A stretch of DNA of 64,000 nucleotides from Lepraria neglecta (lineage: Eukaryota; Ascomycota; Lecanoromycetes; Lecanorales; Stereocaulaceae). Each line of letters begins with the position of its first letter. The stretch's first letter is position 1. This document shows positions 1-64,000 of the stretch, one piece after another. Below the pieces are notes generated by a model. The model did not search any database. It was not told the DNA's origin and was given only the letters and a program-made list of their open reading frames with translations. A program made the position numbers and the translations under genes. Location of the stretch: NCBI GenBank assembly GCA_033220425.1, contig CM065650.1, positions 3,410,001-3,474,000 of the forward strand. Direction: 5' to 3'.

Positions 1-3000
1 CCCTAAGTACCTCAACGGTTACTAGCCAGAGACGCCAAACTATAGACGAAGGATCTGGAAAAAGGATCAAGGTTATAGTACCAGACCTGTACTACGGAGA
101 TAGGGATAAGCTTAAGCCGTGGCTCACACAAGTATAACTATACCTTCTGTTCCAGGGAGACTTGCTCCTAGTAACTAGATATACTACCTTCGCTATATTA
201 TACCTACGAGGACAAGCCTAAAAGTAGGTTGAACCTTTCCTAAAGAAATATATAGAAGATGACGACGAAGACGGCAACGTTAAGTTATGGATAGAAAGTA
301 TACCAAAGTTTATAGTTGAAATCTGCCGTATATTCAGACCTTCTAACGAGGTAAACGTAGTAATATACATTATCTAATATATAAAGTAGAAGAAGTTAGC
401 GTTAGAGTTTTTAACTTAGTTTCAAATATATACTACTAAAATAGGCTAGGATAATAATACACTGATAATAATATATTGTTAAGGCCTTAAAGATAATAAT
501 CAAGACGAGCTTATAAGATTCGGAGGAGTAATTAATACTCTAGATAGACTTATAGAAAATATGATTAAGATTAATAATAAGCTATTCAAATGATCTATAG
601 AAAAGCGGTATAACGGAGGAGTTAGCGGAACCCGATATAAGGGATTCTTTTTAAAAACAAGGAATTACTAATAAGATTACGGAGAATATAATACTTACCG
701 TAGTATAGTACTAATAGAGATTAACTTTATTTAGATAGGAAAGAAGAAAGGAAACTTTAAAGGGAAAAAGTAGTATAGGGGAAAGAAAGTAATTACTTAC
801 TATAGCTATAGCAAACTGGGCTATATAGCTAGAGACTACAGGTCGAAGAATATAGTATACCGACTACAGATTAATATAATAGAAGGAGGACCTCTAGATA
901 ATAAGGAAAACTCCGAAGAAATATAGCTACTCTATAATATAGAAGAATTAGATTAGGATTCGGAAGATAATACCTTCGAATCAGAATTTAATAAAGAAGT
1001 ATAGAGGTACTACTATAGGGATAGTAATAGATCTTAACAATATAAGACGGATTAGGAACAGCGGAAAGCTAGTCCGGAGAGACTAGTATCGACACCCGAA
1101 CCTAGATCTACTATATCCTAAGTAGAAGGAAAATTGCTAGAAATTAAAGAACCTTAATCGGATAAAGATAAATATAAACTCTTTAATAAAATCGAAAACA
1201 AAGTATAAGGTATATTAAATAAGTAATTATCTATAAAACCTAAATGGGACGAACCTATACGAGACTATCGATACAATAGGGAATATTAGTAATATAGCGA
1301 GATTCTATATACTGAGTGTATATTACCCGATTATTCGGTATATAGAGGAGAGAGGGGCCGTCTAGCGGAAGAATATATAGTACCCCTACTTAAGAGAGCT
1401 TACTATAGAGAAATATAGTAGTATAAGTATAAGGAAGATAGATACTAGTAGTATCTTGTAAGCAAGAGGAAGTACTATTACTTCCTATACTTTATAGAAA
1501 AGTAGGAGAAGGAAAGAAATAACTTACTTAAAGTCTTTAAGAGAGGAGCTTATAACCAGGTACTATAGTATAGCTACCTATATAATAAATATATCCCGTA
1601 TAAAGGTATAAAGGAAGTATATAGCTTCCTACTATTATAGGGAAAAGAATGATCTCTTATACTACAGGGAAGTATAAGGAGATTAATATATTATTCCCCA
1701 AATAATAATTATATTCCGCCTAATACCATACTTATATTATTATACTAGTAAATATTAATAGATAGCGGACTATAGCGATGATAGATAGTAGAGCTATAGG
1801 AAATTTTATCTTAAGGAACTTAGTAGACTTAAGCGGCCTACTAACCTGAAAGAAGAAATTATCTTACGAGCTACGCCTGGCTGATAGGTTAGTATTCTTA
1901 ACAGGAAAAGTAGAGGAGGAGACACACTCCCTACTAGTAATAATTTAGTAATACTACAAGGAGATTATATTCGATATAGTTAGGATGGCTACTTATAATA
2001 TTATTTTAGGAATACCTTAGTTAAATAAATATAACCTAGAAATTAACTAGAAAATAAAAGTACTTAAATTCGGACGATCTAGAAATATTACTAGTATTAG
2101 ACCTATTAGTTAATAGTAGATAATAATAGATAAGAGAAAGAACCGAAGACCAGTCGAAGTATATATTACTTTATTCTTAAATAATAAGAGTGACTTCTAA
2201 GAGAGAAGGCTTAACTCCTTAGTTACTAGTAAGGGTCAGCGGGATACTAAAGAGAGAGCTATTAAAGGAAAAGACGAACCTTCTACAATCCCTCGGGAAT
2301 ATAAATAGTAGGTATACCTATTCAAGGAAGAGACGAGCGTAAAAGCGTTACCTAAGTACTAGCTATAGGATTATAAGATCGAACTCGAACCTGGTAGGGC
2401 GCCAATATTTAGACCTATCTATATATTATTAGAAAAGGAACTTACTATACTTCGCGGGTATATTAACGAGAACCTTAAGAAAGGATTTATTCGGGAATCT
2501 AAATCACTAGCAGGTTATCTAATCCTCTTCGCGCTGAAGAAGGATAGAAGCTTAAGACTATACGTCAACTATCGAAAGTTGAACGACATTACCATCAAGA
2601 ATCGTTACCCTTTACCAAATATCAGCGAGCTATAGGATCGGCTCGGTAAGGCAAAGATATTCACGAAACTAGACCTTAGGGGCATATATAATCTAATCTG
2701 AATAAAAGAAGGCGAAGAATAGAAAACTGCCTTTCGGACCAGATATAGCTACTATAAGTACTTAGTAATACTATTTAGACTCACCAACGTACTAGTAACC
2801 TGCCAAGTACTTATTAATAATATTGTACAAGCACACTTAGATCGAATAGTAATAGCGTACCTCGACAATATCTTGATTTACTCTAAGAACAAGGAAGAAC
2901 ACGTTAAGTATATATAGGACGTTATCGAATACCTGTCATAAGCGGGACTTCTCCTTAAACCGGAAAAGTGCGAATTTCACAGGGACTCTATTAAGTTCCT

Positions 3001-5190
3001 AGGATTTATAGTTAGTATAAAAGGTATTAATATAAGCCTAGAAAAGATTAAAGCTATAGCGGAATAGCCTATACTACAAGATATTAAAGTAGTATAAAGT
3101 TTCTTAGGATTCGCTAACTTTAACAGGAAGTTTATTGAAGGCTACTTAAAGAAAGTACTTCTACTTACGGATATTATAAAGAAAGATATTGGATTTATAT
3201 AGGGATAAGAACAATAAAAGTCGTTTAACACGTTAAAAAAAGCATATACAGATCTACTAGTACTCTATACCTTTCAAGCTAACGAACCGGCTCGTATCAA
3301 AATAGACGCCTTAGATCTTGTAATTAGAGTATACCTTTATTAAATAAAGGACTAAAAGTAGTACCTAGTTACCTACTTTTCACGAAAAATGTTAGTAGTA
3401 GAATAAAACTATAATATACACGATAAAGAACTACTTGCCGTAGTATATATACTTCAAAATTAGAGAGTATACGCCGAAAGCTGCTTAGACTTAACTATCT
3501 TTATAGATCACAAGAATCTTCTTAATTTCACAATAACAAAAGAGTTAAATAGGAGATAAGTTAGATAGTTAGAACTACTCAGATAATACAAGTTCAAAAT
3601 AACCTATACCCTAGGGAAAGATAATGGTCGGGTAGATGCGCTTAGCAGGCGATCGGACTATATAGAAGAAAAGAATATTATAGAACGACTAATCCTAAAA
3701 CGAGAAACCGATAGATCATTGGTACCATACCGGGCATTGGCAATGACCCTTTATATATCAGGACCTGATATAACTAACAGGATTGTAAAGGCCTATAATA
3801 ACGATATATTCGCAATAAAGCTACGATAGAATCAACCGGATTCAGTATTGCTTAGATATTAGGAAAAAACCTACTTACCTGATATATACGTTAAAGAAGT
3901 AATTAGGGATTACTACGATAACCTACTATAAGGTCACCCTAGAGTGTCTAAGATAATGGAACTCCTAGGACGAGGATACGCAGCGCCGAAGCTTCGGATA
4001 CATATTAAATAATATATTAAAGAATGTATTTAATACTAATAGAATAAGTCTGCACGATATGCCAAGTACGGGCAAATTCAATTTGTGCCTATACTAGAGT
4101 TACTATAGGATAATGTCATAATAGACTTTGTAGTTAAATTACTACCTTCGAAGGATCCAGCTACACAAGATACCTTCGACTTAATTATAGTCATTATGGA
4201 TAAACTAACGAAGTATACAATCATAATACTATTCAAGGAGATATATAAGGTAGATCAGTTAGCCTTTATACTGCTCGACAAGCTAATAAGAGATTATAGT
4301 ATACCTATATCAATAATATCCGATAGAGACAAGTTATTTACTTCTAATTACTAGAGAATACTAATCGGAGCGATTAGAACTAAACTTTGGATATTAATAG
4401 TATACTATCTATAAACCGATAGATAGACGGAACGTGCAAACCAAATAATAGAAGTATACTTAAGATATTATATAAACCTGAAACAAGATAACTAGGTTTT
4501 ACTACTTCTAATAGTATAACTAGCGTATAACGATAAAAGATCAGATATGATAGGTCTAATACTATTCTTTACCAATCACGGAAAGAATATAAACATATTT
4601 CTATAAGCTAGGGACGGACCTAATATAGAAAAAGCCTTAGTTAAGGTAGAGGAGCTGAAGAATTTATATAAAGATATGTAAAGGACGATTAAAAGCTTAA
4701 ATAATAAGTTAAGGGGATAAGTTAACTATAAAAGAAAGAATATTCCTCAGCTTAAAGAGGGGGATAAAGTATACCTCCTAATAAAAAATATGAAGATAAC
4801 AAGACTAAGTAAGAAACTAGATTATATCAAGGTCGGACCATTCTTGATTAAGAAGATAAAGGGGGCTATTAACTATAAACTCGAGCTTCTACCTAACACT
4901 AAGGTATATCCGGTATTCTATATCTTACTTCTAGAGCTAGTAGACTCTAATATACTACTCTAAGAAACGTTTTATTATAATATTAAGGAAGAAATAGAGT
5001 ATAAGGTTAAGAGGATCCTAGATAGAAGAAATTAGTTCTATCTAGTTAAATAGAAAGGGTACGACGAGACGGAAAGTACCTGGGAACCTCTTAGGAACCT
5101 TGCGGGGAATTGTAGAGAACGCCTGTAAGAGTTTTATCGGAGACAAGAGAAGACTAGTCAAAACTCTCAGGGCCCTCTAGGCCGGGGGGG
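1..5190 (+). mobile_element. Ty3/gypsy chromovirus remnant, left end outside window
   Basis: This is a fossil LTR retrotransposon of the chromodomain-bearing gypsy lineage, read on the plus strand. Parts visible in translation, in order: a Gag zinc knuckle near 780-840, a protease-like stretch near 1740-2050, reverse transcriptase about 2390-3020 (LDLRGIYNL and YLDNILIYSK stretches), RNase H about 3280-3660 (ending in a DALSRRSDY-like tail), integrase with HHCC and DDE parts about 3880-4600 (TERANQ motif), a GPY/F motif near 4830-4860, and a chromodomain about 4970-5110. It is thoroughly broken, with dozens of breaks, and the changes are of the RIP type, so no clock age can be given. The 5' LTR and the start of Gag lie to the left of the window. 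Confidence 0.9.
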
Positions 5191-5739
5191 AGGTCGAACT
5201 ACTTAGAGCCGATATTAAACATCAAACCGTCAGGAGTATCAGAAGGAAGGTTCTTGCCCTTCTCTAACTCCTTAATATTCTATAACTCATACTTAACTAA
5301 CTTTCTCTCTTTATCCTAAACTCGATCGAATTATAATTAAAGGCGTATAAGTTTCGCCTGCGTTTCTTTTATTTCCGACTAAGTATTATTATATACTTTC
5401 TTAATATAACGTATCTTATTAATAGATATAACTAGGTTATACTTCTTGCCTATAGTAATATAGTTAGAATAACGGTCTAAACGGACACCTACTAAGTATT
5501 ACCTATTACCCTTTATATAGAGAGTATAAGGATATATTACGAATCTGGATAATTTACTAGAGAGTTCTTTACAACGGACGATAGGATCTTTAGAATAGAT
5601 ATTTCAACGAGGAGGTATAAAGGATAGATAGTTTCTCGGGACGAGAAATCTAGAGGAGGGGGCTAGTATTAGAACCCTCGGTTCTAACAGGACTGTCCTA
5701 TAGGACAAGATACTATAGATAGGACTAGCAGCTGGAGCG

Positions 5740-5817
5740 ATAAGCGCAACGAGCGCTGTACGCTCATAGCGCTTAAGAATAATAAGCGTAATAAGCGCCG
5801 TGCGCTTATAACGCTTA
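5740..5817. repeat. Two tandem hairpin units, 42-bp period
   Basis: Two imperfect copies of a 36-base unit (5740-5775 and 5782-5817) each fold back on themselves around AAGCGC...GCGCTT cores. The copies differ mainly by C/T and G/A changes, as expected after RIP. Confidence 0.6.
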
Positions 5818-6212
5818 TAGATTGCTTGGCAGGATTTCTTATATCTATATATACGGGGCTTCGCCCACTATTTGGAACAGCGTGTTCAACTTGGTTAATC
5901 TTCCTAGTACTCCTTGCACTATACTTTACTAGTTATTAATATAGAACGCATTAATTACCTACATACACGAAGACTGCCATTCTACCTGAGTGACTCCTCT
6001 CCCACAGAAGCATAAGATATATATACCTATACCCGGTTATCGCACCGTTAGGTAAACGATTAGACGTGGGTCGTAACACTACGAAAGGAGTCTAGATACC
6101 TAAACAAGTTCTGAGAAGGCGTCGAAGGTATAGCCTGGCTAGTTAATATCGTCGAAAGTACGGGAGATATCTACTGCGAAGCTATAAAAGGTTATACTGT
6201 TTATTAGAATTG

Positions 6213-6332
6213 ATAAGGAGGCTATTAACGCTTTGAAGAAGGATTTAACTAGATATACTAATAGTAATATTAATAAGGAGGCTATTAACGCTTTGAAGAA
6301 GGATTTAACTAGATATACTAATAGTAATATTA
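6213..6332. repeat. 60-bp perfect tandem duplication
   Basis: The 60 bases at 6213-6272 are repeated without change at 6273-6332. The unit is a multiple of three and stays open in one plus-strand frame, so it duplicates 20 residues (core EAINALKKDLTRY). The two copies are identical although the surroundings are heavily RIP-mutated, so the duplication probably arose after the mutation, for example by replication slippage. Confidence 0.9.
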
Positions 6333-6479
6333 ACGTGATTATTATAGACGGCGCAAAGAGGATAATAGGGGGATAGGGAGAAAGGAAGGCAGCGCTTAAG
6401 GCGTTAGAGAACTCTGCTAATAATACCGATACTATAGAAGTATATATCATTCGGAACCCCAAACCTGCCGCTGGCTTTA

Positions 6480-8430
6480 CTGACTTTTATATCTAGGTAG
6501 GGCTCGTTTATAGATCTTGGGTATTAGGGTATAAACTCAAGACGCGATGGGACTTTTCGTGTTGGACCTAGATATAGTAGAGTAGACTAGGATTCTATAG
6601 GTCTTTAGTACAAGAAGGCAAGCTCTTCTATAGTACAAGAAGAGTCGGACGACTCCCAAAGAGCTAGAACCATCGCCTCCCTGCTGGCTTAAGGCCTATT
6701 AATTCATATCAATATAGCGGGGTCTTAGGCGAGTAACGGATATATATCGAGGCGGTTGGCTTACGGACCAAATAGGTCTTGGAAATATCAATTGTATACA
6801 TTTCCAAATACTGATCCTATATATCCGAATGCCGATTATATATATATTAATAGTAATCCTACCTACTCGAATATTCATTAAACATCCCTGGTATCTAAGC
6901 TGGCCATCCTTTCTTGTAGACTCAACGGTCTTTAATAATTACTGCCCTTAAATAGTTCCTTACCTATATATAAAAGGAGGTTATCTAGTTATATCAAGAG
7001 GAATTAGACGAGTATCTCTCTAGCGGAATCAAAGAGTATCTATAAGACCTAGGCGCGAAATTTCCTTCGCCTAGCCATACAAAGGCGCCGTTCCAGTGTC
7101 CCTATAAAGATAGCTCTATTACCGCGCAGCAACTCTAGAAGCGTCATATCGGGCCTATATTTAGGCGCGGGAGTTTCAAGAGATTATATACGAAGGCTAT
7201 AAACTCTTGAGAATACGGGTTAAAGTCGCCCACGAGAGTGCGATATTAGAGAAGGGATCCAAATTATATCTCCTTAGAGCTAAAGTGCGATACGGATAGT
7301 ATAACATTTACGATTTCTCCTAGCGTCTAGAACAAACCAGAAACATCGTAATCACTGTATACGAGAGCTACGGCTCTCGAGTAAGGGTACTAGCTAGATC
7401 CTCGAGGTATCAGCTTCACTAAGATAATTAGACGTTCCTGATCTTCAACAAGGTCTACTATTACTATGACCCGAATATTCCGGCTAATAAGGCCCTTAAG
7501 TATATTATACTAGAAACTACCGTCTTCCTCGTTACAAGTACCTTAATCAAGACCGGTATTATTAATATACAGCACTTGCTGGCTTATATAGAGGCTACTA
7601 CGTGGTCTCAGCATCCCGAACTAAGGTTCTATACAATCTAGTATATCGAAAAGCTTAAGTTCCTTATACTCGTCTATTAGTCTATAATATATAAAAAGTA
7701 GGTATACCCCTAAATAGACAAGTGGAAAGATATAATATATAGGCTTCGATATATTATGAAAACCTTGACGATCAAATGATCGCAGGATATATACTGGCCT
7801 AGAGGCTTGATATCAATCCTTGTTCTTCCCCCGAACTATATCTATAAGAAGATACTCTCTTCGGATCCTACAACGGCTAAGACGCTAACGTATATATATC
7901 GGTCTATATTGTAGGAGTACAAGAGACTAATAGTAGCGAAGAAACGTAAGTATATAGAAGGGGGAGGAAAGGTCTTAAGCCTTATATAGATCAGCGATTT
8001 GTATTCAGCGTCTTTCTATACCTAGTAACAATAGGGGATAATAGGGACTACCACATCCAGGGTTCCGATAGCGAAGATACTAGCCCTCTCCACCCAACAA
8101 TAGAGGAACTAGATAATCTACGGCCCCTTTTCAGAGATCTGGCCTTAGAAGATCCTAACTAGATACTATTGACCGTATATACAAAAAGTCGAAAACTCGG
8201 GCAAGTCTACCGAACATCGCCAAATTTACATGTATATTTGCATATTTATATATCTACGTCTACAACGCGCTGCCTAGACACCCTATAGCTCTATCTATAG
8301 TTACCTCTAGTGCGTAGGTGGCTCTAGTGGAGTCTCAGCTACGTAGGTGGCGATAGCGCAGAGCTGAAGCCATCGGTGGCAACCGTCGACAAATCCATAT
8401 ATATTCAAATACTGCTCCGATATCTAATAA
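6480..8430 (+). other. Unclassified RIP-decayed remnant
   Basis: No intact gene. The plus strand shows discontinuous coding-like stretches between about 7000 and 8200, including a possible Cys-x-x-Tyr...His-type motif near 7090-7160 and basic and aromatic stretches near 7560-7960. I could not place these in a family. The end near 8137-8206 matches, in inverted orientation, 10208-10277, so this piece and the minus-strand remnant further right may come from the same repeat family. Confidence 0.35.
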
Positions 8431-8505
8431 GTGCTGTGGTTTAGCGGCAGAATTACAACGCAAATATCAGTAGCAAAAGCTCCTGGGTTCGAATCTACTA
8501 TATAA
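8431..8505 (+). repeat. tRNA-derived SINE-like or decayed tRNA motif
   Basis: An A-box-like TGGTTTAGCGGC (8437-8448) is followed 38 bases later by a B-box-like GGTTCGAATC (8486-8495), the spacing of an internal RNA polymerase III promoter. I could not close a full cloverleaf: the acceptor stem does not pair convincingly. A tRNA-headed SINE or a decayed tRNA is more likely than a working tRNA gene. Confidence 0.4.
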
Positions 8506-8626
8506 ATGATAATAATATTATAGTAACGCTAAGCGCTGCGCTGAAGACCAAAAAAATTCTGCCAACTATATAATTATACGCTTATTTGCTTATTGGCTTG
8601 TTTGATTAATTGCTTGCTAATACGTA

Positions 8627-8665
8627 CCTAGGTCCAGTTGCAAATTTTTTTAGACTGGGCCTAGG
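8627..8665. repeat. Short inverted repeat (12-bp arms)
   Basis: CCTAGGTCCAGT (8627-8638) pairs with ACTGGGCCTAGG (8654-8665) around a T-rich 15-base loop, with one mismatch. It marks the start of a GC-richer island (8660-8790). It may be the junction of two terminal inverted repeats, but the owner element is not identified. Confidence 0.55.
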
Positions 8666-8840
8666 ACGCGACTCGGTGGCGTATGTAGCATGCGGCGCCG
8701 GTAAGTATACGGTATACGGTAGGGGTCCCTAGCCGGCGACGTCGGTAGCTAGGACCAATAGGACGACGCCGGCGGGCGGAGCGAAAGGTAAGATATATAA
8801 CTAGTAAAAATCAAGTAGTCGGAAATAGTAACAATGATAT

Positions 8841-8960
8841 TGTTGATATTTGAATAATATTGTTGATATTTGAATAATGTAGTTAATATTTGAATAATAT
8901 TATTGATATTTGAATAATGTTATTGATATTTGAATAATATTTGAATGATATTTGAATAAG
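8841..8960. repeat. 20-bp tandem satellite
   Basis: Five head-to-tail 20-base units carrying GATATTTGAATAAT (one copy with AATATT) begin at 8841, 8861, 8881, 8901 and 8921, followed by degenerate partial copies to about 8960. Spacing is exactly 20 bases. There are no unique spacers, so this is not a CRISPR array. No coding content is seen. Confidence 0.85.
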
Positions 8961-9159
8961 TGACTATATAGAATGGCTATATAGGAATATTGCAAGAGAT
9001 TAGTAATTATATAGGTACTTTGGGTTACCTAATTTTAGTAGTATTTTAGTAAGAGAAAGTTCGATATAATATACCTCCAAGAGAAAGCTTTGAATATAGA
9101 TAGTCAAATATATTAAATATACTTGTAGACCAAAATAGTAAGAATATTGAATTCTCGAT

Positions 9160-12100
9160 GCGGCGACGACAAGGTCATTTAGTGACTAGCCCTACTGCTT
9201 AGTACGCCTCTTAGCTTTATAATAAAGGCGGTATACTTGGTATTATATACTATAAGCTATATTACCGCCGCTAACCCCTAGGATTTTATTAAAGAATCTT
9301 ACTTAGCTCGTCTTTTTGCCCGAGTTAAAATTTGTATCTTCCGCGGTAGGTTATCTACTGACAATTTCGACGTATAACGCTTATACTACTCAGGAACGTT
9401 AGATCGCGGAGTTTCTTCAATAGCTTATAGTTACTTTAGAGAACTTAGAGAAGCGTCTTTCTAGCAGATATATCGTTGTATAAAATCGTCTAGCCCTACT
9501 ATCTACTTATTGCGTAGGGTTTTAATATAAGTAGATACTAAGGTCTTAAGGTCTCATATTCTTGCCCTTCTTCGTCTTACCCTTTCTATCCTACGCTAGT
9601 ATAGCTAGTATCTTATTATCTTTATAGACACGTCTATAGAAAAGGTCCTTAATATAGGCGACGCTTACCGGCGACCAATCGATCTTATCGTACTTGTAGG
9701 CTTCCTATTCTTTCAGATACTCCTTTAGTATAGTCTTTCTAATGTTAGCGCTAGGATATATAGTATTAAGATATCTTAGGATAGTATCGATTTTAATATC
9801 GTCTTGCACCTATTAAAGAATCTTATCTTTATATACTTCTAAGCTCTTATAGGGCTATCCGCCGGGCATCCTAGATTAGGGAAGAGAGGGAGAGGTAGGG
9901 AGGATATATAGATTTATTTATAGAAGTGGTTATAGGCGCCTAAAGAAGAGATAAATGGTTAGCGATTTGCTTATATAGGTTTCAAAGCGTAATAGGCAGA
10001 AAATAGTTACTTGGATATCCTCCTTTTACACTAAAATTTAGGTATATTCGAAGGACGGCGCAGTTATAATTTAGTCTCTGCAAATTTCTCTATAGAGTTC
10101 TTATATCTTCTCTAGCGATAGTAATAGCGACGTTAAAGAAATTCGGCTATATAGGGGGTAGAGAAGTATCACCCTACTAGTACCCTACTCGGTAGCGCCT
10201 TGTTAGTATTGTACCCGAGTTTTCGACTTTTTATATATACGGTTAATAGTACTAGAAGGAAGACCCTAGCTCGATTAATTTATAACGAATATTACTTTAT
10301 AAATCGATAAGGCCACTTATAAAGGGTAATAGAACGTTAATAAGTCTAATAATTAAAAGGTTCTAGTAGCTATAGAGCGAAGATAAGCGGGATAGGAATA
10401 ATAATAGTCTCCCAGCTAAAGAAAGGTCTGTAATACTCGATCACTAATATGATATATATAATACCCGCGCGAGCTTTATAGTATCTATTACCTATTAGAT
10501 TACTAGTTCTTGCCCTAATATGCCGGGATCCTGACCTCTATCATCTTGCTTTGGCTGGCGAGGAGCCGTCTTCCGGTAGGTCTATGCACAGAGCGCCGGC
10601 TATACGGTAGAGTTACTATATATATTTAGTACTATAACTAGTCTTGGGAGGCGAGGAGAACATTACATTCGCTGTCCGAGGATATAACCTTAATGGCCGG
10701 CTACCAGCGTATCTGCCTATCTAATATCTACTCGGGGCTTAAGCTCTACCCCGTATCTTCTAAGGCGAATAAGGTATACGTACTATAACTTATCTGGAAC
10801 TCCTTCCTCGAGTATTTGCGGCGGTAATAAGGCGAAGCTTTATAATTATTATTAGTTAAGAGATATAGCGAAGAGGAAAGGAGATAGATTATACCTTTAC
10901 TATCGGACTAGGTAACTTCCTTAATTTTACGCTTCCCTTTTAGTATAGTAAGGCGATACTTGACAGAATTTATATCTTTCGTCGAAGTACTAGTTATACT
11001 ACTTAGTAGCTAACTCCCTAGGCTACCGATATCGAGGTTGAGAGAGATTAGACTATTACTATAGGATAAGGGGTGGCTGGGGGTTCGGTTTCCAGCTTGG
11101 ACCAAGGCGGTATACCTATCTAGCTCGTTATAGGTAGTACTCAGCTCGTAATATATATCCTTGATATACTCGCCTACTCTCTATTAGCGTTCCAAGTGGA
11201 TTGATTACTACCTAGTGATCGCCTTAGCGGTATATATTCGGTCACGAACGGCTATCTAAAGATTGTACTCGCTATTGTTATCGGGAAGGATACTGTCTTT
11301 ACGTCTCTAATAATGAATTATATCGTACTTTAATTGGTCGAGTAGCGGTGTAATCTCCCCTAATAAAGCCTTGTATTCTAGGGAGTAAGGGCTGAGAAGA
11401 TAGAGGAAGAGGCAATTCTAGGCGAGGAAGAATTGACGTTTATTAAGATTCGTCCTGTTGATAAGGTAGGTAGGGTACTACTCCTTTATATTAGCTATAC
11501 AGGGGGGGCTAGTAGGACCGTGGATATATAACTAAGTGAAAGAATATATCCACTCTTACTAACGATAGGTTAGTTCTTTAATACGGTCTATAAGGATATA
11601 CTAGGCAGGTAGTAGGGAGGATATAATACGTTGCCGAAGAAAGTAGTTGGCTTGGGTACTAGATAATATAGATAATAATATAAGAATAAGGAAGTATTTA
11701 AGAGGGAGAATAGTAGAAAAGGAAGAAGAAAGGTCTTGAAGGCTATATATATCTACTAGAACGCGTCTTATAATTGCTTTATTTAATTATAGTTAGAGAC
11801 GCGTCGCGACGGTTTCGTAGAGTACTCTAGCCTTTCAGGTAATCGGTTACGTCCTGTATTTAGCTATACGTCCCATTAATCTTGATAATAGATTACTATA
11901 TACCGAAGCTAAACTAGACGTATTCCGTGTCTAGTACACGTTATAGAGACGATTATAGCCTAGGCGAAGGTCTTCCTAACAGTACTCAAGCTAAGAGACG
12001 GATTTCAGGTGATATATTACAGATTATAGTTGTAATTGACTATATTAAAGATACTGCTTAACTATTATTAGGGTAGATACTAACCAAGATATATAGAAGA

Positions 12101-13070
12101 TAGAAAGAAAAGAAGATTAAAGAGAACTCGTACTACAAGCTAAGGATATATCATATTCTATACCCGCTAGTCCGGATCTAACTCGTCTATATCTATCTTA
12201 CTATCCGTTAGCAGTAGACCTTCATCTTGGACTAGTTACCTGTCTAGTCCTCTAATAAACCCTTCCGGAACCGGTGTTACGTCACGAGTAGTAGCCTCTA
12301 AAGGGACGTATTCGGAATAGCGCCTGGCTCTGCTCTGTATACCCTACTCTTCTATAGCCGCTACTGCAATTTCGTAAGTTAAAGCTGCTCCTCTAGGGCG
12401 TCGATCGTTTCTTCTATATCACCTACTACCCGGAGACACTCGGCTACGTTGTTAGGAAGAACGACGGTATTCTGTACGCTGAACAGCGTCGCTTTGTACA
12501 ACTCTCGTTCAGCCTTGTCGTCAGTAATAATACTTGTATACGCGTCGTCCTACTGGCCGATATAGAGCTTAAATATATCTAGTAACAGTTCGATCTTAGC
12601 CGCGAGCTCCAACCTCTCTAGGGAACGAGGCCGCAGAAGGTGGAGGAATAGCAGAAGTTCGCCTAGATACTATTGCCGCAACTAAAGCCACCGATAATTA
12701 TGATTTACCTTGTATTTCGCCGTTGGGGGAGATGGTTTATAGGGCGCGCGGTACGATAGCCAGGCTATGGCGGTATTCCAGGCCTGTTGATATAGGTAGC
12801 GCCTAAATCCTGGCATCGATAGACGCTATAGGGTGTCGAGAGGGCCGGATATTAAGGGCGGTATTATGGGCGGATAGTATAGGGAGAGGGAGAGGGAGAC
12901 TGTAATAGGATAACTAGAGATAGTATATCTCGGAAAATTTGAAGGTAAGACGTAACCGCTTTATCGTATCTTATATTACTGAACCAGCAAGGGGCCTAAA
13001 GTGATACCCGTATGTTTCTTACCGCTAAATAGTAGTTTTATAACAGAAAGGGTAGATATCTAATAGCTTA
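9160..13070 (-). mobile_element. Minus-strand RIP-decayed repeat, family unknown
   Basis: The reverse strand of this stretch carries coding-like pieces. From right to left: a possible N-terminal piece with MPGFRRYLYQQAWN near 12,800, a helical acidic stretch near 12,390-12,620 (ELAAKIELLLDIFKLYIGQ, then AERELYKATLFS and NNVAECLRVVGDIEE), and an acidic piece near 12,180-12,380. Frames are broken by many changes of the RIP type. I do not recognise the family and see no transposase, helicase or reverse transcriptase motif. It is probably a transposon-borne gene, by its decay and its inverted-repeat relation to 8137-8206. Confidence 0.4.
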
Positions 13071-13089
13071 GTAATAATCCTCGGTATTA

Positions 13090-16000
13090 ATATTAGTAGG
13101 ATCGTGATTAATTTAAGTTAGATCGGGGTTTACCTTTAACGGATCGGAATTTACTAACCTTTAATTAGTTCTAGCCTCCGCCAATTTGGAATTTTTCTAT
13201 ATCTAGTATACTTTCCGGGGCTACTATACAATAATAATATAATAGTATAGTAAAATAGATTAAAACCTGTAGTACGGTGGTACCGACCTTAGGAGTATAC
13301 GACGTTTATACAAGCCTACGCGGATGACCCGGATTACTACTAGGATAGCCTAATGTTATAGATCGACAGGTTAAATGCCCTTTCTGCGGTAAGAAGCGCA
13401 GGAATATAAGAGGTCTCTCCAATCACATCAACCGCTATCGTGTCTAGCTCGGCGAGGAATCGCGGAAGATTCCTCTTAAAGTTCAATCGCATAAAGGCTC
13501 GACTAGCTAGATCCAAATATACGACAGTTAATCCTATAGTCCAATAGTAGCTATGAGGACTAATAAAGACTCTAGACGAGGAGATAATAAACCTAATAAT
13601 ACTTCCGACGATTATAAGGTCGGGGACGTATATAGTAGTAGTCCTATCGTGAGAAAGGGTCTTCTCTTAATATTATCTTCTACTATATAGGTTACCTACT
13701 AGGAGGAGACGAATAGACTAGCTGGCGAGCTAGTCGTTAATCTAAGCGAGGAAAGTAGTATATCTTAAGGGTTAAATGATAAGCTAAGACGAAAAGAGCT
13801 AAAGCGCTAGCCTTTATACCCTTTTTAAACCGAAACGGACTATATATAGGCTTTTTGGTTATAGTACGAACGATATTTAATAGGTGCGGTATAGAGATTC
13901 TTTAACGACGATAAAATGAAATCTATCTACGATCTTCTAAGCTTTAAGAATACTAAAGAGTAGAAGTCTTTAATCCAAAAAATCCCTTACGGTATTCAGA
14001 ATAATATCTAGATATAAGCGGTACTAAAGATAGCTTCGCCGACTAACGGGGTACGAGAGTATAAGAATTACTATATAATATACCGAGATATTATGCAAGG
14101 AATTCGGTTTTTACTTGGTTATATTCCCTTTCGCGATAAGCTCTCTTATATACTAGTACGAACTTACTCCTCACAAGGAGTACGTAGGTATAGTAGGCTA
14201 TATACTACTGAATAGTGGTAGGAAACGTAATCCGCGCTACCTAAAGGAGCTATAGTAGTCCCCCTACTTATCTCCTCCGATAAAATAGATCTTTCTATAT
14301 ACTATAGCGATCATATCGTATAGCCTATCTATTTCACGATTAGCAATCTCGACGCGGCTACTCGGCGATCACAAACAAGGCTAGGTATATTACTTCTAGG
14401 TTTTATACTGATACTGGGTAAAGGGGAGAACGAGGATGACTTGAAAGCAAAATTGTACTATACCGCGATATGGCGGGTACTAAAGCGTGAGTCTAGTGTA
14501 ATAGAATAATAAATATACTTATAAGCTAATATAACTATAGCTATTAAAAAACTAGCGAGGAAAGGTATCCTGATTAAGTATATAGATAGGAATACTCGAA
14601 AATGCTTTCTAATTATATCGGGTATATTAGTAGACTATAAGGAGCAGGTCTTGATTACTGGGATTAAATCTAAGATCCATTATTCTATATATACTGTGCT
14701 ATTAAAGAGTAGAGAAAACCTTATAGGGAAATAGCTACTACGGACGTATACTTCTATACAAGCTTAGATTCAAAGGTAAAAACCAGGGATAACTACTTAA
14801 CCCGGCGATAATTGGGTCTATCCCGTCGAAAACTTTGCGTAGAGATATTACCTCCTTAATATCTATCGCGCTATAATAGTTAATATCCTCTATCAGCTAC
14901 TAAAAGGTACTATTATATACCTAGTAGTATAGACTATAAAGTTAATTAAGGAAGTCTACCTACCTATTTAGAAAAGAAAGCGCGACGGGTCTATAAAATC
15001 TGAAGATCTTCTTGATAAGCGTTTTCGGGAGGTGCCCTATTTCCCGGGACTTAAGTATTTTAAAAGGTATACTCGTGTTATCTAATAGACGGGGGTCGAA
15101 CAGAAAGCTATAGTTTACTAGTTAATTGTAGTTGTTACTCCGCTTCTAATATAAGAGAAGCCTATAGTAGTACTATTCGCTAGAGCCGCAATAGATTTTA
15201 TTATAATAGCCTTTTATCGCTCCTATAACGATAATATACTCTAATATATAACTTATACCTTAGAACGTATAGATAAGCTAAAGGGAGTCTTCTATTCGAT
15301 AAGGACTAATTTTAATTACCCTAAATAGTACTCTATAACACACTTTATATAGATGATTAAGGATTTTGGAATAGTAGACGGTATAGATACTAGATAATTC
15401 GAAAGTAGTTATAAGGTTCTTATTAAATAATTCTACGGACGAACTAATAAGTAAGATAGCTATCTAAGCTAGATCGCGGAGTATAATACTAGCTATACTA
15501 AATTTACTGCGATGGATGACTATATACTCTATAAGGTTGGAAAACTAATTAGTTAAGCCGATAAGGACGAAGCTCTTTAGCTTATAGTAGTATCCAAAAG
15601 TCCTATAGATTTATGTAAACTAGGCTAGCTAATGACTCCGGTAGAGCGGGGGGTATTCCTTAGGGTACGAGGGGTGAATCCGCATCTATAGAGACAGGCT
15701 AAGAGGATTAAGACAGATCTATCGGCTACCGAAGGATTTCTTAATATATTAGCAGTCTTTATAAGGAACTAGAGAGCTATAGTTAATAGTATTAAGATTA
15801 CCGAGGAAGAGCGTGAACGCTTAGAAAAGAATTCCGTCTGGTGCGCTTCGTATCTAGTAGTACTCTATAGCTCTATTACCTGCTGGGCGCGAGATAGTAA
15901 GGACCCGAATGATATAGAAAAGCTTCAGAAGTAATTCGTTCGCTACTTACCGATATAGTAAAGGAGACGCGAATAGAGGCGAGACTACGTATAGGTCTAG

Positions 16001-16640
16001 CGAGATCTAGAAGACGGCGAAGCCTATAAGCATATTAAAATACTGAAAGAACTGCGACCTAGGTAACTACTAATGACTATTACTATTATTAACCCTGAGA
16101 GGTAGGATAAGGATAGCGTAAACAGGAGATATACAGGAGCTTGGATACATAAATTTCGATTACTAGACTAGGGAACCCCTTATACAATCTACGGTATAAT
16201 CGAGGTCAAGCGTATTCTATCAAGCGACGCAAAGAACCTACATAAGATTGGACCTCGACGGTTCTACGAACTATCTGCAATATCACGGAATATATATCTA
16301 GTCCCTGTAGGCAAGAGAGATATCTTCTATATTAATAACTATATAGACTAGGATTAATATAACTTACTATACTATAAAAAGTGGGAGAAGAGAGATAAAG
16401 AGACTATTAAAGACATTATTAAGAAGTATAGGATTCCCTAATATATCAATATTAAAGATTGATTATAGGTATAGTCGGCTCGTATAATAGTGGCTATTAT
16501 AATATATAAACGGGCTGATAGCGGTAATAATTCATTCTAGATCGGCTTCGTTTTGTGTTAGATCGGCTATATTTCATATTAGATCGGTATTTATATAAGT
16601 TTGATTGGCATTTATTTAAGTTTGATCGGTATAAAAGTTC
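13090..16640 (+). mobile_element. Plavaka/KDZ-type DNA transposon, RIP-inactivated
   Basis: Translation of the plus strand gives a recognisable Plavaka-type (CMC/KDZ-related) transposase in pieces. Parts: an N-terminal C2H2 finger near 13,370-13,450 (CPFCGKKRRNIRGLSNHI), the family core near 14,250-14,420 (VVPLLISSDK followed by PIYFTISNLD, matching the usual VPLILSSDKT...PLYLTIGNI pattern), a second core near 15,330-15,460 (KDFGIVDGIDT...ESSYK...FYGRTNK), and a C-terminal part ending near 16,460 (YINNYID-D-YNLL). Many codons have become stops by G-to-A or C-to-T change, so it is dead. Repeats with an AGATCGG core lie just outside the gene on the left (about 13,100-13,150) and right (16,536-16,632). 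The exact termini were not found. Confidence 0.8.
16536..16632. repeat. Subterminal 20-21-bp repeat array of the Plavaka element
   Basis: Five direct units with a TTAGATCGG-like core begin near 16,538, 16,558, 16,578, 16,599 and 16,619, spaced 20-21 bases. A shorter related array with TTAGATCGGT and TTTAATCGC cores sits at 19,697-19,760. In CACTA-like elements, such subterminal arrays bind the transposase. Confidence 0.6.
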
Positions 16641-19600
16641 CTAGTATTTTATTTTAAAATTGCGGTAAAAGGGATTAGACCCTTAACGTCGCGGTTTATA
16701 ATTAGCTTCCTATATCTCCCCTGTTAAAAATAACGCGGATCTTATACGCTATAGTTACTTTATCCTTACTCAAAATAATACGAAACTAATACGCTAAAAG
16801 GGTTACTCGTCAAGTTCATTTCCTTTCCTAAATATTATTTACTTTTACCCTATCCACCTTTTTTCTAAGCGCTCGCTACTATAATAAATATCTACTCCTC
16901 TACTTTCAGCTACTACTTTATTTTAAACCCGTACGTTTTTCGTTTATAATATACACAGATCTATATATATCTAGCTCTTCTATAGTCTATCCTGGTTTAA
17001 AGGCAGGTAAACTAATACTAGAGATATACTACACGTACGTTGAAAGCTCCAAGATTGATATATATAAGAATACGAACGCTGACTGTCCTATAGAAAAGGA
17101 ACTAGAAACGACGTGCCTAGTCCTTCTCTGCCGACGAGGACGAGGTTAGGATTAAACGCTAGCGCTGTCAACGTATAAGCCTCTTGTCGTCTTTAGAGGA
17201 TAATCTAGCTATACGCGATAGAAATATAGGAATAATGGTTTGCCTAAGCTAATCCTAAATACGAACGCCTTTGCTAACCGCCTGGATTAGACTCCTTAAG
17301 CGATAGGTTATCGTCGAGTACCTTCTAAATATATCTCTAAATAACGATACGCAAGAGATCCCTCAAGCTCCCTACCTTCCTCACCCCTGTAACGTCGCCG
17401 GTATTTAGTAAAGCCGATACAATATATATCCCTAGTACGCCTCAACAAAAGATACTCGAAGAGGGGCCCGATACAATAAGCTAGCTTATTATAATATAAT
17501 CTCGACGATAACGAAGATAGGAATACCGTTCTATGGTTAGGTTCGTGCCGGCGTCCAAAAACATTCTCTAGCGACTTATACCAGCCCGTCTTCGTTACTA
17601 CGCTTTTTACCCTATACGCAGATATCCTACTCGGCAGTCTATTAGAAGGAAATAGCTTACCTTGGCTAGAACTTTACCCTATTCGCCTCAGCAATATGAT
17701 AAAACGTATCTAGGTAGATCGTACTTATCGACTTGGATCTACAATAACGGTGGATTTGGTTCCTACTATAGACGAGGCGAGGAAAGTAAGTTCTTAAAAT
17801 ATATATCGGAATGAGCTAACAACGTATATAGCTCTATAATAGTATTGGCTAGCTCCGTTACTATATAATGGAAAAGATTAGAGACGTGGTAGGAACCAGC
17901 TATAGATTCGGTGATCGGGAGAAGGTCAGCGCGCTCCTCGAAGATAATAACTTTCTAGTACCTAATTAAGCAGAGGTAAGTATTATATTAATAACTCTAT
18001 AAACGCTAATTGGTTAATAGCCCTTAAGGAAGCGCTTTATGGCGGACGTTATCATCAATTCGTTAGCAAGATACTTCTATAAATCTAATACTAGGGTTCT
18101 TAGGTCTAACCTAAATACCGAAAAGCGCTTCTAATCACTCACCGGGAATGTAATCGCCTAGGTTGCTATATACTGTCGGTATACAATTTCGGAGTACGAA
18201 TACAGAGGAGAGAAATAGACGATAATATTCGAGGGGTATATAGTACAAGGTACTATAGAAAATGCTCTATATACTTTAATACGCCTATAGCTAACCTACT
18301 ATAGTAATATTCCTATATATAAAGGAGACCTAGGACGAATAGAGAGTCAAGAGAAAAGAAATTCTGCTTAGGCTTATTTATCGACGCGTAATTGTATAGG
18401 CGGGACGAAAACCCGGAAACGTTACAAAAAGAATACTACCCGTTCATAATCTATTTAAGGATAGCCTATCTGACTTAAGTAATAACGAGTAACTAGTAAG
18501 GCTGACCTTATCGAGTACAAAACAAGGAGCTGGAGAAGGACAGTCCGATTCTAGGTATTTGTTAGGCCTTTAGGATGGGCTTAGCTCGAGTCCTATTACT
18601 ACCGCTTCGACGAAGATAGTATATAGGAGTATATAGGGAAATGTAAGTAGTAGATTATATATCGATAGAATTATATAAGACGCTAATTATCGGATAGTAA
18701 AAGAGTAGTATATAAGAGGGAGAGAAAGACGAAAAAGTAAGTTGTTGAATTAACTATAGTTTTACTATTCTAATAAACGCGGGTAGGATAATACGGGAGA
18801 CAAAATACCTAAGGTAGGTCAAGCTATCTCTCTATACTGCCGTCGATTATTACTAATAGTATATAGGCGTTGTAAACTTCCTCGAAGAACTAAGCAGTAA
18901 GGAACCCCTCCCTACTCTACTATCTATTATTACTAATATATATAGGGATCGCAAGTTCATTCTAAGAATATAGCTATAAGTATACCTCCGTTGATCGCTC
19001 TTGATTAAGATAGCTGGCTAATATCAATGATAGATCCGTATAGACAAGGGCTATACAGACGTGAAGGCAAGTGTATACTATATCAACGAATATTATGTAT
19101 TTACTAAATAGATCGAATAGATAAGTAATATATTAGATGATTCGGATAAGGTTTAAAGCCTCTAGTATCTTAATAGTATAATACTACTAATAGATAAATA
19201 GGATTAAAAACAAATCTCGACCAAAACTGCGATTGAAGTAAGTCGGGACGCGAATCTATATATAGTGAACTAATATTGGCTAGTTATCTTCCTCTCCTGA
19301 CCTTACCGACCTATCCGACCCTAGCGATAACGAGGAGTAACCCGAATAGCCCCTTACTAACGAGGAATATAAGAGAAGGCTTAACAAGATATTCGACTGC
19401 CTAGATATATAATATATAGTGGAATAGGGAGGTCGGATCACCGCTGCAGACAAAGATATAGGATTCGATATATAGTTGAGTACTATAGGATATAAGAAGA
19501 TGAACAAGTTCTGGTATATATTTAGAGATAGGGAGGATAAGGGAGTATGGTATAAGGGTATAGCTACGGTAAAAGGGTTTGCAAAATTTGTAAAGCGCGT

Positions 19601-19770
19601 GTAGAGTCACCGCCGCGTCGAAGTAGGACGCCCGTAGGCTATAATAGTAGCGTTACCGGCGGCTGTACTATCGGTTCTTACTATATCGTTTTCTTTTTAT
19701 ATTAGATCGGTATTCTATTATATTTAATCGCTGTTTCGTTTCGTTTAATCGCGATTCCTATATTATATAT
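16640..19770. other. Unclassified decayed stretch, possibly a second element or accessory gene
   Basis: No gene is intact. Coding-like pieces occur on the minus strand around 18,500-18,960, but I could not assign a family. The right end at 19,697-19,760 carries three 21-base units related to the array at 16,536-16,632, so the stretch may be a related element or an accessory segment of the Plavaka element. Small minus-strand open frames near 19,280-19,610 show no domain. Confidence 0.3.
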
Positions 19771-20229
19771 AGAGCTCGGACCCGCAAGTAATTCATTATT
19801 TACTAGCGATCTATATTGCCATTCGCGAATAGTGTACCTAAGAAGCTCGGCGTAGCCAATTACGACTAGCTATATAAAGATACTCTGTTCACTCGGGTTA
19901 TAGAATTGCCCTTCGGGATAGGAGAAGTTCTATAGTAAATAGGTATCCTACGACAATAAAAAGCGAAGGGCTCCGGAGAGACAAGCGATAATATATACTA
20001 AAAGGAAATGGAATAAGTATATAGCGCTACAAGAACAAAAGACTTATGTAGAATCATATGAGATAAATAGTCCATTCAATTCAATGTAACTCGAATGCCT
20101 CTGGTTTTAGTTGTTTGCTAGGATGCCTCGGTGGCCCCTAGAGGCGCTCCTGAGCTAGCTTTCTAGCGTACCCCGCTCATAGCCTCAGAGGCCACTGAGG
20201 CGCCCCCGAGGCAGAAATATAATTCGCAG
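19771..20229. other. Less decayed spacer with GC-rich inverted repeat
   Basis: This spacer is less AT-rich than its surroundings and has no gene. Within it, 20,121-20,213 holds imperfect inverted arms: TGCCTCGGTGGC on the left pairs with GCCCCCGAGGCA on the right, with GAGGC-type repeats between. It may be a small foldback element that escaped RIP because it is short or single-copy. Confidence 0.45.
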
Positions 20230-21905
20230 ATGTAAATCGCTAACTACTTACCTACGAGCGCTTAAATAGCGCTAAGTAATAGTAGGGACAGAAGGTTTCC
20301 GTCTTTAAAGCTTATCTAGAAGAATTAGAAAGCTATATTACTCCCCTATTAGAAGAGTTCCGGGTAAATAGCTTTTTAACTAAACTCCGCCCTAAGTTAA
20401 AGTCTAAAATCCTAAGTACCGATAGTATCCTAATAACGCGTAATAGTCTCCTAGTACTTGCGATTATATAAGAAAAGAATCTTAAGCGTTATCTATTAAT
20501 AACTAGGTCTAGTAGTAAGAGTAAGCCTTTAGAAGAATAGATATTTAGTACTCTAACTAAGTCCGCTAGCGGAGAGCTAGTAGGATACTAGCGAGGTAGT
20601 AAGAAGAGACGAAATTCTAAGTCTTATCTAGTATCTAAGGCTAACCCTAAATACTATAATAATAATAATTATTATTATAGTAAGACGGGGTATTAGAAGC
20701 CAGAATATCCCTATAGGGATAATCTAAGCTTTACTCCTACTAATTCGGTATATTTAGAGAAAGATAGTACCCCGCCGCTATCGAGTATATAGGGAAAGAC
20801 CGACAAATAGAAGCTTTAGAACCTCTTTACCTTAAGGGATAAATAATCCTCCTAGGTAGTCGATAGCCCTTTAAGAGGCTAGTTAACCCTAGGGCAATAA
20901 TTAGCTTGGTCTCTTAGCGGTTCGTAGTACAATATAATTATAGCTAGAGCGCTCTATCTTGCCGACGCCGGTATAACTAAGCGGGTAAAGTACTTTTTAT
21001 TATAAGGCGTTTTAGTTAAGCTATATAGCTACTAATAACTAGGGGTAAGAAAAGGAATATAGTTCCTTATTCTATACTATAGACTAGGAGGGTCCCGACT
21101 TAATAATTAGGATGCTAGCGCTTTATAAATTAGGTATTATAGTTAATATACTAGCGCGCTAATAACGGTACCAAATAAATCCTAGGCTGATATAGCTAGA
21201 TAGACTAACTAAATTTAGTAAAGTTTTATAATAGAAATAGAAAGTATTCGCTATAGTTTACGCTAGCGCTATAATAGCGGAGTAACCTTAGACTAATAAG
21301 TTCGATATAACCCTTCCTCCTGAATTATAGGAGTATAAAGATATTTTCTTAAGTAAGAAAGTAGGGATCTTACCTAAATAAAAGTAGGGAGACTATACTA
21401 TTAAGTTAGACGGTAGGGAGCTACCTTATAGTCCTATCTATAATCTATTAAGAACGGAGCTAACGGAGCTTCGGCGGTACCTTAATAATATACTAGGAAA
21501 GAAGTAGATTCGCTACTCTGTTTCGCCGGTAGGAGTATCTATACTTTTTCTACCGAAGAAGGATAGGAGGCTATATATTTATATAGATTATTAAGGGTTA
21601 AATACGATAATAATCAAGAATTAGTACCTATTACCCCTAACTATAGAGACGCTAGACCGCTTAAGCGGTACTAAAATCTTCTTAAAGTTAGACCTTAAGG
21701 ATATATATTACTATATCCGAATTTAGTATAGCGATAAATAGAAGATAGCGTTCTATACGCGTTACGGTTACTTTAAATATCTTATTATACTATTTAGGTT
21801 AGCGAATACCCCTACTACTTTCTAAGTATATATTAATCGGGCCTTTATAGGCCTAGTCGATATAATATATATAGTATATTTGGATAATATCTTGGTTTTT
21901 GCGGG

Positions 21906-24109
21906 ATACGATTATAACCCCGAAATTCATTAGAAAGCCGGGGACGATTCCCTAAGGGGGGAGATACTATTAGTAAAGGAACGGGTAGAGTAGTTATAGT
22001 ACTATTATAAAACGATTAAGGAGTATATAGGATACGGAAGGAAGTATAGGAGAAAGTTATCTTAATTCTTTTAAATAGTAAGTACCTAATACTAAATACT
22101 AGAATACCGAAAGGAAAAAGTAAGAATATAATCTAAGAGGACTAAGCCTAGAAAGTTAGTATAAGGAGTAGTAGCGGAGCGATACCGCTTACCCTCTTTA
22201 CTACTTTTATAGCTCTCCTCCTCTCTCTTCTCTTCTCTCTCCTTACTACCCTTCTCTCCTCTATCCTCCTCTCCCCCCGCTCCTCTAATATAGTACCCGG
22301 AATAACTTTACTCCGAGGTTAGCTTATAGGTAGCTATATAACTTAGTATATAGCGGTAGTATACGATACGCTAGAGCTTATCTCCTCTTCCTCTACCTCC
22401 TCTTCTTCCTCTACCTCCTCTTTATTATCCTCCCTACTTTCCCTAAACCCCTCTTCTTCCTCTTCCTCCTCTTTCTCCTCTTTCTCCTCTTCCTCCCCTT
22501 CCTCCTCTTCTTTCTTATTACTCTCCTCCTCTACTATATTTATCTCCGCACTTATAATATATAGCCCTTCTACCTTATCCTAGAAAAAATTAGTTAGTAT
22601 ATATATAGTATATAAGGCGTATAAGCGGAGTTAAGGATAGTAGTATAATAGAAGGATAGAGAAGGAAAGAATAGAATATAACTTACCTTCTATAGCGAGT
22701 TAGCGGAGTTAACTTACAGATTCGGATATCTTACTAATACCTATACCCTCCCCTCTAGGTTAGCTACCTACTAAGCTAACCGATTACTCGACGTAGCGGG
22801 GGTTATACTATAGTCCTTATACTACTAGGTAATCTGCCGAAGCAGGTCCCTAATATACTAGACTAACGGGTATAATACGCCTATCGCTACTATACTACTA
22901 GCTAACTTAGCGGCGAGTGCCTAAACCTCTACCCTAAACTCTAGTAGTATCTTTAATATTAGCGGAATATAGATAGAATATTAAGTAATACCTATACTAT
23001 AATATAACGGTTTACTCTATATTATACCCCCTTATATCGAGTATAAGGAGGTACTAATCTATAGTAGTACTAGACTTGTACCCGAAGGCACGGCCTATAT
23101 AGGAGGTCCGCTACTGCGAATATTAGCGGCGCCCCGATAACGGGGCTCTTACGTATTAAATTATATTTACTTCTACTACTACTACTACTAATATTACTAT
23201 TATTAACTATTAAACTATTAATATTATTTCACGACGACTCCGCGATAGCTCTACTTACTTAGGAATCGAGAGATATTATAATAAGGTAATCTGTTATTAA
23301 TTAGAATCTATACCTACTAAAGGAATATTAGATTATAGGGTATATACTATAAGTAGTAGGAGTTATAAAAGAAGAAAGTGAAAGGGGAATCCGTAGGGTT
23401 TTAACATGGCGATAGTAGTTAGCTAATATTACGTAATATTCACTTCGAAATAAATTCACCTCGTAATTTCGTCATTTCGATAGTAGATATACTCGCGTCA
23501 TCTCGAAGCTATGTGAAGTAGAGACTCTTTCCCCTCCTTTTTCCTATTGGGTTTTGGAAGGTTTTTAATAAGCTCTATCTAATAACTATCTAGCCTCTCT
23601 ACTCTATACGCGCCGCGAAGGCGCGTCGCTATAGCTTTATACTAGAGGGCCAGTACTTAAGAGGGGAGATAATTATAATACTAACTATTATATTAGAAGG
23701 GTCTATCTTATTAGTAAAGTTGTTCCGATATCTCCTAGTACGCGGAGCGCCGGAGTATATCGGGATAATATTCGACCGACTTAGTAGACGTTAGGAGCTA
23801 GGCTCTTAGTAGTACGCTAGCTGCCTAATAGTAGCTATACGTTACCTGCAGAGAGAAGCTTAAGGAGTAGTCTACCTATTTCTTTCCTAAGGATCCTTAG
23901 TAATTAGTTCTAATATAGAACTACCTATACTATACTAGTAATATAATCACTTTACATCTTTAAATACCTTTATATATAGTAATATAGTAATAGTAAGAAG
24001 CTAAGTCGTACTCTAATATCGTAGCGCTAGCGGGACGCAGTTCCTAGAGCGCAGCAACGGTCCGCTAGCGAGGAGCCTATCTTATAGAGCGAGAACGGCC
24101 CGCTGACGG
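21906..24109. other. Unclassified insert with polypyrimidine tract
   Basis: This lies between the reverse transcriptase and integrase pieces of the older gypsy element. No coding domain was recognised. It contains a long C/T-rich plus-strand tract (about 22,180-22,540, built of TCCTC and TCTTCC runs), a CTA-type microsatellite near 23,168-23,190 and a GCGCC...GGCGC hairpin near 23,610. It could be an insertion, or the place where the RNase H region was lost. Confidence 0.4.
22180..22540. repeat. Polypyrimidine low-complexity tract
   Basis: About 360 bases are strongly C/T-rich on the plus strand, with repeated TCCTC, CTCTTCC and CCTCTTTCT units broken by one short purine-rich segment near 22,270-22,370. 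Such tracts can form triplex DNA and are RIP-poor because they hold few CA or TG dinucleotides. Confidence 0.7.
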
Positions 24110-24686
24110 GGAGCATACCTTATACAAGGTTAATTAGAGAGGTTTATAATCCGCCTGCCTTAGGATATCCTAGAATATATAGAACGATAGACCTACTACT
24201 ACGGTATTATTACTGGCCTCGTATACGAGACGCGGTGACCCGGTTCGTATATAACTACTATAGTTACTAGAGACCTAAAGCGCCTAGGGACAAGTATAAC
24301 GGTCTACTCTATCTACTACTAATACTAGAGTAAAGATAGAAAGATATCTCTATAGATTTCATTACCGGACTGCCCGAGGTAGACGGACGTAACGCTATCT
24401 TTATAGTTATCGATAGGCTATCTAAGGAACGCTATTATATCGCGTATACTATATCTAAAGAAGGTAACTTAGCCGAAGCCACTACTAGGCTACTAATCGA
24501 GGGCGTATTCCGTCTATATAGTCTGCCGGACTCTATAGTCTTAGACCGTAGATCGCAATTTACAGCGGACGTCTAGAAATCCTTCTATAAAAGACTTAGT
24601 ATTACTAGTAAGCTCTTAATAGCTTTCTATCCTAAGATAGATAGGTAAACGGAACGAGCGAACTAGGATATCGAACGCTAACTACG

Positions 24687-24911
24687 TGTAAGGGCCGACT
24701 ATAGAGATGCTAGACCGGGTTCGGGAGACTATCTCTATAGTACGGCTATACGATAGCGCAAGTCGTATAGTAGATCGGCTTGATACGAGGGTGCAATCTC
24801 CCTCGATAAATATATTGTCTCTAAGGACTCCTACCTAAGTTCCTCAGGATTTAGTCTATCTAGTAGTAAATCTACTAGTTACTTAGTCACGTATACCTAG
24901 ACCCCGTTACA
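24687..24911 (+). repeat. Left LTR of nested gypsy element
   Basis: A 225-bp repeat with TG...CA ends (TGTAAGGGCC...CCCCGTTACA), preceded by the target duplication CTACG. It matches 30,828-31,052 along its full length without gaps. Confidence 0.95.
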
Positions 24912-27900
24912 TTTCTGAATCCTGGAACTCTCGCTATTATCGACACGATAGTAAGGGGGGTATACCCGTCTAATAACCGACCAACGCTATGACTACCGTT
25001 ACCGCTACCTACCTACCGATTAACGCCGGCGTCAAGCCAGTTAGTCAAAATTCGAATCGAATATCAAATTAAATAGTTAACTATAAGTTATAATAGCTTC
25101 CTCAGCGGGAGTAAGATAATAACTTAGATTAGATCCTAGCGATAGTACGCTTAGAGGAGCCGACGCGGGCGAAGAAGCCGGTGCCAGTACAATATAGATA
25201 AATACCGAGGAGTATACGGCGTTTTAGGCCTATTAGATATACTATCGATAGGCCTTATTAAGTTTCGAGATATAAGGGATAGTAAAGAGATCGATCCTAA
25301 GCCTAAAGATAAAAGACCTAAAGCTATATAAGGGTAATACCCCGGAGGAACTAGACGACTTTCTATATAAATATAAGCGTTAGTTTAATACTAAAGGCTT
25401 TAAGTAAGAAGACCCTAAAGGCGAGATACTAGCGGGCTAAGTATATTAAAGGGAGGAAATAAAGAAGAAAGTTACTTACGCTATAGGCTTCCTAGAGGAT
25501 AGAGCTAAGACTAACTAGAAGTCTTAGTTACTATAGTTCCCGATAGGGGCTAACTCGTAGATACATTTTAAGATATTATTATATAAGTTCCTTAAAGGCG
25601 ATAAAGACGAGGCGTATACTAAAGGTAGCTAGAAACTAGTAAACGCAAGGTAGCGAAAGGGTAATTCGGTTAATAAGTATTATAACTATATATACAAGCT
25701 ATATATTCGCCTTAGGGCCCTTAATAGGGAATAATCTTTTACTAATTAATAATTCTTTAACTACTTCTAAGTATAACTACTTTAGGAGTATAGGATAAAG
25801 CTAGATAAGCTAATTCCTAGGCTAAAGACTATATATAAACTATTATATTAGGTTTACTAATACGAGAAAATAGTAAGAATATATATATAGAAGGATAGAT
25901 AGAGAGATAAGTCTCGTCCTAAGGGGTCTACGAAACCCTAAGTTTCGAAGAAGGATAATAAATCTAACTAAATAGCTAATTATAATTAGAAGAAGGGTCG
26001 TAATAGTAAGAAGGACTTAGGTAATAAGCCTCCCTTCGTTATATAGAAGGATAAATTATCTAAAGATATCTAGGACCGCCAGTAGAAAGATTAGGCGTAC
26101 TTTAAATATATATTATCTAGATATAAGACGCGCGATTATATAGCAAAGGAACAAATATTATATAATACCTAAGTAATACTCGATATAGCAAAAAACAAGT
26201 AGGTATAGTAATAGCTCCGACCGCTATACCTATATAAGGAGTAATTATAATAACTCCCCCCGTCGATAAATCTGAGCTAATAGATATCTTATCAGGCAAC
26301 GCTAGTCTAAGTTAGAATATCGAGTCGAATACCGAGTCGAATATTAAATCGAATACTAAGTCGAACGTCGAATCGAATACCCCGCTAGCTACCAAGGTAG
26401 AACCCGTTATTAATACAAGGGTATAGGTAGTAAAGGTTCACGCTATAACCTAGCGAATCAAGGAACTGTTAAAGATAGATAGTATCTTTATTAGTAATAC
26501 CCTAGTACTAAATATAAAGGGTAAGACCAAGACTTTCAGTATACTAGCAGATAGTAGTACTAAAGTAAATATTATTAACCGTATAAGCGCCTAGAAGATA
26601 GGCTTACTGGTACTTAATACCAATATTAGGCTAAGTACGATCTATAGAGAGGTAGTAAAGACCTACGGGATATACTATATCGAATTCTAGTAAGAGGACG
26701 AACAAGGCTAAGTCTACTACTTTCAGGACACCTTTCTCGCTATAGATATTAATACCCGAATAATTCTTAGTATACTATAGCTAACTATAGCGAATCCAGA
26801 TATTGATTAGGTTAAGAAGTTATTCCGTTAGAGGATCTATACTACGGTAGTAGCTCTTACGACCACTTATCGAGTAGATATTATAGATCCGAAGGAGTTC
26901 GCTCGGCTTGCTATTAGTAAGGAAGTATACTATTTTATTATATATATACGTCAAGTAGTAAACGCTAACGAGCCTCCGGTCTATAGGGATCGTCGCGTAT
27001 ATATCGGTTAGGTAAGTAGTACTGCTACTAAGATAGTATAAATACCGCCGGAGTATAGCGAGTACTCTAACGTCTTTTCGGATAGTGGTACTATAGGGTT
27101 ACTAGAGTACAGACCTGTAGATCACGCTATCGACCTTATAGATAAGTGATAGCCGCTCTATAGTCCTATCTATAATCTGAACGAGGTAGAGCTCAAGACC
27201 TTACGAGGCTATATTAAGAGTAACCTTACTAATAGCTTTATATAGCTATCTATATTACTAGCGGGGTTACTAATCCTCTTCGTACGAAAGCCCGGTAGAG
27301 GTCTGCGCCTCTATATAGACTATCGAGGACTGAATATAATCACGATTAAGAATCGGTACCCTCTTCCCCTCGTCGGAGAATCTATTAATCGCCTAGCTAT
27401 AGCTAAGAGGTATACTTAATTAGATCTAACTACTATATATTACCGCCTTCGTATTAAGAAGGGTAATAAGTAGAAGACTACGTTTAGAATACGTTATAGT
27501 TACTTCGAGTACTAAGTCTTACTATTTAGGCTTATAAATACCCCTATAACGTTCTAAGCGTATATTAATCAAGTATTAGCCGAAAAGCTAGATATCTTTT
27601 ATATTATTTACCTTAATAATATTCTTATTTATATATAAGATACTAGTACTAAGTACGTCGAGGCTATAAAGTAGATTCTAGACAAATTAAGATAGTATAG
27701 CCTGTTTATTAATCTTTAGAAGTATCGTTTCGGTATAGATAAGGTATACTTCCTAGGCTATATTATCGCCCCTACAGGGGTAAGTATAGAGGAAGACCGT
27801 ATCTAGTTAGTTAAGAACTGGCTAGAACTGAAATCTATTCGAGAGATTCAGGTCTTCGTAGGCTTTGCGAATTTCTATCACAGGTTTATTAAGGGGTTTA

Positions 27901-30827
27901 GTTATATTATAGCTCCTCTAATAGAGTTAATAAAGATATTACTACCTAAAAGAGATATAGACTTGTACGCCCGAGTAGTCTCTAATATACAGAGAAATAT
28001 AGATATTATATTTAGAGGTATAGTATAGAAGGATATAAATACTATATCTAAAGGCACCCTAGATATAGACTCGTACGCCTAAGTAGTCTTTAAAGGTATA
28101 GACTCGTATACCCGAGTAGCCACTAAAGATATAGATTTATATACCCGAGTAGTCTTTAATATACAGAGGGATATAATTACTATATCTAGAGGTACTAAGA
28201 TAAACGAAAAGAGCTCTAAGAGTCTATTTATTCTTATACCTAAGGTAAAGAAGGCCTTTAAAGATTTAAAGATAGCTTTTACTACTATATTAATACTAAG
28301 GTACTTTAACCCGGAACTACTAATACGGGTAGAGACTAATATATCGGGCTATACTATTAGTAGTATCCTGAGTTAATTATATAGTGAAGTTTGGTACCTA
28401 GTAGTATACTACTTACGCAAATAAATTCCGGTAGAGACCCGGTATAATACGCACGATAAAGAACTATTAGCTATTATCGAGTTATTTAAATACTAGCGCT
28501 ACTACTATAAGGGTAGTAGGTATAAGACTTAGGTCTTAATAGATTATTATAATCTTAAGAGATTTATAAGTACTATATAACTAAATAGTCGTTAGATTCG
28601 TAAGGCGTAAGAACTAAGTCGCTACGACTTTACTATCGAATATCGTCAGGGGAAATATAATCCCGCGGACCTACTAAGTCGGATCCCTAACTACGAGTAG
28701 GATAATAGTATTACCGAACGAGAGAACTATTATCTACTTAATAAGCTGAAGTATACCCTATAAGGGTTCTATACTATAGGGTAGTCTACTTTTATAGTAG
28801 GCTACTTTTAGATACTTATTACTAGTACTAATAGGGTACCCGGTATATATAGATAGTAGGCCTAAATATAAGCTACTATTATAATCGAAGACCCTACGGG
28901 CGACTCCGTTAAGGATTAGTCTTTTAATAATTAACTCGAAGAGTTAACTCTCGAGGACGATTATATAAGGAATATTATAGAATAATTAAAGAAATCTATA
29001 ATTAACTCTCTAAGCGGCCTAAGTAGCTAACCCTATAGTCTTGCTAGAGGCAGACTATACTATAAGGGACGAATATATATTCCTGAGGTATTACGAGATA
29101 TCGTTATAGAATACTATTATAATAGTCCGCTAGCAGGCCATTTCGGTACTAAGAAGACTTAAGCACTTATTTAATACAAGTACTTCTAGCCGAAGCTTGC
29201 CAAGGATATAAGCGAATATATCGCTATATACTCTATATACGCTATAACCAAGTCATTAAGGTATAAACCGTATAGTAAGTTAATACCCTTACTAGTCCCT
29301 ACTTATAAGTAGAAGGATATATTATTAGACTTTATAACTAGGCTACCCCTATCGAAAGATTAGCGTAGGTATATATATAACTTAATCCTTGTAATCGTAG
29401 ATCGTCTTATAAAGATATTATATTATATAGTAGTAGATAAGATACTCGACGCTAAGTAGTTCGCCTAGATACTAATTAAGAACCTAGTTCGCTATTATAG
29501 ATTACCGGACTCTATAGTAATAGACCGTAGGTTACTATTCACCTCTTAGTTCTAGTCTAGCCTTATGTATTTCCTAGGGGTAAGATATCGCCTCTCGATA
29601 GCTTTTTACCCTTAGACTAATAGCTAGACTAAGCGACAGAATAGTACTATAGAATAATACTTACGAGCGTTCATCTGCTGGGAGCAGGATAACTAGGTAT
29701 AGTAGTTACCTATAGCGGAGTTTGCTTATAATAATATAAAGAACTCTACTACTAGTATATCGCTATTCGAGGCTAACCTTGGCTATAGTCTAAGGATATC
29801 TTAGGACGAGGAAATCGATCTGAAATCTTATTCTCGCGCCGCAGTTAATAATATAAAATATTTATTTATACTAATAGGCGTATATAAGGATACTATCTTA
29901 GCTATATATTAATTATAAGTAGAGTTCGCTAATAGATATTAGAAGCTACGAGACTATAAAGTCGGCGACTACGTTTAGTTAAATACTAAGTATATAAAGA
30001 TAAAGCGAAATAGGAAGCTAGAGTTCAAGAAATTCGGTCTATTCCTTATTATAGACGTTATCGGCTTATAGTCGTACTAACTAAAGCTACCGGATAGCTG
30101 GCGAATTCATAATATATTCTATATATCCTTACTAGAAAAGGACTCTTTAAAGTAGGGGGAGATAAGCTAAAGCCTAGAGGATATAGAATTCGACGAGGGC
30201 GATATACAGGACTATATTATCGCTAGCGTTATAGATAGTATAATTTTCGAACCCGGCGAGGATAGTAAGGTAGGAGGCCTATACTATTAAATCTATTAGG
30301 AAGGTTATCCTAATTTAGAGGATACTTAGGAACCCTTCGAGGGGGTCTCTTATCTATAGAAGCTATTAGGAAAGTTTTATAAGGAATACCCTAATAGGCC
30401 TATAGTAGAATCGGTAGCCGCCGGAAGGAGGCTATAACGATATATTCTAAAGAGACCTATATCTATAAATAAGGGTAAGGGTAGAAGAAAGCGTTAATAT
30501 CCGTAGCGATACTATAACCGATAGTACTCTTTTATCTATTTTCCTACCTACTAGGGAGGTTTTTATAGTTTTAATAAGACTAAGGCGTTATATAAGACAG
30601 AAGGATTAAAGTTCGAAAGATATCGATCTAACTAATCGACTCGGACTTCGAGTCGGATCTTATCTACTCGGTAGTTATCTAATAATTACTAGCGTATTAG
30701 TATAATATCTATATAATATAGTACCGGCGTACTGTAAAGCTGCTCCGGTAGGGGTAGCTAATTGCTATTCTTCTTCTTCCTACGCTTACTACCTTATAGG
30801 AGCTCGTCTTAGAAAAGAGAGGATAAT

Positions 30828-31052
30828 TATAAGGGCCGACTATAGAGATACTAGACCGGGTTCGGGAGACTATCCCTCTGGTACGGCTATACGACAGCGC
30901 AAGTCGCATAGTGGATCGGCTTGATGCGAGGGTGTAATCTCCCTCGATAAATATATTGTCTCTAAGGACTTCTACCTGAGTTCCTTAGGATTCAGTCTAT
31001 CTAGTAGCAAATCTACCAGTTACTTAGTCACGCATACCTAGACCCCGTTACA
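30828..31052 (+). repeat. Right LTR of nested gypsy element
   Basis: The second 225-bp copy, ending CCCCGTTACA and followed by CTGCG. The integrase reading of the older element resumes immediately after it, which proves the insertion point. Confidence 0.95.
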
Positions 31053-31890
31053 CTGCGTATCTACTACTCCTATATATAAGACGACTAGTTATAGTAGTTA
31101 CCGATTATAGAATTCGCTGATAATAACGCTACCTCCTCCGCTACTAAACTAACCCCGTTCTTCGCTAATAAGGGTTTCTACCCCCGTATAAGTTTCAGTC
31201 CCGATTCTACTACCTATAGCTCTATACGTACTAGGTTACAAGCCGCAAAGACGGGAGATATCACGGGAATAATATCTAAGATCCTTAAATATATAAAGAC
31301 TAACGCCGAGGACGCTAGCCGGCGGATAGCTAAGTAGGTAAATAAGAGAAGAAAGGATATAATCTATAAATCTAGTAACCTCGTATTCCTATTAAGTAGG
31401 AATATTAGAATAGCTAGGCTATTAAGAAAGCTAGATGATAAGATACTTAGACCCTTCCCTATAGTTAAATAAGTAGGCTATTCCTATAAGTTACTATTGG
31501 CGCCTACTATAAAGATCTATAATATTTTCTACTTAAGCCTATTACGGAAGGCTCTCTAGGACCTATTACTTAACTAGAAGATAGCTATATCTAGACTAGT
31601 TATAGTAGATAGAACGAAGTAATATAAGGTAGATAATATCCTTAACGCTAAGATAGACTATAGGCGATTAAAATACCGTATTAAATAGCGAGGCTATAAA
31701 GATAGGAATCTAGACTAATATAACGCGGATAATAGCGAATTCGATACCGCTGCTAATATAGTCGCCGAGTTCTATAGGAAGTACCTACGAAAGCCTAAAC
31801 CCGCTACCCTTCGCCGTCTCCGATTCAATAGAAACCCTATATAAGAACTACTACTCTATTACTAGCGCCGTAGGCGTCGCTTAATAAGGG

Positions 31891-32345
31891 GGAGGTGATA
31901 TTACGGTTATATATATATAGGAACTACTAGCTATAGGCCTTAACGGTACTTCTTAGTACGACTACGTACGTCTTAGCCTACTAGGGGCTTGGTATTTATA
32001 GTAATACTAAGTATCGCGTATATATACTTCTTCTCTCCTTAGCTTAGTTATCTTAGTTAATTACTATCTATATAATTCGCTCTATACTAGCTATATAATA
32101 TAAAGCGCTAGTACGAGCTAGATAATACCCTTTCTATTAGTAAGCTTACTTAGAAATATAATATTATCAAAAATACTCTATAAAATCGAGTTAATAGTAC
32201 TTCCTTAGTAAAGATACGAATATAGTCTTAGTAGAAACTTTCCTCTAAAGAAGAGATAGCTCTATATAACTAGATCCTACGCCTATAAGCCTAGAGCTAG
32301 CCTATACGAGTAGAGTAAATCTTTCTTCTAATAACAGATTATCGC
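31891..32345. other. Decayed 3' tail of the older gypsy element, probable LTR
   Basis: AT-rich, gene-free sequence after the chromodomain piece, beginning just after a G/A-rich tract (GGGGGAGG, 31,887-31,894), the position where a 3' LTR would start. No matching left LTR is visible in the window, so this is inference. Near 32,340 the base composition changes sharply to that of the gene-bearing region. Confidence 0.4.
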
Positions 32346-33698
32346 GACTTTCGGAGGCATTCCGCACTTGTAGCCAATCAAAGTGCTCCTATATTCAGTA
32401 GTCGATTCCCTCTTTCAGCTAGCGCCGCCAAGCAAGAACATCAAAATCGAAAAACGTATCGCAACTTCTTCGCAGTACTTCCCTGCGCCACATACGTCAT
32501 ATGATATCAAGATGATTTCATAAGTTTTGGAGTCAATCATTAGCTTGCTTGCGCATCAAGAATTTTTAGAATCGGCCCATTTGCGCAATAGTTATGAGCA
32601 AAAGAAGCGTTTTCGCTATGTTTTGCAGGCCACCCTATGGCCCGCGCACGCCTATAATGTGATGACACACGCCGCACTCCAAATCACGGATGGGCACAGG
32701 CCAGGCCTACTGGCAGTGCAGCCTGAGGAGCTCCGTCGAAAAGAAGCTGGCAAATCTCCACCACTAGTATTGTGCGCATTCGATGATCCTAGCGCAGTGC
32801 ATCTCAGCTGAACGGAGCGTTCGCTGCCGCATCGTTTCGGGGACGTGGATCCCGGAAGAGCTGGCACATTGGCCGCCTGAACGAAGTCGTAGCGGCAAGA
32901 GTGCGGTGGTTGGAAGTGGTCTCGCAGGGTCTGGGGCATGCATCGACCGGGCTTGCATAACGGACGCTTTGTTCTGCTGGAAGGTGTTTGGTGACTCGAC
33001 AGCGTAGGATCGCTCGCCCCGTTTTTTTTTTAGCAGTCACTCTCTATTGCCGCTTTTCTTACGTTCAGCTGACGTCTCTCGACTAACGAATGTTCATGGT
33101 TTCGAGACCTTGCAGCGAATGGCAAGGCAGCATTGAATGCAACCTGGAACGACTGAGACCTGCTAAGAGGCGCATGGTGCATTAGAGACGGCGTGGCGGA
33201 GGGCTTTGGTCGATCTTTGTGATTCCAGGGCAAGAATGCATACGATAACAATACTGCTCTGTAAGTGAGCAGAGAACCAGTCACTATATCTAGGATCAAT
33301 GCCATCTTGGACGAAACTAGCTCGCTTCATCAACTTTCCGCCTTCCAGCTGGCAAGAAAAGCAGCGAATCTCCTCTTTTATCACCGTTTGTCAAAGACTG
33401 GGCTAAACCCCAAAGTTCTCCTTTAAGGCCTTTACAGACCAGTACTACATTCTATGCGGGCTGTGCGATCATTGCATTCTGAGACTCATGCGCTGAGCTT
33501 GCGCAATACATTTAGAGGGCCACCCCTGTCAATCATTGCATGTTGCATAAGCTGATCTCCAAGCTCCTTGCTGCAAGAGCTCGAGCAGGTAGATATTAGC
33601 TTTTTATCTTACACGCTCAGTCCCTTTCTATCCTGCCCTGAAGCCCGTGCCACCCCTGCAAACAGTGATCGTATTGGTACAACTTGACCGATTCAGAT
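32346..33698. other. Gene-free spacer between AT block and cluster
   Basis: The sequence has normal GC content but no supported gene. The small overlapping open frames on both strands have no domain, no plausible splice structure and compete with each other. A T-rich run lies at 33,021-33,030. The 3' UTR of the dehydrogenase gene on the minus strand must fall in the right end. Confidence 0.6.
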
Positions 33699-34688
33699 TC
33701 AGTACTTGAACTCCTGACCGACAAGGTTCTCACTTAGCTTCCAGCACTTCTCAACGTGCTCAGGGTCGTACGCATGCTCAGCGGCGGGCTGCACAATCTG
33801 ACCGTTTTGCAGGTAGGCGGGAGCCTGCGCGGTGAGGTCCGGATCGAGGGCAGCAATGAGAGGCGTGGCGCCGATCTGCTCGTACGTCTTGAACCTCGGT
33901 TCATCTCCAACAACAAAATGGAAGTCCTTGCCTGTGTTGCGCTTCGTCACCGGCATGATGTCGCCATAGTCGTCCATGACTAGGTGAGAGCCGAGCTTGG
34001 TGTCAACGTTGGATCCAGGATGGCAGGCAAATGAGACGACGCCTCGCTGCTTGAGCCGATTGGTCACGCCGTGGGCGAACAGGATCTGAGCCGTTTTTGC
34101 CTGGCCGTAGCCTGTCCATGGGTCGTATGCTTTGCCGCCCGAAAAGGCGCTGTCGTCAAAGCGAACAGGAGAGATCTGATAGCCCGCGCTGGTGATGTTG
34201 ACGATACGGGCTCCATACGGACCATTAGCACCAGCTAAGAGAGCAGGCATGAGCAGGTTCGTCAGCAGGAAGTGTCCAACGTGGTTGGCCGACATCTGCA
34301 TCTCGATGCCCTGTTTGTCGACGGTGTACTCCTTCAGGGCCATGTTTCCAGCACTGTTGATCACGACGTCGATCTTGGATCCAGTCGCCGCCAGAATCTC
34401 GGGGGCGGCATGCCGCACCGAGTCGTGGTCGGATAAGTCCATCTGGACGAACGTCGCCTTGACCGAGGGGTCTATTCCGCGGATCGCTGAGAGAACGGGA
34501 TCAACCTTGGCAGCGGTTCGGGACGCGATAAGGATGTGTGCTGGCGAGGCTTTGGCGAGCTCTGTGGCCATGGAGCTCCCGATGCTAGGCTGGCCGGCGC
34601 CGGTGATGACAAAGACACGACCTTTGACTTGTGGAGTGAAGGCCGCAACTGCCTGCCTACTGGTCACCGTGGCGTCGAAGACGGGCAT
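33699..34688 (-). CDS. sol3: Short-chain dehydrogenase/reductase (Sol3-type)
   Basis: A single-exon protein of 329 aa from the SDR superfamily, similar in layout to retinol-dehydrogenase or WWOX-like fungal SDRs. An NAD(P) motif of the form TGAGQPSIG lies at residues 29-37 and is slightly atypical. NSAG is at 111-114, the catalytic Ser is at 167 (ITSAG), and Tyr194 and Lys198 form YGQAK. The frame stays open 49 codons further upstream, but ATG 34,688 has a CACC context and starts where SDR homology starts. There is no signal peptide, so it is probably cytosolic. It lies at the left edge of the cluster and is read away from the regulator. In the solanapyrone set the dehydrogenase is Sol3. A role in reducing the aldehyde of the end product is inference. 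The symbol is given by cluster match. Confidence 0.85.
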   Translation of the reverse strand: MPVFDATVTSRQAVAAFTPQVKGRVFVITGAGQPSIGSSMATELAKASPAHILIASRTAAKVDPVLSAIRGIDPSVKATFVQMDLSDHDSVRHAAPEILAATGSKIDVVINSAGNMALKEYTVDKQGIEMQMSANHVGHFLLTNLLMPALLAGANGPYGARIVNITSAGYQISPVRFDDSAFSGGKAYDPWTGYGQAKTAQILFAHGVTNRLKQRGVVSFACHPGSNVDTKLGSHLVMDDYGDIMPVTKRNTGKDFHFVVGDEPRFKTYEQIGATPLIAALDPDLTAQAPAYLQNGQIVQPAAEHAYDPEHVEKCWKLSENLVGQEFKY

Positions 34689-36102
34689 GGTGACGGAAAT
34701 AATCGAGGTCTGGGGCTTTGGTGAAAGGTTGTGACTTGTGAGGCAAACGTCAAGGGCCACTGGAAAGGTTACTGGCTGGTGGGTGTCCTGATGACAGTAA
34801 GAGTCGCCGGTAGCCGCTCTTATAAGCGATTGCAATCATGCTGCGCTTTACGGATATATACCTAAATCCGCAGCTTCCAAGTCATGCCTGCTGCGAAGCA
34901 GTGGGTGCAACAGGCGTGGCGAAGGGGGTGGGGGGCTGGGCCGTCGGGATTCGCGAAAGACATGATATAAACGACAAACCAGTTTAAAAAAATATACAGC
35001 CTGGTGTGGAGGTGTGGGGTGGTGTGACTGTGACATGATCTACAGCCTGGTGTGGAGGTGTGCCGTGGTGTGCTAGTGTTATCGGCCTCGGCCATGCTGA
35101 CAGCGCTAGCCGTTGTAGGGAGCGGCTGCACAACTCGGACTAATAAGCCACTATGCGGGTAGGTACTTACGGCCGGTAGACAGTTAGGATATGTCAAGTC
35201 CGCTTGTAGGCCCTAGGCGTTGTCGTCGGGTGACAATTTACTTAGGTGAAGACACCCAATACATAGGTGTGTTATTTGTGGTAAAGTGTTGTGTTGTATT
35301 GTGCTAAGTTCCTAGGTGTGGCAAGAGCCATTCAATAGACGCCTGCAGGGCGCCGAGCCGCTAACGGCCCAACACCGTGGAACATCAGCGGGCACTCCAA
35401 CCATTAGCCGCTACATGTGCCCCACTCCTCCCGCTATCGAAGTACTTAGATAGGCAGCTACTTGAATACCTTACTTTGACAGGTGATTAGCTATTCACTC
35501 TATTGAGTTCTGAGCGTAACCGTTGAAAAAGTGCCATTTGTTCTGTCTATCGCGTAGAGAGCCCGGAGAAAATATATACCTGTTGACCCGTCGGACTGAT
35601 CAGTAAGCAATGGCCCCGGGATTACACGACGTGCAGGTGACATCTGGCTCAGAAGCAACTGCATGCCAGCTGCAAAGCTACTCACTCTGATTATGTAGAA
35701 GATCAACAGATCGCTCAAAAGTCGGTGAAGACGTTTAGCATCTTCACGCACTAAACTACTGGTCAAAGGATTCTACTAGGTAACCTTGTTCGATGTCCAA
35801 CCAAGCAACCTTATTAGCTGCTGTTAGGGATGGGGCAGAACACGTGATTATCATGACTAAGCAAGGTGCTAACTACTTAGCACGCTCTGCCCATGTAAGA
35901 TAAACAAGCAACCTTCCAGAATACAATAAATCTGTCCCCATAATCTGTTCTGAAGGATATGAGCTGTCGACGCTGGATCAGCCCATAACAGCTACTAATG
36001 CCGATCTTGAGGACGAGGCTTAGCTTCGCGAAGCCTTGAGAGGGATTACAAGTGAAGCGCTGTCTGGTCGATTCTACTTCCAGTAACACCGCCAGGACCA
36101 CG
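34689..36102. promoter_or_regulatory. Divergent intergenic region, SDR / regulator
   Basis: A 1.4-kb spacer between two divergent genes, so it holds both promoters. It carries a TTATAAG-like box on the minus strand near 34,818-34,824, about 130 bp upstream of the SDR ATG. A 22-bp direct repeat occurs twice (34,995-35,016 and 35,041-35,062, core CAGCCTGGTGTGGAGGTG). There is a TCGGCCTCGGCC motif near 35,082 and a CGGCCG palindrome at 35,170-35,175. A small hairpin GTGCTAA...TTAGCAC is at 35,866-35,883. No gene was found in it. Confidence 0.5.
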
Positions 36103-38396
36103 ATGCAGGCAGGTAAGCGGAAACGCGAAGTGTCTTCCTGCATCCCTTGTTACACAAGAAAACAAAAGGTATCTATCGCCCGCGACGACCTCCTTTCTGG
36201 TGCTCATGCGCTTCTCTGTTAACGTATGCCTTGGCTGTAGTGCGATCATCAATATCCGTGCAACAGGTGCAGTCGGCGCCGACGACCAGAGCTGTGTGCC
36301 TATTCTTCTTCTCAATCACAGGCGCCTAACCTGCCGGCACCGACCGAGAAGAGTCGTGGTGAAGACATGCAGGTTGGCGACGATCATTGGGAGCATGATG
36401 ATGAAGGCGAACCTTCTGATTCCTCTACGACTTTGTTCACATCTGGGACTTCCCAAGAGAGGCCGGAGTCGTCGTCACTGGCTGAAGTCTTCGGATACTA
36501 CGGGCAGAGCGAATTCAACACCATGGCCCTCGTGCGAAAGGTAAATTGTCCATAGCTTTGTGACAGACCTCCGGCCATTTCAACGATCGGCTTAGTAACT
36601 TGTCATGATCAACAGCTGGTACACGAAGATGACAGTCCTGATGCTAAAGATATAGCCATATCGAATGAGATCGCGGCCGAGGTCCGCAAGGCGCTGGACA
36701 TGATGTTGAGCCGTCCGATACTCGATTTTCTGGTCAGATATTTCGTGACCAAAGTCAACTGGTTAGGCTCGCTGTCGCAGATGATCTTTTGAAAATACTG
36801 ACCTTTTCACCTACCACAGGATAGATCAACTTCTATATCCACCTTGGTTCCTTGAGCAGTACCAGAGATGGTGGAGTCTAGACAGACTATCCTCTGTTGC
36901 CGATATTGAATTCTCGATCCTCTTTCTGAGGATATGTTGCTACGCTTCGCAATTCCTTCCTTCTCCCACCTATATTATTGACAGCGTCAAAGGGGTAGCT
37001 CTAGCAGACATCCGCAAGTCATGTGAAGAAGTTATCAACGCGCTTGCACCAATCTGTGCCCGTCTGGATCCGCGAGGCTCCTTGATACGCGTGCAGCATA
37101 TCGCCTTCGCCGGTTTAGGGTCCATATGCCTGGGTCGAACGAATGCGTTCTGGGAAGCGCTCAGCTGTGCTATCCGTGTGGCGCAACAAATCGGCCTACA
37201 TCTAGACACCATCATTTGGGCCAGCAGCGTAGATGAGCTCGAAAAGGAGATGAGACGGCGCACATTTTGCAATCTCTACATATGGGACAGGTATGTGCCC
37301 CGATTTATGTTCTGAGAGTCGAGTCTGTTTTGACGGTATTTCAACTCTCATAAACAGCTGTCTGTCAAAACGTCTCGACCGTATACCATTCTTGCCTGAT
37401 GGCTTGAGCGCGGACATTATGCCCCGAATGCATCTCCTGCCCGATATTGACATCGGAGCCGATACCCCAGATGTCTTCACAGAGCGCGTTCTTCGAGCTC
37501 AGCTCGCTCGATTCTGGAGAAGCCACGGCCCAGCTAAAGGCTCTAAGTACGATGCGATAGCAGCAGAGGAGAGATACGAAAGCTTTTGCAGTACCTTTCT
37601 TCAAACGATGCCGCCCGTTTTTGCTCTGCAGCCAGACAAGCAATGGGACGAGCTTCTACCTACGCTTCCTATGCAACGGCAACTGCTACACATGGCCATC
37701 TTTGAGTTCCTCTGCTGGAACTTCAGGCCGACGCTCCTCCAGAAGCCCGACCAGGTCAAACATCTTCCGGGATATAAGCAGATCCTAATATCACACAACA
37801 AGAAGGCGTTGGCTGTGGCTGCACTCAACCTGCTGGAAGGCGTTTCCACTCTCCACATGATGATGGGCGGCTCTCATACGCGATTTGCAGGTATCATTGT
37901 GCCAATATTCGAGGCTGCGGTGCCACTGCTATGCCTGTGTGCGGATAAGAGCTTCCCAGGAGATATTACAGAGGGCCTATCGCACACAATGAAGCCAGAT
38001 CCGCTAGAAGTCGGCATAAGCAACGTGACACGGGCCGAATGCATGCAGGCAGCCCGGGATGCGCTGAGTTGTCTGCAGACTCTCGCAGAAGTCAGCAAAA
38101 TGGCCGAAGTAGGGGCGCGGACCCTCGCTCGCCTCATCGGCAGCGTTGACAGCTCGCCTCCGCTCGCTCAAGTGTATGGAGATTCGAGTGGGGCAGCTGA
38201 TGCAGTAATGCAGGCATCCGAAGCTTGGAGCTGCGATCAAATGCGAGAATATGCCATGAGAGGTTCTCAGGCAGATATCCCCTTTGGCAATACTGGATGC
38301 GCTGAGGTCGGTCCGAACTGGGAAGAAGTGCTGCGGGATCTTACCGGCAGCTTTGGTCTTGAAGAGAATGGTTTTCTTGAGGCAGGGCATCTATGA
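36103..38396 (+). CDS. sol4: Zn(II)2Cys6 transcription factor (Sol4-type cluster regulator)
   Basis: Five exons: 36,103-36,168, 36,241-36,540, 36,616-36,761, 36,820-37,290 and 37,358-38,396, closing in frame at 673 aa. The zinc cluster is at residues 13-41 (C13-x2-C16-x6-C23-x5-C29-x2-C32-x8-C41). Its two halves are joined by intron 1, which falls exactly between Lys22 and Cys23, so the finger is invisible in a plain frame search. An acidic, Ser-rich linker follows. The fungal-specific regulatory domain begins around residue 170 (YPPWFLEQYQRWW, then FAGLGSICLGRTNAFW and MRRRTFCNLYIWDR). It is a nuclear DNA-binding protein. In the solanapyrone cluster of Ascochyta rabiei the Zn2Cys6 factor Sol4 is the pathway-specific activator. 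It lies between the SDR and P450 genes. The symbol is by cluster match. Confidence 0.9.
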
Positions 38397-38500
38397 ACCA
38401 ATGAAATTAAGTTCTTCCGCCAATGTTCCATCATTCTCAGAAAAGCAATTGACCTTGCATTTGTTATGCTCCGTTGCGTAGTGTGGTACTCAGAAGTAGT

Positions 38501-38771
38501 CTCGCGGGTTGAACAAGAATCCGGAAATGCCGAGGCACAGAGCCCCACCAAATTTTCTTTATGTAATTCTCTACTATTTACATGATTATCATTCAATGCC
38601 CCGTCATTGATCCATCGCCATCAATTACAGCCTGTAGCCATTTGGCATTGTATCAACACGCTCCTTTATAAACGATATCGTGTTTGGAGAGGTCGAAGAA
38701 TGCACATACAAATTTGGATGGGTTTCTCGCTTAAAATCCCCGAATTTCCGGATTCTTGTTCAACCCGCGAG
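38501..38771. mobile_element. MITE with perfect 28-bp terminal inverted repeats
   Basis: CTCGCGGGTTGAACAAGAAT... (38,501-38,528) and its exact reverse complement (38,744-38,771) bound a 271-bp non-coding segment. A 5-bp duplication GTAGT lies immediately outside both ends (38,496-38,500 and 38,772-38,776). There is no coding capacity. Perfect arms and target duplication point to a recent insertion of a non-autonomous DNA transposon. It is not RIP-mutated. The superfamily is not assigned: TIRs beginning CTCGCGGG with a 5-bp duplication do not match a family I know. Confidence 0.9.
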
Positions 38772-39201
38772 GTAGTCAGCAAATAGGGTGGTGTAGACTT
38801 GGTACCGGTCCCTGCATCAAGGGATCTGTGTCGGCCCGTCCGTCCCATACAGGCGAAATGTCTCGATGTCGATCAGATATGCCTATGAGCTTTCTTGGAA
38901 AAACATCGCTAGGCTCAGACTACCATGCACAATCCTAAAGGTCCTAATGGTACATCCTTAGCATATATGCATGAGCGATCCTTCGCGGCAGGTAATACGA
39001 GGGCCTATGCACCTAATCCGAAGCATTTTAATGTTCACTAGTCGTTTGCCTCGCAAAAGGTGAGCCTGAAGGACTTTTGTACTTTATTTATGCTCACCAA
39101 TTATCAGGGGTCCGTGAATCCTTCTCAGAGGCATCTGTGACTCGCCTAAGCACCCCGCATAGCTTATCACATGTTGCAACGGCTTTTTCTCAGCTGAGGA
39201 C

Positions 39202-39213
39202 TGTCGGCCGACA
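39202..39213. promoter_or_regulatory. 12-bp palindrome TGTCGGCCGACA upstream of P450
   Basis: A perfect palindrome with facing CGG/CCG half-sites, 466 bp upstream of the P450 ATG. The identical 12-mer occurs upstream of the MFS gene (55,877-55,888). Two more CGGCCG cores follow at 39,237-39,242 and 39,340-39,347. It is a candidate binding site for the cluster's Zn2Cys6 regulator. Confidence 0.5.
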
Positions 39214-39678
39214 TTGTTCGGCCCTGACGTTCAACTCGGCCGCCCACCGTCTTGCTATTATTCATCACCTATGGGCTTAGTAGGGCGGCCCACTGTCGAG
39301 ATGACAGTAAGATGCCGGTAATCTCAGCTTATCGCATGATCGGCCGATAGGCCTTCGGCCTTTACCGTCGCTGGATGATGGGATGCATGGGATACGCGAT
39401 GATTGAAACTCGAAACCGAAGATGTCGGCCTACGAGCTGAGAATGCGCAACCTTCGAGAACGAATCCAATGTAGGTATCTCACATATACGGTCACTACTC
39501 TGTGAAGAAGAGTAAGCTCTCGGGATCGTGACCTGGACCGTTTATGTCGTCTAGGCGGCTTGCATCTCTCGCATTGATTTCATCTCGTGTTGTCCACTTT
39601 GACGCTTTTCTACGCAAACCGCAATCATCACTAGATACCTGATCTGAGTCGCAATTTCGTTGGCACTTGATTAACAGC

Positions 39679-41497
39679 ATGGCGCCCTGGGGCACATTCA
39701 CGCTATACGGCGATAACATCTCACCCGTGATGGCGGCGACCCTTGCCCTCCCTTTCGTGGCCATGGCTCTTTACCTGCTTTACCAGTGGTTGCTTCCAAA
39801 ACCACTTCCAGGCATCGCATACAATGCCGAAGCCACAAAGTCGCTGTGGGGAGACGAACCCACTTTGGCCCGTTACCTCTCTGCCAATGGTGAGTTCAGT
39901 TCGTGGCTGGGCGAACAATGCTTGAAGCTGGGATCCCCAGTGTGTCAAGTTTTTGTCCAGCCTTTCAAACTGCCGTGGATATTGGTGGCAGACTTCCACG
40001 AGGCCCAAGATATTCTCATGAGACGGACGGACTTTGACAAGCCCCAGTTCTTGATCGATGGTCTGCAGGCTTTGGGCGATTTCCATGCCAGGTATAGGAC
40101 AGGGGAGGACGCGTTCAGGTCCCGCCGCCAGCTTAGACAAGACTTGATGTCTCCAAAGTTTCTCAATAACTATATCGGTCCTTTTTCGCACTCCAAAGGA
40201 CTCGAGCTCATCAAGCTCTTTGAGGCGAAGACAAACCTTGCCAATGGTAGGCCTTTTCGTGTTCGAGAGGACTACGCGCGCGCTGTCCTCGACATAATGC
40301 TCCACCATGCATTCGGGGAAGACTTTGGTGAGTCGGCACTAGAACCTCAGCTGGAACTTCTTTCCGAGATGACCCCTTCGTCGATACCTGAGGGCCATAT
40401 CGATGAGCCGGTGACTTTTGCTGAGGCTCCTCGCAGCTTTTTCCTCGAATTGCTCCATGAGACCGCGAAAATTATGGAGAGGACCACGATTTCCCCCACG
40501 CCACAACTCAGCTTCTGGTGGTGGTCAAAGCAGACCTGGTATAAGAAGATTTTTGCGGAGAGAAATCGAGTCATGCTGGGGCAGCTTCGAAAGGCTGCTG
40601 ATAACTTACACGCGGGCAATGTCAAGTCTGCTCTTGATCATATGATGATGCGAGAGCAAGCTGCAGCGGAAAAGCAGGGCCGAGAGCCTCGACTTATCAG
40701 TCAGAGCATGGCGGACGAGGTAGGTTTGATCATAGTTTTCGTACCCACAGTCTTTTGGCAGAAACGCTAATCAGGCCTGTGTTGCTTGCTAGATATTTGC
40801 TGATCCGATGACTGGTCACCATACCACTAGCAGCGCGATGACCTGGGTAAACAAATATCTCACCGGGTACCCCCACACCCAATCGAAGCTTCGAGACGAA
40901 TTGTACTCTGCAATTCCTGAGGCGGTCGAAGAGAAAAGACCACCAACGTTTGAGGAATTGAGGCGCGCCAGACTCCCCTATCTCGAGGCCGTCATTGAAG
41001 AGGCGCGTCGTCTGACGCCTTTTGTTATTGTGAGAGAGACAGCTCAAGACACCGAGATCCTAGGCCGTAAAGTTCCAAAGGGTGCCCAGTGCTTGATGGT
41101 CAGCGCTGGGCCTGGTATTACGTTACCTTCGGTTCCCGTGGATGAAAAGACGCGTAGTGCAACTTCGAAAGCAGCTAAGCCTTGGGGAAAGTGGGACGAA
41201 TCGCGAGACTTAAAACTCTTTGAACCAGAACGCTGGCTCGTACTCAGAGAAGACGGCAGTGTCGATTTCGACGCTACTTCGGGGCCTCAACTAGGCTTTG
41301 GTATGGGTACTCGGCAATGCTGGGGTAGGCGCCTAGCGCAGCTAGCGATAAGAACTGTCATCGCCTTGGTAGTTTGGGAATTTGAAATGATGGAGATCCC
41401 TGAGGATCTCGGAGGTTACGCCGGACTTGACGGGATCTCTCGCGAACCGGTGAGGGCATTCGCCAGGTTCAGGAAAATAACTCCCTATGAGTTTTGA
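39679..41497 (+). CDS. sol6: Cytochrome P450 monooxygenase (Sol6-type)
   Basis: Two exons, 39,679-40,719 and 40,793-41,497, give 581 aa. ATG 39,679 is the first ATG in frame. An N-terminal membrane anchor spans about residues 13-37 (MAATLALPFVAMALYLLYQW), so it is probably an ER membrane protein. The I-helix motif is GHHTTS (355-360) just after the intron, the K-helix ExxR is EEAR (416-419), FEPERW is the PERF region, and the heme loop is FGMGTRQCWG (516-525) with Cys523 as thiolate ligand. All P450 essentials are present. In the solanapyrone pathway Sol6 hydroxylates the pyrone C-methyl of prosolanapyrone I. The substrate here is inferred from the cluster. It is read in the same direction as the FAD oxidase gene. 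Confidence 0.9.
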
Positions 41498-42697
41498 GCA
41501 TCAGCAGACGGCTCGTATCCCGTGCTTACACAGGGATTGTGATAAGACGGGAAAAGTGAACAGATCCGTAGACATCCTGAAAGTAAGACTTTCGGACTGA
41601 GTTCATCCCGAAGAGATGCTAGACATCTAACTCAAAATGTTCTCTGAAATCGTGCCCTTAGATTTTCCCACGATACGGAGCCGTCCCTTATTACATCTAA
41701 GGCAAAATATGAGCTAGGAAGCTCCTCTCTCAGGGCTCTCGTTCCACGTTGCTAGGCCTCATGGCACGACTAGTGCAACAATACTCTCCGATAAAGATCG
41801 AGAAGATAACTGGCTGAACAGATCGGTTCCTGCGTTTAGCCATCTCAGTTTATGTCCCTAATCTTAGGTACCACGTGGACCTGCCTATTCCATGCGTGAA
41901 ACGCGGCGTCATAAGCTCATGACAATCCTACTGTCAGGGATTGACATGGGTTCTCCACTCGTGGTGGTTTGATTGGTCTACCATGGCGATGGTAGCTGGC
42001 TTGTGATAGGTTCGCCAGCTTTCCATAGCAACATAGATAGACACTTACACACTCGAGCATGCTCCTGAAGCAGCTGTTAGGAGAATGAATTATCCCCCCT
42101 AATGAAGTCGCCTTCCAGTGGTGATGACTGATGTGTTAGATCAAAAAGGCCCTCAATGTGACGTCCCTATCCATCTGTCCCCTCCGCCATAGGCAAGCCC
42201 AACGACGTACTGCCGTCGGACTAAACTGCAGTCCCGACTCCCTTACACTACAACGTGTAAGCAACCACACGAGTGGATGGCCAGACCTATCAGCCCGTTG
42301 TACGCCTTCTCGAGTTGAGCCGTCTCTGCCCCAAGAAGCTCACCAGATTGGCCACATCTATTGCTAAGAGATTAATCTGAAACACGGCGTAGGGTATCAG
42401 TCCATGTTAGCAACATCGCCGCCTTGGCTAAAATCTGACTTGATCCTTCCTCGCTGAACAGACACTTCCACCCAGTAAGTCATCAAGCGGCAGCCTATAC
42501 CCGATAGTTCTCGGTCGAAGCTATTTTCTAGGAAGTGGCAAAAGCTCTCTAGTCTTAGGATCCGGGGTATAAAATCCACAGGTACCTCACCCTTGACATG
42601 TATCTCCTTCTGTTCACCACAGTTGCAGCGGTAAAAGCTGATTCCCTGTACTACTGGAGCTTGTTAACACCCGCGTAATATCTTTGCAACCGTCAAA
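41498..42697. promoter_or_regulatory. P450 3' / FAD oxidase 5' intergenic region
   Basis: A 1.2-kb spacer without a gene. A small hairpin GAAAGT-AAG-ACTTTC sits 82 bp after the P450 stop (41,579-41,593). A TATAAAA box is at 42,568-42,574, about 125 bp before the oxidase start. No CGGCCG palindrome was seen here, unlike the P450 and MFS upstream regions. Confidence 0.5.
42568..42574 (+). promoter_or_regulatory. TATA box of the FAD oxidase gene
   Basis: TATAAAA lies 124-130 bp upstream of ATG 42,698, at a usual distance for a fungal core promoter. Confidence 0.45.
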
Positions 42698-44484
42698 ATG
42701 CGGCCATTGTCTTTCCTTGCTGTGAGCAGTCTCGCTCTCATACAGTCCTTTGCGGCTGGCCTTACGCTTCCGTCGTCCGAAGCCCAGATTCGACGTACGA
42801 GACGCTCCGTGAACGCACAGACCCAACAAGAGCTCGCTTCAGTCATTTCTAGCAACTCAACCATCTTTGGACCGACCGATGCCAACTGGGCAAACGAAAC
42901 GGAGAGGTATATGCAAAATGTTAAACCTCAGATCCAGCTTTCAGTGCGTCCCGGATGTGAAGATGATGTAGAAAAGATTGTAAGCATCTTTATCTCTATC
43001 GCCAATACTATTCTAACTCCTCGAAGGTTCAATATAGCAACAATCACAATATCCCGTTCTACGCAGTCAGCCGTGGCCATGCCCTGACAACAAGTGTTGG
43101 CCTTTTCAAGGGCATTGAGATTGATATGAGAAGCCTGGACGGTATTCACATTAACTCAAATAGTGTGACCGCACAGTTTCAAGGCGGAGTGTACAGCGAT
43201 GAAGTGATCAATACTCTCTGGAACCAAGGATTTGTGACAGGTAATGTCTATGTTTGGACTACGAGGAAACGTGTGTCTAACTAAAGTTGTGCTTTACAGC
43301 CACAGGAGGCTGTAGCTGTGTAAGCATACTCGGCCCTGGGCTTGGAGGAGGACATGGTTTACAGCAAGGCAAACACGGTTTAACAAGCGACCATTTCGTC
43401 AACTTGAATGTTGTGTTAGCCAACGGAACAGCCGTCCGCGTCAATGAAAACAGTCACCCTGATCTTTGGTGGGCCATGCGAGGCGCCGGTCACAACTTCG
43501 GCATTGTCACCAGCTTTGAGTCAAAGATTTGGCCAGACAACTTCAAGACGTATTTCGTCAAATCATACCAGTTTGCCGGCAGCTCGCTTGACGCCCTGAT
43601 CGAGCAGGTAAACAAATTTCAAGGCAATGGTACTCTCGATCCTACGTGGCTCGGATCTTTCGGTCTTTACACTATGAATACAACCCTGAGCCAGACTGAG
43701 GTAAGTAGCTCCATCAGCAGCTTGCGTCGTGGAGCTGCTTTCTGTCGGGTATCTAACTGGAAGCAGGCTACCATCACCTGGATCTTCCTTTACGATGGCG
43801 CTCAAGTAGATGCCGAGCCGGCGCTGAAGCCCTTCGACCAACTTCGACCCCTGTCAGTGGACGAAGTGAATGTCCCTTACAAGGTCATCAACGACCAAAT
43901 AGGTGGCGCGGTCAATGGCTCACTGTGCGAGCCAAACAAGACTCATATTCTCGGAACAGCTAACCTTCAGACCTACAATGTTACAGCCATGCGTGCGATC
44001 TACGATTTGTACAACCAGAAGATCAGCCAACATCCCGAGCTTGGAGGTACTAGAGTCTTGGTGGAAGGTTATGCGGTACAGGGCGTCCACAGCTTCAAGT
44101 CGGACGACTCAGCCTTCCCACTTCGTGATGACAATATCTTGACGTGAGTGCCCCCCGCCGAAAATTGGCAAAGTAGGCTATTGTGTGACCTGATGCTAAC
44201 AACGATCCAGATATTTCGATGTCAGATTCGACTCGAGCGATGATCCGCTCATTGACTTTGCCACGGAATGGCGCAACCAGACTGTGGATCTGTGGAATGC
44301 TGGCCAACCCGAGCGAAAGCCGACGGCATACGTGAACTACGCCGCGGGCTACGAGCCTCTCGAAGCTAGATATGGTTATGAGCCCTGGCGACTGGAGAGA
44401 CTGCGCAAGCTTAAGAGCCAGTACGATCCTAACAACAGGTTCGCCTGGTACAACCCCATCATCCCGCCAAACACGGGATACTGA
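42698..44484 (+). CDS. sol5: Secreted-type FAD-linked oxidase, BBE family (Sol5-type Diels-Alderase)
   Basis: Five exons: 42,698-42,979, 43,027-43,240, 43,300-43,700, 43,767-44,143 and 44,211-44,484, giving 515 aa. An N-terminal signal peptide (MRPLSFLAVSSLALIQSFAAG) leads into an FAD_binding_4 domain. His112 (SRGHAL) sits at the usual 8-alpha-histidyl site, and Cys170 in GGCSCVS aligns with the cysteinyl-FAD position of bicovalent relatives, followed by GLGGGHG. The C-terminal BBE domain ends YDPNNRFAW. Intron 3 (43,701-43,766) is 66 bp with no stop, so retention would only add 22 residues. Splicing is favoured because QTE|ATITWIF matches the family better and CTAAC precedes the acceptor. 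In the solanapyrone pathway Sol5 oxidises prosolanapyrone II to the aldehyde and promotes the [4+2] cyclisation. The symbol is by cluster match. Confidence 0.9.
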
Positions 44485-45008
44485 AGCGACACACCGCGTA
44501 TCCTTCCTTGGGTAGAACAGATTGGCAAACTTGTTAGAGTTGAGATGGCGGTACCGAGTTGCTAGAACTGTAGCTTCGAGAATACTATTTTATTCACGTA
44601 GCGCACACAGGGATTTTGTTCCTAGTGCCTTCTCTATAAAATAACCACAATACAATCATGGTCTCTTTTCACAAGCTTTGATCCTTGTAGCTTCCCTTCG
44701 CTATCCCCGGACTTATGGAGCAAACTTGGTTCCCAATAGGTTTGTCTCACTCGATCAAATCGCGAGCCTCAACCAAAGACAGTAATTCTCAAAATGACTT
44801 CGAAGCACTTGCAGTGAAGAGCATTCAAGAAAGCACCCCAACCAGCAAAAATATAAGTGAATCAGCCAATATACTTGTTATCATTATCGTCTATTCATCA
44901 TCATCATAGCTCACTCTTGGTCTCCATTCCCTATTTCTTCCGTCTTCCATTCCAAGAAGAAGAAACCAAGCACCAGATAATAGATCGACAGCGCCTTCAT
45001 TCATTTCC
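44485..45008. other. Convergent 3' spacer, FAD oxidase / PKS
   Basis: A 524-bp spacer between two genes that end toward each other. It holds both 3' UTRs, with AT-rich stretches near 44,630-44,650 and 44,845-44,890 suitable for polyadenylation. No gene or repeat was found. Confidence 0.6.
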
Positions 45009-48000
45009 TCAACCACTCAACGCTTTGTCGACAATCTGCTCAGCCAACATTTTGATACTCGTCTGGGAATCGAGCAGATTCTGCAGTTTCGTCCTTAGCG
45101 CCTGATGGAACCAGTTCCGCAGCTCAGCCGCAATCAGGCTATCGACTCCATGCTCAGCTACACTCTTGCTTGGATTGACATTTCCCGCGTCGATGAAAAG
45201 CATCTCCGCAATTGTTTTCGCGATGCCGTCCGTGACAAGCTCGACTGTGGTTGCGCGTGCGTCTGGCCCGGCTTTGATAGCATCGTCGAAAGCGCGTCGT
45301 AGTCGGGCAGTCCCAGACGCAGAGTCATCTGCGTCACCATCGATGCCGTCCTCGGCGCTGGTGAGCGCGTGGCGCCTCGCGTCGTTCATCGCGCGCATGA
45401 TGAGCGATACGCGTCCGTCGCGGTGCCAACGGGGTACATTTGTTGAGATCATACCTGCCAGGTCGATAGGATTAAGGCAGGTGAAGAAAGTGGCTGCCGA
45501 TAGGGGATCGTGCTGCTGACCAATCCATTGCGAACGGCCCTGCGAATCCAAAAATGCGGGCTCGAGCGCAGCGAGCGCCTGGTGCTCCGTCATAGTTGAG
45601 GCTAGATTGCGTGCGTACATGTCCTCTGTTCCGTGCGAAGTTTCACGGTAATCGGATCCAACATCACTGACAAAGCCATACGATACGGTCGATGCAGGCA
45701 AGCCGAGCCGCCGGCGGTAGCGGGCAAAGTATGCCGCGAAGTTGTCGGCAGCGATGTACGCAGCCTGCGTTGGAGGCGCCCAGATCGTCTCAGTACTTGT
45801 GAGCATGACAAAGAAATCCAGAGGTAAGGCAATTGTAGCTTCGTGTAAGTTCACTGATCCTTGGGTCTTGGCCGCGATACCACTGCGCCACTGATCGATA
45901 GTCAACTTGTCGAACGAAAGATCTGACAAGGACAAAACTGCGTTCACAACGCCCTTGACAGGGCGGTTTGCCGCCGAGACTTTGTGAATGACCTGCACAA
46001 CCTTTTCCCGTTTGCTAACGTCACAGGCTATAGCTTCGATGCGCACCCCTCGAGCTTTCAAGTCATCGAGCAGTACTTGCGCCGCCAGCGTACTGGCTCC
46101 TCGTCTCGAGAGAACGACAAAGTCATGAGCGCCGCGATCAACCATCCACCTAAGGATGCTTCGACCAAGCCCGCCCAATCCTCCTGTGATGATATAGCGC
46201 GCTTCAGGATCGAAGGTTGCTGTTTGCGGCTGTCGGAGCAGTTTGATGATAGAGTTTGGATTCTGGAAAGACACTACCAGTTTTCCGATGTGCGTACCCC
46301 TGGAGAAGCTAAGCAAGGTTTGGTCGAGCTCCGAAACATCGGAGACAGACAAGGGGTGGATGGGCGCAATCCGACCCGTTTGGTGGAGCTCATTTACAGT
46401 CTTCATCAGCTGACCGCCAAGCTCAGGATCGTTGTCAAGGACCACATTGAGATCGAACGAAGAGAAGTTAGCGTTCTTCTGGAAAAGCTCCAGCCCCATT
46501 TCCTTGGATTCGAGCACATCCACGCGGCCAACGTCAATGAGGTGGCCCATTGGAGCGAGGGCTTTCAGAGACTGGTACAGTGAATCGCCTCCAACAACGG
46601 TGCTGAGAATCACATCAAATCCTCCCTTACCAGTTGCTCTGGCAGCCCGGGATAGGGCTTCCGGATCCCGCGAGGAAAAGATGTGATCAATCGGAATCCC
46701 GACGGTATCGGCTAGAAAGGAGACCTTGTCGGAGGTACCCACTGTGGTAAAGATTTCAGCCCCTCGGGATCGCGCGACCTGAATAGCTGCGAGCCCTAGA
46801 CCTCCAGTGGCAGATTGGATCAGGACTTTGTGGCCCTTCCTGAGCCGCGCGACGTATTCGAAAGCATAGACAGCAGACATGTAAACCAAAGGCATTGTGG
46901 CTGCTTCAATGAAATCATCCGTGGGCTGTAACTTTTGCGCAAATGCAGCTGGTACCCTTTCATAATTTCCAAAATGACCTTTGCCCACACCGTAGACACG
47001 ATCACCAACGGATAGCCCAGCCACCTTGGCTCCCACCTCGGTCACGACGCCAGCGTATTCAGAGGAGAGGTTGCTACTGGCTGCATTGTTTCGACCTGTG
47101 GCGAGTGTCACGTCCTTCCAGCTCAAACCCACAGCAGCGACCTTAACATCGACATAATTAACCGGAAGGGGCTGCAAAAATGCAGTGTAGGGTCGGAAGT
47201 ACAGAGAATTGAGGATGCCTGCAGTCTCGAACGCTGCGCGTACGGGTCCGTGACTGTCGATAGGAAGCATCTGGAAGCCTTGACGAGTCGGTGTCTTGAT
47301 TGTCTCCGAGTACTCACCAAGTCCTGCGTCAGGAACGACTCGGCTCACCCTCATGCAGCCGTCCTGCCAGGCGAATTCGCCATCAATGCTTCCCTCGCCA
47401 AGCTCTTCGGCTTGTAGAGCGAACTCGTTATTGACAATGCCGCGAACGAGATCGTCGTTCCCACGCTCGAAATTGTCGCCCTCGGTGTTGATGGAGAGGA
47501 AACGCCCGGCAGGGTTCTCGGTCGTGATCACCCGAAGAAGCCCGGTCATGAAAGCACCACGGGGATTCTGGCCCTTGACGATGCCACCAGGCGTCAACCA
47601 GAGCATGCTTTGGACGTTCCGGGCAAGATGTTGAAATGACTTGAGACGGTGTTCATCAGCATCGAAGAGATCGTTTTTGCTGCTCAAAAAGGCGACGACA
47701 CGCGCATTCGCGGGCACAGCTTCCACTGCGCCATCAAGTGGGAACGCTTTGCACGTGGCACCATGACGCTCGAACTCCGCGGCAATCTGTCCTGAGAGCG
47801 GTGGCGCGCTATGGGTATCGTGAAGGAGATAGATCACCCCGGCCTCCTGTTCAGCAGACTGAGTGGGGCTCTCTGCGTCCTGTTCTTCAACACGGGTAGT
47901 TACTAGGACAGAAGTCGTGTTGTGTGGAGCATGATAATCATCGAGAACCAGATCAGTCCCTGAAAACCCATTTTCACGCAAACGCCTCTGCCAGGTCTGA

Positions 48001-51000
48001 AGATTCATGAAGGGTCCCTCCGTACGGCCATCAGACTGCCAATATCCTGTCAAGGTGCCATATAAGAGGCCGAGCAAAACTCTCATCCGGGTAGTTTCCA
48101 CCAATACCAACTTGCCGCCCGGCTTCAGAAGGCTTCGACAGTGCGCCAGCGTTCGATCCATGCTGGCAGTCGCGTGGATGGCCTCACATGTTAAAACAAC
48201 GTCGTAAGCGGGCTCGTATCCATTTTCCATGGGGTTCTGCTCGATGTCAAGGACAGAGTAATTCACATCGCGGTAATCAGACAGCATGTCTTTTGCAGAT
48301 GTAAGAAAACCGGCCGAGATGTCGGTAAAGGTGTAGTCGGCATAGCGCTTGATACCATTTGGACCTACTAGCGCTTTCATCGCGGCTCGTGTCGCGGCGC
48401 CCGTTCCGGCTCCAATCTCTAGGATGCGAAGGTTGGGGTTCGCATGGCCCAGACAGTCCATTATGTTGAACACTTGAGGATGAGAACCGGCAATTGCATG
48501 ACCGGTTTCGTAAAGTGGCGTTAGCAGCTTGTCGGACACCAGGACATCGATTCCTGTTCTCCGCTCGTTGAGGATCTCGCCCACGTTTTCATGCAGAAGC
48601 TTGGCAGCCTTGGCCTCCGGCCTGTCGCCGGCCTCGTCGTGAAGCTTTTGAAGCAGCTGACGGCGCTGGTCTGGGGATAGCTTCCTTGCTTCAACCATAT
48701 TCGGCCTTTGATCTTCCTCGACGATCCTCTTCATCCAAGCGAGCCAGTGTCTTATGTCTCCTTTTGGGCAAGGTCCCGTACCGCCTGATATGAACGTTCC
48801 ATATATTTCGAATACAACCAAGCAGCAGATCATGTCGACGATCTCAAGGGCAGCAGCTCCCTCCGCATTCTCGGTAGGAGGAGGAAACAGCTCGCGAACC
48901 TGACGATTGTTCAGAGTGCGAATGTCAGGCTTCCATACCAATCTGGTGAAAGGACTGCTAAAAGGCTGCCTGGATTGCATCTCTTTTGTCAATTTCGACT
49001 CTTTGAAGCTGGTGAAGCGCATGGAGTCCACCTCGAGAAAAACATCGCCGCTTGGGTCCATCATTTGCAACTGTGCGTAGGCACTCCGAAGTCCTTGGAT
49101 CGATCCCCGAGCGATGGCCCTGCCCCAATCTTGTCTAACTCCAGCTTTCAAATACAGCTGGGACAGGTGAACAGGCACAAACGCAGCATTTGCTTTCTCG
49201 ACCTGACCTCCATAAAAGGCGATAATCGCCAACTGGAAAGTGGCATCCAAAGCGGTTGGGTGTAGAGGATAACTCGACTCTCCTCCTTTGATGGTGCCAG
49301 CGGTTTTATTCAACGCCACGGTAGCCTTGGCAAGATTCCGATGGGGGTCTACCTGGATTTCTGAGAGCGGCCGGAACGTCTCGCCATACCCAAGGCCAAT
49401 CTCGGTGAACTTGTCATACCACGCCTGGGGGCTCGGGAATCTGGGATCCATCTCAGCGCTTATCTTGTCCTTTTCTGCCGGTGGGGAAACTTCAACCTTG
49501 ACCAAGCCGGTGCAGTGCTGAGTCCACTCGTTCGAGTCTCGAGCTACCGATGTGACGGCGAATTTGGCCCATGCTGGTGATTTGGCCGTTGCCGTATCCA
49601 CAAGCTCCATGCTGAAAATTATTTCGATGCCGTAGTCATCCTCAGGAATCCTCAAGGCAGTGTCGATATCGACCTTGCGGAACGAATACCCCGTTATTTC
49701 TAAAGCGTCTGGAAGATCGTGATAGACTCTGGTGGCAGCTTCTACTCCCAGGGCAATAAAGCCTGCAGCAGGGAAAACGGCATCTAGTGATTAGAACGTT
49801 AGCTAGGGTTTACCGTGCTAGTGGTCATGGCCATTTTCTTACCCGGCAGCAAACGATGATCGCTCAGCCACGGGACATCCTTCGCTCGAAGGACGTTCCT
49901 CCATTGGGGCTGGAGCTTGCTAGCCCCCGGCACCTCGGAGCCAAGAAGATCGTGTCTAACAATTTCTCGTAGTCGATATTCCTTGCTGACCCGGCTCTCG
50001 TAATAGCTCACTGACCCATACGTATACTGGTAAGTTGGAAGGTCAACTGCAGTGCAACCGTGTGTAAGGATCCGCTTCCCCTCAAAGGCACCGTCCACGG
50101 AGTTTACTGCGGCCAGGTCAATCTCAGCATTGGTAGCAAACAACGTTCCAGCGAGCTGCAACAGCGAGTTTCTGCCGTCTTCGTTTCTTTGCAACGACGG
50201 GACATATTGTGCAGGCTTGCCGATGCCCTTGAGGATCTGCTCCAAGGGGCCCTTCAAAGCTGCATGGGGTCCGATCTCAATTAGAACATCAATCGCTGTG
50301 CCGTTTTCCAGGCTCATCATTTTCGTGACGGCCTGGGTAAATCTCACGGGAGATTCGAGGTTCGCTCTCCAGTAATGGGCTGCCAAATCTCCGTCAGCGA
50401 TGACTTTATCTGGTTTCACTGACGACGCCCACGGAATCCTAGGATAACGCTGCGTTTCGTCGACCAGCCCAAGCTTCTTTATGCGCTCGGCACCACTGTG
50501 AAGCATATCGGTGTAGTCGCCACCGACGGCCAACATGTGATGGGAATGATAGGCGCTGCCACATGTGCGAAGTACCCGGTTAAAAACATTGTCTTTGGTC
50601 AATATGGCGGAGAGCGCTTCGATAGCGTCTGCGTCGCCGGATAGCGTGACACTGCCGGGAGAGTTCATAGCCGCAATCCTAACCTGCTCTTCCTTGCCCT
50701 GAATGTAGCCCGACACTTGATCTGCACCCAGACCGACAGCTAACATAGCTCCTTTTCTCTTGTTCTTAGAGACGGCCTGGCCACGGAAGTAAGCAGCCGT
50801 GATAGCTTCGGCAGCCGTGATATGGCCAGAGGCATAGGCGGCGGCCATCTCGCCCGAGGAATGTCCAACAACGGCAACAGGTCGAACAGACCACGAGGCC
50901 AGGAGGTCGACAATGGCAATCTGAACAGCCGTACACACGACCTGCGATACTTTCGGCGACTGAATGTGTTCTGGCTCATATGCACCCGATAACGTGGCGG

Positions 51001-53136
51001 AAATAGTCCATGAAGGACAGTCCGGAAGTTCCTTGAGGAGGTAGTCTAGATAGGATATCGTAGCTCGAAATATGCCATAATCGAAGAGCTGTGCGCCCAT
51101 GGCATGCCACTGCGCACCCTGGCCGGTAAAGACATAAGCGACATTGCTGGCCTGTATAGGACTCGTGAAGATACGCTTTTCGGCAGCAAGCCCCAGTGCA
51201 AGATCATCCTTGTCCACAATGCGGAAGGATCGCTGCTGCAGTCGTGAACGCTTACAGCCCAGGGTATAGGCAATGTCTGCCAAGCTCAACTGGTCAATGA
51301 CCTGGGACAAAGCGTCGATGTTCAGCTTGAGAGAAGATGCATTGTGGGCGGAGAATGGTAGCAGCACCAATTGACGAGTGGATGCTTTGGCACTGGCGAC
51401 TTTCTTTGCTGCGGAGGTGACAGGCGAGTGATGCGGCGGAGTTGATGGCGGAGTCGGAGTTGATACTCCGTTCAACTTGAAGTTCCCGCTGCCGTTCGAG
51501 AGCCCATTTTCCAGCTGCCCGTTGGAGTAGCCATTCAAGTTACCATTTGTGGATTGGCCGTTGACAGGAAGAGAACCTATGATGCCAGGCCTTACATAAC
51601 CCGGGAGCACGTTATTGACGTGGTCGATGATACAGTGGCCATTGGCGCCACCGAAGCCGAACGAGTTGACACTTGCGCGGCGAAGCTTACCCTCGGGCCA
51701 TGGCACAGTGCCGTCCTTTACAACTAGCACCTTGGCTCCTTCAAAGTCAATATTCGGATTCAACTTTTCAACACCGTACGTTGGCGGTACCTCGCCTGCC
51801 TCGAGAGAAAGAACGACCTTCATGATGGAAGCGAGCGCGCTTGCTCCTTCGGTGTGGCCCAAGTTCGGCTTGATAGAGCCAATCAGCAGGCGGTCTTCGG
51901 GGGCATTTGATCTCGAGGATGCGAACACGTTGCCGGCTGCGGACACTTCGAGAGGATCGCCAGCCGGAGTGCCCGTTCCATGGCACTCGAAGAACGTCGT
52001 GTCCGAGAAGGGGAGGTTACCGGCGTTCTCGTAGGCCTTGCGGATGGCGTCTTCCTGACCTCTCGCACTGGGACGTGTAATGCCTCCAGTTTTTCCGTTG
52101 GCGTTGACGGCGGTGCCTCGAATCATGGCTCTGATGGGCAATCCATCTAATACAGCTACCGAAGACTTCTTCAAGTATAGGGCAACAAAGCCTTCGCCAC
52201 GGGCGTACCCATCGGCAGAGACGTCAAAAGTGTGACATCGCGACGTTGGAGACAGCGCGCCGAGTTTGTCGAGCACAATCTGCATACTAGGGTCGCTGAT
52301 CCAGTTGGCCGCTGCTACAATGGCGCCGTCGCAATCGCCATTGCGAATCGCGCTGACAGCTAGGTGCAGCGCGTACATGGACGACGAGCATGCTGTGTTG
52401 ATGGCCAGACTGTCGCCAGGTCATGATTAGTAGGTGCTATTAGCTAGGCTGGAGCGCACCCATGCGGGACTTACCTCGGGCCGTGAAGGTTGAAGATATA
52501 ACTGATGCGGTTGGCGAGAATACTTGTCTCTGCACCTGTAGCTGCGTATGGCTTTGTATACTCCCAGTCGCGCGCCTGAATCAGCAGGTGGTCAAGGGCA
52601 AAGTTGCCGATGTAAACGCCAGTTCGGGATCCTGCAATGCTATCCCATGTCTCGCCCGCGTTCTCAAAAGCCTCGTATACTATGCCGGGTTACTACTAAG
52701 GACTTCTCTCAACGAAGTCTCCCTGCAGCAATTCTTACTTACCTACTTCGAGAAGCTTGCGCTGCGACGGATCCATTGTTTCAACCTCACGACCCATGAT
52801 ACCAAAAAAGGCATGGTCGAAAAGTCGTGCATCTTCATCAACGAGGAACCCGCCTCGTGTTCTGACAGATCCTGGGCGGTCTTGGTTGGCATGGTAGAAG
52901 CCTTTGGCGGGAAAATGCGGCTCATCGAACTCCCGCCAGCCGTCCCGCTTGCTTCTCAACAGCTGCCACAGCCCGGGAGCGTCTTTGACGCCACCAGCCC
53001 ATCGACATCCTACGTGTAGAAGAGGCCATTTAGCACAGCGTCATCTTTGGAGTTATCATAGAGGAAAGGGTATCTCACCCATGCCAACGATGGCCACCGG
53101 CTCATTCTCCCCCTCTAGGATTGAAGGAACTGACAT
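45009..53136 (-). CDS. sol1: Highly reducing type I polyketide synthase KS-AT-DH-MT-ER-KR-ACP (Sol1-type)
   Basis: Five exons in transcript order: 53,136-53,079, 53,009-52,743, 52,679-52,475, 52,409-49,843 and 49,783-45,009, giving 2623 aa. KS is about 14-440 (nucleophile Cys184 in INTACSSS, His320 in ECHGTG, His362 in NLGHTEG). AT is about 600-920 (Ser694 in GHSSG). DH is about 990-1290 (His1028, Asp1212 in HPTALDATF). The C-methyltransferase motif is ILEIGAGTGAA near 1486-1496. ER has SATGGLGLAA near 2023. KR has TGGLGGLG near 2232 and Tyr2375. ACP has Ser2581 in HGVDSL. All domains keep key motifs. No thioesterase or reductase follows the ACP, which fits release as an alpha-pyrone. The active MT fits the SAM-derived methyl of prosolanapyrone. 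It is divergent from the O-methyltransferase gene across 451 bp. The symbol is by cluster match. Confidence 0.92.
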
Positions 53137-53587
53137 GACTGTTGTTGAAGACCTGTCTAGATGTATTTTGCCTTATTCTATGTAGCAGCGGGCGTGCAAA
53201 TTTGGGCGTGTCTGAGCTTGTATTTAGGATACACGAGTCTGATGGCATGCATCTTGCCGCAATTGCCCAAAGGTACGCATTTCACCATGGTCTTCGGTCA
53301 AATCAATTCAACCCGATTCGACTTTGGCCGACTGATAGGCAAGCGAGCTCATTTCGTCGTCATCATGAAGTGGCGGCCGATCACAAGGGTCAATCCGAGA
53401 TTTCTCGGTCAGGTAATGCTGCAGATGCCCATGTTCGGGCACATGCGCTCCTTAGCGCTGACGAGAAGAAGCGGTGTGTGGAGTATGTATTTGCTCTCTT
53501 AAATTCCATGAAAGGTCCTGTCTCTACAATCGGGACAGTCGCTTCTCACGTTGTGTGCTGGCAGAATTCATACCCAGCCCGTTCACC
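53137..53587. promoter_or_regulatory. Bidirectional promoter, PKS / O-methyltransferase
   Basis: A 451-bp spacer between the divergent start codons of the two genes that would act first in the pathway. It holds CGGCCG at 53,374-53,379 and a related TTGGCCGAC at 53,324-53,332, similar to the palindromes upstream of the P450 and MFS genes. No clear TATA box was found. Plus-strand frames that extend through it are leaderless and have no domain. Confidence 0.55.
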
Positions 53588-55089
53588 ATGTCTTCTGACT
53601 CTGAAAATGCTTCTATCCTCCGTCTTGCTGAGAGTATCTTAGAGAATACTAAGGAAGTCACCAAGTATCTTCAATCATCCAATGTAGCTCTACCGACTTT
53701 TTCACCCACAGCTGAGGAGCTGCCAAGCACGCCAGACTTCCAGAAGCTTCAGACCCACTTGAGGACACAGCTAGAAGACTTGCAACTCCTTGTGGATGGC
53801 CCACCAAGATTCTACCGGCACTTCCTCGTGCGAGGCTATGAGATTGCAGCCTTCCAAATCGCTCTGGACTTCGGCTTCTTCACCTTGGTGCCCGGTGAAG
53901 GCGACATCTCTATGGAAGACCTAGCAAAAAAAGCTGGACTGGACCAAGATCGAACCGGCCGCGTCATGCGTCTTCTGATCACCCATCGCTTCTTCAAAGA
54001 AAGCAGGCCCGGTTTCTTTTCTCACAATTCCTTCTCTATTGCCCTCCAAAGAGATGACGAGATGAGGTCGATGGTACACTACTCGTGAGTTTCCATTGCC
54101 CGAGAAAGTTGTCAAACACCGCGTGACTGATTGCTTGTCGTAGATTTGATGAGATGCTCAAAGCGTCTGCAGAGTCGAGCGTTGCTATCAAGGCGAATCC
54201 CTTTGAGGCTGATAGTGTGCACTGCCCCTTCTACACGCGCTTTGGAATTCCCATATTTGACTATTATAAAAAGCACCCAGAACGCTCTGGTCGCTTTGCC
54301 AAGGCAATGGCTGGCTGGCGAAAAAGTGAGTACTTGAGTTTGCTTTGTTTACACAGCCGCTTGTAGATTTGGACTCTCAAGGAAAAGACGACGCTGACAA
54401 GCAATGATGAAGTGGTGAACAATACCGTCGAGCTAAGAGACAATTACCCCTGGGCAGATCTCAAAGGAACCGTTGTGGACATTGGCGGTGGCAGCGGTCA
54501 TGTCTCTATCGAATTGGCTCGAGTAAGTAGAAATTGCCCTTCGGATGTAACGTGATCGAAAAGTCTAACGTTATGCGTCTTCAAGCTTTTCCCTCATCTG
54601 AAATTCGCTGTACAAGACGGTGACGACGCTATGCTAGCTCAAGGCGAGCGGTTACTCAGCGATGATGTCCGTGATCGCATCTCATTCACTAAGGCGAATT
54701 TCTTCGAGCCTCAGCAATACATGGCCTCCGCGTACCTTATCCGCCAGTGTACGCACAACTGGGCCGACCACGACGTGGTCACCATATTGAAGTCTGTGGT
54801 ACCTGGGCTAGAGGGCTCGGCCCCGGAGACGCCTCTGCTGATAAACGATATGATCCTGCCGGAGCCGGGATCAAAGGTGTCGCGCATCTGGGAGCGCGAG
54901 AGGCGGCAGGCCGATATGGTGATGTTGGTGTGCTATGGGGCGAAGCAGCGCACCGTCACTGAGTTCGAGGCTCTCTTGAACGAGGCCGACCCTAGATACG
55001 TGATCCGTAAAGTTCACGACCAGGGCGCGCTGGGTCTTCTTGAGGTCTACCTGGACCGGGGGCATAGAGTAAATAACGTCAGTCACTAG
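53588..55089 (+). CDS. sol2: SAM-dependent O-methyltransferase (Sol2-type)
   Basis: Four exons: 53,588-54,084, 54,144-54,325, 54,413-54,522 and 54,586-55,089, giving 430 aa. The N-terminal half is a winged-helix dimerisation region (YEIAAFQIALDFGFF). The SAM motif is VVDIGGGSGHVS (247-258), and the catalytic His320 lies in QCTHNWADHD. This is the Methyltransf_2 family common beside fungal PKS genes. Intron 2 is the uncertain one: donor GTGAGT at 54,326, branch GCTGAC, acceptor AAG at 54,412. The nearer CAG and TAG acceptors lead to stops. The chosen splice gives AMAGWRK-MVNNTVELRDNYPW, which has family spacing. In the solanapyrone pathway Sol2 methylates the pyrone 4-hydroxyl of desmethylprosolanapyrone I. 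It is cytosolic, with no targeting signal. The symbol is by cluster match. Confidence 0.88.
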
Positions 55090-55876
55090 GGTGCATAGTA
55101 GGTTGGACCACAACTTTAGGATAGAGAACACGGGAAATAGAAAGGAGATGGTGGCATGAAAAGAAGAGGTTTGCATCGGATAGGGGCGTCGAGTCGAAGT
55201 TGTGTGAATGCATGTGTGGGCCAGCGCTGTCGGACACATTGAAGCCATTAATTAAACCAGCGAGCGCCCACAAAGTCTATGACAGTTCTCTGAATTCTCG
55301 CGGCGCATCCTGCGACATTCGTTAACGGGGTCCGGAAGCGGGCCCCAGGGCAAATGAATTGCAAAGCGTATCCTATATTGAAGCAGCTCAAACTGCAGCG
55401 ATCGTTGAATATGACTCTGCGAGAAGAAGACGAAAGCTCAAACGATATAAGTGAGCGAACAACAATAGATATAGTGGCATGGAGCAGGAACCGAGTAAAA
55501 CTTGGGATGCGACTGTCAACATAGTAGAGGAAAGAAAATGCTGTGCCGACTGCCAATACAGAACTGTAGATGTGCCATGAAGAAGGCAAATGCTACTCTG
55601 TCTGATAGATGAGCCGCCGCAGTCCATAATAGTCTGAGCGTTGCTAGTAGTTCGTCAAGCTGGCGCGCAGAGGGTCACGGTGAACGAACGCACTGCTTGG
55701 GAGATAGTCTACCGGTGTTGCCAGCAACGTACTTGAGCCAATGGCATCACGAACGGAGGCACTCCGCGCTTCATAAGCTTGATGATAAATACTGCTTCCC
55801 CTACGGGCACTGAGTAGTTGCAGGTGGTCTAAGGGTCTGATGGTGACGCGCAGTAAGTAGATGGACGACCGATGAT

Positions 55877-55888
55877 TGTCGGCCGACA
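55877..55888. promoter_or_regulatory. 12-bp palindrome TGTCGGCCGACA upstream of MFS gene
   Basis: Identical to the palindrome at 39,202-39,213 upstream of the P450 gene and located 413 bp before the MFS ATG. A 12-base exact palindrome shared by two promoters of one cluster suggests a common regulator, most simply the cluster's Zn2Cys6 protein. Confidence 0.5.
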
Positions 55889-56053
55889 TGCATGCGTGGA
55901 ATGAGCTTTCTGCCTCATTGGGTCTAGTCCAGTAGAGTTTCAAGGTGCTCCGCGTCCCACTACGCTCACCAAACCACAATCATCGGTTGTCGTATCAATG
56001 TAGGGAATAGTTTGCCGATCTGCGGCAAGCGCAAGATGAAGTCTTTTCAGACG

Positions 56054-56099
56054 GGATTTCAAATCTCAAATGGGTAGGATTTCAAATCTCAAATGGGTA
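56054..56099. repeat. 23-bp tandem duplication in MFS promoter
   Basis: GGATTTCAAATCTCAAATGG... (56,054-56,076) is repeated exactly at 56,077-56,099, about 200 bp before the MFS start. It looks like a recent slippage event. No known binding motif was recognised in it. Confidence 0.85.
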
Positions 56100-56300
56100 G
56101 AGTGATCGGTCCCAAGTCTGCACCACCCTATTTGCTGGCTACTCCTGTGTATGATTCACTCTTGTTCTTGCCTTATTGCTTGCTCAGAAGCCGTTCATTC
56201 CGGGCTCACTTTAAATAACCTTCCTCTTCTCCCCTCACTTGCATTCCATCACAAACAGTCCAGAGACCTCCCATAACACTCATAGAGCCATCCCTTCACC

Positions 56301-58157
56301 ATGGCAGACACCACGTCGAATGCCAATCCTACGATCGCAGACATGTCTACCAGCGACAAAAGCTCGCAAACCGTACTGGCTGCAGCCAACGAAGATGGTC
56401 AGAACACAATCAACCCCGAGAATGAGAAGGGTGTCGCAGTCGGCAACGACGTGCCCAAACCGCCGGCCTCTCCACGGAATGCCCACGGCTTTGTCTGGGT
56501 TCTAATTGTCACGAGTGTCCTCATGGCCAACTTCCTATTTGCAACGGACAACACCATCGCAGCCAACATCCAACCGGCGGTGGTTAAGGACTTTGCATCC
56601 CTCGACAAGCTTGCTTGGCTTCCCATTGGCTTTTTTGCGTCGTCTTGGAGCACCAATCTACTATGGTACACTATCGATATGCGCAAGTATTTAGGACGCT
56701 CGTACTGACCTGGCAATGCAGGGGAGACATCTATGCGCGTTTTAGTAGCAAATGGACATTCTGCTCGAGCTTCGTTGTCTTCGCTGTCGGGTCCGCTGTC
56801 TGCGGAGCTGCGCCCACAATGAATGCTCTGATTGTGGGACGCGCGATATGTGGTATGGGGGGCGCTGGAATGTGAGTTGTGACCTCCCTGCAATTTCTCA
56901 ATGCTCACACATGCAGGTACTATGGCTCTATGGCCCTTCTAACACAGATGACTTCGGAAAGAGAGCGGCCGCTTTATCTGAACCTTGTTGGCATCACTTT
57001 CGGTGGAGGAACTGTGCTCGGCCCAATCATTGGCGGAGCTTTCGCTGTGAGCAATGCTACTTGGCGCTGGGCGTTTTATTTGTTAGTGTATCCATGTGCT
57101 GCTTCGGCTTCGTTCACGACTGACCATCGAATGTAGTAACCTCGTCGTTGGTGGCGTCTGTGCCCCAATCTACATCTTTCTTCTGCCAACACTCAACCCA
57201 CGTCCTGGTCAAACCATCAAGGAACGAGCGATCGAGATCGATTATCTTGGGATCGTTTTATTGTGCGGTCTCATCGTATCTCTCGTCATGGCCATCTCTT
57301 TCGGTGGCGTCGAGTATGCCTGGAACTCGGGCCAAGTCATCGCCCTCTTCGTCGTGGCCTTTGTCCTCCTTTGGCTTTTCCTGGCCCAGCAGGTCTTTGC
57401 AATCGGAACCACCGCCGAGCGCCGCGTGTTCCCCATGCACTTCCTCAAATCAAGCACCATGATTGTGCTCTTCCTCGAAGTGGCCTGCGCAGCCACCTGT
57501 GTCTTCGTTCCTGTCTACTTCCTGCCTCTCTACTTTCAATTCGTCAAAGCCGACACCGCGATCACCGCTGGAGTGCGAATGCTACCATTCGTCGCCTGCC
57601 AGACTATCATCGCGATCCTCTCAGGCTGGCTCGTCGGCAAGACCGGCGACTATGTTCCATGGTACATCTTTGCTGGCGCACTTTGCGTACCAGGCGCTGC
57701 GCTGCTTTACACAGTCAATCAGTACACACCACTCGCCAATGTCTACGGCTACGAAATCCTTCTTGGTTTGGGCTCCGGCGCAAGCACCCAGCTCTCGTTT
57801 GCTGTCGCCTCAATCAAGGTCGCCCCGGCCGATATACCGCGCAGCATTGGATGGGAAGCTTTTGCGCAGCTCGGCGGGCCAACTATCGCGCTCAGCATCG
57901 CTAACAGCGTCTTTCTCAACAAGGCACAAGATGGAATTGCCACCCTGCTGCCAAATCTCAGCAGACTCGATATCAGCACTATCATCTCTGATCCAAGTAG
58001 CCCGCTGTTGCGGGATCTGCCGCAAAATGTGCAAGACCAGGTGGTCGATGTTGTTGTGCGGTCAATGAGCAATGCCTATATTCTGTGTATTGTTGGCGGA
58101 TCCTTTGTTCTGCTCCTGATCTTCAGGTTCAAAATCAACTCGAAGCTGTATGGTTAA
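56301..58157 (+). CDS. MFS transporter, DHA2-like 14-TM drug/toxin exporter family
   Basis: Four exons: 56,301-56,665, 56,722-56,871, 56,917-57,081 and 57,137-58,157, giving 566 aa. A soluble N-terminal tail of about 60 residues precedes the first membrane helix (GFVWVLIVTSVLMANFLF). Hallmarks are the WLPIGFF segment, the loop motif GDIYARFSSKW after TM2, GRAICGMGGAGM, and LGPIIGGAFAVSNATWRWAF (motif C region). The C-terminal half is one long open exon with repeated hydrophobic segments. It resembles transporters of fungal toxin clusters and probably exports the cluster product at the plasma membrane. Shared promoter palindrome and position support membership. Whether the published six-gene solanapyrone set includes a transporter I cannot confirm, so no symbol is given. 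Confidence 0.88.
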
Positions 58158-59309
58158 GCCGTTGTCGCCGGTTGAGGATGATCCAATCTTGAAATTTGCA
58201 AGTCGAAATAATGGAGTGGAAACAGAGGATAACGCGCACGAGTGGATATTGTTCTGGGCAGCGAGAGGCGGGAGGTTGCAGGCAATGCGCGATGGAGCTC
58301 GTACAGCTTGTACATTAGTCGAATAATGTGAAACTATGCTGACTGACGTCGGACTACATGTATGGCGAATCGTTTGAGGTCTTCGGTCGACTTCATGGTC
58401 TGTAAGGGAATCGACACGGGCTATTACGATTACCATGTACAAGTGCGAGGTGGACAACTGGGCGTACTGGCCCAAGATCTTTTCAAAGGCCAATCGCGAA
58501 TCGAGCTCAACAGGCTGCTATATACCCAGGAAATACATACAGATATCTCTCCCTGGTAACACTGACATTCAGGAATATGGCATATATCCAACCTTCTCAT
58601 TCCCCTTGCATCCCCATCATCCGACCGTAAACTCCCCACTCGTCGCATTAAACGCGCTAATCGTCCCCGTCACCGGTGCCTTGCTGTTCCTAAAATACCT
58701 GATCCTATACTTTGCCTTTTATACCCTACCTCAGCGGCCATCTCTGAGGCCCTTGAGGTAGCTGTACGAGAGCGCGCGCTTTTCTGGATACTCGAACGAA
58801 GGGGGTCTTGGTGATTGGAAAGGAAGGGTGAGCGTGAAGCGTTCATCACCCGGTCGGGGTGCCGCATCACCCCTGCTCACCCGGCTCACTCGCTAAAGCG
58901 GCAGCCCCCGAGCGAGCTTCGAGTGAGCGAGGGGCAGATTTTTGTCACCTTGAGCCGCCAAGCTTTTGGTTTGAGACCCTCACATATCAAACATTCGTTG
59001 CCTTATTACTTCCTGGTGGCTCCTTGACAGCCTTCTCACTCCTCATTCAGGCCTCTGCTCATGCTTCATGCTCTGTCAACACCATCTTCTCTGCCTCCAA
59101 CGCTCACCACACCGGCCTCACAGTAACCACGTATTCTACTGTACCAGCAGAATCCGACAGAGTCTTACGCTCTCAGCTCGTTGCTATCACACTCCGTAGT
59201 TCGGACCGTACCCGAACTCTGTTGGGCATGCACACTTGCCAGGTGTTTCAGTCATTCATTTGATACTCATTACTTTCAGATGTCTATTATTCAAACTTTG
59301 CTCACCACC
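58158..59309. other. Cluster right border spacer
   Basis: A 1.15-kb spacer with no supported gene, holding the MFS 3' end and the promoter and 5' UTR of the exonuclease gene. A 9-bp inverted repeat (GCTCACTCG at 58,884-58,892, CGAGTGAGC at 58,920-58,928) was noted. No CGGCCG palindrome was seen, in line with the cluster ending at the MFS gene. Confidence 0.5.
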
Positions 59310-61265
59310 ATGTTTTCCTCTATCGGACTGTTCCAGCAGGTGCAATGCCCGGAGCAATCTCACTGCTCTCTCTCAAACTGCATTTTCGCCCATCATTCTC
59401 CCTCGGCTGTTCAAGCAGCAGAGGGTCTACCATTAACACCACCAATACCAAGTTCAAGCCATGATGATGCTCTCGACCAGGACAGGCTACGAAAGAGGCG
59501 ACGGCTTGGTAACGACAATGAAAACGCTACTGAGCGCGATATCTCCGGGTCCAACGCCCAAAAGCGAGACCATCTGGCTTTCCAGCAAGGGAGAGCGGGC
59601 ACTGCTGTTTTGAAGCCTCCATTTACGGCATCTAGAGAAATATCTCCCCCACCCCTACGAAGCTCGAAAGGATCCACGAGCCAGCACACTCCTGCTCAAG
59701 ATCGCACGGCGATATCGCTCAAATCTACCAAGGACCCCAACCTCAATGGTCTGACAGCGCCAGCCAAGAAGGTGGTTGAGGAGTTTCTCAATCCAAGGAT
59801 GATTCCTAAGCCTCCAGCGTCCCATGCAGTCCGTATGCAGCTACTCACCATGGTGCATGAGCAAATGGTCCGTCTTAATGAAGAGGTATGGCAAAGCCAA
59901 GATCCCTCAAAGTCCATTTTGCTACTCAATTCTCAAGAATTGATCTTGGAAGCACTAGATGAGGAAGAGAAGGTAGCCAAGCAGAGCCCGGCAGTCTACT
60001 TGAACATTGTGAAGTTGCGAATTACCAAGCTGAGAAAGATGCAATTGGCGGGGTGGAAGGAGGAGAGGCTAAAGCAGATTGCAAGACGTACTCCGGTCGA
60101 AGTACCCACAGAAGCCGTGAAAACGCTAAAGGTCATCGAGACTGGTCTCACTACCTCCGAAGAAATTGCCTTCTTATCAAAGTTATCTGCAAGACAGAGC
60201 CAATTGACAAAGTACGGTTACGTTCCAATTGCACCCAGTGACAAGGAAGTAGCAAAGGCCCGCGAAGGTGTCGAGGCGGCTCAAGGCTGGGAGGAATGCG
60301 ATCGCTGCAAATCTCGCTTTCAAGTCTTTGCAGGCAGAAGGGAAGAGGATGGTGCTTTAACCTCTGGTGGACAATGCACCTACCACCCTGCAAAGCCCCG
60401 ACGACCAATATCGAAAGACAAAGCAGACAAGATAGTCAAGGAGTCCATATACGCTTGCTGTAACGAGAGCGTTGGGCAGTCGTCCGGTTGTACTGCAGCG
60501 CCTACGCACGTCTTCAAGGTCTCCGATCCCAAGCGGCTAGCGCTGGTCATGCCATTCAAAGAGACTCCGCCCAAGCTGCTGACTCCGGGCCCAAACATAG
60601 CTGTCTGCTTTGACTGCGAGATGGGATACACAACTATGGGCTTGGAGCTGATTCGTCTGACTGCAACGTCTTGGCCAAATGGAGAGGAGCTGCTAGATGT
60701 GCTCGTCAGACCGCTGGGTGAGGTCCTCGACCTCAATTCTCGATTCTCGGGCGTGTTCCCGAAAGACTACGCAGACGCCATACCCTACAACTCGGGTCTA
60801 GATACTAGCCAGGCGCCTAACGCAGATGGCAAGCCCCAGCTACGGCTGGTGGACTCACCGGCCGCTGCTCGCGATCTGCTGTTCGGACTTCTGACTCCTG
60901 AAACTCCACTCATTGGGCACGCTTTAGACAATGACCTCAACGCAGCACGCATCATCCATCCATCAATTGTCGATTCTGTTCTTCTCTACCCGCACCCTCG
61001 TGGTCTGCCCATCAGATTCGGGCTCAAGGTGCTTATGAAGAAGCACTTGGATCGAGACATCCAAACAGGTGGGGCTCAAGGTCATGACTCGAAGGAGGAT
61101 GCTCAAGCTGCAGGGGACTTGGTAAGGCTCAAGGTGGCGGAAACGTGGAAGGCGATGAAGAGGGATGGGTGGACGATGAGGGACAGGGAATTTCTTCCAC
61201 CGTTGCCCAACGTGTCGACCACGAATGTTCCATTTGGAGCTTATGCTGCTCAAACGAAGGGATGA
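59310..61265 (+). CDS. rex3: RNA exonuclease 3-like (REX3), DEDD family
   Basis: A single exon of 651 aa. The frame is open further upstream, with another ATG at 59,280, but ATG 59,310 gives the N-terminus MFSSIGLFQQVQCP typical of REX3, with CACC before the ATG. A CCCH finger spans residues 13-28 (C-x5-C-x4-C-x3-H). A Ser/Pro-rich, basic linker follows, then a second Cys-x2-Cys...Cys-x2-His site (330-359). The exonuclease domain starts with FDCEMGYT (Asp435, Glu437), continues with GHALDNDL, and ends in HDSKEDAQAAGDL, so the DEDD metal ligands are present. The family trims 3' ends of small RNAs and RNase MRP RNA in the nucleus. This is a housekeeping neighbour, not part of the metabolite pathway. 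Confidence 0.88.
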   Translation: MFSSIGLFQQVQCPEQSHCSLSNCIFAHHSPSAVQAAEGLPLTPPIPSSSHDDALDQDRLRKRRRLGNDNENATERDISGSNAQKRDHLAFQQGRAGTAVLKPPFTASREISPPPLRSSKGSTSQHTPAQDRTAISLKSTKDPNLNGLTAPAKKVVEEFLNPRMIPKPPASHAVRMQLLTMVHEQMVRLNEEVWQSQDPSKSILLLNSQELILEALDEEEKVAKQSPAVYLNIVKLRITKLRKMQLAGWKEERLKQIARRTPVEVPTEAVKTLKVIETGLTTSEEIAFLSKLSARQSQLTKYGYVPIAPSDKEVAKAREGVEAAQGWEECDRCKSRFQVFAGRREEDGALTSGGQCTYHPAKPRRPISKDKADKIVKESIYACCNESVGQSSGCTAAPTHVFKVSDPKRLALVMPFKETPPKLLTPGPNIAVCFDCEMGYTTMGLELIRLTATSWPNGEELLDVLVRPLGEVLDLNSRFSGVFPKDYADAIPYNSGLDTSQAPNADGKPQLRLVDSPAAARDLLFGLLTPETPLIGHALDNDLNAARIIHPSIVDSVLLYPHPRGLPIRFGLKVLMKKHLDRDIQTGGAQGHDSKEDAQAAGDLVRLKVAETWKAMKRDGWTMRDREFLPPLPNVSTTNVPFGAYAAQTKG

Positions 61266-62663
61266 GGGTTTTATTGTCTTTCATGAGGTAATCATCGTCG
61301 AGACTTCAAGCCTGCCGTCCTCCAAGTCTACGATCTACGATAGAACCGGCTTTCCTCAAGAACCAGACAGTCCATTCATGACATGATGTCTCGACCGACT
61401 ATCCTTGATTGATAGTCCATCCCGCTTTACCATTATTCACCCAATGGGCAATTTTTTACCTATGTACTCGTTTACGTTAGCATTGCAAGCAGTCCAAGCA
61501 CAACGCTACTAGCAATGGAGCTACGGCGTGTATTGGTGAGACCTCGTGGCATTCCGTGACCAACGCGAGACCAATCCAATCTTTGTTATGAACGTAACGT
61601 AAGAACTATGGCCCAAAGTGAGATAAGCTTCGCGCTGACAGCCCGGCTGATCATTCCAAAAGCAGCATCCTGGGTCTGATCACCTCAAGCCTGGCGTAAA
61701 ATAGAGTAGAGAGTCTGTGCTCTTCGAGTTCAGGCACAAGGACATAGTTTTCCCTAAGGACAACCTTTTGCTTAAAATGGATAGTGGCAGAGACCAGAAT
61801 CGGGTAAGTTTGCGCCATCTGACGAGCTCAGGGGTATCCCGACCCTTAGCGTATTCTAGCGCAGGAACGCACGACAGCACGTGGCGGGGCCGGCTTGGCG
61901 CTCCGGGCGACGGAAAATTACTTGCACGCCAGATCTCCAATCTGACATTGACATCGGGGAATCCACGGTTCTAGAGTCCTTGTTCAAACTGACTTTCTAC
62001 AGCATGTGTCGACTCGTCGTTACTACTAGCGCCATGTTCGTACGTAAGTCATTGGGCTCTGAGCTGCTCACCAAACGCTAGCCTTTCACAAAATGTTGCA
62101 CAGCAAGGTCGCACTTCGGCGAATCTCAACTACGTACAAGCCACTTAGCCAAACGGAGCTGAGCACCCGTTCTTGGTAACTTGTTTACTTATCGTCGCTC
62201 GCCTATCAAGCCTATTATGAACCGTCCCCATTAAAAACGAGGCCGATTCTTCGTTCCTGTTGGTGGCTCTGTGCCGTACAGACACGTTAGCCGGATTCCT
62301 GCGGATAGTTGTTGTTACACACGGACCACTGCATGTATTCCACACCATCTTCCCTCAAATTTGAGTCTCGAGAGGGGGCCTGCCCCTCGTTCTGCTCCTC
62401 GTGCGTAAAGTCTGATACATCCCACATGGCTGCCATGTTTAAGCAGCTCGGCCTCGGCTTACTTCTCGCTCTGTGAATAATACCTTATTCTCCTGCTTTT
62501 TAAAATCCTCCCACCGTCTCTTTCGCTCATGTACAAAAACTCCAACACCCCTAAAACTCTTCCTCAGCTCCCGCGTTACCCTTACTAGTCTCGTTAGCAG
62601 CGGCAGCGACATCCATCCCGCAACGCAGAGCTTCACCCGCTCTGAGGGATTCGGAATACCACG
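61266..62663. other. Gene-free spacer, REX3 3' / GPCR 5'
   Basis: A 1.4-kb spacer. The small open frames on both strands have no domain or splice support. The last 150 bp before the GPCR start are pyrimidine-rich, as in fungal 5' leaders. Nothing else was seen. Confidence 0.55.
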
Positions 62664-64000
62664 ATGACACATGTGTTGACCCCAAAACAGCTCCACGAGC
62701 TCGAAATCACAGAACGTGTTAGTTCTTGCTTCTCTCTAATCGGAACATCATTCATACTATTCACTTTCATCTACGCCCCAGTGTTTCGAAAACCAGTGAA
62801 CAGATTAATATTCTACGCATCATGGGGAAACACAGTCTGCAACATTGCAACGTTAATGTCGCAATCGGGCATACAAGCTGGCAGAAACTCGCATCTTTGC
62901 CAGTTTCAAGGCTTTCTGATCCAGATGTAACGATACACTATATCCAAACTAGGGAAATAGCTGCTAATTTTGTTAGGTTTCTGCCCGCAGATGCTCTATG
63001 GAATTTGGCCATGGCGATCAATGTCTACCTGACGTTATTTAAGAAGTACAACGCTCAACAGCTTAAAGCGTTAGAATGGAGATACCATATCATGTGCTAT
63101 GGAGCACCCTTCGTCGTTGCTCTCACATATCTTTTCATCAGTACACCCGCGAGAGGCAAAATGTACGGGCTAGCGACGGTACATTTTCCTCCTAAATGTC
63201 TTTCCGAGAACGACAAGACTGATCCTAGTGTTAGCTTTGGTGCTGGATTGACAACGATTGGGTCGTCTTCCGCATAGTAACGTGCTATGTTCCCGCATGG
63301 TAAAATCTCGCCCCATCCCAAATGATACCATTCCTAACATCTCCCAGGTGTTGCATCCTAATATCCTTCACCATCTACCTCGCCGCCGGCCGCGAAATCT
63401 TTGCCAAACGCCAACAGCTCCGAGGCTTCAGCAATCCCTCCCGCCCCGCTCTAATCGAAGTAGAGAATCCCTTCACGAGCTTCAAAAAAACAGAAATCTA
63501 CGTTACGACCGAGCTAGCCACCATGACTTCGCCGAACATACGCGATGTCTTCTTCCCGATTGACGAATCTGACAAGAGCAAGGGATTACCGAGCAGGCGC
63601 CCATCGAATGGAGGTTATGACCAATACTCTGTCACCATCAGCTCTGCGCCTCCTATGAGCCCTACTTTCCAAGCCCCTCCGACCCCACCTAAGGGGTTGG
63701 TTACAGTTCAGCTACGCAATAATAATAATAAAAATAAAGCGGCGAATGATGCTAATGCTGCGGCGTTTGGGTACACAAAAGTGGCGTTGTTGTTTTTCGT
63801 TTCTCTACTTGTCACATGGGTGTGTATCTCATGTTATCCGGTCAACCGGTCGTTCATTCATGTTGCTGACAGCCGATACCCAGGTTCCCTCATCCATAAA
63901 CCGCGCCTACAGTCTCGTCCACCCCGACCTCGTCTCCCTCCCCTTCACCTACGCCTCCGGCATCGTCCTCCCACTCATGGGCTTCTGGAACAGCGTCATC
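62664..64000 (+). CDS. G-protein-coupled receptor, cAMP-receptor-like, 3' end outside window
   Basis: Exons visible: 62,664-62,926, 62,977-63,178, 63,235-63,299, 63,348-63,819, and 63,884 running off the window. They join in frame. Helices seen: SCFSLIGTSFILFTFIYA (TM1), LIFYASWGNTVCNIATL (TM2), LPADALWNLAMAINVYLTLF (TM3), YHIMCYGAPFVVALTYLFI (TM4), then LWCWID followed by IVTCYVPAWCCILISFTIYLAAG (TM5), a long cytoplasmic loop of about 130 residues rich in Ser/Pro with an Asn/Lys run, and VALLFFVSLLVTWVPSSINR (TM6). The G-x-A-x-LWCWI pattern and long third loop fit the Dictyostelium cAR-like class of fungal receptors. It signals at the plasma membrane, and the ligand is unknown. It is not obviously linked to the cluster. 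Confidence 0.85.

Follow-up and report, generated by a model that had tools for sequence, protein, structure and literature searches.

A solanapyrone-like gene cluster in the lichen fungus Lepraria neglecta with a chlamydosporol-type methoxy-pyrone as its most likely product

The polyketide gene cluster of Lepraria neglecta analysed here is probably complete and functional, and a methoxy-pyrone of the chlamydosporol/acuminatopyrone type is most likely its product and is favoured over solanapyrone, with chemical steps that are all predicted from the enzymes encoded. That the cluster makes such a methoxy-pyrone and not solanapyrone and that, in addition, its core genes crossed by horizontal transfer between Sordariomycetes and lichen fungi is a combined reading to which we give an even chance. 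An earlier note on this DNA had offered two ideas, a solanapyrone pathway or a related pyrone that is not described, and the latter is the better of the two. The note had also regarded the oxidase as a candidate for one of the few natural enzymes promoting a Diels-Alder reaction; the best reading implies no such step.

The window, i.e., the whole stretch of 64,000 nucleotides that was analysed, contains seven adjacent genes at positions 33699-58157. All of them are intact and of the types that had been claimed for them, as borne out by open frames in spliced models with GT-AG introns and no internal stop and by Pfam domains, whose best E-values per gene span 1e-12 to 4e-70, so that chance matches are not an issue. 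The genes are as follows.

33699-34688, minus strand: SDR, 329 aa, one exon; PF00106 1.6e-21; sol3-like by class only
36103-38396, plus strand: Zn2Cys6 factor, 673 aa; exons 36103-36168, 36241-36540, 36616-36761, 36820-37290, 37358-38396; PF04082 (Fungal_trans) 1.2e-12
39679-41497, plus strand: P450, 581 aa; exons 39679-40719, 40793-41497; PF00067 1.9e-30; sol6-like by class
42698-44484, plus strand: BBE-type FAD oxidase, 515 aa; exons 42698-42979, 43027-43240, 43300-43700, 43767-44143, 44211-44484; PF01565 1.4e-23, PF08031 1.6e-5
45009-53136, minus strand: HR-type PKS, 2623 aa; exons 53136-53079, 53009-52743, 52679-52475, 52409-49843, 49783-45009; KS-AT-DH-MT-ER-KR-ACP (Pfam)
53588-55089, plus strand: O-methyltransferase, 430 aa; exons 53588-54084, 54144-54325, 54413-54522, 54586-55089 (the exon 3 acceptor is the least certain part of this model); PF00891 (Methyltransf_2) 1.3e-21
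56301-58157, plus strand: MFS transporter, 566 aa; exons 56301-56665, 56722-56871, 56917-57081, 57137-58157; PF07690 (MFS_1) 2.5e-35

The closest solved chains of the MFS transporter are EmrB and EfpA, and the top PDB relatives of the SDR are generic SDRs. The solanapyrone cluster of A. rabiei is subtelomeric; a setting of this kind was rejected for the cluster in the window, which is located 1.46 Mb away from the contig end. The sol1-sol6 genes are described in the available text of PMC11686517 and PMC11443529 as co-located and as encoding an HR-PKS, an O-methyltransferase, a dehydrogenase, a factor, an FAD oxidase and a P450. All six classes are present and co-located in the window. The earlier statement that this is the exact functional set of solanapyrone therefore holds for the six enzyme classes and not for pathway identity.

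Protein searches were performed for the PKS, the oxidase and the P450, and the best 120 rows were considered for each, a row being a 90% cluster and some rows being nameless. Among these, the nearest named relatives of the PKS and the oxidase are from lichens, Sordariales and Xylariales, with the Fusarium tricinctum complex further off, and no protein named as a Sol protein of A. solani or A. rabiei is present for any of the three queries. Best matches of the PKS and the oxidase to a different cluster had been named beforehand as speaking against solanapyrone, and this is largely what is found, the nearest named matches not being from Alternaria or Ascochyta.

In the PKS tree the protein from the window belongs to a clade of 46 rows, which comprises, among the matches listed, F. 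tricinctum P0144 (65.2% identity) and rows from Podospora, Apiospora, Chaetomium, Xylaria, Teloschistales and Trypetheliales. For this taxonomically varied clade we know of no product. Outside the clade are the only Alternaria row among the matches listed (P0217, 53.2%) and both Daldinia rows measured (55.2% and 56.6%). P0217, an Alternaria novae-zelandiae row with 26 members, was suspected first to be Sol1 and then dropped; few Alternaria genomes are reported to carry solanapyrone-like families in the available part of PMC12278603. In database records the label 'prosolanapyrone synthase' is carried by Apiospora P0148 inside the clade and by Colletotrichum P0195 far outside, and this loose label would thus split into families with different likely products. 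Four residues past the catalytic Tyr of the ketoreductase, 34 of the 46 clade rows have lost an Asn that 75 of 75 non-clade rows retain. The residue at this position is Asp in the protein from the window (Asp2379) and in 15 further rows, Thr in F. tricinctum and six others, and Ser in 11. The loss of this Asn fits an altered, weaker reduction programme of the clade, while the PKS of Lepraria neglecta retains the ketoreductase Lys, Ser and Tyr and the enoylreductase glycines, so that reduction may still take place.

The link to chlamydosporol comes from Fusarium avenaceum, where the available text of PMC11677700 describes PKS44 as a sol-like cluster, syntenic with sol, that tracks chlamydosporol production by strain association: among 18 strains, the PKS44 cluster is disrupted or absent in the four non-producers and intact in the producers. 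Both the PKS and the oxidase of the window share clades with rows of the Fusarium tricinctum complex, the oxidase falling into a 20-row clade together with F. avenaceum P0018, and we infer P0144 and P0018 to be PKS44 proteins. The PKS of F. tricinctum is just 65% identical, and chain length and methylation may therefore differ. For relatives of chlamydosporol, the route proposed in the available portion of PMC7234987 comprises SAM-dependent methylations, 4-O-methylation, oxidation of the one-carbon branch of the ring, reduction of the side-chain ketone and attack of the resulting hydroxyl on the aldehyde. These steps match the enzymes present, which was counted in favour of a chlamydosporol-type product. 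Accordingly arranged, the PKS would build a short, little-reduced, C-methylated chain to be released as a 4-hydroxy-alpha-pyrone, the O-methyltransferase would cap the 4-OH, and the P450 would hydroxylate the C-methyl group of the pyrone. The flavin oxidase might convert this branch alcohol to an aldehyde that would then be trapped by a hydroxyl of the side chain, for which the SDR may be responsible, and the MFS transporter may export the product.

The individual enzymes agree with their class assignments. The oxidase has FAD_binding_4 and BBE domains as well as the candidate flavin-linking residues His112 and Cys170, as is characteristic of the BBE/VAO type, and the structure model of its relative P0001 (83% identity) matches SorD and EncM, in keeping with a VAO fold. 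In O-methyltransferases the HNW His is catalytic; aligned with 8pha and DtpM, the enzyme of the cluster retains this His and the SAM motif VVDIGGGSG, and by these two features it appears to be a true methyltransferase. HpiI and LepI also turn up in this comparison, and a reading as an O-methyltransferase-like pericyclase was set aside because the HNW His is retained. The P450 is 87% identical to a protein of Diplogelasinospora grovesii and 82% to one of Bogoriella, and no F. avenaceum or F. tricinctum name occurs among its best 120 rows.

The promoters suggest that the genes are controlled together. The spliced factor has the standard six-cysteine spacing C-x2-C-x6-C-x5-C-x2-C-x8-C at residues 13-41, with PF00172 (Zn_clus) scoring 17.4 bits and thus below the 21-bit cut-off; Sol4, in contrast, is reported in the available text of PMC6763771 and PMC6891577 to have no DNA-binding domain. 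The elements found between the genes are given below.

38501-38771: terminal-inverted-repeat element of 271 bp between factor and P450, with 28-bp perfect arms and GTAGT on either flank
38772-38813, plus strand: 42-nt element, copy 1; 88% match, inverted, to 56101-56142; E 2.6e-8
39202-39213: palindrome TGTCGGCCGACA, copy 1, 466 bp upstream of the P450 start; possible binding site for the cluster's factor
53374-53380: CGGCCGA copy within the bidirectional promoter of PKS and O-methyltransferase
55877-55888: palindrome TGTCGGCCGACA, copy 2, 413 bp upstream of the MFS start
56101-56142, minus strand: 42-nt element, copy 2, 159 bp upstream of the MFS start

In the whole genome of 42.02 Mb, TGTCGGCCGACA occurs at these two places, i.e., in the P450 and MFS promoters. 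The 17-mer core of the 42-nt element has two exact copies in the genome, and its interpretation as a genome-wide repeat was rejected since no further copy was located elsewhere in the genome. With both elements common to MFS and P450, the transporter that the earlier note had added to the cluster looks like a member of it. CGGCCGA was found eight times in the intergenic DNA of the cluster against 0.54 expected, and the zinc-cluster factor might activate the genes via CGGCCG palindromes. The motif is missing from the upstream DNA scanned for the oxidase and the SDR, and for this reason the SDR has the weakest membership among the seven. The 8-mer TCGGCCGA is only mildly enriched in the whole window (three found, 0.89 expected; 5 of 100 shuffles reach three), and the 271-bp element has one partial relative elsewhere (77%).

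Among the rival explanations, the one that survives best is that a sol-like cluster makes a pyrone from a different chain, for instance a longer or a dalsymbiopyrone-like one, with the oxidase carrying out some other oxidative cyclisation. SorD and EncM, which carry out complex oxidative chemistry, are among the closest folds of the oxidase. The sol-like family is moreover broad, Daldinia clusters being tied to dalsymbiopyrone in the available text of PMC8403587. However, among the product links found, that to chlamydosporol concerns the nearest relatives, and we consider a different chain unlikely, if still a serious contender.

Regarding the origin of the cluster, fungal classes are mixed in the trees of the PKS, the oxidase and the P450, and AU tests, for which the groups were chosen after the first tree was viewed, reject a Sordariomycete clade for all three; the oxidase tree does not fix the place of the window's protein among the fungal classes. 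The PKS is 88.4% identical to that of the sordariomycete Diplogelasinospora, compared to 71% (660/928 positions) for ACC and 54% (500/920) for UGGT. This excess over two housekeeping controls suggests horizontal transfer, and we infer from the sequences that the core genes probably moved between Sordariomycetes and lichen fungi, which applies to the event and to its direction alike. Vertical inheritance, with class mixing due to ancient duplication and loss or to contaminated metagenome assemblies, would be in line with several lichen rows being labelled MAG and with the controls numbering two; yet the contig of the window spans 4.93 Mb, the PKS identity lies above both controls and the three genes concur, which makes this explanation rather improbable. 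Finally, a true solanapyrone cluster, with an octaketide chain and an oxidase responsible both for the aldehyde and for the [4+2] reaction that closes the decalin, is highly doubtful: it shares the six enzyme classes, but the best 120 oxidase and P450 rows contain no Alternaria or Ascochyta name, the sole Alternaria PKS row listed lies outside the clade, the ketoreductase Asn is lost in the window's clade and kept in the outside rows, the factor has a zinc-cluster motif that Sol4 lacks, and high similarity would be expected of a true member given that the clusters of A. solani and A. rabiei are reported, in the literature excerpts available, to be 97% alike.

To our knowledge, plant pathogens and endophytes are the main source of known sol-like clusters. 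A complete and conserved one in lichen fungi, with a core very similar to that of free-living sordariomycetes, would link pyrone chemistry to algal partnership or competition and not to plant disease, and it would serve as a clear test case for cross-class cluster transfer in fungi. Depsides are the usual lichen products; if the transfer took place, lichens would have gained a pyrone of phytotoxin or antialgal type unlike these. We only tentatively propose, as somewhat less than an even bet, that free-living sordariomycetes and lichen fungi of two classes, Lecanoromycetes and Dothideomycetes, exchanged an intact sol-like PKS-P450-oxidase pathway yielding such a pyrone, with the ketoreductase Asn changed to Asp in its PKS clade and an oxidase that may carry out an oxidative cyclisation of its own.

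Compared to known systems, PKS, oxidase and P450 are found on equal-sized contigs in Xylaria hypoxylon, X. intraflava, Chaetomium fimeti and Bogoriella, with PKS identities of 71-79%; we know of no product of these clusters. The sol-like clusters of Daldinia and Hypoxylon lienhwacheense (dalsymbiopyrone) have the sol-like enzyme set with the HR-PKS in common, and two of them are reported without an O-methyltransferase in the available text of PMC8403587. With the solanapyrone cluster of Alternaria solani, Ascochyta rabiei and Peroneutypa, six enzyme classes are common and the likeness is by class only; Lepraria neglecta adds the transporter and the zinc-cluster motif, and no close sequence kin are named among the best 120 rows. 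PKS44 of F. avenaceum has a PKS about 65% and an oxidase about 55% identical to those of the window, differing in the ketoreductase Asn position, which is Thr in Fusarium and Asp in Lepraria neglecta, and in the host, which here is a lichen.

In a tree of 121 PKS rows, the PKS of the window falls within two starred sets, one of 16 and one of 26 rows, and within a clade of 46 rows, all with a support of 100. Identity to the window within this clade, counted over aligned residues, is 88.4% for Diplogelasinospora, 84.2% for both Xanthocarpia and Trypethelium, 78.0% for Xylaria hypoxylon, 73.8% for Chaetomium fimeti, 69.8% for Podospora, 67.0% for Aspergillus alliaceus, 65.5% for Apiospora and 65.2% for Fusarium tricinctum; beyond it, the values are 55.2 and 56.6% for Daldinia, 54.0% for Colletotrichum and 53.2% for Alternaria. 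BLAST identities run somewhat below these values (Diplogelasinospora: 84%). The oxidase tree is consistent with the PKS tree, the F. avenaceum oxidase P0018 lying inside the window's 20-row oxidase clade, and many near relatives of the P450 are the same as for PKS and oxidase among the matches listed. Moreover, all three genes are found on one contig in at least 12 species, as judged by pairing contigs by size across the three match lists, and in some species their locus numbers adjoin (e.g., X. hypoxylon g9991, g9992 and g9993). In Diplogelasinospora, the P450 row is on a contig of different size from that of PKS and oxidase. Hypoxylon fuscum has a near oxidase (82%), but its PKS (61%) lies beyond the clade and no equally near PKS is present among the matches listed. 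In two Fusarium relatives, P0267 and P0269, P450 and FAD-oxidase domains are annotated in a single protein of ~1000 aa, either a fused gene model or a genuine fusion.

Regarding horizontal transfer, forcing the Sordariomycete rows into one group was rejected for the PKS (28 rows, p-AU 2.6e-68), the oxidase (20 rows, p-AU 7e-101) and the P450 (20 rows, p-AU 9.9e-6), p-values that overstate the case because the rows, chosen from the match lists, were grouped by taxonomy once the PKS tree was known. As controls, L. neglecta acetyl-CoA carboxylase matches a PDB chain at 660/928 positions (71%) in part of the alignment and UGGT at 500/920 positions (54%), both chains being presumably from Chaetomium thermophilum. 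An HR-PKS 88% identical across classes is out of line with either control, but two controls are a small number and their comparison species is other than Diplogelasinospora.

The L. neglecta genome comprises 42.02 Mb in 11 contigs, of which C5, carrying the cluster, has 4,932,628 bases; the window covers C5:3410001-3474000. The database PKS of this species (P0121) is 100% identical to the window PKS over 93% of the query; its oxidase (P0002) is listed at only 87%, because a stretch of the window model is missing from the database model, and reaches 98% over the columns common to both. The cluster host is a lichen-forming fungus and not a plant pathogen. PMC11353741 cites a chromosomal assembly of this species, and no report of the cluster was recognised among the papers listed on the L. 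neglecta genome, lichens and solanapyrone, solanapyrone or gene clusters in Lecanoromycetes and Teloschistales, and Lepraria pyrones.

Positions 1-32000 of the window have a high AT content and a RIP-like dinucleotide bias (TpA/ApT of 1.4-1.8), and three 10-kb samples resemble them (C5:3360001-3370000, 3380001-3390000 and 3400001-3410000; L018, L017 and L016). Together they form a gene-poor block (GC 0.33-0.41) of some 80 kb as sampled, and the cluster begins just past its edge, at most 2 kb away; the 10 kb right of the window are of normal composition.

Elements in and beside the cluster
34992-35072, upstream of SDR: pair of 35-bp direct repeats (91%)
38501-38771: 271-bp inverted-repeat element, perfect 28-bp terminal arms, GTAGT on either flank
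39202, P450 promoter: TGTCGGCCGACA
55877, MFS promoter: TGTCGGCCGACA
56054-56099, MFS promoter: exact 23-bp tandem duplication
59127-61265, adjoining the MFS gene: long open frame, zero Pfam matches (661 aa scanned)

In a whole-genome search, TGTCGGCCGACA occurs at exactly these two places. The P450 and MFS promoters share a 42-nt element, inverted relative to each other (88%, E 2.6e-8), whose 17-mer core has no further exact copy in the genome and, with two mismatches, four additional matches versus three for the reversed control. It is adjoined by the 271-bp element, which has a single partial relative (77%) at C6:3548722-3548873 (L010). CGGCCGA was observed 8 times versus 0.54 expected in eight intergenic stretches (each palindrome counted twice), and TCGGCCGA 3 times versus 0.89 across the whole window (attained in 5/100 shuffles), figures that are descriptive because the motifs were picked after being seen. 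Five CGGCCGA copies precede the P450, two the MFS gene and one lies between PKS and OMT; among the eight stretches none was found before oxidase or SDR.

PKS ketoreductases use a Lys-Ser-Tyr-Asn set, to which the Asn four residues past the KR Tyr belongs. This position is Asp in 16/16 rows of the window's starred 16-row set (two being the same protein). In the rest of the 46-row clade, 7 rows, F. tricinctum among them, carry Thr, 11 carry Ser and 12 keep Asn; beyond the clade, Asn is kept in 75/75 rows. The altered residue probably reflects a changed, weaker reduction programme, consistent with a short, little-reduced chain.

For chlamydosporol relatives, the authors of PMC7234987 propose a route that takes one acetyl and three malonyl units plus two from SAM, with C-4 O-methylation, C-11 oxidation and 8-keto reduction, after which the 8-OH attacks the aldehyde. 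The window's PKS, OMT, P450, oxidase and SDR could cover these steps; the first four also fit the solanapyrone route, and chain length is the deciding feature between the two. Given the trees and the altered KR position, the larger share goes to a putative chlamydosporol-like route.

The earlier note had seen the exact functional set of sol1-sol6, genes listed in the literature as HR-PKS, OMT, dehydrogenase, factor, oxidase and P450. The enzyme classes do agree; however, the factor differs, since sol4 reportedly carries the middle homology region only, whereas the window factor has a six-cysteine motif. In the accessible part of PMC8403587, X. hypoxylon is in the data set and only Daldinia and Hypoxylon lienhwacheense clusters are named as grouped with sol, although its X. 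hypoxylon strain may differ from the relative used here. Finally, according to PMC11677700, the sol-like cluster PKS44 is broken or missing in the 4/18 F. avenaceum strains that make neither chlamydosporol nor acuminatopyrone, and it is intact in producers. This PKS44 association is the nearest product link found for the cluster.
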